Positions 1 through 64,000 of a stretch of 64,000 nucleotides of DNA are shown one piece after another. The number at the start of each line of letters is the position of its first letter. The stretch's first letter is position 1. The stretch covers positions 1 through 64,000 of the forward strand of contig CAJQUW010008977.1 in NCBI GenBank assembly GCA_907163375.1, in the 5' to 3' direction. Source of the stretch: Prostheceraeus crozeri. Taxonomy: Eukaryota > Platyhelminthes > Polycladida > Euryleptidae. Below the pieces are notes generated by a model that searched no databases, had not been told where the DNA came from, and saw only the letters and a list, made by a program, of their open reading frames with translations. The translations under genes were made by a program, and so were the position numbers.

Positions 1-870
1 CAAGTGGGTTATTAAGGGGGGGGTGTAGGGTTGTGGTGTTGTGTCGGTTAAGGGGGGGGTTGTGTTTAGATGGTGGGAGGGAGTGGGGGGAGTGGTGGGA
101 GTGGGACGTGTGGGTTGGTTGGGGTATCGTTGGTTTGTTATGCTTTAGTGTTTAGATCAGTGGGTAGTTATGTTGGGGGGGGTGTGTGGTTGGTTGTGTT
201 TTGTGACGAGGTAGGGTGGAGATAGATTTTGGGGGAGGTTGGGGGGGTGGCGGTGGGATTCGTTGGGCGTTATAGTGGGTGGTCGGATGGGGGGGGGGAG
301 TTTGGTGGTTGGGGGTGGTTGCTAGGTGGAGGATAATAATGGGGATGGAGTTGTGGTTGGGGTGAGTGCAGGTGTGCGTGTTTTGGGTTATAATATGATG
401 TTGGTTGGGAGTTGTGTGGGATTTGTTAGGGGTAATGGGGGGCTGTTTGGGTTGCAGACGGTTTGGTTGGGTGGGTGTTGCGCAGGGGGGAGGTTGGTTG
501 TTGGACTGCTTGGGGGGGTTTTTGTTTGGTTTGGGGGGGGAGGCATTTCTAGGTTGTGGATTGGAGATGGGGGGGCTGTTTGGGGGGTATTGGGAGTTTG
601 GTTGTTAGAGGTGGAGTTGGAGTGAGTTAGTTGGTGGTTGTGGGGGTTGGTTGTTGGAGAAAGTTGACCCGAGCCTTCATGTGGGTCTGTCAGGGTTAGG
701 GTTGTAGTGGCTAAGTGGAAGTTGGCGGGGGGTGGAGTTGGTGTTTTTTTATTGTCGGTTGTTTGTTGTGTGGGTATGGTGTGTGGGTGGTATGGTGTGG
801 GTGGTGTCTGGTTTGGGCTTGGTGTGGCGTGGGGTCATGGGGTTGGGGTTTGGTGCGTGGGTTAGCGATT
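1..870. other. G/T-rich low-complexity block at window start
   Basis: The plus strand is almost all G and T with very few C, and has many G runs of 5-10. The composition changes sharply near 870 into ordinary AT-rich sequence. Scattered telomere-like words occur, such as gggttagggtt near 690 and gggtta near 4 and 385, but there is no regular array. Short open frames here are composition artefacts rich in Gly and Val. It may be degenerate subtelomeric repeat, a strand-asymmetric satellite, or low-quality assembly at a contig end. Confidence 0.6.
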
Positions 871-1770
871 TTTTATGGCTAAATTAGTTGTTTGTTTGCT
901 AAATTTTGTAACAAAATTATCGCAAGATTGTTGCCTCTATTTTCTTAGAAATGCGTCTGAAATCCAAAGGCGTTTGGCGGCGAGTAAGTTGCTACAACTA
1001 ATTGATAAATGTTTGTTTGCTAATTTGGGCTGATTTTTCTCCAACAGACCAAATGGTGAATATTGTAGCAACTTATTAGCAGTAAGTAATAATGTTCGTA
1101 TAATTACCTTCATATGAAAATAAATTGTACGCTCTGTCTGACCTGTTATAAAGAACTTTTTTCAATTCATAAAAAGTAACTAAAAAGGTACATGTATGTG
1201 AAATGATTCAAATATTTGTTATTGTTGTAAATTACAGAATGTCTGGAGATATTATGCAAAAATGATCTAAACAGATTCTCTAGTTTCTCATCAGTATCAA
1301 AGTTAGCCTGCACTTATTCGCTAGACAGATTAGACACACGGGCAATGGTAAGGAGATCAGGGAGAAAATATAACCGTGGTTGTATAGGCGGATTACTAGA
1401 GAAAATAACAGTCAAAAGAAAAGGCGGTGTAGAGCGCGAATTCGTGAATGATCGGTGGCGAACTTCGCAAGTGAATATGCTGCAATTATGACTGAACTGT
1501 GGCATGACACTCTACAGTTGACATCCGCCAGCTATTCGCAAGATTCGTTCCCAAAGGGGTGATCTTGGCATTAACTTCTATGTTACGAGTATTTGAAAAG
1601 GGACGGCTTAGTAAGGGGCCCGAATTGTCCTCCCAACCTTGCGTCTTTGAGATGTATAAAACATTGGTGTTACTTTTGCTATTTATCACATGGCGGGGGA
1701 AGTCCGTCATAGCTTCCACCAAGCGTCAATTAGAACAATATTTCACGTAATCAGGAAAATAGAAATGAAA
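871..1770. other. Non-coding stretch downstream of the symporter gene
   Basis: I see no supported gene. A loose internal duplication is visible: tgtttgtttgctaa occurs near 890 and again near 1010, and a gttgctacaac motif near 990 has an inverted partner near 1060. This stretch would contain the 3' UTR of the minus-strand symporter gene, but no clear polyadenylation signal could be placed. Confidence 0.4.
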
Positions 1771-3615
1771 TTACGCATTTAGAAGGGAAGTTTCGTGTTC
1801 CGCTCCGGTGTCGGAATTCAGTCTCTCTTGTTCTGTCGCCACATCTGAATTGACGCACGCATCAATTTCACTGTTTTCTGTTGAGGGATGATTGTCACAG
1901 CATTTAATGCAGGTTGAGAAGACAGTTAATCTCGCAATCTTCTTCCTTTTCACTCTGTCGATGATGGTCGGTCCTATTGCTCCATTGACGAGCAAACCGA
2001 CAAGTGCAGCAACAAGTAAACACAGAGGATGGCCCCAAACAGGTGAAATGGAATAAAATTTTGACAGGAAAAATGATGTTCCGTTCTTAGATACATTGCT
2101 TTGAGACAATGTTTCGTTTCTTTTAACGACAATAAAGCAGTTTTCAACTGTTGTGGGTAGACTGACTGTTGTTTTCGGTCCATAAAACATCATTCCGAGT
2201 CCTAACCAGAGGGTGAATGCAGCGCTCATCAACATTGAGACAATGATGCTTCTTTTGCTGATGTTGAAGAATAATGCAGATAAAAGAAACGCGCCCATAT
2301 ACGCTCCGTACATTGATGATTGTATAGAAGTAACGATATAACCAAATTTTCCAAGTAAGAACAATAGGAAGCACCATGCTGTGGATAATATTCCAAATAT
2401 AACTGCAATGATTCGGCAAGCCATCAGAGCATTTCTCGGCGTTATGTTTCTCGAGAAGATATGTTTGATGATGTCTTTCCATAATATCGCGGTAGCTGTG
2501 TTCAATCCCGATGAAAAAGAACTCAATGACGCACAGAACAGTGCTGAAACATACAAGCCCTGGAATCCAGGGTAACTGAGGTTGTCACGGACAAAATACG
2601 AGAGAATTTCATTACCATGTACCCACCCCGCCGCATGAACATCACAACCGACGCTTGCATAATACCCGAAGATGTGGATGCCAGCCAGTTCACATATCAG
2701 TGAACAAAAGAGAAATACGAAGCTTGCAATACCTGAAACAATGAAGGCATCACGTCGACATCTTGCACTGTTCAAGCGATGTACACACACCGGCTGTCCG
2801 CACCAGATGGCCCAAGTGACAAACATGCCAATGATAAGGCCCCATCCTGAACGCCGCACTGAAGCATCGAGTGACCAGTCCAGGGCTTCGACTCTCTTGT
2901 AATGTGTACTGAGGCGAATCACCTCAGTCATCCCACCACGAGTATTCAAGACTGACGTGATGATGATGGTTGACACACTGCCAATGATAACGATGATATG
3001 AAACACATCGCTCCACAGCACGGCTTTGAGGCCGCCAACGGTTGTATAAAACACAGCAACCACACCTGAGATGGTTAATCCGATCGGAATTGCGATAATG
3101 CCTCCAGTAACTGTCTGCAGGGTGACAATTGAAGACATCAAACATTCGCTGATGTAATGAAAGATGGTAAGGATCAAAATGATGCAAACACTACGGCGTA
3201 TAAACTTGGAATGAAATCTTTCAGCGAAGTAATCAGCCAGGCTAGTGGCTCGAAGATGATACGTTAAAGAGACGACGAGAATGCATCCAAGAAAATATCC
3301 CGAACAACCGGAAGTTGTCCCGATGACGTGATGATATCCATTGATGAACATCTCCGACGGATATCCGAGAATAGAATTTGCAGAGAAGAAGGATATTCCT
3401 GTAGATATCCCCAGTAAGAGAGGGTGAACTTTTCTGTTACCATAGAAATATTCATCCGTCGTTCGTCGACTTGTAAAGCAAAAGAAAATTCCTATAGCGG
3501 ATGAAATACACAGAAATCCTGTGAATGTAACATAGTCGGCAGCGTGAAAGGAAGGCCGGAGAGGAAATTTGAAACTTGTATTGGTGAACAAGCTCATCTT
3601 GTGATCCTCAATCAT
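1771..3615 (-). CDS. Sodium/solute symporter, SLC5 family (SMCT/SMVT-like), single exon
   Basis: This is a 614-residue membrane protein of the sodium:solute symporter family, which moves small organic solutes into cells with sodium. Closest by eye are the monocarboxylate/multivitamin branch (SLC5A8, SLC5A12, SLC5A6). About a dozen hydrophobic segments run from residue 28 to 550. Family landmarks are visible: TTDEYFYGNRK at 52-62 after the first helix, the signature GGLKAVLWSDVF at 194-205, and SLSSFSSGLNTATAILWKD at 363-381, whose serines fall in the region that forms the second sodium site in this fold. N-glycosylation sequons cluster in the loop at 500-513. The length is normal for the family. 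The frame is uninterrupted, so the gene is intronless or a functional retrocopy, whereas vertebrate SLC5 genes have many introns. Met1 is chosen because it is the longest start, with A at -3; Met7 also has A at -3 and is possible. The exact substrate cannot be read from sequence. Confidence 0.9.
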   Translation of the reverse strand: MIEDHKMSLFTNTSFKFPLRPSFHAADYVTFTGFLCISSAIGIFFCFTSRRTTDEYFYGNRKVHPLLLGISTGISFFSANSILGYPSEMFINGYHHVIGTTSGCSGYFLGCILVVSLTYHLRATSLADYFAERFHSKFIRRSVCIILILTIFHYISECLMSSIVTLQTVTGGIIAIPIGLTISGVVAVFYTTVGGLKAVLWSDVFHIIVIIGSVSTIIITSVLNTRGGMTEVIRLSTHYKRVEALDWSLDASVRRSGWGLIIGMFVTWAIWCGQPVCVHRLNSARCRRDAFIVSGIASFVFLFCSLICELAGIHIFGYYASVGCDVHAAGWVHGNEILSYFVRDNLSYPGFQGLYVSALFCASLSSFSSGLNTATAILWKDIIKHIFSRNITPRNALMACRIIAVIFGILSTAWCFLLFLLGKFGYIVTSIQSSMYGAYMGAFLLSALFFNISKRSIIVSMLMSAAFTLWLGLGMMFYGPKTTVSLPTTVENCFIVVKRNETLSQSNVSKNGTSFFLSKFYSISPVWGHPLCLLVAALVGLLVNGAIGPTIIDRVKRKKIARLTVFSTCIKCCDNHPSTENSEIDACVNSDVATEQERLNSDTGAEHETSLLNA

Positions 3616-3662
3616 TTGTCAGTGAAGGATAAACGACGACCTGCAAAGAAAAAGAATGTGAG

Positions 3663-3670
3663 TGACGTCA
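3663..3670 (-). promoter_or_regulatory. CRE-like octamer upstream of the symporter
   Basis: A perfect palindromic tgacgtca lies 48 bases upstream of the SLC5-type start codon. This is the consensus cAMP-response element bound by CREB/ATF proteins. It sits between the coding start and the minisatellite, where a compact promoter or 5' UTR would be. A single octamer can arise by chance, so function is inferred. Confidence 0.35.
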
Positions 3671-3681
3671 GGCATTCAAGA

Positions 3682-4826
3682 AATCAGGATGTGAAGAAAT
3701 ACATCACACAATCAGGATGTGAGGACATTCATCACATAATCAGGATGTGAGGACATTCATCACAATAAGGATGTTGGGAAATTCATCACACAATCAGGAT
3801 GTGAGGACATTAATCACACAATCAGGATGTGAAGAAATACAGCACACAATCAGGATGTGAAGAAATAGAGCACACAATCAGGATGTGAAGACATTCATCA
3901 CACAATCAGGATGTGAAGAAATACAGCACACAATCAGGACTTGAGGACATTCATCACACAATCAGGATGTGAGGGCATTCATCACACAATCAGGATGTGA
4001 GGACATTAATCACACAATCAGGATGTGAGGACATTCATCACACAATCAGGATGTGAAGAAATACAGCACACAATCAGGATGTGAAGAAATGCATCACACA
4101 ATCAGGATGTGAGGACATTCATCACACAATCAGGATGTGAGGACATTCATCACACAATCAGGACTTGAGGACATTCATCACACAATCAGGATGTGAGGAC
4201 ATTCATCACACAATCAGGATGTGAGGACATTCATCACACAATCAGGATGTGAAGAAATACAGCACACAATCAGGATGTGAAGACATTCATCACACAATCA
4301 GGACTTGAGGGCATTCATCACACAATCAGGACTTGAGGACATTTATCACACAATCAGGATTTGAGGACATTCATCACACAATCAGGATGTGAGGACATTC
4401 ATCACACAATCAGGATGTGAAGAAATGCATCATACAATCAGGATGTGAGGACATTCATCACACAATCAGGATGTGAGGACATTCATCACACAATCAGGAT
4501 GTGAGGACATTCATCACACAATCAGGATGTGAGGACATTCATCACACAATCAGGATGTGAAGAAATGCATCATACAATCAGGATGTGAGGACATTCATCA
4601 CACAATCAGGATGTGAGGACATTCATCACACAATCAGGATGTGAAGAAATGCATCACACAATCAGGATGTGAGGACATTCATCACACAATCAGGATGCGA
4701 AGAAATACATCACAATCAGGATGTGAGGACATTCATCACACAATCGGGATGTGAAGAAATACATCACAAAATCAGGATGTGAAGAACTGTATCACAAAAT
4801 CAGGATGAGAGGACATTCATCATAAT
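3682..4826. repeat. 28-bp minisatellite (about 41 copies)
   Basis: Tandem array with a 28-base unit. A constant part, cacacaatcaggatgtga, is followed by one of two variable parts: ggacattcat or agaaatacag/agaaatgcat. The two unit types are interspersed. A few units have acttgagg in place of atgtgagg. The array begins 67 bases upstream of the symporter start codon and ends where the sequence becomes unique near 4827. It has no long open frame. Confidence 0.95.
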
Positions 4827-7563
4827 ATGCTTCGGCTGATTGTGTGGATATGGACATCCATACATATCTCCCTGGATGGATGTTGAATTCTTTGAAATAT
4901 CCGTGGATATCATGGAAGTATATTTCGAATAAATATTTTAAAATTACGGCTGCAATTATTTCAAATTTAGAAATATAGAAAAGTATTTTCTCTTTCTCAA
5001 ATTAAAGCTAATTTAACAATGAAACGAAATATCGGATAACCTCAAATGAAAGCAATTTGAAAATGTGCTTCGATTGGTGACCATCGATCAGTATCCAATT
5101 TATTGCTGGTTGTTTGATAAATATAATAAATGCATGCAGTTCTGCATGAATGGTTAGCCAATTTATTGGTCCAGCACTTTCTACTAAACAATTTGATATT
5201 ATATCTTTTGTGTGCAGACACTGGACATTGTAGAGCGTAGGAAAAATCGTCGCTATTTTATGCATTTTCAATGTGCGCTGGATATTTTCACATTTTCAGC
5301 TCAGGAAAAGTTATCTTTAAAGTCTTGATATTACTTCATTACAAGCAGATTATTATGCAAATCATATCATCTATGCGGCAATCACCTGCAATGATATGCG
5401 GCAATCACAAGACATTATGTGTTTTTTACATGTTTTCCGTATATCCTGTTTGTTCCTCAGAAGCTGGCTATGACAGTGGAAAGATTGGTCAGTTTCAAAA
5501 AAGATGCAGATGGTAATGCATATTCATTCGGCTTTTATTTATGTCGTACTGTACTCAACTATGCTCAACTATGCTGCTGAAAGGGAAATTCAATTTGCTC
5601 GTTGAGTCCGCATTTAACTCTATTCATACCAAGGTATTTGACGCACGCTCACACCAGTATTATTCCTTAATTATCAAACAAAGAGACCTGATTTTATGGA
5701 TTTTATACAATTCGGATTTTCTAAATCTAATGGTGGTATTCATTTTGCATAATGTTTCCGCCTTGATGCTATAAATAGCATTCTAAAATTCAAACATTAT
5801 TTTTTCTCATCTTTTTTATTTTTTCTTCATTTGTCCTTTGGTAAATCATGCAAATCAACCTTAGAGTATACTGTTTTCCCAATTTTGGTATTCTATTTCG
5901 AATGGTGATATTGGTTTAGCATGATAAGATATTTTTGGTGCCATAGAAATCGATTTAAAATGACTATGTACATGTACATGTATAATTTTTTGGTAAAAAG
6001 CCATGAAATATTTCCTCTTTTTCAAATTGGTTCCTTCATATGCTATGAAATAAACATTGTTCAAATTGTTGCATAATGAAATTATGGAACATATTATATT
6101 TCTGCATCATAAAATAATTACACAAACCTATACATGCTACGTACTAATTACCTGCGGTATAATTCTATTTACCAAAAAAAGCTAGAACTTTATACAGTGG
6201 CTAATAAATATCGTAGATTTACTGTACATGTAGTTTCATAATTTGTAGAATAATTTCTTCACAAGAAAGAAATAATCATCATGCAGTTCATTGGCCTAAA
6301 CTAAGTAAAACTAGATAGCTAGCTCCTACTATAATATAAGTAGATAAAATCTGTTAAATACGATCTATGTCTATCGCAAAATCTTTATCTTATCTACGTA
6401 TGTGGTTCGAATTAGAAGAAAATACTAGATACTAGGTTCCACTAGGCCTGTAGCCTTTGATTCCAGGTGTTCAATGATTTACACATAGACTGTAGATTGC
6501 TTTACAGGCATCTGAGACTTCAAGATATACGTTTTATTGCTAGAATACAATCCATACTTGCACACAGCATAAACCAAAGTGTTTAAATATGTTCTTATAT
6601 ACTCTTATATACTTACTTTGGCATAAATAAAAATGAATTTTTAGAACCTATCTCTTGGAAACTAGACGTAGATCTAGCTCTTTCACTGACATAAATTTGA
6701 CGAAATTTCGCAGAAAGTTGAAAAATGCCTAAAAACTAAAAGTCATGAAATTTCAATCCAATCCATTTGGTATGAAAGTTTCTACAGCAAAAAATAGAAA
6801 GTTTCCACTTCCCTAACAATGGCCCTTCATGTCATAGATATTGGTCTGATGACTTACCGATCATTCACAACATCTCCTGTCTTCTCCTACAATGATTGCA
6901 GGCGAAGAAAATCTTCCAAGATGAAGGCGTCACCCTACAGACATGTTTCTTCCACAACATTAATGGAAATGGCATTTATTTACACAACAACCATTTAAGA
7001 TGCTACTTAACTTGTGCACGTGATTTTAACTGACGCAATCCTTCGGTCAACGGCAGACAGTTAATGGAATGCAGATCTAATCCTTTACCATGACTGGTGA
7101 GATTGTCGAGTGGTTTTCATTTTGTCATTGTCTCTCGAAAAGTCAAAATTGGAACAAACATTCTAATGGAATCCATTGATGATTATGCAACAGAATACCG
7201 CCTTGCACGGTCCATTCATCACCAGAAGTGAATATCAGGCGCCGACAGGACTTGCGGAAATCGTATGTTCTGAAGTGGACTTAGTCACCCATCTGCCAGA
7301 CATCGATTTTCATTCAGGAGAACATTTCAGATGTAAAACTCCCCGCATTGTAATTCAGACCGAATTTAAACTTTGACGGCCTTCGGCGTCGCATTTAATT
7401 GTCGATCTCACTGAATGGTATTCGGATTTCTTTCAGCTCCCTACAGGTCCAACAAGTTTTTGAAATGTTCTCTCACTGTTTTTAAGGAATATGATTTCTT
7501 TTTGTTATTTTCCTATCATTTTGGATGTCATCAATGAATCGGCAATCTCAAGAACTTAATTTG
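4827..7563. other. AT-rich intergenic region, nothing recognised
   Basis: Open frames here are short (under 90 codons), overlap randomly and resemble no family I know. Alternating tacatgtacatgta occurs near 5967. A near-direct repeat of atatgcggcaatcac occurs twice around 5375-5410. No repeat termini or RNA genes were recognised. Confidence 0.4.
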
Positions 7564-7769
7564 TTAGGCCTCAGCCACACTGCGAGCTTTTCCAAGCGTT
7601 TCCGAGTAAAGCGTTCGGCAGCAAATATAAAGTCATCATTGCAGCAATTGCCGACTGCCACACTGTGAGCCAAGCAAACCAGAGCGATTGATAGCTTGCG
7701 GAGATACGTTCACTCGCGTTTGATCGGGACGCTCGTGTTTGCTTTGCTTTCAGTGTGGCTGAGGCCTAA
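7564..7769. mobile_element. Short MITE with perfect 19-bp inverted ends
   Basis: The segment begins ttaggcctcagccacactg and ends with its exact reverse complement 206 bases later. The interior has no coding potential. Perfect termini around a small non-coding core are the hallmark of a miniature inverted-repeat transposable element, and the perfect match suggests recent activity or a fold that preserves itself. I could not define a target-site duplication. The ttaa-like outer bases leave a piggyBac-type origin possible but unproven. Confidence 0.75.
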
Positions 7770-8377
7770 AACAGATCATTTTTTACTCGGGAACATGTTA
7801 CTAGCAAGTATGTTGTGTTGCATGTTTCTATAGCACTTCTTCCGACAGCAGCTTAATTTCATGGAAGTGTTGGGAACCTCAAAATTCGCCTCTCCAGATG
7901 GTAGTATAGCGACTGAAATTATTTATGCATGTGAAATGGAATCATTTCATGTACGGACCGCTGTATGTCGGGTTCGGTGCAATGCTATGAACAGATTATG
8001 TTATCATCATTTGTATAAAATGATTATAGTTTTGATGCGATGACTATATACTGTATATCGCAGTGATGTTAGCAGCCAATTGTTTTCATTTAATTGAAAT
8101 TTCATCAAACAATTCTGTGATTTTAGATGCGCAAGTCTGAGTACAATGACACCGTTTTATTCACTGTCGGCAATTGTTTTTTTCTTGATGAAAACATCAG
8201 GGGCTCAAACATTGCCCTGGCATCTTGTAGAGCAAGCAAATAGGCAATCGACAAAATGCACATGTGCATCTCGATGTAACCTGTGTGGATCTTGTTGAAA
8301 GACACAATGGATCTTTGCAGATTTCGTTCCATGTAGCTGACATTTGAAGATTGTTACCTACGATGACATAGACAGCT
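7770..8377. other. Intergenic, nothing recognised
   Basis: No supported gene or repeat. A 60-codon frame at 7861-8043 resembles nothing I know and is within the length expected by chance. Confidence 0.35.
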
Positions 8378-9104
8378 ACCGTATTTATTTGAATAAGGGA
8401 CGCGTCTCTTATTTTTTTCAGATCGCTGATTGATGCGTCTCTTATTCAAGGGAGTCTCTTATTCATCAAATGTTCAAGGTTTCATTCTTTCATTAGAAAA
8501 AGATGTCTTAATTTTTTGCTACTATTCTCTTAGGTAACCTTTGCATTCCTCACTTAGGCCTATGTCATGGGCAAATTTCGCCAGTAATTTTTCCTACATA
8601 TATACGCTTTATCAAAATTCAGATATTTTGGAAATGAAAGGAGTTTTATAGTTTGTAGTAGCATATCTTGTAGACTCATCTAATACATTCATATACCAGT
8701 ACATGTTGTCCACTATACATGTAGACTAGATCTGAATTTACCGAAACGAAAATACCGATAATCAAGTAGTATTTACAGGAAAAGTTACCGACCGGTACAT
8801 GACTCCAAATGCAAAGGAAGCTACCGTATAATGCCTCCTTAAATGGTAGATGAAGTAACCTTAAGTAGGCCTGCATGTACGTATGTACAACTACAACAAG
8901 CCTTATATATTATACAATATTGGTCATGGTACCCGGTATTTACTAGTAGACTGACTTATTTTACTAAGATAAGAAGGCCTAATAATCGCTCAGGCGGATG
9001 TAGCTACCACATTGCAATAGCCTGCATGTAATATGTCTATAGCAGTCTATATTTTGTACATGCGTCTCTTATTCGAGGGCGTCTCATATTCAAAGAAATA
9101 CGGT
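8378..9104. mobile_element. MITE with accgtattt ends and cgtctcttatt iterons
   Basis: The left end reads accgtatttatttgaataa followed by gggacgcgtctctt. The right end, read in reverse, is accgtatttctttgaata followed by tgagacgc. These form imperfect inverted repeats of about 35 bases. The word cgtctcttattc recurs just inside both ends (near 8405, 8435, 8452 and 9064, 9080), like subterminal binding sites. The 727-base interior has no credible gene. The superfamily is not determined. Confidence 0.65.
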
Positions 9105-9570
9105 GTATATGTAGTTCAAATTTGTATAAAAGAAATCTTTCTCATTTTATCGAGCCACTTGTTTGGTAATTCGTGGGCTATGTCTTTACTAGTTCCATTG
9201 AACGTTGAGTTTTTGCCAAAAATGACTCTCAGAATACCTCAATGCATTCGACAGGAAAGTTCGAGAATAAATAAATTCACATGGAGAAGAAGTTTTGTCT
9301 TGTAGAATTTAATATATTTTGATACTATCATCGATTCTACGGCTTTGCAAACATGAAAGTAGCTCAATCAGATGAAAAATGCAATATGCAATGTTTTCTC
9401 TTATATGAACCCTAGTGAAAATGTCAAAGCCCACATTTGAACTTGATGTCGTTTTTAAATCGCCAGGTGTAATGAGTTAATGAAGTTCATACACCTTCTT
9501 CTTCTCTGAGATCTTGTTATGAGTTCAAAATACTTCAAAAGGCTTCTATCTCATACGTTGTTTATATTGT
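9105..9570. other. Intergenic, nothing recognised
   Basis: No gene or repeat could be supported here; open frames are short. Confidence 0.35.
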
Positions 9571-9604
9571 GAGCTTTCTGTTGACTTTCACCCGTCGTCA
9601 GACA
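9571..9604 (-). ncRNA. Hammerhead-ribozyme-like motif at Penelope 3' end
   Basis: Read on the minus strand this segment contains ctgacgacgggtgaaagt and then agaaagctc. It resembles the CUGANGA...GAAA core of hammerhead ribozymes, which are known in the terminal regions of Penelope-like elements. It lies about 190 bases downstream of a Penelope endonuclease fragment on the same strand. A cousin with the same layout is at 54471-54506. Stem II looks too weak for a confident active ribozyme, so a relic is likely. Confidence 0.35.
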
Positions 9605-9794
9605 CGCGCGAGCAGAGAATGAATGACATACAAGATGGACAGAACATGTCTTCACAATGATTACATTTCACACTGGAACCATTCAACGACACATCGATTA
9701 ACTTCTGATTGAAATAACATAGCTTAATACTACTGAATACAAGAATAAAAGTAACAATAAAAAATATAAAAGTAAACATGAAGAAGTAAACAGA

Positions 9795-10190
9795 TCACTT
9801 TATCAGGGAATTCCAGCATCGATTTAACGACCAGCCACAGTCCCGATTGAAGGTGTTGTTTTGCATAATGAAGATACCTTCTTTTATCCGCCTTCTTTTC
9901 CAATTGCTCTCCATTGCCACAACTTCAAAACTATCGAGGTCCGGACGATGGCTAAGCTGATGGCAGTGCTCACTTATTGCTGACCGAACATTCATACTGC
10001 GTATGTCCTTCTCGTGCTCCTTCTTCCTTTCTCGTGCCCTCCTTGCTGTCTCACCGATATAGCATTTGTCACAATCACCGCACTTCTGCTTCTAGACGAC
10101 TCCTCCACGATCCAGGATATCGACTTTGTCAAGCTTTGGACGACTCACCATGTCACCGATGGTTCTCGACTTGGAGCAATAAACAATGCA
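9795..10190 (-). pseudogene. Penelope-like element, GIY-YIG endonuclease fragment
   Basis: The minus strand encodes the C-terminal part of a Penelope-like retroelement protein. It carries CGDCDKCYIGETARR, the YIG half of the GIY-YIG nuclease, then a conserved KKEHEKDI stretch, then SAISEHCHQLSHRPD and a terminal NWKRRRIKEGIFI...FNRDCG...WNSLIK block that matches the usual end of these polyproteins. An in-frame stop at about 10095 breaks the GVV(Y) strand before the cysteines. The reverse transcriptase is not present upstream. The protein would nick target DNA for reverse transcription; this copy is dead and 5'-truncated. Confidence 0.8.
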
Positions 10191-10200
10191 CCACCTGAAG

Positions 10201-11331
10201 GCCAGCGGCCGAAAATTTACTGCAGCTTCTGTACAATTATTTCTATTTTGAACTGATCATTAAATTTGAAGGAGTGACCAAGAAAGTTGGATTTCTTTTT
10301 TTCTTTGTTTTCAAAAACAAACAATGCGTCATGAATTATGAATAGAATAAACAAGCTTGCAAGTGACCATCTATAATTCATGTTTTCGATTGATACTTTC
10401 CAGAAGTTTCCATTTCCACTTTCAGACACATTTCTATGATGAAATTGTCAATAATGACGTCATAGATATCCATGATCGGATAAAGAACTTTTATCAATAC
10501 TGTTTTTAATTGAAGGTGTAGGCATAGGAAAAGTTATGTATTCCATTATATAAAATACACAAAAACAATCAAATTTTAGACCATTGTCATCAAGAAAAGA
10601 CTCAGATTAGCAAAGTTCATATTTTCTATTGTAAGACTAATAGAACCGCATTGACTATGAAACATGAATGACATCCATCATGAGTGGAATGCCATAAACT
10701 TTTTCCTTGTTTCATTCATTTCTTGATAATGGCTAAGGTATGAATAGCCGGAATACATTAATTTACTTTTTTGCATATTTCCTGCAATAAAAAAACATGA
10801 CCTTTTCCAAACTTATTTTCAATTATGAACATTGAAGGCATGCTTCTTCAATTATTTTTAAAACTCTTAAACATGCTATAGCTATTAGGCTATAAGTATT
10901 AGGCTCCTAATACTCGTACTGTTGACATGAAGAAAAGTGAACTCATGTAGGTAGCACGTATAGCCTATCTCATTTCGCACTGCGATGTACATTGTGTCAG
11001 TATCCTTTTCGCGTGAGCATTTGTTCGTTTCGGTATCACACAGAAAATGCTTCAGTTGCTTATCTGGCATCGAAATATTTCTAGCAGGTAAATCATTCGA
11101 GGGGACACATTGATTCAATATGCTTGTAGTATCATTCACTAAATCTATTCGCAAAAACGTTCATTTTTGTTTTGTGTAATGTTGAATTCTCTCAGCGACT
11201 ATTTTTAGAGTTTTTCATTATATAATTCTTGCTATCATGACTGCAGTTTACAAAATATTTTATTAAAAATATTGTCTCTTTCGTATTGTTCATTTGACCA
11301 ACGGTTACTGATGTACCACTAGATGACATGC
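10201..11331. other. Intergenic, nothing recognised
   Basis: This stretch is AT-rich. The longest frames (89 codons at 10885-11154 minus; 70 codons at 10217-10429 minus) show no recognisable motif and are likely chance. Confidence 0.35.
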
Positions 11332-11760
11332 CACGCGTGGTTCACGCGTAATTACGGAACACCCCAAACATCCTTGGTTAAGGACATTCTATTCTTCTAC
11401 CCGCGTACATTACATACACGCTGCACTAAGAGTCAGAAATCACTTGATCTGATGCTGTTAAAACATGGGGAATGTTTATGAATACGCGCGGGCGAGCGTT
11501 TATAGTTTGCGCGTCGTCTACGGTTGTCTGCGCTGCCGCTTGAACCACGGATGAACCGCTAAGCATGTTCTGTCTTCCCTGAGCATGAAATTGAGGTCCT
11601 ATCACATTGTTTGGCCTCTGATACATGCAGACACATGAGACGCAAAGTCTATATAACAGGACTGCCAACTATACTAACTTATATAACTTATATTGCAGCA
11701 ACTTCCTGCATAGCCACGGATGTTTGGGGTCACGTGTAATTTTCGCGTGCTTCACGCGTG
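11332..11760. mobile_element. CpG-rich inverted-repeat element
   Basis: Two inverted arms of about 43 bases face each other. The left is cacgcgtggttcacgcg followed by accccaaacatcc near 11372. The right, at 11708-11760, is its imperfect reverse complement, with ggatgtttggggt and ttcacgcgtg. Both arms are unusually rich in CpG for this region. The 330-base centre has no credible gene. No target duplication was found, so the call as a transposon rests on the arms alone. Confidence 0.5.
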
Positions 11761-12677
11761 AATTATACGTGATTGAGCGTGACTTTAGACTATTGTTGAC
11801 AGTTTTCAATTTCGCGAATTGTGTGGCCCAACTATTTTTATCAGAGGTTACGCTGTAATTGGACTTTTTCGTTCTTATTCGATGCAATTGTCAATCGATT
11901 TACTAACATCGAGAATTTGCATTGAGAGTTGAGAACTCTACATAATTTGATACGGGAAATCGTTTATTTACTTCAGTTTGTTTCTGTACCTTTGTTTTCA
12001 CTTTCATATCACACTACTGTTCAATGCTAAAAAGTAGATGATAGCTTCATTTCAAATCAACTAAGAGAGTAAGAAATAGCTCCTCGAACCGGACTGTTTC
12101 CTAGTGCGTTTGAAACAAGAATGACAATTACGCCTAAAGAAGCCTGGATATCCGACTGATTTGTGAAGGATTCTATGACACGAAATTCATCTGGAAAACA
12201 AGTATTTTTATGCTTTTCCCAATTGCCCTAAGAGATTATAGTAACAATGTAATCTAATGCATATCAAACTACGCATGTTAAAAATCTATGTATTCAGCGA
12301 TCTAGGTCACTGTCACTGTCTATGTAAAGAGCATGAATAAAGCTTGCCATTGAGTTGACTTGTTTCTAATCGAAATCCCTCTACCTGCACCAAAGAAGTC
12401 TCGGAATGAAGTCAGGGTGCCAATTTTTTATTTCAATATCCTGTACCATTCGTCGTTCTTAAACAATATACCTATTCTTTATCTCTCCAAAATTTGCATA
12501 ATGTTGCACAAATCCCGATGATTTGCATGTATTAGATCACTACTAGAATATACCTGTCCATCTTTCATCGGAACGAGTAATGCGTCAACCGCCTCATTGT
12601 GCACTATTAACGGGCGAGCTTATAGGCTGATTTACGCCAATTCGAGCAATGCAGATACTCAGTGCTAAGCCTATCTG
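11761..12677. other. Intergenic, nothing recognised
   Basis: No gene, RNA or terminal repeat was recognised in this AT-rich stretch. Confidence 0.35.
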
Positions 12678-12679
12678 TA

Positions 12680-14192
12680 CAGTAGTGGTAAATTACCGGT
12701 AAATTACCAACACACAATTGATCATTTTTCGGGGTTTCCTCATTATATTTTGCTATGAAAAAATTTACAATACACTCACAATTCTCAGGTAGCCTAAAAA
12801 ATTTAGAGTTTCCTAAAATTAGTAAATCATAGCTTATGTATCTAACCTATAAATGTATTCAACCAGGTGTGTATGAATAATTCGATGTTAATAGTTCTGC
12901 CACAGAATTAGGCAGGTCGTCTCTTCTTCTGTTTGACTAGAAGGGAAACATTGGAACATGCAGCGTTAATGAAATGGCACAATCTGCTGACATAATACCA
13001 TAGCAATCGAACAATGAGCAGCCAGTTCAACATTAAACACGCCAAATTGTGCAAAGTTTCAGTGACTGCTAGCAACCGGATCACACAACAAAGTGACACA
13101 GTCGATGTCAAGTTCTACAGAGAAGTTTGTGAACGTTTTTTCATGCGCCTGCTAACATTTTAAATAATGATCGGAGGACTATCGAGATAACTTTTGCACA
13201 ATAATCTGAATTGTTCGAATCTGAAGGAATCGTGACGATCGGAGCATTTTGAAGGAATTCACAGCAATCCGCAAGCGGCGCATACCTATTTTTCCTATTT
13301 CTGCAAGGCATGAAAAATTTATTTTTGCCCACTTAGTAAGTTCCTGTATGTGTCATTGATTTGAATCAGTTTTCCCTTTTAGCAAAATGATGCCTTTAAA
13401 CAATCTAATTATGTGAAATACCATTCACTTTGCCATCACCAACCCCTGGCAGTACTAAAGAATGCCTGAATTTATAAAATTTCACACTAGTTGCTATCTC
13501 TTCAACACGCATTTAAAATTTTCTATTTCTGGTCTCTCATTGGTTGAGACGATCGCTATTGCTCTCTTATCAATGCCTTTATGCACCTTTATGATGATTG
13601 TAGCCTGCGCGCGTATTGTCAAATTTTACCAGGTGGCTGCAATAGGGACGATATCTGCATATTCTTTCCATTGATGATCTCTCTCTCTCATATTATAGTA
13701 ATATTTATTACTAATTGTAGTTATAAAAATACATTTCTTGAAACAATATTGTCTCCATGTATCTAAATTTACCGCGCATAGATTTCACACTCCTTCTAAC
13801 ATTCATAAGTGGTTTGGATCGTACTTGTAGAAAGCTAAGGATCTGCATGTGTATAATTTACAAAATATTATAGAGCATGTGGCCTAACCCTACGACAATG
13901 TTTATTTGCCGTCAAACTTTTGATTATTAAAGTCTATTTGGGTGAAATACCAACAAATTTTTTAAAAATGTCAATTTTTCATTTCCTAATTGCAATATCT
14001 ATGACAAAGAATCAGACGCTGAGCAAAATTCAAGTCTTCATCAGAATCAGATTGAGCCAAGTGTGTGTTTAGTTGAAATCAAAGCATATTGGTGCGCTCG
14101 ATTTGAAGTTACACGGACTTGAATATAAATTACCGGTAATTTACCAGCAAGGTAACTTAAAATAAATTACTGGTAATTTTTAAACACTACTG
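12680..14192. mobile_element. Non-autonomous TA-flanked DNA element (Tc1/mariner-like)
   Basis: The left end is cagtagtggtaaattacc and the right end is its imperfect reverse complement, ending cactactg. Both are flanked by TA (12678-12679 and 14193-14194), as in Tc1/mariner elements. Inside each end is a taccggtaa palindrome motif. No transposase frame is visible in the 1.5 kb. A hAT-like MITE at 12901-13415 is nested inside, so this element is older. The TA context is short, so the superfamily call is tentative. Confidence 0.55.
12901..13415 (+). mobile_element. hAT-like MITE copy A (nested)
   Basis: This copy starts cacagaattaggcagg and ends aatctaattatgtg. It belongs to the family at 16315, 27035, 37739, 38251, 47263, 51106 and 60083 and is collinear along its whole length. 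No convincing 8-bp duplication remains, unlike in most sister copies. The family reading frame is interrupted by a TAA soon after the HNLLT codons. It lies inside the TA-flanked element at 12680-14192. Confidence 0.85.
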
Positions 14193-14194
14193 TA

Positions 14195-15093
14195 CAGTAT
14201 CTGACATCGAAAGGCGAAAACTTATATTATTATTCGTACGCGATTATTTCTCAAAATCTAAGATGATTCAAGCCATCTGCTCTACGATTGCACCAAGACA
14301 ATTGCCTCGTTCCTTAAAGTTCGTCGTTGACTTCGCTCGCACTTCAGTACGGCATAATTCTTTGCATGATTCGCCTTGCTTATGATTCTGGTATATGGTT
14401 GGTGTACAAACATTTCTTGATTATTTTCGTGTTTGACTTTCTGCATGATTTTCATTCTGTCAAATATATACACTACTACTATTGTGAGTCAAGTGACTCA
14501 ATGATTTAACGGTTCAAGATTAAAAGATATCGTATCATCCTGCTGTTGTCTGCACAAAGCGGCAGAATTTATATTCCTAAATGCACATTGTTAAGTACAT
14601 TCAGATGAAAACATAATCATATTGAACATAATTTCATCCTAATTACTCCTATCGCTGATATCATGATGTTTCCATTTCATTAACTTACATTTTGTATGCA
14701 ATTGCTTAACAGTAGTAATGATAGGGCCTAGTTGATTCTTGTTTTGACTATTATCCACATTCTCCAGATATTCTAACTGATTGATTACAAATGTCGTGTT
14801 AGCTGTTGCACTTGATTGGATCTTAGTTGTATCGAGATTTCATAGGCAGTTAGACGAATGCGCCTAAGTATACATTATAAAGAGATAGTGTTGTGCAGGA
14901 GGCAGGTAATCTTGAGCCCTTCACAAGCCCTTGATTTACCCGTTACTATGTTTTCTATTTAATATGCTAACAATACTATTGATGTCACTCCGTTTTGCAT
15001 TCCACACGTTTAGCAGTAATTTGCGCATATTTAGAAGTTTATATAAAAAGCATGTTTACATAGTTATAGCTAGCTTTTGAGGTCTATGTATAG
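14195..15093. other. Intergenic, nothing recognised
   Basis: No gene or repeat could be supported in this AT-rich stretch. Confidence 0.35.
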
Positions 15094-15191
15094 GATATCA
15101 AACGATATTTGAAAGCATTATCAACATAAAAAACGACGGCCGCAGGCCCGAGTTTGTCATAGGATAATGCTTGAAAATATCGTATGATATC
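15094..15191. repeat. Hairpin repeat with GC-rich tip
   Basis: Arms of about 29 bases (gatatcaaacgatatt... and its near-perfect reverse complement ...aatatcgtatgatatc) flank a 40-base loop containing a GC-rich palindrome, cggccgcaggccc. Looser pairing continues a few bases outside. The architecture, AT-rich arms with a GC palindrome at the tip, matches the hairpin at 17581-17685 although the arms differ. It is probably a tiny MITE; a structured RNA is the alternative. Confidence 0.6.
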
Positions 15192-16306
15192 TATCAACGC
15201 ATAGTTTTACCTGTAGTTCGGAGTGTGATATTTGATGGTTTCCGTTTGTTATGTACATAATACACGGAATATATCAGGCAATGATCATAGATTTCTAGAT
15301 GCTATAGAAATCCATGCAGAAGTCCATGGAAATATCCAAATCCATGAATTTCTATTCGAGTTATTTACCGCATGAAGACGGCGTGAATTTCCATCAATTC
15401 TGTTTTTGGCCTACCACTACATGTACATCAATGGTGTCAAATTGTTGTTTTACAACTTACTACTCAGATCCCAATGACGGGCATGGAAAACAAGAAAATT
15501 TTGAATCTCAACATTCTTGAAATATAGCATGACTCAAGCTTCATAAAATGCAAATGGTTCAATGATCCGTTTAGCTCTGACGGCATTCAAAGTTTGTCAG
15601 CTAAAATTGTGCATTTTATGACTTCCTCTAAGAATGAGTGAACTTGTAGCAGCATCAAGAATCAAAGATGTCCTTCGGGGTTGCTCAATGATTGAAGAAA
15701 ATTCTGCCCCATTTAATCAATACACAAGACCGAAGTGGTGAAATCTTGCTGTTACAGGTTATGGAGCATGACATACCACCAAGCGAGGTATCAACACCTT
15801 GGACAGTGGCAGATTACAGTATGCGCTCAATTAGGATGGAATTCGTCGATGGACCCTATTATAGGAATCAAACAGGCCTCCAATCCAAGCTTTATTTCGC
15901 AAAATTATGCAGCAATTCTTTTATATGCTTATAGCGATACAGATTCACTACCAGACCTTTTCCTTTGAACCCTAGGTCTTCAAACTATGTGATATTTGTT
16001 CATCTAGGAATTCATGAAAATTTCCGTGTGATATTTTTTCATACAATACACTGAGATCATTGGAAGACCAGAGATATCTACACTAAACTATGCGTTATTA
16101 CGATATTATCAGCCGACACTACATGTAGACAACAAAGTAGCTTGTATTGCATAATTTGATATCAATTTCTGGATCAGGTGATATCAAGGAGCATCAACCG
16201 TTTGAGTTAGTGATTTCAATTTTGATAATCATCGATGGGGAAAGTAGATAATACCATAGATAGAAGAACCATCTTACAGTGAATGCCATAGTATTGAAGG
16301 TTATCC
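15192..16306. other. Intergenic, nothing recognised
   Basis: The 80-codon and 77-codon frames at 15692-15968 overlap in different phases and match nothing I know. No structural RNA or repeat end was seen. Confidence 0.35.
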
Positions 16307-16314
16307 ATGGAATC

Positions 16315-16836
16315 CAGAGAATTAGACAGGTCGCTTCTTCTTCCGTTTGACTAGAAGGGAAACATTGGAACATGCAACGTAAATGAAATGGCACAATCTC
16401 CTGACTAAATACCATAGCAATCGAACAATGAGCAGCCAGTTCAACATTAAACACGCCAAATTGTGCAAAGTTTCAGTGACTGTTATCAACCGGATCACAC
16501 AGCAAAGAGACGCAATCGATGTCAATTTCTACAGAGAAGTTTGTGAACGTTTTTTCTAGCGCCTGCTAAGTTTTTTTGAAATGATCAGAGGGCTCAACAT
16601 TATCGAGAAAACTTGTGCGCAATGATCTGAATTCTTCGAATCTGAAGGAGTCGTGGCGATCGGAGCATTTTGAAGGAATTCAGAACAATCCGCAAGCGAC
16701 GCACGACTATTTTTCCTATCTCTCTAAGGTATTAAAAATTTCTTTCTGCCCACTTATTAAGTTCCTGCATGTGCCATTGCTTTGAATCAGTTTGCACTTC
16801 CAACAAAATGACACGATTAAACAATCTAATTCTGTG
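16315..16836 (+). mobile_element. hAT-like MITE copy B with perfect 8-bp duplication
   Basis: Terminal inverted repeats are cagagaattaga at the left and taattctgtg at the right. The identical octamer atggaatc flanks the element at 16307-16314 and 16837-16844. An 8-bp duplication with CA...TG ends is the hAT superfamily signature. The 522-base interior matches the other copies. The internal reading frame runs to a TAG at the TTTTTC-TAG position, so this copy is closed where others continue. Confidence 0.92.
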
Positions 16837-16844
16837 ATGGAATC

Positions 16845-17580
16845 AATCAATGCTATCTGACCAATTTTCGTACTGATATTGCAAATTATCAGCTCAGAGA
16901 TTTACATAGAACACTTCTCCAGGAGGTTGATAATAAAACTGTTTAAAACGTTAAAATGTCTTTTTGTAAAAAAATCTTTTCCCAACTCTGAATAGAAGTA
17001 TGGTAGTTGGTAAAATGTCCATTGAACCCTCTCTGATATCCTCCAATCAAGCAGTTTGGCTAAAACACGCAATTCTGATCAATTTCAATACACGTTGCAT
17101 TAAACTTTCACTAACTTACAAAAGATGTATTTAGAATTTTTGCTCACGAAGTTCTGCCATCTTGGAGATATTGCAAGCCAACTTTTGAAGCAACTTTTCC
17201 CATAGTTTCCTGCCGTTGGTTAAGGATTCGTTACGTTATTAACTTGCCCTCGAGGCCTCTTGCATTAACTAATTAACTTGATGAATGACGTAGATACGAA
17301 ATAAATTCAGTAATAAAACGGTTTCTAACACATCAAGTTGTATTAAATTTCAGAGCCGATGAAAGTGATTCAAACTCTGACACATGTGAGAAGATGTCAC
17401 CGAAATTGTGAAAGAATCACCGAATTAGACTAATTACAATGAGATGTGCAGATAGCTATTGACAAAGGTGAGATGTCTGTGACATTCAGGCGCTTACGCG
17501 CCCTCAAATGTCCTTGTTAGCATTCTAAATCTTGATGTTCCTAATTTCTATGAATGATTGCAAAAGGAAAACAATATTAT
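16845..17580. other. Intergenic, nothing recognised
   Basis: No gene, repeat terminus or structured RNA could be supported. Confidence 0.35.
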
Positions 17581-17685
17581 AGTGATATAACTACGACATC
17601 TGTACTACCACAGAAAATGTAGCACGAGGCGAAGCCGAGTGCTACATCTTTCTATGGTAGTACAGATGGAGTAGTTATATCACTA
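17581..17685. repeat. Near-perfect hairpin repeat, GC-rich tip
   Basis: Arms of about 45 bases, from agtgatataactac... to ...gtagttatatcact, enclose the tip gaggcgaagccgag. The arms include actaccacagaaaatgtagc and the matching gctacatctttctatggtag with only a few mismatches. Weak pairing continues a few bases outside to about 17574 and 17690. The fold is very stable for its size and is most likely a foldback MITE. Confidence 0.7.
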
Positions 17686-17807
17686 TTATCAAACGATCAA
17701 GAAATGTCAATGAACTCTATGGACCAGTGACGATATAGACAATCTGCTAAGAACACAAACGTGGTTGGCTTTCCATGGCATCCAAAGTCCTAGTAGATAG
17801 CCTATCC

Positions 17808-19672
17808 ATAGACTTCTAAATTTCTCTGGACAGATAGGTTGAAATTTGCCTCATACATGTTCAGGCCAGCAATCCTAAATTAGACTACTGCAAATAGACT
17901 GTCATCGAGCGTTATCAAAATTTAGAGAACGTATTGCCAGAACAAAGCAGGTAAAGCACAGTATGTGTCTATATTTATGTACATTGTGAGTATAAGGATG
18001 CATGAGAATGAATGGTTATGCGCTGAATACATGTGCTAGACATCCGCGTTATTAGCCAATTTTTGCGATTTTTCTTCTAAGAAGTCTCAGAAATGAGGCA
18101 TCTGAGATGTCATGAACAAATTTCTTGCACAAGCTGTTGAAATATTTCATTGAAATTTCGGAAATCTGATTCATGTACGTATGTGCACCAAGATTTTGCG
18201 AAGAAGTAATCGGAAAAGTCAGTAAGAGAACTGATATATCGATAGCCTATTCTGAGCACCATCCTTTTATTTTTTTAAAACAAGAAGCTATTTTCTCTTA
18301 GACAACTATTCAGCTGGGTCTCATAGAATACCTTCTTGAAAAGAATGCATGGCTGAAGTACAGATGCGTTTGGACCCCATGATAAATTTTATTCAAAAGT
18401 TTTGCAGCTTCAGATATGTCGAGCATTGCCAACTTAATATTTTTGACTGTGCATTCACTACAGGAATCACATTTTTTTTGAATTTCAACTAGCACCACTG
18501 GCATCATCTCACTTTCTCGAGTACTTGTCATTTTTCTCAGAAGTGTCTCCATCACAGGTTGGACCGCTCCATATCTGTTCCGACCTCCTCAGAAGTGGCT
18601 GCTCAGGTTGGGAATGCTTATTGAGTCCATCATCATTGTAATCATTGAAATATAAGAAGGAGCTTTCTGTTCCTCTTGATTTCAGGACATTTAAAGTGTG
18701 GGAATCGGCGGCTTCTCTTTTCCTCTCGACATTGTCCCTGAGCATGTTCAATGATATTGGTAGGATCTAGCGTTAATCTTCCGTCCGTAGACTTCAACTG
18801 CACCAGCAACTTTATCAGCCTTTCCCAAGTATTACACAGCTGAATCCGATTTCGAATTTCTTTTACTGTTTGGTCATCCAGATATTATACAAAAGTCATC
18901 AGATTGATAACTTTGGAAAACTTGTGATACATGATATGTGCTTGTTGGAATGGATTTCTCTCTACGTGATAGATGCGAACATTCACAGATGACGCTGAAG
19001 GGAAGATTTCAACTTATGTTCGTCATTTTGTAGTCCATGATCGCTTTGAGATATCACAAACCCAGATAGAATGATTTCCTTGCTGATTTTAGACAAAATC
19101 TTCTTTCTAAAGAATCTTCCGAATGTGCTTCCATTGCCAGGACATGTATTTAAAAACGTAGCCCTGCCGAATCGCAACTTTGTAGTTGTTTGGAGAAGAA
19201 ATTAGATATAAAGGAATTTGATGGCACTGTCCTTTAGATTACACTTTTTCATTTTTTCTTCTTTGCACTTTCATTTTTTTACTTTCTTCAAGCGATAATA
19301 GTCTATGTACTTCGTGATGGTATTGTCGTCAGGTTCGTGGAAGTGGAGGTCACACAAGACGGAATGTTTAGTTGGGATATAATACTTTCTACTAACTCGA
19401 TGCAACTATACAGATTCAAAATTCCTTGTTATGCAGAGGAATACATTGCTGTCACACTATCATTGCATTTAGGTTGACAACCAGCAGCGGCATATTTATT
19501 TGGTATTTTGCATTAGATTGAATCGCACAAGAGACACATGAAATAGTCATTTATCCCTTCGATTATCTACAAGATTCGATCTTCTGTAACACAACTGTTG
19601 GTTGGCCTGAACATGTAGAAAATGATTTCAAATTTTGCTCACCTATCTGTCCAGAGAAATTTAGAAGTCTAT
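17808..19672. mobile_element. DNA transposon with 9-bp duplication, family unknown
   Basis: Perfect inverted ends of about 32 bases begin atagacttctaaatttctct and continue ggacagataggt. Looser similarity runs on to about 75 bases, with catgttcaggcca in both. The nonamer agcctatcc directly flanks the element at 17799-17807 and 19673-19681. A 9-bp duplication with long inverted ends suggests a Mutator-type element, with Merlin-like types as alternatives. The 1.86-kb body holds degenerate minus-strand coding sequence. Confidence 0.75.
18310..19177 (-). pseudogene. Degenerate coding remnant inside the 9-bp-duplication element
   Basis: On the minus strand, pieces of plausible coding sequence change frame several times. 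One piece, at 19177-18983, has a basic RFFRKKILSKISKEIILSG stretch. A second, near 18880-18740, reads VKEIRNRIQLCNTWERLIK. A third, at 18751-18310, includes a CDSCSECTVKN cysteine cluster. No catalytic triad or known domain could be identified. The position between inverted ends suggests a decayed transposase or a captured gene. This is the least understood coding-like stretch in the left half. Confidence 0.35.
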
Positions 19673-19681
19673 AGCCTATCC

Positions 19682-20034
19682 AATATTGATGTCATGCATT
19701 TCCATAGAAATTAACAATACCATAGAAAGTACTATTATCTACTTCTATGTGCATTTCCTTCATTTGAATTTCAAGTGAACCGATATTTAACTGGCATTTG
19801 CATGAGGTGTAGCCTTATTATCTATACCCAAGATATCATCTAAGCTTACTTGCAATTTGGGTGCATTGTAGGGTAAAAAAATGTAGCACGGTAGCCCATT
19901 GGATTACATGTATTTTGATTCATAGAAATTCCGTTCTACATTAGAAAATGTAGAACGCATAGTTCAACATAGTGGAGATAGGAAGGGAGTTTGATAATAT
20001 AATATCTTGGATGCTATCTTAGTTTCAAAATAAG
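19682..20034. other. Short intergenic stretch with a dispersed repeat
   Basis: A segment at about 19706-19754, containing ccatagaaattaacaatacc and tatctacttctatg, recurs almost unchanged near 41803-41850. It can fold on itself weakly. A tgtagcacggtagcc word near 19880 echoes the hairpin family at 17581. No coding sequence was found. Confidence 0.45.
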
Positions 20035-20118
20035 AATGAAGTTGTCTATGGAAGTCAATAGAACGTTATAAATCTTCAGATTTATAAGGTTTTATTGACT
20101 GACATAGGCAACTTCATT
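20035..20118. repeat. 84-bp hairpin with pre-miRNA-like geometry
   Basis: Two 41-base arms, aatgaagttgtctatgg...ttataaatct and its reverse complement with about five mismatches, are separated by only two bases. The size and near-perfect pairing resemble either a pre-miRNA or a minimal foldback MITE. The short loop argues for a MITE. No matching copy was seen elsewhere in the window. Confidence 0.6.
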
Positions 20119-21329
20119 CATTATATAATCAAGTTAGATCTCTTTGAAAAAGAGATCGAAGTGACATTGTTCATAGACATCTTTAACTAGCATCCTGCAA
20201 GTGCTTTCCATGCATTGTTCATCAATGATTTGATGATGTTGTAACACTGCACTGTGCACAATCGTAGTTCAAATATAAGCATAGTTCTATGGCAATAGCA
20301 TAATTTTGAAGATCTTCTCATATATAACTGCCGTCGTTAGTTGAGTTTAGCCGTGTAGAAAGGCATGGAAAACTGGTCAGCATTTAACGATTATATCATG
20401 CAAAAATAATCGCAGCCTCAGATTTCTATATTATGTGCCTGGTAACATAGTTCAAACCCTTATAAATGGCGAGTAAACTTGATTATATAACTCAATGTAG
20501 GAATATAATTTTTGCAATTATTTAACGGAAATGAAGTAATTATCTGCAAGCAAAATTTCTGTGAATGAAATCTTCGCGCAACAATCTGATGTCTTGCACG
20601 GAGATTCCCTTAATAACATGCAAAAAAAGGGCTAACAACTATAGAAGTGCATTGTCACATTCAGCCTAATCAGAAGTTATTGTTTCTACATTGGTTTCTG
20701 CACAAGCTTCGATTTTCATTTTTTTATTTGAGTTTTCAATTTTTATTCGATTTTTCGCCGATAGAATCATTTGAATGCACTTTAATGCACTTATTAATGC
20801 ACTTTTCAGATCCAGATAACATCCACGTCTTCACCATTACTTTTGGGACTCCGTTAGTTCTCTGAAATGAGGATCATCGACCAAACTGACATTTCGATTG
20901 ACTTCAGGGTTGTTCAGATAACGCGAAAACAAATCAGAGAGGTTGGAGTATACGGATTTCCTTCTATAGGCTCCGGTCAGTAACAAAAAAGCTGAGATGG
21001 GTTTCGAGAATTGACAGTGGCACAGTTTCTATCAGGGAGTCGGAGTCCCGGAGTCCTATCATTTTTGCTGGAGTCGGAGTCCTATCAAATGGTAGGACTA
21101 CGGACTCCGGCCGATAACTAGACCCGAAATAGAATACAAACAAGGGAGGCGAGGAGCCGAGTCGCATGCATCCAACTTAAAGCGAAATTTGATCAACTTT
21201 CATCGAAAATGATTGATAATTGATACAGTCCCAATGATCACTAAAGACAGATTCAAGGAAGCCTATAATAATCTATGATGTAGGTTACTAGCCTATTTTC
21301 AAAAAACTAGGCTTTACATACTTGCCACC
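20119..21329. other. Intergenic with a minor copy of the 24-bp repeat
   Basis: No gene is supported. Between 21024 and 21115 there is a small cluster of ggagtcggagtcc units in both orientations, related to the array at 21330-21557. Confidence 0.45.
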
Positions 21330-21557
21330 CGGAGTCGGACTCCTATTAAAAGCCGGAGTCCTATCAACCCCCGGAGTCGGAGTCCTATCAATCCCCGGGA
21401 ATCGGAGTCCTATCAACCCCCGGAGTCGGAGTCCTATCAATCCCCGGAGTCGGAGTCCTATCAATCCCCGGAGTCGGAGTCCTATCAATCCCCGGAGTCG
21501 GAGTCCTATCAATCCCCGGAGTCGGAGTCCTATCAAAATGATAGGACTCCGACTCCC
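21330..21557. repeat. 24-bp minisatellite ending in a perfect palindrome
   Basis: Tandem units ggagtcggagtcctatcaat plus cccc, about eight copies. The unit is 24 bases, an exact multiple of three, so both strands stay open and encode simple peptides such as NPRSRSPI or GLIGLRLR; these are repeat artefacts. The array ends where the last unit faces an inverted copy (21519-21557), giving an 18-base perfect stem with a 3-base loop. Confidence 0.9.
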
Positions 21558-24500
21558 TGGTTTCTATTTTGTCGGATAAGTCCTTCTCCAGCAAAAATAT
21601 TTTGAAGCGTTTGATAGTTTGATTTCTTGTTTGACTTTGTGTCGTCGATTGTGGAACCACTCTCGGCTCAGCTAATTTCAATATTTTCATCTTCCAAATC
21701 TATTAATTATTAATTTTAATTATTTACTTCTATAATAATATCACAAAATCGTATTTAGGTAGTTGAAAAAAATAGTTAATTAGCCATAAATAAATAAATT
21801 ATTACTGCAAAGAAAACCTCTTAATACCAACCCAAATTACGAGTATCTTAGTATTAAAAAAGTTATCAATAATTCACAAGACTGGAATTGTCTGCTTACC
21901 TGACAAGGGTCTGAAGTCCTAATGACTTGATAATTCAAGCAGAATCGTTAATAAACGTTATTATGTAATTGTGACCATAGGGATAATTCGAGGCGCTATC
22001 CTAAACCTTAATCTAAACATCGTGATGACACTTAAGCCTTTCCCATCTGGACCCTATCAGCGTCACGTAACGTTTATCTATATATAATCATAACAAAAGG
22101 GAGATTAAACTGAACATGTGAAACATCTGTAGTTGTCTCAAATAACTTAATTTTAAGTTAGACGTTAAACCCCTAGATGAAAATTAAATTTATTAAAGCT
22201 TACACATGAATAAAATATGATAAAAATAAAATAAAATCATATGAAAATTAAATTCAAGAAATGAAATGATGAACTCGTAAATGAAGTAGATATTAAAACG
22301 AAACGTTAAAAAAGGAGTATAAATGAAAGAAAACATTTTTTGTGACTTTTAAGATTTATAATAGTTTTTGGAATGTTTTTTGAAAGAATTCAAGTCCTTA
22401 AAAGGACTGATTATCCGTTCCCCGTGGGTAGCTGAGGTCATCAGCAGGTAACTCGGACAGGATTCGCGTTTCGGCCCCTCAACCTGAACGCTCAAACCCA
22501 TCCGAGCGGGGCCCTGCACATAGAGAGCAGCCTCGACCACACTTTAGAAATTCCTTGTTCGGCAGTGTTCATAGAAAAGAAAATGAGGAGATTCAGGAAG
22601 AACACAGATCAAATAGCTGTCGTGCAGCAAATAGTCCAAACTTGTGCAGTAAGGAGCTATGCTGATGAAGTGCTTTTTCTGTTTCTAGTCGTAATAATTT
22701 CTTGTCATAACCTCTTGATTCTAGAATGTGCAATGTTTTACTCGTTTTATTAATGAAATCTTTATTGTGTGAGCATATTCTACCATAGCGTATTACTTGC
22801 CCTGCGAACACATCAGAGTTGCCTTTCTTTGATGATGACCTCCTAATCATGACACCTAGTCAAAGACATCTTACAAGTCAGTTTTGCTGGTTACGGCCCT
22901 ATTCTGAGTACATCTGAACCTGTACAATGATGATTCGCCGCAATCTTTTCATTATTTGGAGTCGAACAGGACCTCGAGATTCGTCTTCTTCTAAAACAAG
23001 CTGTGAGGTAGGAATGGCTTACCGTTGAAGACGCGACAGACCGTGACAGACATGTCAGGAATTCGTCAGTAGGTTGTCCTCAGCTCAGATCCTGAGTGTC
23101 TCTGCTATGATGACTAAGGTGCGTCGGACGAGTTGACTACTTAATTCTGTGGATGAGCGAGGTGCTGGCTTCAGATCTCATCAATTCAATGAAAATCTCG
23201 ACTGCAATATCATTTACATATCAAGTTTCTCAGATGAACCAGATTCTGAACCATCTTGTGAGGCTGAACCGTGAGATATGAGGAACCGATGACCGACCGT
23301 CCGATGAGGTCTTGAGGGGTCAGTTCCAAACCACAGCTGATTGGGAGATATCCTGATGGAAAACTGCCTCTCAAGCCGGAATATTTCTATTACAGTTGAT
23401 GTGTGACTGTGCATCATTGCTTCAGCAAGTAATATTTTAATAGACTCAATCCGAGCTCCTATTAGTTCCAAATAAGTACTTGATAGGTTCTTATAGTACG
23501 TGAATTGTAGTTCCGATGACACTTTATGTGCTAACATAGGCCTACTGTGCGGATGAAAGCCAATAAGTCAGAAGCGTTTCTAGCTCTCGTAATGATCTAA
23601 ATCCAATCTTGTTCTCATCTCTTGAATTGTTATCCTCTCGGGATCTCTGCTCATGTTATATGCATTTGTACAACATTTGAAGAATTTTACATAGAAATCA
23701 AGGCTTGTAAGACCTATGAGGTTTTATAATCTGTAATGATCTGACTGAATAACGAGAGCTAGACAATGTGTCAAACACAGAAAAACAAGGACTGTCAGAA
23801 GTCATTACTCTCTTTTGGATACGAAGCCGTTCAACCACTGCACGTACTAATGAGATGGTTTGAGTTCCAAAACTGTTTTTAACGCTGTTTCAAACATGAG
23901 ATCAATCCGATGGAAATCATCGTACGCTTTATCCTGCATAAAAATCTCTAATTGGTTGTCAAATGCATTTCGTAACGAATCTCTTTCAAAATCATCCTCA
24001 TCCGATCCAAACAGGATCCATTTGCTGCCAACTGGGTTCGCATTATCTCCTGCTGACCAAGGACCTCATAATGTAAGCGTCATTTCATAGCTCTCCACTA
24101 AAATCGTTTTTTTGTTTTTTTTATTCTTCCATCATTTTCGTGTATCCATCAACTTATTATACGAATCGACAGCCTCCACAGCTTTGACATAAAGCACCTA
24201 CAATGTCGATAACATGCTTTTGTCCTTTTTTTGAATGGGTCCTATTGTCGAAACAAGCGGATTATCAATTTACAAAATTTGTTTGAAATAAAGCTGAATT
24301 GCGGTTTTTTGACAACATTTTATTTTGGGCCTTTTCGAACTGCAGTGAAGATTGCTTGTCAAACGAGTTGTCGTGTCTGAACTTTCACTGCGATCAATAA
24401 TCGTACATATATAACTGACTAAAATTCTTTTACTTATTAAAATCTCCCATTGAAAGTTAATGAGAACTTCTATATAGTTCTCATTGAACGCTAAGAACAG

Positions 24501-24670
24501 CCTTGACAAATAATATTCACAATCCGGGTATAAATACTGTACATATTGTATTCTTTTTATTTTGTTCATTGCTGCGCTTTCATTGTCTTCGTAACTTCAG
24601 CATTTCGCATTATTTCTGCTCAACTGAACAACCCACTCAATGAAAGCTGTTTCACGGTTTAACAATCACC
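21558..24670. other. Intergenic, nothing recognised
   Basis: 21690-22340 is very AT-rich with short A and T runs. 22420-22560 is locally GC-richer and has a 63-codon minus frame without a recognisable domain. Frames of 76-107 codons at 23214-23537 and 23860-24090 resemble no family I know. No repeat ends or RNA genes were identified. Confidence 0.35.
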
Positions 24671-25045
24671 TGTTCTGGCATCACCTTATTTAATAATATT
24701 TTATGCATAGACATGCAGATGCAGTATATCATGGAGGCAGTAAGACTCTGTGCATTCTTCGATATCTTCATGATGTCTATGTTGCTTTTACATCTATACT
24801 TCATCCTCTGAAATGCCACAATATGATTATGTTGATTAGTTTGATGTATGCATGTTGTTCAAAATTTGCATCTGAGCAGCTACTAGTCAAGTGCAGCTCT
24901 TGTTGCAGTTGGTGACATAGTGTCTGACCAATTTCTTGATTGGTAGCCCGGTAGCTGAGTGATTTGTTTTGTAAATATTCGCCATGATGCTATCGTGTCA
25001 ATAAAGAGGACAACCCATTATCGCTGTTTTGAAATACATTGAAAG
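24671..25045 (+). repeat. 5' LTR of the BEL/Pao element
   Basis: This segment starts tgttctggcatcacc and ends at ...gaaatacattgaaag, where similarity to the 3' LTR stops. It contains an aataaa signal at 25000-25005 inside tcaataaagaggac. By eye it is about 95% identical to the 3' LTR, apart from a 12-base indel near the middle. A ttggtcggac motif starting at 25054, just inside the element, is a possible primer-binding site. Confidence 0.92.
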
Positions 25046-25705
25046 TCAAGAAATTGGTCGGACGTTATATCACCAAGCCGATCATGCTTCTCAAGATGAC
25101 CTGTCTGATTCTACGATCCCCTTGTTGGATGATAATTTGCCAGTGTCAGTTGTTCCAGTCAACTCTACTGATAATCAACATAATTTATCGCTTCTCCACA
25201 ATGTCGACGTGCCCTGTGTCACACCAACTTCGCCGCGATTGAATACGGATTCTTCGTTATCCGACTCACTCATGAAACTCGCAGAATTGACTGCTTCTGC
25301 TTCGCTTCTTAAGTACGAAACTACTCCGTTCGATTCTGATACCGAGAAATTCGTCGCATTCATGACAAATTTCAAGACTGTGATTGAAAGTTGTGCAAAG
25401 GATAACGGGGTAAGATTGATTTACCTGATTCAATATTGTAGGGGTGAGGCCAAGAGTTTGATAGAAAATTGCGGTAGCCAAGGATATTCTAAGGCTTTGC
25501 AGTTACTTCACTCTAGGTATGGAGCATCTCATGTTATTGCCAGGTCATAGATTGATGATTTAACAGCAGGTGCATCTGTAAGGTTGGATGACTCTACGGC
25601 ATTACTTACTCTGAGCGATGAAATGATAAATTTCGAAATGATTGTGAAATCGACAGGTTATCTTAGCTACTTGAACAGTTGTCATACTATCAGAAAGATT
25701 GAAAC
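25046..25705 (+). pseudogene. BEL/Pao gag fragment (DUF1759)
   Basis: The open frame covers the N-terminal gag region. From about residue 80 it follows the DUF1759 pattern: a FDSDTEKFVAFMTNFKTVIE segment, RLIYLIQYCRGEAKSLIENC, then a GYSKALQLLHSRYGASHVIA helix. A TAG at 25548-25550 interrupts the domain, which continues in the same frame as IDDLTAG...LLTLSDEMINFEMIVKSTGYLSYLNS before similarity stops near 25700. The rest of gag is gone. Gag would form the particle core; this copy is broken. Confidence 0.85.
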
Positions 25706-26177
25706 TATGCAATTAATTACAAATTTTGAAGTAATACTACAATTTTGTATTACGTGTACAATTTGGTAAAACAAATACAAAATGAGCATAATTAACAGTA
25801 ATTACAGAAGGGTTGGACGGGAAGAAGACGTCAGACTGAGGTAGTTGCCCCTCAAAATAGCAAACGACAAGCGCTGGAACAGCCAAGTCGACTCTCTAGC
25901 GTCCCCCGTTCGCCGTGTCATGCGACGACCCAAGTCCTTAAGAAAGTTCAGGGTCGCAGGGCCGAAGACCCCAGTCGTTTCAACGGCGACCGGTGTAAAA
26001 ATGTACCGGGGTTGGAGAGCTGAGTATTTTGACGTTTTCCTGGCTTCAGCTGCATTCGCCGCGCATCCAGGATCAACCGCTGAATCGTTGGCGACGGACG
26101 AGGAAAAGGTGTCCGAGCAGGTCGCATCCCACACGAGCGACTTGCCCTCTGCGAACGGGAAAACTGTCATACCATCC
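25706..26177 (-). pseudogene. LINE 3' fragment: C-terminal end of a reverse-transcriptase polyprotein
   Basis: The minus-strand frame at 26170-25802 encodes the characteristic end of a non-LTR retrotransposon ORF common in marine invertebrates: KSLVWDATCSDTFSSSVA, an alanine-rich EARKTSKYSAL helix, then FTPVAVETTGVFGP, FLKDLGRRMTRRTGD and LFQRLSFAILRGN. The stop at 25802 is followed by a roughly 100-base AT-rich 3' region. Its 5' side abuts the foldback element. It interrupts the BEL gag. Confidence 0.75.
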
Positions 26178-26925
26178 TAGTCTGGGAGCTAGCGTGAAGT
26201 TGTGCAGGGAACGAGGTAGTACATAAAACTTTCACATAGCATAGTACACCTCTAACCTACTGCAAAACTTCGCGTCTGCCGGATCAGATCATTTGCTTTT
26301 AAGAAATAGAAAGGATAACACAATCCTATGTATTTCCAGTGGTGAAATTGTGACATTTAAGGTGTTGACTCCATTTTTTCGAATTTTTGCTCATAAAAGT
26401 TACACAAATTGGTATTTTGTTGAACTGGTTATTATAGAAATCATCTACAGATCATGATCTTTCAAATGAGTTATCATTCAGTGACAGAGGATGAAGTAAA
26501 GTGTACAAACAGACACATTTTGTTAAAGTATATCAACAATTTTCCTGAAATTCCTATGTTAAAATTTGCAGTTACACCAACGAAAAGTGTCCGTTTGTAC
26601 ACTTTACTTCATCCTCTGTCACTGAATGGTAACTCATTTGAAAGATCATGATCTGTAGATGATTTCTATAATAACCAGTTCAACAGAATACCAATTTGTG
26701 TAACTTTTATGAGCAAAAATTCGAAAAAATGGAGTCAACACCTTAAATGTCACAATTTTACCACTGGAAATACATAGGATTGTGTTATTCCCTCTATTTC
26801 TGAAAAGCAAATGATCTGATCCGGCAGACGCGAAGTTTTGCAGTAGGTTAGAGGTGTACTATGCTATGTGAAAGTTTTATGTACTACCTCGTTCCCTGCA
26901 CAACTTCACGCTAGCTCCCGGACTA
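26178..26925. mobile_element. Foldback element 1 (giant inverted repeat)
   Basis: Arms of about 344 bases (26178-26521 and 26583-26925) are near-perfect reverse complements separated by about 61 bases. The outer ends, tagtctgggagctagcgtga and cagggaacgagg, match the ends and tandem units of the element at 55073-56345. The inner arms differ between the two. There is no coding capacity. One flank is LINE sequence and the other is BEL protease, so a deletion accompanied or followed insertion. Confidence 0.85.
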
Positions 26926-27034
26926 AAATGGGAAACTATTCTATTCAGATAACAACTGTAACTAATACAGTTACGAGAAACTCGACTTCGACTTCATTGC
27001 TGGTCTCGTCTTTAGATCGACAAAGAATCTGTTC
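26926..27034 (+). pseudogene. BEL/Pao protease fragment, part 1
   Basis: This short stretch of element interior, between the foldback and the hAT-like MITE, reads TVTNTVTRNSTSTSLLVSSLDRQRIC in one frame. When the MITE is ignored it continues directly into 27640-27752 (SLIDEVISVKELPMS). The octamer atctgttc is repeated at both MITE junctions. The pattern fits the DUF1758 protease region upstream of the LLIGAN motif. The catalytic aspartate itself is not visible. Confidence 0.55.
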
Positions 27035-27639
27035 CACAGAATTAAATATTTTGTTTATCTGCTTCGGTTTGCTAGAAGTGTGATTAATACGAAACTGACG
27101 GCACATAGAGGAACCTATTAAGTTGGCAAAAAGGAATTCCTAATACCTTAAGAGATAGGAAAAAAGTCGTGCGTCGCTTCCGTATTAATGTGAGTTCCAG
27201 CAAAGTGCTTCGATTGCCAAAATTCCTTCAGATTCGAAGACTTCAGATCATTGCGCACAAATTTTCTCCATAATGTCGGCCTTTCCAATCATTATTAAAG
27301 AAAGTAGCAGGCGTACGAAAATTAGTTCACTTGATGATTTCACATCCTCTCCTCGGCATTTCTCACTGTATAGTGCATACATTGAATCGAAGCCACGCAT
27401 CGATGTGTGTTTTGGTGTGTGCGACGTGATATTACAGCACGCACGCATCTCTCACTGGCTCTGGTATCCTCTGCTGACAGCTTATTGTTTGCCATTTCCA
27501 ATAGCAAGCGATACACGAATTATCCATTCGAGAAGTAGCAAGTTGTCTAATTCTGTGATGTGCCATTTCGATATTAAGGTTTGATATGATTCTTCCTTTC
27601 TAGGAAACCGAAGCGCGCGCAGATGAATCTAATTTTGTG
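27035..27639 (-). mobile_element. hAT-like MITE copy C with perfect 8-bp duplication
   Basis: This copy starts cacagaattaaatatt and ends gaatctaattttgtg. The octamer atctgttc flanks it at 27027-27034 and 27640-27647. The first half is collinear with the family in reverse orientation; the second half diverges and is longer, giving 605 bases. It lies inside the BEL/Pao protease region, so it is younger than that element's insertion. Confidence 0.88.
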
Positions 27640-27752
27640 ATCTGTTCTCATTGATGAGGTTATTTCGGTCAAAGAGCTTCCTATGTCGACTGAATCGATG
27701 ATTGATAATCAGGAAATGTCTACTCAGCCGCATTGATGTGATTAAAGTTTTC
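27640..27752 (+). pseudogene. BEL/Pao protease fragment, part 2
   Basis: This stretch reads LIDEVISVKELPMSTESMID, continuing the protease region after the MITE. It ends at the RTE insertion, whose target duplication (gtgattaaagttttc) marks 27738-27752. The domain resumes at 28518. Confidence 0.6.
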
Positions 27753-28517
27753 TTGCTCACCTTGTCGACCCTTGTCCCGCGTATCCCAGGGTAGGTCCAG
27801 TCCTCTTTTTCCATTCCTTCCGGTTATGGACCAGGGAGGCATCCACTCCTTTTGCCTTCATGTCGGCGGTTATTGTCGCTGCCCAGGTCTTCTTCGGGCG
27901 GCCTCTACCTCTTCTTCCTTTCACTTGCAGACGTGATGCTTTCTTAAGGGAATGGCTCTCTCCGCGACGCTGCACATGACCAAACCATGACAGCCTTCTT
28001 GCTCTTGCCACTTCTTGAATAGGGGCTATCTCCACATTAGATCTTATTTCTTCATTGGTCTTCCGGTCCAAGCGTGTGTGGCCCTGCATCCACCTTAGCA
28101 TCCGCATCTCCGCCACGTGCAGCTTCTGCTCATCTGTCTTGAGAGGGGCCCGGCACTCAGAACCATAAAGGATTGCTGGCCTGATAATAGAAGAGTATAC
28201 TTTGCTCTTTATCATCAGTGGCATCCTTCTGTCACATAGCACTGGAGTCAGTCTCTTCCATGTGTTCCAGCCGCAACGTACTCGATGTGCAACATCACCT
28301 GCGCTGGTCACCTCAGTATTGACCATGGACTCCAGATATTTAAAGCAGTCCACACTCTTCACCGGTTCACTCTGAATCTCCATAGTTGTTCTTCTTGGAT
28401 CGGACGACAGATATTCGGTCTTGGAACGGCTTACCCTCAGGCCCTTGCTCTCAAATGCTCTCCTCCATGCTTCCAACCCCTTCGCTCTATATCTTGATGA
28501 CTGCTTCCAAATATTAC
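27753..28517 (-). mobile_element. 5'-truncated RTE-type LINE with target duplication
   Basis: The minus strand encodes 239 residues of the reverse transcriptase C-terminal half in one frame. It has the thumb and C-terminal signatures of RTE-like elements: GLRVSRSKTEYL, a VDCFKYLESMVNTE segment, IRPAILYGSECRAP, KLHVAEMRMLRWMQGHTRLD, RLSWFGHVQRRGE and a final GRRGRGRPKKTW. The catalytic YADD region is lost by truncation at 28517. The 3' end lies only a few bases past the stop, as is usual for RTE. A 15-16 base duplication, gtgatta-aa-gttttc, flanks it at 27738-27752 and 28518-28533. The open frame suggests a fairly recent insertion. Confidence 0.88.
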
Positions 28518-28985
28518 GTGATTAAAAGTTTTCCAACATTGATAATTCCCAAGTCGATTTGTTAATTGGAGCGAACGCGCCTAAGACATTTTTTGTACAA
28601 GACCAACGTCGTGGTAGTCCTCGAGACCCTTACGCTATGAAAACTGTCCTTGGATGGTCATTTATGGGTACCATCAAGACAAAGTCATCGAATAATAATC
28701 ATCTAAACTTTCAAAAAGTTGATCTTAGCGAACAGTTGGAATGGAAAGCGGATTTCACTGACTCAGTTTACGATAATAAAGTGCGATAGTCACTCGATGA
28801 CAGACAGACTTTAGCAAGGATTGAGACGTCTGCCTTTCACAATGGGGAAAGGTACAATATTTTGCTTCCGTGGCGCAGCGACTGCCGTCTACTCCTGTGT
28901 GACATTGACATGCTCTTCTATCGAATTAATTCCCTCAAAAGACAACTATCAAGAAATAAAGAGTTGCACAAAGTAGATTCTAAAA
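28518..28985 (+). pseudogene. BEL/Pao protease C-terminus and RT N-terminal linker
   Basis: The sequence reads IDNSQVDLLIGANAP, then RRGSPRDPYAMKTVLGWSFM, the landmarks at the end of the BEL/Pao protease region. A stop follows at 28787. Then DDRQTLARIETSAFHNGERY, ILLPWRSD and INSLKRQLSRNKEL match the segment just before the reverse transcriptase. Similarity stops near 28985, where the polymerase should begin, so the catalytic core has been deleted. Confidence 0.85.
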
Positions 28986-29422
28986 CCATTGGTGAATACA
29001 ATTCAAAGGAAAATCCGGCTGATCTAGCTTCACGCGGTATTTATCCGGACGAATTGAACAAGCTAGAGCATTGGGCTGCGGGCCCTGATTTCCTGCGTAG
29101 TACAAATTCAGAAATCTCAATCCAACCAACTTTTCTCTCAACATCAGGTGATGATCATGTCGAGGAAGACAAAGGCGCCTTGACCCTTGCTGAACGTAAT
29201 GATCCTGTCAGTCTATCCTATATGGATAAACTCCAACGGAGCGTGGCATGGATCCTTCGGTCCAAATGTTTCTGCATGAACAGGTATCTTCGTAGAGGTG
29301 AAAATATTCGCATTTCATATTTGACGCCTTCTGATAGGGATCAGTCGTTGAAAGAAATTTTGATACGTATTCAAGACGATTCACTCCCTGGCGAATTTAA
29401 GAGTTTATCGAAGAAAATGTAG
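28986..29422 (+). pseudogene. BEL/Pao region after RNase H
   Basis: The reading frame resumes with YNSKENPADLASRGIYPDEL and WAAGPDFL, the motif that normally follows RNase H in BEL/Pao polyproteins. It continues through KLQRSVAWILRSKCF to a stop at 29420. Because the jump is in frame with the upstream linker, this looks like one internal deletion removing the whole polymerase and RNase H. Confidence 0.85.
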
Positions 29423-30313
29423 CAGTAACACATAATCTCAAATCTCTTTGTCCCGTATTACTTAACGGATTAATATGCGTCGGAGGAAGACTACAAAACG
29501 CGAAATTATCTTACGAGACGATGCGTCCAGTCATCCTACCTTCACGTCATCACGTAGTAAACTTATTGATTCGTAGGTGTCATGAAAAAGATGTTGGACC
29601 TCATCATATTGGACCTCAGTACGTTCTGAATAATTTAAGAGAATGGTTTTGGATTCTGAAAGGTCTTTCAAGTGTGAAACGCGTGATAAGTAAATGCTTT
29701 ACATGCAAGCGCAATCTTCAGAAGCCTCTCTTCAGTAAATGGCAAATTTACCGTTAGAACGAGTGTCAAATTATAAAGCTCCCTTCACATTCGTGGGTGT
29801 AGATTATTTCGGTCCATTAGCTGTGCGCTTTAATCGAAAATTAATGAAGAGATATGGTTGTATGTCTTTCGTGCAGAGCTGTGCATATAGAAATGTCACA
29901 TAGCACTGACTCTTTCCTTTTTTGTCTCTCTAGATTCATTGCGCGTCGAGGACAACCTGAATTATTATTAGTGATAATGGGAAAGGATTCGTAGGAGAAT
30001 ATCGTGAGTTGAAGGAATATCTTAAGGCTCCAAATCAGAAGAAGATTCACAGAAATTTGCTGTTACGTGGAATCAATTGGCGTTTCGTAACTCCAATCGC
30101 ACCTCATGAAGGTGGAGTCTGGGAGCGCATGATAAGATCTACAAAATCGATACTGAGATCGTTAGTGGGTAGACAAATTCTTGGTGATGAGAGCTTAGCT
30201 ACCTTTCTTATTGAGGTAGAAAGAATTCTTAATGACAAATTCTAGTATATAATATTCTAGTATTCTAGTAATTCTAGTATTCTAAATATAAAGAATTCTA
30301 GTACCCCTATCGT
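29423..30313 (+). pseudogene. BEL/Pao integrase remnant
   Basis: The zinc-binding part is recognisable: LIRRCHEKDVGPHHIG, then a REWFWIL segment and ISKCFTCKR. It is followed by an out-of-phase catalytic core start, [12 protein letters not shown]. Further pieces read RRGQPEL, WRFVTPIAPHEGGVWERMI and ILNDKF. Frame changes and stops occur at about 29755, 29895 and 29975. A short ttctagta-type microsatellite expansion at 30240-30305 splits the last motif. Integrase would insert the cDNA; this one is inactive. Confidence 0.85.
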
Positions 30314-30841
30314 CTGATGGTCGTGATCCCGATGCGCTCACACCGTCGCAAATTCTGTTATTGCGATCAAATCACTGCTGTCCTCAACACGTGTTTTCAA
30401 AGAAGATTTAAGCCACACAAAAAGATGGAAGTGCGCTCAATTGAAGTCGCTGGACTCGGGCGTATTTGCAATCTCGACATCGTTGGTGACGGGAACGTCG
30501 GAACATTCAAGAAGGCGATATTGTGCTCATAATGGATGAAGCATTGCCCAGAGGACAGTGGCCGCTCGGTATCGTTCACAGTGTGCACACAGGGCACGAT
30601 GGTTTGGTGAGATCAGCTGATGTAAGGTCCCAAGCCAGTGTCAAACTTCGACCGGAAACTTAACTAAGCTCTGCCTTTTGGAAGGCATCGAAGAAAACTG
30701 ATCGTACGATCATTCGTTTCGATGAGTTGAAGTCATCATCAGAAATATTACTTGATGTGCTTTTTCCTATCGTGATGCCAATTTGTGTACTGTACATATA
30801 TTTGGGATGTATGAAGTCTGTGGAGCCTTTATCGCGGGGGC
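30314..30841 (+). pseudogene. BEL/Pao polyprotein C-terminus (DUF5641)
   Basis: Pieces in shifting frames read SSDGRDPDALTPSQILLLRS, then GDIVLIMDEALPRGQWPLGIV and HDGLVRSADVRSQASVKLRP. This is the DUF5641 domain that ends BEL/Pao polyproteins. A non-coding leader of about 180 bases follows to the 3' LTR, ending in a gcggggg run that may be the degenerate polypurine tract. Confidence 0.82.
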
Positions 30842-31228
30842 TGTTCTGGCATCACCTTATTTAATAATATTTTATGCATAGACATGCAGATGCAGTATAT
30901 CATGGAGGCAGTAAGACTCTGTGCATTCTTCGATATCTTCATGATGTCTCTGTTGCTTTTACATGTATTACTTCATCATCTGAAATGCCACAATATGATT
31001 ATGTTCATTAGTTTGATGTATGAATGTTGTTCAAAATTTGCATCGGAGCAGCTACTGGTCAAGTCTACTTTTAGTGCAGCTCCTGTTGCAGTTGGTGACA
31101 TAGTGTCCGACCAATTTCTTGATCGGTAGCCCGGTAGCTGAGTGATTTATTTTGTAGATATTCGCCATGATGCTATAGTGTCAATAAAGAGGACAAGCCA
31201 TAATAGCCGTTTTGAAATACATTGAAAG
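30842..31228 (+). repeat. 3' LTR of the BEL/Pao element
   Basis: This is a direct repeat of 24671-25045 with the same start (tgttctggcatcacc), the same end (tacattgaaag) and an aataaa signal at 31183-31188. About 18 substitutions and one 12-base insertion separate the two, so the element is not a recent arrival. Confidence 0.92.
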
Positions 31229-31689
31229 CCCCTATCTTGCCGATTTGTATGTCGGCATCATACTACTTGTAGTTACCAGCATCGACTTGTATATTTCTCG
31301 GTATCCTAGGCATTCCCATCAGCGTCTCCAGCAAGCCAGATCTCATACACAGTTGGATCATCGACTTACTTGTCTGAATAAACATTCGCTGTGGATGTGA
31401 CATCAAAGCGTCTGTGAACAAGTCTAAGTCATACTCATCGTTTGATGGGATTTGAGTAGTGTTTACCTCATATATTTTTAGAGCATTGTATTAAAACAGT
31501 TCTGTTTGTCTATCTGAAAATGCAGTTTTTCAATTGATATTATAACTCTGATCTTGGATGGAAAAATACATCATCCGGCAGTTAGTTTACATCATTATTT
31601 AAAAAAACAAGAATTGCTCTTACAGTCTCTGCTTTTTGGCTGTAGTCCCTGATTGAATCCGATGCATGCTTTAATTACTCACACCATCT
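31229..31689. other. Intergenic, nothing recognised
   Basis: No gene or repeat terminus could be supported. Confidence 0.35.
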
Positions 31690-32091
31690 AACGTCGGGCA
31701 TCCGGTTCGACGGTCTGTATGTATGGCAGCTATCCACTTCACTCTTCGGACGGCCGACAAGTCGGCGACCATTCATTTGCAATCTCCGGATGCGTTTCTC
31801 TCAGAGATCGCCTTTCTTACATGTCCATACCATTGTCTTGAGGCATCATCGAGAGGCGCATTCGTCCTTTGAGCTCCACAAGCGGCCGCGAGAAGAGAAT
31901 CCACACATCCTCATTCCGCTATCTTCAAGTCGCCTCCAACACTCCGATGACACAGCCCATGTCTCGCTGTCATACAACATCCTGCTGCAGACACATGACT
32001 TGTCGGCCTCATTGGAAGTGTTCAGAAAAGGCCCTGTATGTCGCAGTTTGTTCCCCTTTGCCTCAGTGGAAGAGTTCAAGTCTGATGACAC
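31690..32091 (-). pseudogene. LINE remnant, reverse transcriptase C-terminus
   Basis: On the minus strand, a frame at 32091-31846 reads RMLYDSETWAVSSECWRRLED and GMRMCG. After frame changes it continues as RQWYGHVRKAISER and LQMNGRRLVGRPKSEVD. These match the usual order LLYGSETW..., W.GHV, GRR..GRPK at the end of RTE-like or related LINE reverse transcriptases. The upstream catalytic part is absent. It is more decayed than the RTE copy at 27753-28517. Confidence 0.7.
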
Positions 32092-32430
32092 AATTTCCTA
32101 CTTTAATTTCATCAGATTGATCCATGTTCAGGTGATATCTTCCTGTCAATCTGATAGAATAAAATCAAACCTATGTTTGACCTCAATGCATTGTTATTTT
32201 GCCTCTCTTGAAAGTTAAATAGTTCAAAAGAGAGTAATCAGTCTAAGTGCTCCGTCAATGAAGCAAATTTCATCGATAGGCCTTTGTGGAGGAACAAGAA
32301 TGAATACATCACTGTCCAAATATTTCAGTAATGAATGAAGAAATGATCAAGTAGATGACTAAGTTCCCTCAAATACTTGACATTTTCAGATAGTTGATGA
32401 AAGAAAAGAAATAATATTATTTTGTTGCAG

Positions 32431-32618
32431 GAAAAACAAGTTTGATAGAACGTGGCTTTCAATTCATCTTTCAAAGTGGTTTGCAAGATGTAATGATGAC
32501 TAAAGGACGTGATGAACTCATTGTGCAGATTGAAAGGTCAGTTCACGGTGCACGACGGGATGTAAGCACTTCCTCTGAAATCATCAAGACCTTAAATGAC
32601 CGGAAACCTCTTCCATGA
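32431..32618 (+). CDS. Candidate internal or terminal exon, function unknown
   Basis: A strong acceptor-like tract (attattttgttgcag, ending at 32430) is followed by 62 open codons ending in TGA. The peptide begins GKTSLIERGFQFIFQSGLQ and includes RDELIVQIERSVHGARRD, with a composition more like real protein than neighbouring chance frames. GKTS recalls a P-loop but there is no wider match. No partner exon was found. This is a guess from splice context only. Confidence 0.2.
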
Positions 32619-35002
32619 TCGGTAATGAAAGTAAATGGAGCAAATCACGTCTAAATTCGTCATTTTAGTGATGTACCAGAGTTTATTATGATGCATTTTA
32701 TTACTTTAATGTCGGTTACCACACTCTTTAAAAGTTTTGGTTTTTCTATAACAGATTTGATTTGCAGACTTTGCCTCCCACGGACAGTCGGACATGGCTT
32801 GCACATTTGGTTCTCTGAAAAGCGAAAACCCTGAAAAGCTTTTTCAATAAAAGAGATTTGGACTTTTCCAATTTCCCTCCTTCTCTTACTTTTGTTTGTT
32901 GAATGACATATTTGCCCTTTTGTATTTGATTAAGTTTTAAATCGTGATATATTTATACATGCCTATATTATATTTATTATATGTCGTATGTAATTATATT
33001 TTTCACTTAATATAAGGGCTTGTTTTATCACTTTGATGTTGCTTCAAGTTGTTTCTGACGATTATGGCAAATTTTAGATTCTTGTGTTTTTTATCCGAAC
33101 AGGCAATGCTGAGTGATTTTTGTCGATTGATTTGGTCTTCTCTGAAGTCTTCCTTTTGTGACCAACATCAATACTTTATGTTTTCGAAGAATTTTAAAAA
33201 TTTCAAAAACTTTTAAAGGAGGCAATATGGAGCAGGCATCATAGAAGTGGAAACAAGGTGAAGTTCATTTCAAGCAATGCGTGGGATGATGTGATCTAGG
33301 ATATCTTGATAAACAAGTGACATAGATTTTAACATCGACGACTAGATAACTTTGAAAAATTGAACCTTCCTTTTTTACATCCGTGATCACGTTTTCTACT
33401 GTCCGTTGGCAAGCGAAATATATCGGGAAAACAATAACTTAATGACAATACTTTGGCCCTTTCTCTAAATATATAAAATCAATACTTTATTAGTGCGTTA
33501 GTTATTTTACTTGACTGAAATCCAAATTTGCATTGAATCACCAAATCCACTGCTTGAAAAACCAATATGCAGCCTTTAGTTTTTCAAATTCCGGAGATAA
33601 AAATAGAGCCAAATGATTTCTTATAAAGCCACTCAAAACCCAGACTTTTTAAGGTGCATCAAGATTCAGGCTTGTAATAACAGTATATTTACACTTGTCT
33701 GTCTTCATCTATTCATTGTAGTTTTGCTCATCCTCTTCGCGCTTCATCACACTGCGATACCTTCTCCTCTGTATTTCGAACTTCCTTGTCCTTGCCTTCG
33801 TCACTGCCTTCAACAGGCCATGAATGTCTTCCTGCGTTCTCATTCTCTCGTCTGTCTCTTTAACTGGTCAGGAAGTCGCATCAGCTCGAATGTTTCAATT
33901 AATTCACATTAAGTGCTTATTTTTCATTCTACGCATTTACATCCAAATTCTATATTATAATACTGAAATGAACGCTAACTTTACTGATCCATGCGTCCGT
34001 TTGGAAAAATGAGTTGTTGATTTATTATTTTCTAATTGATGATTGGAACAAGAATTGATTCAAAGAGTTTAAATCATCGAATCACGGACGTATCGCATCC
34101 GTGTAAACATTTCTCACAATGCACACCTTGCCGTCAGAATCAAGGTTAGGTCAATAATTTAAGCATATTTCTTCAAGTAAAAATTCATTTCTCTATCTCA
34201 ATGTTTGCATTACTATTTGCTGACTGTAGCTACTGATTATATTTATTTACATATTTGTTACAGGTGGTGACTTTGCCTTCATATTCTAGCATTGAAACTA
34301 AGTTGATGATCTTGTGCTGTGTTGCTCCTATTGGAAGTCAGTGCATTTGTATCGGAGTTGAAAATGCAATCGCTGACCATCTGATACACATAGCCCTTCC
34401 AGACGTGCGTTTGTTCGATCAAAATGGTAGTCTCGAATGGGACAGTTAAGATCTGCAAATACGACAAAGTCATGCGCAATTGTGATTATTTACAAAAACA
34501 GATTTGGTTCTAATCTAGTGGCATTGGTTTTAGTCATCTTTGACATCAGTGCAGCAAGCTACAATTATGTCATGTCAGGAAGGTCCCCTATGCTTTGTTT
34601 ACAAAACTCAAAGTTTGCGAGTTCCTTGTATGACATCTGCCTCTAGTCCCTCAATATTCCGTCATAGCAATTGTGTGGTAAAGCTTCAACGTGTATTGCG
34701 TTTGTGCATTAACCAAATGTACCATAGCGATAAAGTGACATGAAATATAGCTGTACATGTAGGCAATCTATGGTACATTTGGCATGTCCCATAGCTGTAG
34801 ACAATCTATGATGCTATGAAATAAAATCATAATCATTCAATCTATGATAGATGACAACAGATATCACACTTTCATCAGCAAAATGATTATAATGACTTTT
34901 GCATTGATATTTTGACAATGGATATCCATGTTTTGACAATCACTGTCTTCTAGTTATAGATAGAGGCTACATACATACAATATAAGATTATTGTATCGAT
35001 TT
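32619..35002. other. Intergenic; one further weak exon-like frame
   Basis: Mostly AT-rich non-coding sequence. At 34264-34449 a frame of about 62 codons follows an acceptor-like atttatttacatatttgttacag (read in two parts) and encodes a cysteine-containing peptide, but it has no recognisable domain. A small tandem duplication of a tagctgt...ggcaatctatgg unit occurs at about 34750-34810. Confidence 0.3.
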
Positions 35003-35387
35003 GACACCAGTAATACTGCTATATCGACGAGTGCGCGTTAGTGTGCGATATCAATGGCAGCATTAATGGTGTCATATCGATACTATAGTCACATTATTTA
35101 TGAGATGTCTATTTTCGTGGTGTCTTCCGGCTAGTGCGCGTCCCGTTACTGCGCGTTCTGTTAGTGCGCGTACTGTTAGTACGCGTCAGTGTTTAGATAC
35201 TCAAATGTTGTCCTGCTAGTGCACGTGTTTCTTTATAATATAAGCTCTACTTTAATTTGACTCAACTATTTAGAAGGTTATCAAGAAACATCCCAATTAG
35301 GAAAAACAATGCTTTCATAGATGAGCATTTATTCGTAGATATTTATCTTAAAAACAAGAATAAAAAACAAAAGCATCAAATGCTACA

Positions 35388-35849
35388 CTACTTCTGTGAA
35401 ATGCAGATAACAGAGCACTTGGCACAAAACTCGGATGGTGAGATCTCGTTACCATCAAGCAGCCGTCGAAGATTCTTCAACTTCTCTGTTGCATTCTTGT
35501 ATTTCTTCTTTTGCTTTTCTTTTGTTTCCGTACCAGCTCTCATCAATCTCAAATTCAGTTCTTCTGACTCCTGTTCTTTCTTCAGATTTTCGATAAAGAC
35601 GAAAATATTTGGATGTTTGCCAAAATCATTCTTCAGTTTGCCGTGAAAGCCTTCTAGATGATTGTTGGTTCGAATCACCAGCTTGTCGCCAAGAACGTTG
35701 TCGCACTGTGTCCATATTTCTCTCGGAAATCTCGCATCGTACTCATCAACATAGTTGGTTGTTATGTAGTCCATGAATTGAACCAACCCATCGTCGTTGC
35801 CATGCATTGTGGCTATCAAGTCCATCCAAACGTCATCAACCATGTTCAA
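35388..35849 (-). pseudogene. C-terminal part of MULE transposase
   Basis: The 153-codon frame reads VDDVWMDLIATMH, FPREIWTQCDN, then RTNNHLEGFHGKLKNDFGKH followed by PNIFVFIENLKKEQ. This is the typical post-catalytic block of FLYWCH/MULE transposases (W...TNN.LEG.H...HP....FI..L). A basic coiled segment follows, KEKQKKKYKNATEKLKNLRR. The DDE region between this and the finger is deleted, so the protein would be inactive as a transposase. Confidence 0.8.
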
Positions 35850-36196
35850 TGGGAGAAAGTGAATACCAAACGCACAGCAGACTTTAAGGTGTTCCTCCGG
35901 TTCATGACTTCTATCTTGGATTGATCAGCTGGGTGATTGTGTTCTTGACTGGATTCTTCAAAGTACTCCAGCGCTTTGCCAGCAACTCCTCTTAAGGAGC
36001 AGGTCTTGACTACACAACGGAATGCTATGGTGCCGTTCTTGTTGCTCTTGTCCTTGCACCAAATGTGACCGTCCTTCGCAATACATGGGTTTCCTCTGCG
36101 GCTCTTGATGACTTCCATGTCGAAACATGCGATGCACATCTGAATGCAACTGATAGGCGGCCCAGTCTTTACGCGCACTAAGTGAACACTCATCAC
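35846..36196 (-). pseudogene. FLYWCH-type zinc finger, N-terminal part of MULE transposase
   Basis: The 116-codon frame contains MEVIKSRRGNPCIAKDGHIW, then FRCVVKTCSLRGVAG and EHNHPAD. This is the FLYWCH layout of a small strand region, C-x(n)-C and a closing H-x-H, with the usual first aromatic positions partly changed. FLYWCH fingers head many animal MULE transposases and bind DNA. The frame ends near 35846, where sequence that should lead to the catalytic domain is missing. Confidence 0.75.
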
Positions 36197-36317
36197 GCGC
36201 AGTAACAGGACTTACTTCCATTACTTATGCAATCATGCGACACAATTATAGAACAAAGACGCGCACTATCAAGACGCGCACTAACTGAACGGCGCCATTT
36301 CCGTCATTACTGGTGTC

Positions 36318-37730
36318 TGAAATCAGTGATTCATACACAAGTTTTTCTAAGATATCATTGTCCCATTCGATATCAAAGAAAAAGCTCAGGCCCCAGTTCA
36401 GGATCATTTCATAACCAGCCGTCTTAACTCACTGACGCATTCAGAGCAAGATTCTTTGAGCAATTTGTTAACAAATCCAAAAACATTTTCACAGTATGGA
36501 AATCAACATGCAAGTGGTTGATCGAATGATGTGATGATAATTGAAATGTGCAAGACAACAGCAATGTTGTTTTTTTATCTTCTAGCAATACGAATTTACC
36601 ATCGCACGCAAAACTGGGCGCAGATGTTTTGAAATGGTCCACTATTTTCGCTCCAATCATGACATAACGAGAATCCATCTCCAATATTTCATGGACTCTC
36701 TCACTTGAAAAAGAGCTTCTCATCGAACTTTTCTATCATCTCAAACCCTAAATTGTTCACTATTTATTTACAGAACTATTAATTCGAGCAATGAACAAAT
36801 ACATTCAATGGTTCTGTCGTCAATATCTCTTGGCCACGCTCTTCCGATGTATATTCTGTTCATTAGCAACAATTCTCTTTATAATTTGATATTATCAGTG
36901 AAGTGAGACTTTGTTCACCAAATCAAATTCCATATTGCAAATGCCATATTTTCGTGTAGCAGAGGAAATGCACTATGAAAGGTATATCTTAGAGGTTGCA
37001 CACAGTGATACGAGTACTTGATTCTTGAAAGTAAACAATATTTTTTTCGGGAAGAAACTTCATGGAATTCATAGTTTGAAGGAAAATATATATAAAAATA
37101 GCCATCCCCTATCGATCTCAAATGGTTCATCAAAGACACTTCAACATTTTATTTGCAGGAATAACACAATGATGAAACGAAAACAGAGGTAGAAGAAATA
37201 CCTACAGTGTGTTAGTGGAAAAACATTGGATTCTCACATGTAGTATATGAAATTGATGATTGCTTTGTATTCTTTGATAATTTTACATTATGTCTAGATA
37301 TCTATTCATAGCTGGCAGATGAAGTCATCTTTGATGTCTATTTCCGTCATTACTGGTGTCGCCTTGCATTCGATGCATAGGCGGAAATTTTGAGTTATCT
37401 ATGACAAAACGACATTACTGGTGTTAAATGTCATAAATAATGGAAAGAGAGAGATGCACAAAAAGTGAGGTTCAAAAATAAATATCGCATACCCATATAG
37501 ACATATTTTTGCAGACACAGCATGCATTTATCTACCTTGAGGCAACGATATCACAACGACATCATAGATTTTCTTAGATCGTACATTGCAAATGTTACTT
37601 ATCGGAAGTACTCGTACATTAAGGGACATTAGTTCTCTTAATAACTTCTTTATAAACTTCTTATAACTCTTTATAAACTTCTCTAAAAAACATTTCATAT
37701 CTATGCACATGAACAACACACATTTAGACT
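36318..37730. other. Intergenic with extra MULE-terminus copies
   Basis: A 99-codon minus frame at 36424-36723 matches nothing I know. tttccgtcattactggtgtc recurs at 37341-37360, as at the MULE right end, and a partial copy is at 37410-37421. This suggests another truncated element or a longer MULE. Confidence 0.4.
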
Positions 37731-37738
37731 CATACATC

Positions 37739-38809
37739 CACAGAATTAGATTGTTTAACTGCATCACTTTGCTAGAAGTGCAAACTGATTCAAAACGATG
37801 GCACATGCAGGAACTTACTAAGTGGGCAGAAAGAAATTTTAATACCTTGCAGAAATAGGAAAAATAGTCGAAATAGGAAAAATAGTCGCAATCCGTCGCC
37901 TGCGGATTGCTCTGAATTCCTTCAAAAAGCTCCGATCTCCACGATTTCTTCAGATTCGAACAATTCAGATCATTGCGCAAAAGTTTCCTCGATAATGTTA
38001 GGCCCTCCGATCATTATTAGAAAAGTTAGCAGGCGCATGAAAAAACGTTCACAAACTTCTCTGTAGAACTTGACATCTTCTGTCTCTTTGCTGTGTGATC
38101 TGGTTGATAACAGTCACTGAAACGTCGCACAATTTGGCGTGTTTAATGTTGAACTGGCTGCTCATTGTTCGATTGCTATGGTATTTAGTCAGGAGATTGT
38201 GCCATTTCAATATAGCGTTACATGTTCCAATGTTTCCCTTCTAGTCAAACCACAGAATTAGACAGGTCGTCTCTTCTTCCGTTTGACTAGAAGGGAAGCA
38301 TTGGAACGTGCAACGTTATTGAAATGGCACAATCTGCTGACTAAATACCATAGCAATCGAACAATGAGAAGCCAGTTCAGCATTAAAAACGACAAATTGT
38401 ACAAAGTTTCTGTGACTGTTATCAACCGGATCACACAGCAAAGAGACACAGTCGATGTCAAGTTCTACAGAGAAGTTTGTGAACGTTTTTTCATGCGCCT
38501 GCTAACTTTTTTAAAATGATCGGAGGGCCCAACATTATCGAGAAAACTTTTGCGCAATGATCTGAATTCTTCGAATCTGAAGGAATCGTGGCGATCGGAG
38601 CATTTTGAAGGAATTTAGAGCAATCCGCAAGCGACGCACGACTATTTTTCCTATCTCTGCAAGGTATTAAAAATTTCTTTTTGCCCACTTATTAAGTTCC
38701 TGCATGTGCCATTTGTTTGAATCAGTTTGCACTTCTAGCAAAGTGACACAGATAAACAATCTAATTCTGTGAGTCAAACGGAAGAAGAGACGACCTGTCT
38801 AATTCTGAG
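37739..38809 (-). mobile_element. hAT-like MITE copy D1, interrupted by copy D2
   Basis: This copy starts cacagaattagattg and ends ctgtctaattctgag. The octamer catacatc flanks it at 37731-37738 and 38810-38817. Copy D2 interrupts it near its end, with D1 resuming at 38780. An 18-base stretch, gaaataggaaaaatagtc, is tandemly duplicated near 37860. A minus-strand frame in D1 (37980-37528) keeps the family ATDCDYFSYFDYFSYF-type segment. Confidence 0.92.
38251..38771 (+). mobile_element. hAT-like MITE copy D2, inserted within copy D1
   Basis: Complete 521-base copy starting cacagaattagacagg and ending aatctaattctgtg. The octamer agtcaaac flanks it at 38243-38250 and 38772-38779. Removing D2 and one octamer restores the sequence of D1. 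The family frame is open from 38283 to 38519 in this copy (78 codons). Confidence 0.95.
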
Positions 38810-38817
38810 CATACATC

Positions 38818-39414
38818 AGCCATGAATTCTACGGTAAACAAAGCTTCAGTAGACTGAATGCAAACATTCTTAGTTTTACTCTCAACTAACAGGATGTACA
38901 GTTGATTCCATTCACAATGTCATTTGTGGTACGACTGCGGAAATTTGATGACAGTCATACAAAAACTGCATCTACGACTGTGACATCAAAGTTATGAAAG
39001 CTGAAGGGGATCATTGTCAGCACTGCTGATGAATTTTGGCTCTAGAAACTTCGTATTCTTGTATAGGGACATCATTACTCTCAGCCGCTTGCTTATTATT
39101 GCGTATTCGCTAAAAACTAGAACATTTTATGACATTTTGTATTCTCAACGCGCAGTGATTGTCTTGTCGCATTTTCAATTTTCTATTTGTTCCTCTTGAA
39201 GCTGTCGAAGAAGTGTGATCTAGATTAAAGACAATGCTTGAATTGTCGAGGTAATTGAAGCAACATTTTACGATGAATCAAAACTTGAGTGCTCGATGAA
39301 CGTCCGAGCAGATTTTGTCGATCCTTTAGTTCCAAGCACACATTCATTTTTAAGTTTTTCAAGTTGCAAAATTAACCAAAAAGAGAGGTAAATTTCAACA
39401 GGCACCAGACTCTT
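38818..39414. other. Intergenic, nothing recognised
   Basis: No gene or repeat could be supported. Confidence 0.35.
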
Positions 39415-40075
39415 CATTAAAGTCGTGCCAGCCTTCGGCTATTTGTCTTAATCATGCATATAAAGTGATAGGTAGGCAAAGAAGATCGCAAGCAGAATTT
39501 ACACTAATATCAATAAATCATCAAAGACAAATACTGTAAGTTATAAGTCAAAAATGCGTGGGTGTTTGGTGATAAAATAATCACGAACAGCAGAATCAGA
39601 GGAATTTAAAAACAAATGCTCGTTAAGACGAGACATGACGAGGCGCTTAGTTTGCCCAATGTAAATGTCATTACACAAACTGCAACAAAGTTGATAGATA
39701 ACACATTTTGAATAGCGCAGATTAAGTTTATCACTCGTAGGACAGAATTTGCAGTCAGCATAACACTGGAGCTTCTCTTTGGATGGATGAAAATTCGTTT
39801 CAAAGATTGACCACCGCAAAACCATGGGTTTAACAAAATCGTCAATTCTCAATCTTTTTAAGAATGATGTGTAATGTCTTTTAGTGACTTCATCAAAACT
39901 TCATCTTTTTAGTAATGTGCTTGTCTTGCATTTTTGAATTTTAACTTACAGTATCTGCCTTTGATGATTTATTGATTATTAATGTAAATTCTGTTTTCGA
40001 TCTTCTTTGCTTACCTATCACTTTATGTGCATGATTAAGGCGAACAGCCGAAAGCTCGCACGACTTTAATACAGC
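39415..40075 (-). mobile_element. Penelope-like element fragment between inverted flanks
   Basis: Flanks of about 140 bases at 39415-39557 and 39934-40075 are inverted copies. Each contains a gattaag(g/a)c(g/a)aa(c/t)agccgaa stem-loop motif, a cacgactttaat word, tatcacttta, and a tgatttattgat segment. Between them is the GIY-YIG coding fragment on the minus strand. Inverted terminal partial copies are a known feature of Penelope-like insertions. Only the 3' part of the element is present. Confidence 0.7.
39541..39852 (-). pseudogene. Penelope-like GIY-YIG endonuclease fragment
   Basis: The 103-codon frame has an RT-to-endonuclease linker (VLRWSIFETNFHPSKEKLQ), a C-x2-C pair in CKFC, then KCVIYQLCCSLCNDIYIGQTKR and MSRLNEHL. 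These are the GIY-YIG fold signatures with the cysteine pairs typical of Penelope-like endonucleases. It stops soon after the HPRIFDL end, shorter than usual. The polymerase is absent. By eye its cysteine linker differs enough from the other two fragments in the window to suggest separate lineages. Confidence 0.82.
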
Positions 40076-40259
40076 ATGTGGTGCTTGTTAAAATTCACTC
40101 ACTTCTCTTTTCGGTTCATTTTGCATTTTGCACATTCTCTAGAAATAAAGCGGATATGGGAAAATGCATCAAAAAACGGACTGTCTGGTCACCCTACTCA
40201 TAGAGGACAGACAAATTCAGTTGATTGACTGATTGATCGTGAGATAAACTACAAGGAAA

Positions 40260-41180
40260 TCATAGCGCACACGTATGTCTGCCTGATGAATAATTCAGTT
40301 GCATATGGACTCGCACAGGGGTCGGTTCTATCTCCTTACCTCTTCTGATTGTATATAAGTTCCCTCAAATAACTATTACCATCGTCCGTAATGCACAAAT
40401 ATGCCGATGATGTTGTTATAATCTACAATTTTCAGACTCTGATGACGTTGATATAAATGTCAATAGCGAAGTACGCAATGATCGTGAGTGGAGTGACAAA
40501 GATGGACTGATCCTTAATGACAATAGAGACAAGCTTATGCTTATCTGATCTGACAAGTATAGACGCTTATCTATAACATCTATTACCACTTCTGACTCTA
40601 TTAACATTCTTGGAGCAGTTTTCGACAAAAATGCGAAATGGAAGTCTCATACCAGCTACATAGCAAAGAGAGCATCACAGCGTATATATCTGCTGAAAAC
40701 TGTTCCTTCGATGCGCAAGCAGGATCTCATTCAGATTTACACTAAAATGATTCTTGGTGTGATCGAGTATAATTGCCCGCTGATGGTCGGAATGACAACT
40801 TCATCTTCGACAATATTGGAGAAAACAAGGAAACGATGCCATCGAATAATATGTTTTGCCACCAGTAAACGCGAATGCTTACCCAGTTTAGAAGACAGAA
40901 GACAGCAAAAAGCCTTAAAAGTGTTTCACTCTACGCTTGTACAAGGACATATGCTCAACAAATTTGCTCCACGACGATTGACTTATTCAGGGAAATTTGT
41001 TGTTCCACTCTCCCGAACTAAACGTCGGTCTTTTTCTTTCCTCCTCTTCTATAGAAAGTTGTTTAATACAACGTAATTACTTTGTCACTTTGATTTCCTT
41101 AATGTATAGACCACTATGGATGTTTCTTGCACTGTATTATTATCATTCAAAATATAAACGATTTATTATTATTATTAATG
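40260..41180 (+). pseudogene. LINE reverse transcriptase remnant with YADD motif
   Basis: In shifting frames the plus strand reads AYGLAQGSVLSPYLF and HKYADDVVIIYNF, the B-C motifs of a non-LTR reverse transcriptase; YADD lies at 40400-40411. It continues WSDKDGLILNDNRDKLML, INILGAVFDKNAKWKSH, then an open 121-codon frame from 40711 to 41076 covering the thumb and C-terminus (RASQRIYLLK, YNCPLMVG, KRCHRIICF). The end carries a ttattattattatta tail at 41161-41175, as in CR1/L2-like elements. Several stops and frameshifts make it dead. Confidence 0.82.
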
Positions 41181-43043
41181 TGTTGCGGCGGGAGCCCCTG
41201 CCCTGTAGCCAGCTCGGGACCATCATCTGCAGCTGTGTTAAGACGATTTGAGTGACTGCACATTGAAGCAGCTGTGGATATTCTCACTCTCATGTCAGAA
41301 AACGAATAGACATTGAAAAGTGAAGACAAATGAGTTCATATGTCTCTGTGTGTGTATGTGAACGCCTTACAGCTGGGCCACACCTTCATTCCTTCGCGCT
41401 GTATCAACTTTGTCAATATTAAGACAACAAATACTAACAGAATATTGTTCATTTTCTTTACAACTTCATATCAGCATCTTCAGACATTCTCCCACTAATT
41501 CTGTCAATAGAAATGTTCGTCAATAGATTGCCTTAATTTGTACAAATTCATTACACATCAGGTTTTGTCAACGTCCATGAATAGTTGCTTCCCTGTGGTT
41601 TAATTGCTAACTGCTCAATTGGATTTATTGCAGTGTCTCATCAAATGCGAAGACAGAATGGAACATTTTAGTTCATTGAATTCACAGATGAGTTGATGAT
41701 TCGCATTTCTCCGCAATGCTTAGCAAAAGTATAATATTGGAATCACAGCTATCTGTCAAGGGCATGAATTGGAAGATATCTTTGAATTTATACCCTCGAC
41801 CATAGAAATTAACAATACCATAGAAAGTCTATTATCCACTTCTATGTTCGCGACAGATAGCTGCAATTTCTATTCATGCCTGAACTATCATGGATGAAAA
41901 AACACTTATGACGTGGTTCATAGATTTTGATGAGCAAGCAATAGAATTGAAATGATCATGTTTAAGATAGATGCACCGAAACGAAGGGCATAGATGGGAA
42001 GGTGCAGCCCCATTGAAAATACATTGAAATTGGCGGGCATGAATTGGAAATTTCCAATTTGTGTTCGTCAACCTTGATAGAATGCTATGATGTTGAGCTG
42101 GAGAAACGCACCTTCGAATGAGAGATATTAATTCTGATGAGACCTAAAAATGTGGGTTTAAACTGTGGAGGTCTTCACACAATAGAAGATTTGTATATAA
42201 CTGAGTACTCTCATTACTCTCATTTCGTTTAGATTTTTCAATAGCTTTACTTCATTTCACCTCTGTCTCTCTCTAAAATGCATGTGAATCTGTCTTGTAA
42301 TCGTATACGGGCGACCTGGGACGATGTCGTAATATTTTTCTGTACGTATATTCCAAACTTATTCTGTATGACTGTAAATTTCTCTTTTCTGATGACCAAC
42401 AGATATTGGAAATAGTTTTTAACCATTCGAGAAATAAGTCTGCATGTTCTATTCTCTTGCTTTCCAGTGTGCATGAGCATTCACGTTGTGTGTGATTTCA
42501 TCCACTGTCACGCATTATTAACAGTTTAACTATCAACAATGGCAATAATGCTATAGCGTTTGAATAAGGTATTAGTTGTTCTCAAATAGATTGCTCTCTC
42601 TCTCTCTCAAATCTCAAAATCTCAAAATCTCAAAAGGTTTATTGCCCATCTTGTGGGAGCAAGGAAGGTAGCCTACATTATATTTGCAATACATCATTAT
42701 TATAACCAAAATCACATAAGCACCACGATCGCCGATGTAATTTGTAGACAAACGTACAGACACTGTGACACTATGTAATAAATCAAGGAACATTTGATAT
42801 TATGAAGGAGAGGAGATAAAGCATGAACAAAAATTGTTGATCATTTCTTGATCACGTTTTTGCGTTATGCTAACAACCAATTATATTTTGTGATTTACTT
42901 TCCTCTCTCTCATGCACACGAACACACACACTCCGCAAGCCATAAGCCATAAACCATCAGCAATATGCGGCGCTATCTGCAAAAAACCTGTTCAAACGGC
43001 TTAAGGTAAATCCTGCATGCATCGGTCTTATACAGACATATCA
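41181..43043. other. Intergenic with a dispersed repeat and a simple repeat
   Basis: A segment at 41803-41850 repeats that at 19706-19754. At 42590-42640, ctctctctctc passes into three caaaatct units next to tttattgcccatc. On the minus strand this looks like a LINE 3' tail (caataaacc then ttttgagatttt), but no coding part follows. No gene was found. Confidence 0.35.
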
Positions 43044-43230
43044 CACAATAAAGAGGCACTCATGAAAGCATTTTGAAAACTTTTTCCTGCACTTTTAAAT
43101 GATGACTGGACGTTTCAACGTTTTCGACAAATTTAATGCACAATTATTTGAATTCTCCGACAATGGGACAATCGTGGCGATCGGAGCATTTTGAAGGAAT
43201 TCACAGCAATGAACAGCCGAGCATTATTTT
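43044..43230 (+). mobile_element. hAT-like MITE, degenerate partial copy
   Basis: The central part of the family is recognisable, including caataaagaggcactcatg and cgtggcgatcggagcatttt then gaaggaattcacagcaat. Both termini are lost. It is the most diverged member seen. Confidence 0.65.
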
Positions 43231-43585
43231 CGTTATTTGATCGATGCATAGGAATTATCATCTCGCCAACAGCGTGAGCTTCTGTATTAGATTCTCTTCT
43301 AGTACCCGCTTCATTCTGTGTTTGTATGTGCAACAAGCGTGCAGTTTTCAAACGAATTCTCCGTTCTGCACAATCTGACTGATTGCAGATAAGATGGCAG
43401 AGAATTACTTTTCCTGCAATATAAACGTCTCATTCGCTCATAACTTCTCTCCATTCTCAACTTGGCTCAAATTTCGCTCTCGTTTTTCACTCACTGACCT
43501 ATCACAGCTTCCCAGTCGGCAAGCGTGATTTCAAATTTGATTGGAGGAGACGAATTCATTGCTCATAGCGCGTCAAGCCATTTTC
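43231..43585. other. Presumed upstream region of a candidate promoter
   Basis: No coding sequence is supported; a 72-codon minus frame overlapping the degenerate MITE is probably chance. Confidence 0.3.
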
Positions 43586-43592
43586 AAACGAA

Positions 43593-43599
43593 TATATAA
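43593..43599 (+). promoter_or_regulatory. Candidate TATA box
   Basis: tatataa lies about 33 bases upstream of an initiator-like ttcagtttg (43625-43633) and about 62 bases upstream of an ATG at 43655. The spacing is what a TATA-driven RNA polymerase II promoter would show. Support comes only from arrangement. Confidence 0.4.
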
Positions 43600-43654
43600 T
43601 TGAGGTTACTCAGCGGTATGAGCTTTCAGTTTGTGTGTTGGCTACGTCTCGATA

Positions 43655-43685
43655 ATGCGGCGAAATCTCCACATCGTACTCGCCG
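43655..43685 (+). CDS. Candidate first coding exon (start of a possible signal peptide)
   Basis: The ATG is followed by codons for MRRNLHIVLA, a basic-then-hydrophobic start like a signal peptide, and then the consensus donor g|gtgagt at 43686. With the TATA box upstream this looks like the 5' end of a spliced gene. The next exon is not identified; the frame at 43862-44095 is one candidate. If unspliced, the frame closes after 15 codons. Confidence 0.3.
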
Positions 43686-43861
43686 GTGAGTCCCAAAAGT
43701 GACGTCTTTTTTACCTTCATTCATGGAATTCCACACAGGCTAAGTGTCAAGTGAAAGTTTCATTTCTGACGGCAAAATGTATTGGAATATTCGCTTAAAA
43801 AACAGCGTAATGTAGGCGAGAAGTTCATGCACCAGTAGATGAGGGGGCGGAATCGATACGA

Positions 43862-44095
43862 ATGGAAGATTTACCGTGTAAGATTTGCGAAGAAACATTG
43901 GAGCCGATTATGGCCACGGTCGGTGTCAAGCAAGCCAGATCAGAGACTGATGTCTTTCCGAGCAATCGCACATCCGACAGGAGGTGGAGTCATAGAATCA
44001 TGGCAATTGAAAGCGCTTTGACAAGCTCGATAAAGATACAAGCGAGACTTTTCCGTGCAACAGCGTTCACTAAGCCTTTGACAATCTACAGTTGA
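43862..44095 (+). CDS. Hypothetical ORF carrying a minisatellite-like segment
   Basis: A 77-codon frame begins MEDLPCKICEETLEPIMA, with a C-x2-C pair, and continues through SETDVFPSNRTSDRRWSHR to a stop. The stretch cagagactgatgtctttccg at 43942-43961 is nearly the unit of the 32-bp array that starts 525 bases further on. No family is recognised. It may be an exon downstream of 43655-43685, or a chance frame. Confidence 0.2.
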   Translation: MEDLPCKICEETLEPIMATVGVKQARSETDVFPSNRTSDRRWSHRIMAIESALTSSIKIQARLFRATAFTKPLTIYS

Positions 44096-44485
44096 TAACG
44101 GAGTGTTTGGTCGTTTCATGGCAGTAACATAGAAATCGACACCTCCAACACATGCTCAGGCAGACGATGTTCACGGTTGGAAAACAATCAGAGGGATCAA
44201 ATGCAGTTGCTATAATATATAGGAATTATTGGAGGTGCATTCATTGTCCCCTCTTATCATTTTCCACATATGAATATCATATGAATAACATCAGAGTCTG
44301 TGCGTGTAAAGGGCGATTTCTTTGTTATTGATCTGAAATATCCGACCACTTCTTTATTAGCTATGATGCTCAAAACCAGAGTGAATACTGTCGCAAAGGA
44401 AAGTCTTGGACGAAAAGTCCGTATGAATAATATACAGTTTTTATCGAGACTGGTGAAGTGCTGTCAGTTCAAGTTCCTGCCAGAA

Positions 44486-46118
44486 CAGAGACTGTTGTCT
44501 TTCCGCAATGATAAGCCCAGAGGCTGGTGTCTTTCCGCAATGACAAGCCCAGAGGCTGATGTCTTTCCGCAATGACAAGCCCAGAGGTTGATGTCTTTCC
44601 GCAATGACAAGCCCAGAGGTTGATGTCTTTCCGCAATGACAAGCCCAGAGGCTGATGTCTTTCCGCAATGACAAGCCCAGAGGCTGGTGTCTTTCCGCAA
44701 TGACAAGCCCAGAGGCTGATGTCTTGCCGCAATGACAAGCCCAGAGGCTGATGTCTTTCCGCAATGACAAGCCCAGAGGCTGATGTCTTTCCGCAATGAC
44801 AAGCCCAGAGGCTGATGTCTTTCCGCAATGACAAGCCCAGAGGCTGATGTCTTTCCGCAATGACAAGCCCAGAGGCTGATGTCTTTCCGCAATGACAAGC
44901 CCAGAGGCTGATGTCTTTCCGCAATGATAAGCCCAGAGGCTGATGTCTTTCCACAAAGATAAGCCCAGAGGCTGATGTCTTTCTGCAATGAGAAGCCCAG
45001 AGGCTGGTGTCTTTCCGCAATGACAAGCCCAGAGGCTGATGTCTTTCCGCAGTGACAAGCCCAGAGGTTGATGTCTTTCCGCAATGACAAGCCCAGAGGC
45101 TGATGTCTTTCTGCAATGACAAGCCCAGAGGTTGATGTCTTTCTGCAATGACAAGCCCAGAGGCTGGTGTCTTTCCGCAATGACAAGCCCAGAGGCTGAT
45201 GTCTTTCCGCAGTGACAAGCCCAGAGGTTGATGTCTTTCCGCAATGACAAGCCCAGAGGCTGATGTCTTTCTGCAATGACAAGCCCAGAGGTTGATGTCT
45301 TTCTGCAATGACAAGCCGAGAGGCTGATGTCTTTCCGCAATGACAAGCCCAGAGGCTGATGTCTTTCTGCAATGACAAGCCGAGAGGCTGATGTCTTTCT
45401 GCAATGACAAGCCCAGAGGTTGATGTCTTTCCGCAATGACAAGCCCAGAGGCTGATGTCTTTCTGCAATGACAAGCCCAGAGGTTGATGTCTTTCTGCAA
45501 TGACAAGCCGAGAGGCTGATGTCTTTCCGCAATGACAAGCCCAGAGGTTGATGTCTTTCTGCAATGACAAGCCGAGAGGCTGATGTCTTTCCGCAATGAC
45601 AAGCCCAGAGGTTGATGTCTTTCTGCAATGACAAGCCGAGAGGCTGATGTCTTTCCGCAATGACAAGCCCAGAGGCTGATGTCTTTCCGCAGTGACAAGC
45701 CCAGAGGCTGATGTCTTTCCGCAATGACAAGCCCAGAGGCTGATGTCTTTCCACAATGACAAGCCCAGAGGCTGATGTCTTTCCGCAATGACAAGCCCAG
45801 AGGCTGATGTCTTTCCGCAGTGACAAGCCCAGAGGCTGGTGTCTTTCCACAATGACAAGCCCAGAGGCTGATGTCTTTCTGCAATGACAAGCCCAGAGGC
45901 TGATGTCTTTCCGCAATGACAAGCCCAGAGGCTGGTGTCTTTCTGCAATGACAAGCCCAGAGGCTGATGTCTTTCCGCAATGACAAGCCCAGAGGCTGAT
46001 GTCTTTCCGCAATGACAAGCCCAGAGGCTGATGTCTTTCCGCAATGACAAGCCCAGAGGCTGATGTCTTTCCGCAATGACAAGCCCAGAGGCTGATGTCT
46101 TTCTGCAATGACAAGCCG
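44486..46118. repeat. 32-bp minisatellite, about 51 copies, open in all three minus frames
   Basis: The unit is aagcccagaggctgatgtct plus ttccgcaatgac, with variants g/a in gctg(g/a)tg, c/t in ttc(c/t)gc, and gag for cag. Because 32 is not a multiple of 3, any frame cycles through all three phases. The minus-strand unit has no stop in any phase, so three overlapping minus-strand frames of 537-557 codons each encode the same 32-residue repeat (KDISLWACHCGKTSASGLVI and so on) shifted in register. Plus-strand phases contain stops. The frames are best explained by the repeat, not by a protein gene. Unit variants are patchily clustered, as in slippage or unequal exchange. Confidence 0.95.
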
Positions 46119-47254
46119 CTTGTAAGTATGCTCTCACACTTTCACCCCGCGATCTCCATTGTAGCGTAAATGATTTGATAGCATCAGTGATTTGCAGGAA
46201 ATCGCAAAAGGAGTATGAATTGATTGAATTGTGATATTATTTATTGCTACCAGTAATAGAAATACAGGATATAATTCCTTCAGCGCATCCATTTGATTGC
46301 ATGCGCATTTAGCTTAGATCTCTTTACAGTTCGCAAGACAGTCACTGTTTCCTGCTGAAACATCAAAATCCATCCAATGGATGCTGTTAGGAGATTTGCA
46401 ATCAGCAAGTTAGATATCACTTTAATGGATGCCCGTCGAAATTTCACTAACTTACTAATTAGAAATGTCAAATTGACCCAGACATGGCTGCAACTTTAAA
46501 TAGGGAGTTGTGTCGATGTTGAGAGATGTGAGCTAGGCCTGCTGATGATTCCTGATATTGGATGAAATGGCAGCTATTCAGGTCTGTCTCCATTTTTGAG
46601 CAGAGGACGCAACTCAATATTTAGTTATTCTATTCTATTGAGACTATGTAATATCAGTTATTAGAGCAACTAATACGCTACTGCTTCTTTGTAACATTCC
46701 ACGAGGTAGATAAATGCCCGAACTCGTGCGGTGATGACCGTTCAAATCTATCGAGTTCGAATGCTACGATAAAGCAATCCATGCACAAGTTGCGTAGAGA
46801 ATTTTGTTTGACGACGCGATGATCATGCAATGATTCAGCATTGTCCGTGCTAATCGTCAAACGCCACCGACCGTGTGTCTGATTTGAAACATGGTGCTCA
46901 AGGAGCTCTCAAATCTGCGCATATATTGGATTGATGCGTCTACAATGTATATTGACCTCATTATCATCAAGAGTATTTGAATTGAAATTTATCCTCTACA
47001 AAACCATTATACATGTATCACAGATCGAATCTGCGCCAAAGCGGGATAGGATTAATGATGATTCCATTGGATTATAATTCCTTCCTGCTTCAGATTTCAT
47101 TTAAAATCATTATAGATCAAATTCAATTTAAGCATGAGATATCTAGCCTTCTCTTATGATTTTTGATCAATCATTTGCACAACGAGGAGTTGTAGAATTT
47201 TGTCCGAATTTGCTTATGAATAAGTAGATCGAATATAGTAGTAGCATGAATGAT
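46119..47254. other. Intergenic, nothing firm
   Basis: A cttgtaagtatg donor-like site directly follows the array at 46128. A 63-codon minus frame at 46280-46471 is hydrophobic (ISNLLIANLLTASIGWILMF) and faintly recalls a receptor transmembrane segment, but it is too short to call. Confidence 0.3.
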
Positions 47255-47262
47255 ATTGGAGG

Positions 47263-47784
47263 CACAGAATTAGATTGTTTTAGCGTGTCACTTTGGTAGA
47301 AGTGCAAACTGATTCAAAACTATGGAACATGGAGGAACTTATCAAGTGGGCAAAAAGAAATTTTTAATACCTTACAGAGATAGGAAAATAAGTCGTGCGC
47401 CGCTTGCGGATTCCTGTGAATTCCTTCAAAATGCTGCGATCGCCACCACTCCTTCAGACTCGAAGAATCTAGATCATTGTGCAAAAGTTTTCTCGATAAT
47501 GCTGGTCCTTCTGATCATTTTAAAAAAAGTTAGCAGGCACACGAAGAAGCGTTCACAAACTTCTCTGTTGAACTTGACATAGACTGTGTCTCCTTGCTGT
47601 GTGATCCGGCTGATAACAGTCACTGAAACTTTGCACAATTTGGCGTGTTCAATGTTGAACTGGCTGCTCATTGTTCGATTTCTATGGTATTATGTCAGCA
47701 GATTGTGCCATTTCATTAGCGTTACATGTTCCAATGTTTCCTTTCTAGTCAAACAGAAGTAGAGACGACCTGTCTAATTCTGTG
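47263..47784 (-). mobile_element. hAT-like MITE copy E
   Basis: This copy starts cacagaattagattg and ends ctgtctaattctgtg, 522 bases. The flanks attggagg (47255-47262) and atcggagg (47785-47792) are an 8-bp duplication with one change. The family frame is read on the minus strand and is broken by a TAA after HNLLT, as in copy A. Confidence 0.9.
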
Positions 47785-47792
47785 ATCGGAGG

Positions 47793-48269
47793 AGATGTTT
47801 ATCCTATTCAGAGATGACCAAGTGGTCAACTATGTTACAAACGAAGGCCCGAGCGTGAAGGGGACTCCTCTGTCGCTTATCAGGCGTGCACTGTTTTGTG
47901 TGGAGTCAGCTTTGATGACCGTAGCATTGACGGCAGTAAAGTTATCATGGATAAATCATCCATCCATTCGATTAAGAGCAGCAGTCTCTCGGAGTTGATG
48001 CAATAACGCAAGATAATGCAAACAAACTTGAAGTAAGAATGAGAGAAATCTTCAGACTTGAACATTTTAGACAGCACATTTTTGCCTATCTTAGACTTCA
48101 CAAATGGTTTCATCAAATTCTATTGAAAGCCTTCTTCAAATTCAAAGCCAACTCAGAGAATTGGGAGACTAGCTGCGAAAAGCGCAACAGAAAATTTCAT
48201 TTACTCCTTTTTTGTCACGAGAGGTTTTGTTCCGCTAAAACTACAATGATCGCACACGTCTGGTCTCAG
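47793..48269. other. Intergenic, nothing recognised
   Basis: An 88-codon frame at 48039-48305 has no recognised domain. No repeat end was seen. Confidence 0.3.
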
Positions 48270-48440
48270 AGACTGCTTCAAGGGTACACTAGCAGGGCTA
48301 CGTGACAAGAGATTCTTTGGTCTCGGGTTCGACATCTCCTCACACTAGCTCTTCATGACTTATAAATTCATCAAATTTGGCATTTTCATCGCAATCCAGC
48401 GAGATTCAGCCATCTTAGTAGATAAATAAATAAATAAATG
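48270..48440 (+). repeat. Possible tRNA-derived SINE
   Basis: A B-box-like gggttcgacatc lies at 48325-48336 within a tRNA-like T arm (ggtctcgggttcgacatctc), and the unit ends about 100 bases later in gataaataaataaataaatg. That layout fits a tRNA-SINE with an (AAAT)n tail. The A box is not convincing and no second copy is present, so confidence is low. Confidence 0.3.
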
Positions 48441-49974
48441 AACGTTGTTTATACTGGGAAGCACATTAGTCACGGAGCCTTTCTTCCATGTGGCCGAGTT
48501 GTCGTTTACCACTCTCATTCTTTTTCGTGCTGAGTGTTTAGCAAGAATGCAGAGTGTTCTGTATATCGCGATTTCTGTACATCAAAAATGCTGCAGTTGA
48601 ACTAATTAATGTCCATCATTTCAGTGGTATTTCTCAGGACACTTTTCTTGTCTCTGTTCGTGTTCATTCTAGCGTGATCGGAGAGGTCGACTACTTCGGC
48701 CAATGAACTTTATGTAATGGAAAAATGCTCGAGGAAATTAAAATTCAATCTTATGAATATCTTTTTGCAATCAATCGTGACATTTCAGGACATTCAACCT
48801 GACAAGCTCTGCAATCACCAACTAGTAACCTGGAGGAGATCGGCAGCGTATTCGAAAGGTTCTGAGAATTGATTATTTGAAATTGTGAACTGTTTTTATG
48901 AAACGGATTGAGAGAGTTAGAGCAGGTGATCATTGGATAGAATCAAACGTATTCTGTTGTGATTTTCATGCAGTTCGGAGCAGTAAAGAAGGAGACGGTC
49001 CGTGTAGCCCCTCCGGTGTGGAAACAGTTCAGTGTATCTCGCAATGTCACACAACTCAGGTCTGCTGTCAACTTACAAAGCGCAGTCTCGGAACCACTTC
49101 GAACACTGCTTCTGTAGAGCAGCAAGAATTATGTCAGTGTCATCGGACGACAATTTCTTTCACGTTCTTCGGCCTTTGTTCGGACCTGCCCCTGAACGTG
49201 GCTGACTTACTCTCTGACAATGATTTCGATGCCCACATCGATCAGTGACAGTTCCTTATACGGTGCACTTCTAATCATTATTCTCTCCTTCTTCCCTTTT
49301 CTTGTTCCTTCGTCTACTCTTCTTTGTTTTCCCTCCAATTTTCTATTTTCTTTCGATCCTCTCTTCCGCCTCTCTCAAGACCTCAAGTCCCCAAAATTCA
49401 CTGCAAACATGCATTGTACTGAAGATAGAGATCAAGACACTATTAAGACATGTGATGTGTTGAAACGATGAATTACAGAGAGGAATATGTAAGGTTAGAC
49501 TGTGACAGCTACATTCTCCTTACTTGTATATGCATGTAAATTGTAAGAGTGCATGTTTACAAATGCACAAATAATGATAATATAATGCGCTTTTAAAGTT
49601 CATCGAATCATAAAGCATCACAATCCCTCTTCTCTCTCTATCCAAACTCAAAGGGTGTATTTCATGATAGAAAGACCCATGAAGGCAGTTTATAATAAAT
49701 GATTATTTACAAATGTATTGTTTCCGTCACCGATGGGAACAGAGTCAATAAAGATTTCTGTATTATCACCGATGATAAGAGATAAGAGATTATTTCTCTT
49801 CTCTCTCTCTCCTTTTTCGAGGACCGAGAAAGTCTCTCGAAATCTGCTCGAACTGTTTTGTTTTATTTGATCTGGGCCACAATCCTCTGCCTCTTTTCTC
49901 TCGCCTTTTTGGTGACTGAGGAAATATCTCGAAACCACGGAATCTCCTCTAACTGTTGAGGTTTTTTGATTGGG
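48441..49974. other. Intergenic; one hypothetical cysteine-rich frame
   Basis: A 116-codon plus-strand frame at 48898-49248 has repeated cysteines (QCISQCHTTQVCCQL) but no known pattern or signal peptide. From 49270 the sequence becomes pyrimidine-rich, leading into the tract at 49975. Confidence 0.3.
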
Positions 49975-50095
49975 ACCAAAAGAACTTCTTCTTCTCTCTC
50001 TTCTCTCTCTATCTGTAATCTCTTTCTCTCTTTTATCTCTTCTCTCTCTTCTCTGTCGTCTCTCTATCTGTTATCTCTTTCTCTCTCTCATATCT

Positions 50096-50132
<37 letters not shown>

Positions 50133-50245
50133 ATTCTCTCTATCTGTTATCTCTCTCTCTCTTCTCTCTCTATCTGTTATCTCTCTCTCTCTCTTCTCTA
50201 TCTGCTATCTCTCTCTCATATCTCTCTTCTCTCTCTATCTGCTGT
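49975..50245. repeat. Polypyrimidine (TC)n tract with a tatctgttatct motif
   Basis: About 270 bases are almost entirely C and T on the plus strand. Alternating tctctc blocks are punctuated by ctctctatctgttatctc about every 30-45 bases, making it an irregular minisatellite built on a microsatellite. The Ser/Leu frames here (94 and 101 codons) are artefacts. Long mirror polypurine/polypyrimidine tracts can form triplex DNA. Confidence 0.9.
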
Positions 50246-51097
50246 TTTGAGTCGTCCAACGTGTCTCGCGCCTAAAATGCAATCTCTGCCTGAATACACT
50301 TCCCAAACATTTGCGTTTATCCCAAGTAATCAAAAGATAAAAGCCAAAAGTACTCTTAAAGTTTCATATAAAATGACGGATCGCCAAGTGTAAGTCAATC
50401 GACTGCAAAGTGAAAGCCTCTCTTCTCAAAGTTGATCTTACTAAAACTGTTTGCTGCCAACATTCAAGCAAGTTCACATCAGATTTCATGTAACAATGAG
50501 TTTTTCAATGATGTAGGCGTCATGCTTTGTCGAATACTTCTACCAACTGCCGATGTTTGCCAAGTTCAACTTCAAAATCTTTCAGTACAATGTATAGCCA
50601 ATATATCCTCCCTTTTCGAAACCATTAATGTAATTGATATAATTGAATTGGTTCATAATTTCGAATTTTTGTGAAAAGCCCATGGGGAGTATTTATTCAT
50701 TTACAATAATGCGGATCACAAACGGATTAGAATGCGATTGATGAAACACTGCTGAGAAATGACACTAAGGAAAAAGCTTTTCACATCAGAGAATTCTCTA
50801 TAAATTCACAATCCGAAAGGTTTTACTTAAATACGATTTTAAAGAGGGCACACTTCCATCAACAGTAGCAAAATCAAGAAATTGAATATTGCTGGAGATA
50901 TCTATAACGGGTGCATCCTGCCTACAATTTTTCATTCAAAACTAATATTGAAAAGCTGACGCAATTCTTGCCAAGTGCACGTGTATTCACGCAAATCATA
51001 AAGCATGTAAATAATGCCCCTGAGTTACTCCTGTCGATCACCAACCCTCTGATTTTTTGTATCGGAACGTGCGTCAGAATAACTCCTGATACTATGT
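50246..51097. other. Intergenic, nothing recognised
   Basis: No supported gene; the 80-codon frame at 50432-50674 has no recognisable domain. Confidence 0.35.
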
Positions 51098-51105
51098 GTT
51101 CAGAT

Positions 51106-51619
51106 CACAGAATTAGATTGCTTTAGGGTATCACTTTGCTAGAAGTGCAAACTGATTCAAAACGATGCAGGTACTTACTAAGTGGGCAAAAAGAAATTTT
51201 AATACCTTGCAGAGATAGGAAAAATAGTCGTGCGTCGCTTGCGGATTGCTCTGAATTCCTTCAAAATGCTCCGATCTCCACGATTTCTTCAGATTCGAAC
51301 AATTCAGATCATTGCGCAAAAGTTTTCTTGATAATGTTAAACCCTCCGATGATTATTAAAAAAGTTAGCAGGCGCATGAAAAAACGTTCACAAACTTCTC
51401 TGTAGAACTTGACATCGACTGCGTCTCTTTGCTGTGTGATCCGGTTGATAGCAGTCACTGAAACTTCGACCAATTTGGCGTTTTTAGTGTTGAACTGGCT
51501 GCTCATTGTTCGATTGCTATGGTATTTAGTCAGGAGATTGTGCCATTTCATAAACGTGACATGTTCCAATGATTCCTTTCTAGTCAAACAGAAGAAGAGA
51601 CGACCTGTCTAATTCTGTG
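51106..51619 (-). mobile_element. hAT-like MITE copy F with long family ORF
   Basis: This copy starts cacagaattagattgc and ends ctgtctaattctgtg. The flanks gttcagat (51098-51105) and gtgcagat (51620-51627) match at 7 of 8 positions. On the minus strand the family frame is open for 92 codons (51587-51309), starting MTRKESLEHVTFMKWHNLLT, with no stop in the region where copies A and E are closed. Confidence 0.9.
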
Positions 51620-51627
51620 GTGCAGAT

Positions 51628-53478
51628 ATTCCAATACTGGAATTTTATCTACCGATTTCCTAAATTGACCAATTTTCCGTGATGTGCTTACTTGAAGTTG
51701 AAGTAACTTAAAAAACACCACATTTCTTTTCCAGGTCTACGAATCAGCTTCTTTGATAGAAATATAATGGTGATGAGTATAGAATATCAATAGAATGATC
51801 GTTACACTTTTCCTATCGACAGTAGTATTTTAAGACTGATAGTGATTCTCCCTCTCTCTCTCCGTCACGTATCTCATTCTCAAGACAAAGTTAAATGTTC
51901 ACAAGATTTCTCCGTAACGCAATTTTGCGTCACTATCTTTCACAAACAAAAGGGAAGTGTCGCCGACAAAGAGTCATGACCATAAGACAACTTAAAAGTG
52001 TCTGAAACACTGAAAAGCTTTGCTCATGCTAGATGTGGTTTGATTCTCTATTGCTCTCTAGCAAAACTGCAATATGTTGAAAATTATGATGTCCTTCCAT
52101 TCACGAGAGCTCCTATCGTGTCGCACATGACGGCATTCCTGACATCATTCGAGAGTTTATGTCATCAGCTTTTCAAGAGACGATTAGCTTTCTATGTTGA
52201 GGATTGTATCGCGGCCTGGATAAATCATCTACACTTTGAATAACGATATCATTGAGCCTCTCAAAGTGCACAGATATACGAATGTTGAAGAAGTATTGAA
52301 AGATATTTCATGGTAGAGTGTTCCAAAATCCATGACAAGTGTATCAATAGTACTTGTTCATGAAAGTTTTATTCGCCAGTTTAACTCATGAAACCCGAAT
52401 ATCATCGATATACTTTGTATATAAACTTGTAATCAAAGGAAATTGTTCGGAACAAATGTAGTGAGTATCTCCGATGTCGCTTCACTGGTCTTACAGTTTT
52501 AAGCGGTTTGTATGTAAATAATTGATGGATTCAATATTCTCAATGGGAACGTTAACTGATAATTCATGCAAAGTCGATGATGACGAGAACTCTTGAATTC
52601 TCGTTTAGATAACGAAAACGGTGATTATTTGGTCGTAAATAAGATTTATTGCCGAATTCAGGACTTATTCATGCGGAAATTGCTAAATTACTTCACGCTT
52701 TCATCATCACTCACTTCTTCGTTTCAACTTGCGGTTAGAGAAGTAGATGTTTTATCCAAAGAGCAGAATTGTTATCTCATTTTTCTCTCCTGATCATTCA
52801 CTTTTCTCAAAAACTGCTTTGTTCAACCCTTTGTAGTTCGAATTGTTCTACTTCTACGAGTACGCATGACGTCTAGGTGTTTATTGCTGTATCAAGGTCA
52901 GCGGTGTATTCCACACTGCTTTTCAGGGGAATTTTTCATTCATGATGTCAAGAATCTCTGTTAGATATTAAATAATCCCCAGATTTGAGGGCATTATAAG
53001 CTACAATGACCGAGAGCCGACGGTTCGAGGTTTTTATGGCAAATAATGACCGAAATAATGTGCATAATGTATATTATGTTATGATACCTGTATTTTTTCA
53101 TACAAGTCTGCACCAGGTCAATATTTTCCATCCATGAAAACAATTACCTGCCTCGTAGAAATTATTGACCTGCTGTCATAGAGAGCCGTAGAAAACCATG
53201 CATTATATTCAATGAAAGTCGGGTATCGCAGATAATTGCATTGTATCTATCCTATTCCGGATGTCTCTCCTTAATTTATTCAATATTGATGAGAAGTGCG
53301 TGAATTTGGTGTATAATCACTGCTGATCATATTTAGCGTGTTCACTTTCTAATGGTAATTTGCTCTACATATGCATGTAGAGCTTAGACTCATGGTCAAT
53401 GCAATTCACTAAAAGATTGGCATCAAATTGGAACATTTGGAGAGGCACAGATAAAGAGTTCTCATTATTATTATTCTC
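51628..53478. other. Intergenic, nothing recognised
   Basis: AT-rich non-coding sequence. The 81- and 66-codon frames at 51998-52243 and 52593-52793 have no known domain. A short attattattattc run precedes the Penelope fragment at 53465. Confidence 0.35.
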
Positions 53479-54137
53479 ATGGCTGAGGCCAGATCAACAA
53501 ACAAAGATTCTGAGAGCTATTCAAGGAATCTTGTTATAAACAGACTGAAGAATAATGGATATCCTACAAGATATTTGAGAAAAATTCAACGCCAGTTTCA
53601 TGGAAAGCCTGAAAGTAGGAATGACCGCAATGATCAAATTTATATTCAGTGTCCATTGTCGACGAAGCCACAAAACGCAAAATGATCAATACTGTTAAAC
53701 GCACTGCATTATCAGAATATATTTCTCTGTATTTTGATTCAGGTAAATTATTCAAGAGAACTTTCCGCCCTCCGAAACAAAAACTCCAATGCCATGATAG
53801 CTGCACAAGTTGCAAATTGAACGAAACAGGTAACTCGTGTCACTCAAAGAATATCATATATAAAATTGTATGCAATACATGCGGTGCTATTTACATTAGC
53901 GAGTCAGCTCGTTGCATCAAGTCAAGGATAAAAGAACATCTCTCACAGAATAATAGTGCTGTTTTTCAACATCTACAGACTCATCCCAATTGTTCGCAGC
54001 CTATTTCATGGACGATACTGCATCGTGGATTGAATACTACTCAAAAGAGACTCACGTTAGAAGCTATGTGCATTCGGCAACATGCAGGCTCCCTAATGAA
54101 CGGATGTCAAGGTCTAAATATAGACACGGTCATGTAA
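53479..54137 (+). pseudogene. Penelope-like element: RT linker and GIY-YIG endonuclease
   Basis: The first frame (53479-53685) reads RNLVINRLKNNGYPTRYLRK, the end of the Penelope reverse transcriptase. A frameshift near 53640-53660 leads to the second frame (to 54137). It carries IVDEATKRKMINTVKRTALS, FKRTFRPPKQKLQ, a cysteine pair CTSCKL, then NIIYKIVCNTCGAIYISESAR and SRIKEHLSQ, and ends with EAMCIRQHAGSLMNGCQG. The normal YIG is changed to YIS and the following GET to ESA, so the nuclease is probably impaired. The polymerase core upstream is missing. Confidence 0.85.
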
Positions 54138-54231
54138 CGAGTTCATCCAAGTTAATGTTTCTCTTCTAGCTGTTCTCAAAGTTTGTTTAAATAGGCCCAC
54201 CGTGTACCACTCTCTGTTTTACTTATTGTAA

Positions 54232-54262
54232 CCTTGACAAAGCCGCAAGGCGAAATATTGGT
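54232..54262 (+). ncRNA. Hammerhead-like motif downstream of the Penelope fragment
   Basis: ccttgacaaagccgcaagg followed by cgaaatattgg has the layout core-1, stem gcc-gcaa-ggc, then cgaaa, like the hammerhead motifs carried by Penelope-like elements. Two core positions differ from CUGANGA, so it is probably inactive. It sits about 95 bases after the stop codon on the same strand. Confidence 0.4.
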
Positions 54263-54470
54263 TATCATAATAAATTAATTTAGTATCCACAGGAGGTTAT
54301 TTTTTCATCACGCTTCCATTCCGGATACGAGGATCACCTGATTTATTTGGAAGTTCTCATTTACTAGTACATCAGTTACCTTTTTAAAGTACTTTCAGAA
54401 TTCAGTTTACTAAAATATATTTCGATACGTTCTTCTCAATTTGCATTGAAATAAAATAAAAGTAATTTGC

Positions 54471-54506
54471 GAGCTTTCGATTGAACCTGTTACTCGTCGT
54501 CAGGTG
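54471..54506 (-). ncRNA. Second hammerhead-like motif, opposite strand
   Basis: On the minus strand this reads cacctgacgacgagtaacag, then tcgaaagctcgc, matching the layout at 9571-9604. The ctgacga and gaaa cores are intact here. It probably marks the edge of another Penelope-type insertion in opposite orientation to 53479-54137. Confidence 0.4.
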
Positions 54507-55072
54507 CGAATACAGAGAGTGGCAGGTTCACTCGAAGACTAGGAAAATTAATTCTATTTTACTTCAATGTAAATCGATTCAGAAGTTAAAGTTAATGATG
54601 AATGATTTGTAGTTTTTCTGAGGAACTGGAAGGCAACCCCGGTTAGTTTTCCGGCTCTATTCAACAGTTTAACTCCTCAGTTTATTTCATGTTGTGATTG
54701 ACTCAGTAAATGGCTTGACTCTATGCCTGCAAGTTTCATTGAATGCCAATCAATGTCTGCAAATAGAAGAAGCTGAAATCAGTCATCGAAAAAGATCATT
54801 ATTTAAAATATTTGTTATTAAGTATTATGTTTTTTAAGTGTTCACTACTTACTACAAGAAACGGCACCGCTCCAAATTTTATAGAAAAACTCAAGTATTC
54901 ATGGCAAACCTTTCAGAACAGCTTCCTAACACATATGTATGATTTTGATAGTCCGAGTTTTGTATTTCTATTACTGCTGTGGTCAAAACCTGATTACCAT
55001 TCAAAACTCGAGTTTCATCAAGCGCTCAGTGAAAATCGACTTCTATGGCCTACATGATCATCTACTGTATGT
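54507..55072. other. Intergenic, nothing recognised
   Basis: No gene or repeat could be supported; an 81-codon frame at 54812-55057 runs into the foldback element and is probably chance. Confidence 0.35.
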
Positions 55073-55700
55073 ACAGTCCAGCAGCCAGAACAAGTTTCTG
55101 CAGGGAACGAGGCCGAAAATGAGACTTTCACAGAATGAGGTACACCTCATAGTCCGGCAACAGCCAGCACGAGTTTGTGCAGGGAACGAGGCCGAAGATG
55201 AGACTTTCACAGAATGATGTACACCTCACAGTCCGGCAGACAGCACGAGTTTCTGCAGGGAACGAGGCCGACAATGAGACTTTCACAGAATGATGTACAC
55301 CTCATAGTCCGGCAACAGCCAGCACGAGTTTGTGCAGGGAACGAGGCCGAAGATGAGACTTTCACAGAATGATGTACACCTCATAGTCCGGCAACTGCCA
55401 GCACGAATTTCTACAGGGAATGAGGCCGGAAATGAGACTTTCACAGAATGATGTACACCTCATAGTCCGGCAACAGCCAGCACGAGTTTGTGCAGGGAAC
55501 GAGGCCGAAGATGAGACTTTCACAGAATGATGTACACCTCATAGTCCGGCAACTGCCAGCACGAATTTCTACAGGGAATGAGGCCGGAAATGAGACTTTC
55601 ACAGAATGATGTACACCTGATAGTCCGGCAGCCAGCACGAGTTTCATCAGGGAACGAGGCCGAAAATGAGACTTTCACAGAATGATGTACACCATATGCC
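55073..55700. repeat. 76-79 bp tandem array in the left end of foldback 2
   Basis: Eight units carry cagggaacgaggccg at 55101, 55180, 55256, 55335, 55414, 55493, 55572 and 55648, so the spacing is 79 or 76 bases. Each also has gagactttcacagaatgatg and acacctcatagtccggca. Units alternate between subtypes (tgtgcaggg and ctacaggg), suggesting duplication of two-unit blocks. Confidence 0.93.
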
Positions 55701-56345
55701 TATTACGAACCTGTGCGTCTGCCGAGTTCTAGTGAGTTCCTCTTCTTGTCAGACAGGATAAAAAAACACATGTAAATCCAATAGGATGCAGATTGCAGTT
55801 TTTGGCGAAGATGAAATTTTCTATGTTTTCTCTGATTAGACGAAAAGTACCAAGCCCAGAGTCATAATTTTTGGCATGGAATGTCTTCAGGTCATCCCTG
55901 TCTATAAAGCTAAACACATTTAATTTGGAGAGCCTCTCAATGTCGGTAAACACAAACATTTTGAGCTACTTTATCCACATTCAGCCACATTCTCACATAC
56001 ATTGCCGATCAGAAGCATAATAATAGCAAATGCACATAATAGGAAATGACCTGAAGACATTCCATTCCAAAAATTATGACTATGGGCGCAGAGCTTTTCG
56101 TTTAATCAGAGAAAACATACAAAATTTCATTTTAACAAAAACTTCCAATCTGCGTCCCATTGGATTTACATGTGTTTTTCTTTGATCCTGTCTGACAAGA
56201 AGAGGAACTCACTAGAACTCGGCAGACGCGCGAATTCGTGGTAGACATAGGGTGTACATCTCATCTTGTGAGATCGTGTACATCGTGTGTGAAAGTTTCA
56301 CTTTCGGCCTCGTTCCCTGCAGAAACTCGTGCTGGCTGCCGGACT
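55073..56345. mobile_element. Foldback element 2 with one amplified terminus
   Basis: The inner arms at about 55700-55990 and 56040-56235 are reverse complements, containing for example cctgtctgacaagaagagga and cattggatttacatgtgt with their partners. The outer right end (56262-56345) is a single unit ending ggctgccggacta. The outer left end repeats the same unit about eight times. The outer unit is shared with foldback element 1; the inner arms are not. There is no coding capacity and no clear target duplication. Confidence 0.85.
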
Positions 56346-57602
56346 AATACTATTCTTGTTACAGTGAAAGGGAACAAGTTGACGGTGATCGTTCGCCTGT
56401 TGAATAATAAGCTTGAATATCATTGCATTGATGAGACTCACGATGACTTCAACTGTCGCCGATTGGAACCCTTGGGGAAATTCAGGGAAGCGTGGGAAGT
56501 TGAGTATAACTGAGATATCTATGCTCCTTCACACCTCCTCTATCAACTGCAGCTATGAAGTTAATCATCTGACCCTCCTGTTCGAGACTCAGATACCTTT
56601 GTCGCAGACACAGTGATTCATTTATCCATTGAATAGTTTCAACGAAATGACTTGAAATAAACAGAGGTTGTCATTGTTTCACTACAAAACTCAAGTTTTT
56701 CACCATCGGATACTCGATTTTCAATTTCAAGATATTCACACAGATACTGTCCACATTCACTGCGGAATAATCTGAGAAATATTCTTATTAAATAAATCTG
56801 GTCTTGATTACAAACGTTAGAATGCATCAAGGTCAACCATGATTCCCTACGGACATCCTCCACTTGCTGTCTTCTCATGACAGAAGACAGTAAAGATTGG
56901 CGACTTAAGTGTATATGGAATCAAAGCTCGAATCATTACACATGAAAATAAAAGAGATGAAGAGCCATAAACTCGTCTACCTATTCCTGTCTCATTGAGG
57001 AGACAGGATGCCTCAGTTTGATGTCATTGTAATGAAGTGATCTGAGGAGAGGAGACAAGACCAACAACAAAGGATTCTCTTCATTTTCACAAGATATGTT
57101 GATCAATAAGACCTTTTCAAGTGTTCCAAGATCACCTAATTATGGACACTTGTCCATCAATGGTTTGAGCTTAGAAAAGGAAGGATTAGGACATCAAGAT
57201 TCAGTCATTTTCCAACAGTGAAATTAATATTCTGCTTTTATACTTGCCTTCGTCAACTAAATGTAGGAAACTGGAAGTGATAACTTTGAAAATTAGCATC
57301 TGTTGGTTATATATAGCTATGGATGACTTGTATCAGTTATTGTATCTGCTGAGTAGTGCTCAAAATATGAAAATCACTCAATTTACAAATCGCAAGTTTT
57401 CAAAAGAAAAACATGTGAATGTGATAATGAATCAGGCACGGGGAGAAAGAGCATTTTCTGAGCTCTATTTTGATATACTGGTCATCAAAATCAGTGACCT
57501 GGAAAAAATGAGGGATATCGTGAAGTTACCACAAAATCGTTACCTCAAGCATCGTAAAGTCCCATTTGTTTATGTAGATCCACGTTTCATACACTGAGTT
57601 TC
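56346..57602. other. Intergenic; one hypothetical ORF
   Basis: A 117-codon plus frame at 57244-57597 ends just before the LINE fragment. It includes LYQLLYLLSSAQNMKITQF and DILVIKISDLEKMRDIVKLP, with no recognised domain. It could be an exon or an unrecognised part of a repeat. Nothing else was supported. Confidence 0.3.
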
Positions 57603-58115
57603 ATACAGCTTGTTGCTCTTGACTTTCCTTCCGGCTTTATTTCCTGGCTGCACGATTATTTTCGTGGCAGAAACCAAAGAGTCAAATTCAAAGGTGCTCT
57701 CAGGTGTGCCACAAGGTTCCCTCTTGGGTCCTTACCTTTTTGTGTTTTACTGTTATGACCTACAACCGGCATGCACAGATATATTTTTGATACAATATGT
57801 TGATGATGTCTGCGATGTTATTGAGATAAGACATGATAACCATTTCTTTGATAAGTACAAGTTATCCTACAAAAAACTTCTCTGGTCAGCGAACTCACTT
57901 GACCATCCCTTACACTCATTAGTGCCATCAATTAAAAACAATCGAGTTTCTGATCTTACAGCTTTAACGAGCAGGAGGAGGAATTGTTTTACCGTGTATT
58001 ATTTACAATGGACTCGAGTCAATTTTATAAGTTGCTATTTCACTGAGACTTTGTATCTTTATTGTCCTTTTGATTTCAATTTCATTGAATAAAGGAATTA
58101 TGATTATTATTGAAA
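57603..58115 (+). pseudogene. LINE reverse transcriptase fragment with YVDD motif, internally deleted
   Basis: A frame shift joins LDFPSGFISWLHDYFRGR to LSGVPQGSLLGPYLFVFYCYD and QYVDDVCDVIEI. YVDD is at 57796-57807. The fold then jumps directly to a C-terminal block, SANSLDHPLHSLVPSI, showing loss of the thumb region. The sequence ends with ttatgattattattg, a short 3' microsatellite tail like that of the 40260-41180 LINE. It belongs to the CR1/L2-like group by eye. Confidence 0.78.
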
Positions 58116-58330
58116 CGTCATGACAACCGATGTTGTCCCAGATAAACAAACAGTCTCTCCTAATAACAAAAATGATATTCACAGAGTATATTGTTGGCGC
58201 AACACGTGTCTGGCCGAGCAATTGAAATTGCCATCAGCAAGCATCCATATATATTGTCTATTGTAGTCCCACTAACGTGGGCAAAGCTTTAAATCAGATT
58301 TCTATGGATAAGTGTCAGTTGAACTAAATA

Positions 58331-59998
58331 CAGGTTTTCCAGTTCGACAATGCGACTATCAGATTAAAGAATATGTTTTGAGATGCAACAACGGTATTTC
58401 TGTTAATCAGCAGCGTTTTCAATTGAATGATATTGTTTTTAATCGGTAGTGATAATAAGTGAGTTTATTAATGGATTTATAAGTTTAATGAGCGGCAACC
58501 TGAAATCATGAACGGCTTTTCATATTCAATTATATTTTATTTAACAGTTAAGTCAATACAAAAAGTTTTGATAATTATTTTAATTCATAAAGGTAATACA
58601 GTAAGTCATTAAAAACTTTTTTTACCAAAAGGTAAGTCAATACGAAAAAGTTTTGATAATCTTGAAATTTTTTATTCCGTTGTGAAACAAAACAAGTACC
58701 GTAATATTCATTGATGGTTTTGTAAGACATCCTCGCGATTAATTAGTCTAGGCATCAATCTGCCCATACGTCTGGAAGACCTTTCCATCTTATTTGCAGT
58801 GATGGCACTCATGTTTTGAGAGGCGAGTTGCAGTAAAGTCAAATTCCGCTGTTGTCCAGTGTAGTTGTGTAACTGCTCACGAATCTCAGTTACTTCTCTC
58901 TTGAAAGCCGCTTTCCACATGGAAAACGCGTTCTCTGCGATATTGAGAAATGGAGAGTAGGGCGGTAAGTACCTAATAGAGTGTCCCTCTCGCAAACTGA
59001 CTTCACGGGCTCTATTGTGGCACGGAGCATTATCCATGACGAATACACGAGGTCCAGCCCCAGCCGCAACGGACGCTTCTTCCAGCCAGGAGTTAAATCT
59101 CTCACAGGAGGTTCCGCCTTCGTAGAATTCATGATGGACGACACCTTCATTAGAGACCGCCAAGATGAGAGTAAAATTCCGCCCGCGCTGTCCATGAACA
59201 ATCCTGACAGCTCGCTCTCCCCGTCTGGCACGACCTCGTGTGCGACTGATCCATAAATTAAAGCCGGATTCGTCCACAAAAATAAATGTTGGCGGATGGT
59301 TTGCGTTGATCGTGTGCAGATACCAGTTCGCATACTCGGCCTTTCCACTTTGACGTCATGGCTATTGCGGTTGACTTGAAAAGTCTCCATTTTCTTTAAG
59401 ATGATAAGACGATTTCTCAGACGATGTGCTGATAGTTTGAATTGAGACAGATGGCTTGTCCGGCATCCGCGCTTGTAGATCAGCTTTGATTTGGGCTAAC
59501 GTGAATTCCGGTTGGGATTCAACAATCTCTACCACAGTATTTGCCATATCTTCGTCCATCTTTTGGTGTCGTCTTCCTCCTCTGGGACGCTCAATGACTC
59601 CTTCAAGTATATAACGATGTACTATTGAATACGCAGTACCCCGTTTTACACCGAGAACTCGAGCGGTTTCAATATAATCATCTCCGGCTTCGTGAGCCAT
59701 AATGATTCTGCGTTTAACATCAGAAGGTATTCGCTGGCGCTCCATATTGATAAGTTAATTTAGCAGATGTGAAGACATCTATATAGGGCTTTGGATCAAA
59801 CCGAATGGATATCATTTATTCTTCACAGGAAATACCGCTTACTAATCTGATAGAGACACAATTGAACTATTTTGCTGCAGTTTATTTATTGTTGTCGCTC
59901 TCAATTATGAAATGACGTAATATTTTATCTTTTAACGTTTTAGAAATTAAAGTGCCGCTCTTGATTCGGTAGTTGCCGCTGTCGTGTAGGAAAACCTG
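58331..59998 (-). mobile_element. Complete but inactive Tc1/mariner-type transposon
   Basis: Terminal inverted repeats begin caggttttcc at both ends and extend imperfectly for about 38 bases (left ...gcgactatcagattaaag, right ...gcaactaccgaatcaag). TA dinucleotides at 58329-58330 and 59999-60000 are the target duplication. The 1668-base length is usual for the superfamily. The body holds one minus-strand transposase gene with two frameshifts. Confidence 0.92.
58708..59745 (-). pseudogene. Tc1/mariner-like transposase (DDE_3), frameshifted
   Basis: The N-terminus (59745-59362) has a helix-turn-helix: RRIIMAHEAGDDYIETARVL then GVKRGTAYSIVHRYILEG, followed by RPRGGRRHQKMDED. Near 59420 the frame shifts into LRNRLIILKKMETFQVNRNS, and near 59345 it shifts again into AEYANWYLHTI. 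The catalytic domain is open from 59277: VDESGFNLWISRTRGRARRG, VFVMDNAPCH and LPPYSPFLNIAENAFSMWK. The acid residues are D in DESGF, D in MDNAPCH and E in IAEN, with 32 residues between the last two. The gene would cut and paste the element; two frameshifts disable it. Confidence 0.9.
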
Positions 59999-60082
59999 TA
60001 CTGAAAAATGGAACACTTGTTGAATAGATATTGAACCGATTCATTGCAGATCACAATTAGCGCTGATCTGAACAGCTGATAT

Positions 60083-60588
60083 CACAGAATTAGACAGGTC
60101 GTCTCTTCTTCCGTTTGACTAGAAGGGAAACATTGGAACATGTAACGTTAATGAAATGACACAATCTGCTGACTAAATACCATAGCAGTCGAACAATGAG
60201 CAGCCAGTTCAACACTAAACTCACCAAATTGTGTGAAATTTCTGTGACTGTTATCAACCGGATCACACAGCAAAGAGACACAGTCGATGACAAGTTCCAC
60301 ATAGAAGTTTGTGAACGCTTCTTCGAGCGCCTGCTAACTTTTCTAATAATGATCGGAGGACCAACATTATCGAGAAAACTTTTGCGCAAGGATCTGAAGG
60401 AGTCGTGGCAGTCGGAGCATTTTGAAGGAATTCAGAGCAATCCGCAAGCGACGCACGACTATTTTTCCTATCTCTGTAAGGTATTAAAAATCTCTTTTTG
60501 CCCACTTATTAAGTTCCTGCATGTGCCATCTGTTTGAATCAGTTTGCACTTCTAGCAAAGTGATGCGATTAAACCATCTAATTCTGAG
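60083..60588 (+). mobile_element. hAT-like MITE copy G with perfect 8-bp duplication and the longest ORF
   Basis: This copy starts cacagaattagacagg and ends catctaattctgag. The octamer gctgatat flanks it at 60075-60082 and 60589-60596. A 113-codon frame (60196-60537) joins two segments that are separate frames in other copies: RITQQRDTVDDKFHIEVCER and WQSEHFEGIQSNPQATHDYF. This suggests the family ancestor had one continuous frame. The protein is not recognised. Confidence 0.92.
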
Positions 60589-60596
60589 GCTGATAT

Positions 60597-61361
60597 GGCC
60601 TGCTAGAAACTAAAAAATAACCAAGAATGACCGAAATGCATATGGCCGCGAGTACGTCGATCTACACAAATTGAATGTTTTTATGCTTGAGGTTTGCAAG
60701 ACGACTAGAGGTACAACGTAAGAATTGTCGTTTACTGATGCAAGGTCACAATCTACATATTAAAAATAATAAGATGCTCGTGCGCGAATTTACGAAGAAA
60801 ATGTCAGTAGCTCCCTCACTATGTAGGATGTCGGATGTCTGTGGACGGTCTGTTAATGAAGACAATAGATAGCTGACATTTCGAGTACTTGTTCGTCTAT
60901 TCACATGATGCAAAGTTGTCTGTTCTTCTGTCTTTCAACGCGAGTGTTATGGACACAATCAAAGAGAAACGTCTCAGTCTTAATGAACTTGTCTTTTGTT
61001 TTGAGGAATTTTAGTGATGCGATAGCAAACTAATATATCCCATTCGATGCAACTCATTTGTTTGCATGCCTTCTTGGCGCCGAAATGAATGACGGGAAGT
61101 TCTAAGACAAACAGCTGTATTACTGTGGCAATTTCAACAAGAAATGAAAGCTACTTTATTTTGCGCAAACAGTTGAGCGAATTCTAATTATTCATTGGCC
61201 AGAGTACAACACGGAGAGGAAAGAAATTATTAATCAAATATTCCGCCTCCTTTCATGAGCCGCTATAGCATGCCTCTAAAAGAACAATGTAAGCCAAGAT
61301 ATTGTGAGAGTGTTGCCAACATCCGCATATTTCTTCACTTTCATTGCTCAAAAGTACAGAA
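60597..61361. other. Intergenic, nothing recognised
   Basis: No gene or repeat could be supported. Confidence 0.35.
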
Positions 61362-62950
61362 ACAATGAACAGACAGCCTCCCATCGTTCTCACAAGTGCA
61401 ATGGACAAACAGCATCCCATCGTGCTCGAAAATGCAATGAACAAACAGCCTCCCATCGTGCTCGAAAATGCAATGGACAAACATCATCTCATCGTGCTCA
61501 AAATTCAATGAACAAACAACTTCCCATCGTGCACAAAATTCAATGACCAGCCTCACATAGTGCACAAAATGCAATGGATAAACAGCTTCCAATCGTGCTC
61601 AAAAATGTAATGGACAAAAAGCCTCTCATCGTGCTGGAAAATGCATTGGACAAACAGCATCCCATCGTGCTCGAAAATGCAACTGACAAGCAGCCTCCCA
61701 ACGTGCTCAAAATGCAATGAACGAGCAGCCTCCTATCGTGCTTGAAAATGCAATGAACGAGCAGCCTCCTATCGTGCTTGAAAATGCAATGAACAAACAG
61801 CCTCCCATCGTGCTCGAAAATGCAACTGACAAGCAGCCTCCCAACGTGCTCAAAATGCAATGAACGAGCAGCCTCCTATCGTGCTTGAAAATGCAATGAA
61901 CAAACAGCCTCCCATCGTGCTCGAAAATGCAATGGACAAACAGCCTCCTATTGTGCTCGAAATGCAATGAACAAACAGCCTCCCATCGTGTTCAAAAATG
62001 CAATGAACAAACAGCCTCCTATCGTGCTCAAAAATGTAATGAACAAACAACCTCCTATCGTGCTCGAAATGCAATGAACAAACAGCCCCCCATCGTTCTC
62101 ACAAGTGCAATGAACAAACATCATCCCATCGTGCTCGAAAATGCAATGGACAAACAGCTTCCCATCGTGCTCGAAAATGCAATGGACAAACATCATCTCA
62201 TCGTGCTCAAAATTCAATGAACAAACAGCTTCCAATCGTGGACAAAATTCAATGAACAAACAGCTTCCAATCGTGCTCAAAAATGTAATGAACAAACAAC
62301 CTCCTATCGTGCTCGAAATGCAATGAACAAACAGCCTCTCATCGTGCTCAAAATGCAATGAACAAACATCATCTCATCGTGCTCAAAATTCAATGAACAA
62401 ACAGCCTCCCATCGTGCTTGCTCAAAATTCAATGAACAAACAGCTTCCAATCGTGCTCAAAAATGCATTGGACAAGCAGCCTCCCATCGTGCTGGAAAAT
62501 GCAATGGACAAGCATCCTCCCAACGTGCTGGAAAATGCAATGAACGAGCAGCCTCCCATCGTGCTCGAAAATGCAATGAACAAACAGCCTCCCATCGTGC
62601 TCGAAAATGCAATGAACAAACAGCCTCCCATCGTGCTCGAAAATGCAATGAACAAACAGCCTCCCATCGTGCTCGAAAATGCAATGAACAAACAACCTCC
62701 TATCGTGCTCGAAATGCAATGGAGAAAAGCCTCCCACCGTGCTCGAAAATGCAATGAACAAGCAGCTTCCCAACGTGCTCGAAAATGCAATGAACAAACA
62801 GCCTCCCATCGTGCTCGAAAATGCAATGAAAAAACATCATCCCATCGTGCTCGAAAATGCAATGAAAAAACATCATCCCATCGTGCTCGAAAATGCAATG
62901 AAAAAACATCATCCCATCGTGCTCGAAAATGCATTGGACATCCTCTCATC
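61362..62950. repeat. 36-bp minisatellite, about 44 copies
   Basis: The unit is cctcccatcgtgctcgaaaa plus tgcaatgaacaaacag, 36 bases or 12 codons, with sub-variants: cttccaatc, catcatctcatc, gagcag for aaacag, and shorter aaaattcaatg units of 34-35 bases. Because the period is a multiple of three, regular stretches stay in frame. The plus frame at 62393-62953 encodes NAMNKQPPIVLE repeats, and several minus frames encode FSSTMGGCLFIA or CIFEHDGRLFVH repeats. Indels shift the phase in the left half. The coding-like frames are likely artefacts of the repeat. Confidence 0.95.
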
Positions 62951-64000
62951 TAAAAAAAACCTCGCTTTTATTCTCTCCGGTCAAGAGCCTCGCCATGCTT
63001 TCTAACATGTTAATGTAGGGACTTTTGTTATCCAACTATCATCTATTCATGGTCACTTCCACGTTTGAAATCCTCAAAGAAAGATTAATGATAACCTTCG
63101 GGTGATGTTAATTCATATAAAGGTGAAATTTTGGGTTCGATCAGATTAAGATCAGCTCGGTTGCATGCTTCGTAGATGACACTCATCGGAGATATGTTCC
63201 ATCAATCCCAAAGTCCCAGAATGCTGCGTAACGAGAGCCCCATCTATGCAATGTCTTCTGCCAAGGACTCGCACGGCACCGCAAGTGATGTAGTAGCAAC
63301 CATTGACCACGAGGGAGCTTCGCACAAGGATCTGCGATCACGGCTATGTCTGAAGGTCGACAGCGGTCCACAGTTGACGGTAGGCTGTTAAGATCTGGAA
63401 AGAAAGTTCGGGAAATGGTGGCCGCAGTGGGGTAGCGAGATATAGTAGGCGCAGAGAGTTGGGGTATACGCAATGTTGTGGATAAAAGTTCGCAACTTTT
63501 TCGGCCGAATTCAGTACGCGCACTGTCAATGCTCCTCTTCCAAGGTCAGGAGGTTTTCGCGGCTTTCGTTGCTTTGATTGCATCAAAGTTTTCCATCATC
63601 TTCTCAGAGATTTTTATCATATTTTCTTTTCTTTTATGATGTGAAAAACGATGAGAGTCAGCATTTTACGAAGTCAAATATTAAGGAAAGATTCTTTAAT
63701 CAGATCATTTCTGCTACAACAATTCCCATGTAATTTGAAACAAAGTAATTGCATTATTATTTGGTCATCCTCCCTAACATTCACAGCGAGAAAAACGTTA
63801 CAACGGTTTCCTTTTGCAGATTTGCTCAGGCTGCTATCACATTAGTTTGTAACATTAGTCCAGTGATCGCAGTGATAACGTATTCATGAAGTATTCTCCA
63901 CGCTGGGAAAGAAGCATTGAATAAAAGTACAGGGACATCACAAAGATCGACGCACTCAGGTTTTGTACTCGTTCTAGCAGCTAGCGGTAGTGACGTCATC
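62951..64000. other. Terminal intergenic stretch, nothing firm
   Basis: A 96-codon minus frame at 63183-63473 includes ADPCAKLPRGQWLL, which weakly recalls the DUF5641 end of BEL/Pao elements, but the following residues do not fit. No gene is called. Confidence 0.3.

What the first reader, a model, noticed from the sequence alone, without database searches (positions are those of the whole stretch)
12901..60596. One hAT-like MITE family with nine copies and clear 8-bp duplications
Copies at 12901, 16315, 27035, 37739, 38251, 43044 (partial), 47263, 51106 and 60083 share cacagaattag ends and a collinear body of about 510-600 bp. Flanking octamers are perfect for 16315 (atggaatc), 27035 (atctgttc), 37739 (catacatc), 38251 (agtcaaac) and 60083 (gctgatat), and one base off for 47263 and 51106. 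The ends and duplication length are the hAT signature. Nine copies in 64 kb implies very high genome copy number or local clustering.
Basis: partly seen in the sequence, partly recalled or inferred. Interest (0 to 1): 0.75.

Follow-up and report, generated by a model that had tools for sequence, protein, structure and literature searches.

The report
P-element MITE family, not hAT
The repeats are real, recently active short transposons, but their ends match a P-element transposon in the same genome rather than a hAT element, and their two ends carry the same motifs at spacings that differ by 11 bases, much as in the fruit-fly P element.

Summary
The window has eight near-complete copies plus one fragment; five have perfect and two one-off 8-bp target duplications. 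Two boundaries change: copy 38251 sits inside copy 37739 (true extent 37739-38809), and copy 27035 runs to 27639. In the 2.05-Gb host genome 29 of 30 fetched copies have a perfect 8-bp duplication; an exact 26-base left end occurs 4,125 times.

The hAT label is not supported. A P-type transposon family (THAP, RNaseH_N, GTP-binding, RNaseH_C domains) ends in the same 14 bases. Copy 27035 carries that transposon's end inside its own duplication. Their ends share three blocks: CACAGAATTAGA, CTAGAA, AAATGGCACA. The CTAGAA-GGCACA spacer is mostly 33 nt at one end type and 22 nt at the other, recalling the 9/21-bp asymmetry of Drosophila P. None of 10 hAT loci read had this end.

P-derived MITEs are known from Anopheles, so this is a new member of a known kind. 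The 22/33 asymmetry and the clustering (3 of 30 fetched copies lie in older copies) are unusual. The transposon's left end was not reached.

The parts
12901..13415 (+). MITE-A copy, 515 bp, old (about 11% from young consensus), no target duplication
16315..16836 (+). MITE-A copy, 522 bp, TSD ATGGAATC perfect
27035..27639 (-). MITE-B composite copy, 605 bp, TSD ATCTGTTC perfect; its bases 17-296 match reversed MITE-A 3' half (80%), its last 81 bases match the last 84 of the P-type transposon (about 86%)
27544..27557 (-). internal MITE-A-like left terminus inside the composite copy (14 of 14 bases); no octamer match here
27559..27639 (+). right end of the P-type transposon carried by MITE-B
37739..38809 (-). 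outer MITE-A copy interrupted by copy 38251; TSD CATACATC perfect
38251..38771 (+). young MITE-A copy nested in the outer copy, TSD AGTCAAAC; 99.8% to the young consensus
43116..43210 (+). fragment of the family (query 280-374), no ends
47263..47784 (-). MITE-A copy, 522 bp, TSD one mismatch
51106..51619 (-). MITE-A copy, 514 bp, TSD one mismatch
60083..60588 (+). MITE-A copy, 506 bp, TSD GCTGATAT perfect
38287..38331 (+). long-spacer end of copy 38251: CTAGAA - 33 nt - GGCACA
38705..38738 (-). short-spacer end of copy 38251: CTAGAA - 22 nt - GGCACA

Best explanation
These are non-autonomous P-superfamily elements (P-MITEs) moved in trans by a THAP-domain P-type transposase encoded in the same genome. 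Proposed mechanism: the THAP domain binds the subterminal AAATGGCACA block about 58-84 bp from each end, the RNase-H domain cuts at CACAG, and reinsertion duplicates 8 bp at a palindromic GTTnnAAC-like site. One end has a 33-nt and the other a 22-nt spacer between CTAGAA and GGCACA, and a transposition-competent element would need one of each. Shown: one end shared with a P-type transposon, 8-bp duplications, near-identity of the fetched young copies, a composite element flanked by one octamer pair, the two spacer classes. Inferred: recent movement, that this transposase (FAM1) or a close relative is the mobiliser, that the blocks are its binding sites, and that a pair of unlike ends is required.
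For: P-type transposon FAM1: THAP (Pfam E 3e-10, profile positions 20-62 of 87), RNaseH_N 6.7e-47, GTP-binding insertion 1.7e-15 and 1.4e-15 in two open frames, RNaseH_C 4.6e-13. Its right terminus is ...AATCTAATTCTGTG followed by unrelated flanks in L074, L075 and L072, the same 14 bases as MITE-A's right end. Copy 27035-27639 joins MITE-A sequence and FAM1's end within one perfect octamer pair. With the terminal 14 bases removed, MITE-A left end versus FAM1 right end scores 45, shuffles at most 35 in 2000. Exact CTAGAA..GGCACA pairs: 11 in the window, all in copies of the family, against a mean of 0.3 (maximum 2) in 20 shuffles; 22 rows in the window and L031-L082 (two rows are one genomic place; L001-L030 left out): 15 at 33 nt, 5 at 22, 1 at 34, 1 at 35. 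With mismatches allowed, 8 of 10 MITE-A rows have 33 at the left and 8 of 10 have 22 at the right; 3 of 3 MITE-B have one of each. 29 of 30 fetched copies have perfect 8-bp duplications; the target motif is palindromic (43% matching versus 26% in 2000 control draws, maximum 37%), to my reading most like GTTNAAC of 1360 and GTCCGGAC of P (PMC3276498, section 13). Mean pairwise divergence of the 30 copies 0.32%.
Against: FAM1's left end was not found in the 6 kb upstream of L074: only matches with 2-3 mismatches, none accepted, and three other contigs match right through to the first base read. So FAM1's own target duplication and left spacer are untested and its autonomy is not shown; C8050 and C857 (99-100%) could even be one duplicated or twice-assembled stretch. 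FAM1 is rare (10 near-full matches to its 325-bp end among 40 scored). hobo (hAT) has a GTNCGNAC target, so the target motif does not discriminate. MITE-A's body has no detectable relation to P coding sequence. The A-right end versus FAM1-right comparison is at chance (185 of 2000 shuffles as high). The end blocks as a set are not significantly better conserved among nine old copies than other positions (998 of 5000 circular shifts as low), and several old right ends have lost a block. Two further MITE-B elements, L080 and L081, have octamers that differ at 2 of 8 places (flanks). The 33-nt ends may be one lineage and the 22-nt ends another, so the spacing is not many independent observations.
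Confidence: 0.87

Rival explanations
1. hAT-superfamily MITE, moved by a hAT transposase.
For: 8-bp duplications and short inverted ends fit hAT; hAT-like domains are abundant here (150 scored of 12,096 candidates); hobo target motif GTNCGNAC overlaps ours (PMC3276498, section 13).
Against: The same 14-base end, shared subterminal blocks and a bridging copy belong to a P-type transposon. 0 of 10 hAT loci read (1.5 kb either side of the domain) carry the end within one mismatch; only 10 of 150 scored places were read, and long elements could end further out.
Confidence: 0.07
2. The P-type transposon only picked up MITE ends by nested insertion or recombination, so its end is borrowed and the MITE belongs elsewhere.
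For: Composite structures exist (27035; L072 has a second right end inside a FAM1 copy), nesting occurs, and FAM1's left end is unseen.
Against: The FAM1 right end is terminal with differing flanks in L074, L075 and L072 and carries both subterminal blocks at 33 nt (34 in L071). Its last ~84 bp form a unit seen apart from the rest of FAM1: 30 of the 40 scored hits match only that part (839 first-look candidates), and a 21-mer of it occurs 4,654 times.
Confidence: 0.06
3. The 22/33 spacer difference is an accident of two end lineages with no functional meaning (a rival to the end-rule part only; the P assignment would stand).
For: All examples could descend from one long and one short end; block conservation overall is not significant.
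Against: Of 13 rows with both ends tested, 11 have a 33-nt end and 11 a 22-nt end (mismatches allowed), and MITE-B keeps one of each although its long end comes from FAM1; Drosophila P has a 9/21-bp difference at its binding sites (PMC7776569, passages).
Confidence: 0.4

Closest known systems
P-MITEs of Anopheles gambiae (PMC1562414; passages, section 6 read)
   Same: 8-bp duplications, ends shared with a P transposon, central region unrelated to P, one composite family with ends from two P subfamilies
   Different: Copy numbers there 5-310; here over 4,000 exact left ends. What I saw of the paper mentions no end-spacing asymmetry.
Drosophila melanogaster P element (PMC7776569, passages)
   Same: THAP-RNaseH-GTP-binding transposase, 8-bp duplications, subterminal binding sites at unlike spacing at the two ends (9 and 21 bp)
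   Different: Here the inverted ends are 11-14 bases, the blocks are 33 and 22 nt apart, and the related transposon exceeds 14 kb (2.9 kb in Drosophila)
Galileo (P superfamily; PMC3688188, section 12 and passages)
   Same: THAP site centred about 70 bp from the end, like AAATGGCACA at 58-84 bp here
   Different: Galileo has very long inverted repeats; here only 11-14 terminal bases plus blocks
hAT MITEs such as Drosophila mar (PMC3517528, search listing only)
   Same: A MITE family of an 8-bp-duplicating superfamily
   Different: No hAT element with these ends found in the 10 hAT loci read

Membership tests
MITE (non-autonomous DNA transposon) | Short, no transposase gene, terminal inverted repeats, many copies | tested here: met
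   About 522 bp, longest open frame 99 codons (20 of 300 shuffles as long), 4,125 exact left ends
P superfamily | 8-bp target duplication | tested here: met
   29 of 30 fetched copies; 5 perfect and 2 one-off of 8 in the window
P superfamily | Ends shared with an element encoding a THAP plus TNP-like RNase H transposase | tested here: met
   Met for the right end of FAM1 only; left end not reached
P superfamily | Terminal motif CANRG (recalled) | tested here: met
   CACAG in 30 of 30 fetched copies
P superfamily | Full-length partner with both ends and its own 8-bp duplication | tested here: inconclusive
   FAM1 left end not found in the 6 kb upstream of L074
P superfamily | Transposase binds the subterminal sites | not testable with these tools
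   Needs a binding assay
hAT superfamily | 8-bp target duplication | tested here: met
   Same data; does not discriminate from P
hAT superfamily | Terminal motif YARNG (recalled) | tested here: not met
   CACAG has C at the R position
hAT superfamily | Ends shared with an element encoding a hAT transposase | tested here: inconclusive
   0 of 10 hAT loci read, of 150 scored

The most novel reading that the evidence does not exclude
P-superfamily transposition obeys a two-end rule like the 12/23 rule of V(D)J recombination outside Drosophila too: each mobile element needs one 22-nt and one 33-nt end, differing by about one helical turn, and the same transposase directs new copies into or beside older copies of the family.
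Probability: 0.28. Interest if true: 0.7.

Novelty: new member of a known kind. Interest (0 to 1): 0.45.

Why it matters
It corrects the superfamily and points to a large natural data set (thousands of exact ends, some copies identical) for P-type transposition in a genome far larger than Drosophila's. The unlike end spacing makes an old question testable: whether the 9/21-bp asymmetry of Drosophila P, compared by its reviewers with the 12/23 signals of V(D)J recombination, is a general rule of P-type transposases. With both ends of many copies read, one could ask how often elements with two like ends ever moved.

Tried and rejected
CACAAAATTAG near the P-type domain in L032-L035 looked like a left end, but its flank is conserved between copies, so it is not a terminus. 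P-type families FAM2 (L036, L038-L056) and FAM3 (L057-L060) showed no such ends in the 3.4 kb read; FAM2's ends lie beyond it. The idea that the MITE body is a remnant of transposase coding was tested and dropped: no Pfam match for a 65-aa frame, open-frame length not significant, and tblastn hits, in the part of the output shown (cut at 3000 characters), only to MITE-B loci and to the shared end. FAM1 could not be placed on a solved structure: phmmer found nothing. Clustering was first judged against P and hAT loci (0 in 181 kb; 187.6 kb with only FAM1 ends), a poor control because those are largely transposon interiors; the genome-wide exact-end count replaced it. The host was not identified; only a COX1 hit with 8 in-frame TGA was seen. 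A paper search for local or nested P insertion gave 0 papers.

Full report
Observation. Eight are full or nearly full elements and one (43116-43210) is a fragment. Flanking octamers are perfect at 16315, 27035, 37739, 38251 and 60083, one base off at 47263 and 51106, and absent at 12901. Two boundaries need correcting. Copy 38251 lies inside copy 37739: BLAST shows the outer copy broken at 38250, and it resumes after the second AGTCAAAC and ends at 38809 with CATACATC on both sides. Copy 27035 ends at 27639, not at the internal CTAATTCTGTG at 27547.

Genome. The window is part of a 2.05-Gb assembly of 14,165 contigs. The 40 full-length hits scored for the 38251 copy are all at least 99% identical (only the best 40 of 2,127 candidates are scored, so this describes the young subset). 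The 30 fetched copies, one of them the window copy, differ by 0.32% on average; of the 25 with the consensus length, eight have no difference from the consensus. Of the 30, 29 have perfect 8-bp duplications and none match at 4-7 or 9-12 bp; the exception, L004, has an older family copy against its left end and no duplication. An exact 26-base left end occurs 4,125 times. Three of the seven MITE-A copies in the window carry it, so the total may be near 10,000; that is a rough extrapolation. The window's older MITE-A copies are 7-11% from the young consensus.

Clustering. The exact ends average one per 497 kb, but the window has three. Among the first 100 of the 4,125 places, those listed, seven neighbour pairs lie within 10 kb where 2.0 are expected (Poisson P 0.005). 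In the 1.5-kb flanks of the 30 fetched copies, seven have another family stretch: three copies (L001, L009, L018) are inserted in an older copy, L004 abuts one, and L012, L020 and L023 have one about 20-300 bases away. At about 10,000 copies the family fills roughly 0.25% of the genome, so three of 30 is well above random expectation (inference; regional heterogeneity not modelled, and L001 is in the window that prompted the question).

Superfamily. The genome holds many P-type transposases (150 scored of 1,766 candidates for PF21787) and many hAT ones (150 of 12,096 for PF05699). One P-type family, FAM1, was read over 14.1 kb of one contig (C8050:9600-23695). It has a THAP domain match (E 3e-10, profile 20-62 of 87), then RNaseH_N, the GTP-binding insertion divided between two open frames (an intron is inferred), and RNaseH_C. 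Its right end is AATCTAATTCTGTG followed by different flanks in L074, L075 and L072; in L071 only nine flanking bases remain before the contig ends. MITE-A's right end has the same 14 bases. The window copy at 27035-27639 has about 280 bp of reversed MITE-A sequence at one side (80%) and, at the other, 81 bases that match FAM1's last 84 (about 86%), within one octamer pair. So both sequences appear to have moved as one unit. This 84-bp end is common: 30 of the 40 scored hits to FAM1's 325-bp end match only that part, and an exact 21-mer of it occurs 4,654 times. Four such places were read. L080 and L081 are of the 27035 type, with both ends found but octamers that differ at 2 of 8 places; L079 and L082 share only the right part and their left ends were not found in about 900 bases.

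End architecture. Six aligned ends (two of them FAM1 copies) share the terminus, CTAGAA at 34-40 and GGCACA, in five of six as AAATGGCACA, at 58-84. With the terminal 14 bases removed, MITE-A left versus FAM1 right scores above all 2000 shuffles and MITE-B left is reached by 5 of 2000, while MITE-A right is at chance (185 of 2000). The exact CTAGAA-GGCACA spacer falls mostly into two values. In the window and L031-L082 there are 22 exact pairs: 15 at 33 nt, five at 22, one at 34 and one at 35 (L034 and L072 hold one place in common). Of the 22, 20 have the terminus within 60 nt upstream; the other two are cut off, L073 by the contig end and 38244 by the nested copy. Shuffled windows hold 0.3 pairs on average. 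With mismatches allowed, 8 of 10 MITE-A rows (nine old copies and the young consensus) have 33 at the left and 8 of 10 have 22 at the right; three of three MITE-B have one of each, the 33-nt end being the FAM1 one. In Drosophila P the two ends differ in spacing, 9 and 21 bp, which its reviewers compare with the 12/23 signals of V(D)J recombination (PMC7776569, passages). P's THAP sites lie at 53-63 and 41-51 bp and Galileo's about 70 bp from the end (PMC3688188, passages and section 12; the two papers assign the longer P spacing to opposite ends). The block at 58-84 bp here sits in a similar place. Against a functional reading: the blocks taken together are not significantly more conserved among nine old copies (998 of 5000 circular shifts as low); the left ones vary little (0-3% minor states) and so does the right terminus (2%), but the right subterminal ones vary more than average (9% and 16%, against 7% elsewhere).

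Target site. The 29 duplications give a palindromic motif close to GTTnnAAC. The P-group element 1360 has GTTNAAC, P has GTCCGGAC and hobo, a hAT, has GTNCGNAC (PMC3276498, section 13 read), so this leans to P but does not decide.

What remains open. FAM1's left end lies outside the 14.1 kb read. Three other contigs (C857, C100, C9353) match right through to the first base, with a shared reverse-transcriptase fragment in between; some of these may be duplicated stretches rather than separate insertions. So FAM1's own duplication and left spacer are unknown, and another P-type family may supply the active transposase, for example FAM2, of which 17 loci are at least 99.5% identical over 3.4 kb. 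Known precedent: P-MITEs of Anopheles gambiae, including a composite one, with 5-310 copies (PMC1562414, section 6 read). I therefore file this as a new member of a known kind, with an unusual end asymmetry and copy number.

Noticed in passing
L038-L055 (e.g. G000:C2695:43800-44210): A second P-type transposon family, FAM2, with 17 loci at least 99.5% identical over 3.4 kb, suggesting very recent activity.
   Followed up: partly
L077:1-898: A reverse-transcriptase fragment (RVT_1), probably of a LINE, lies upstream of the THAP match and is shared by four FAM1 contigs.
   Followed up: partly
44486-46117: A 51-copy minisatellite with a 32-bp unit that is open in three minus-strand frames over more than 500 codons.
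   Followed up: no
61363-62940: A 36-bp minisatellite with a 250-bp higher-order period.
   Followed up: no
3682-4822: A 41-copy array of a 28-bp unit just beside a sodium:solute symporter frame.
   Followed up: no
1771-3615: A 614-aa sodium:solute symporter (PF00474) in one uninterrupted frame on the minus strand.
   Followed up: no
58708-59745: A broken transposase, probably Tc1/mariner-like: DDE_3 and helix-turn-helix parts in separate frames.
   Followed up: no
26172-26931: A 353-bp inverted repeat, 96% complementary, with 54 bases between the arms, just upstream of copy 27035.
   Followed up: no
L004:1501-2022: A young copy beside the same MITE site (AGTCAAAC) as window copy 38251 but with no duplication on its right: perhaps deletion or recombination after insertion.
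   Followed up: partly
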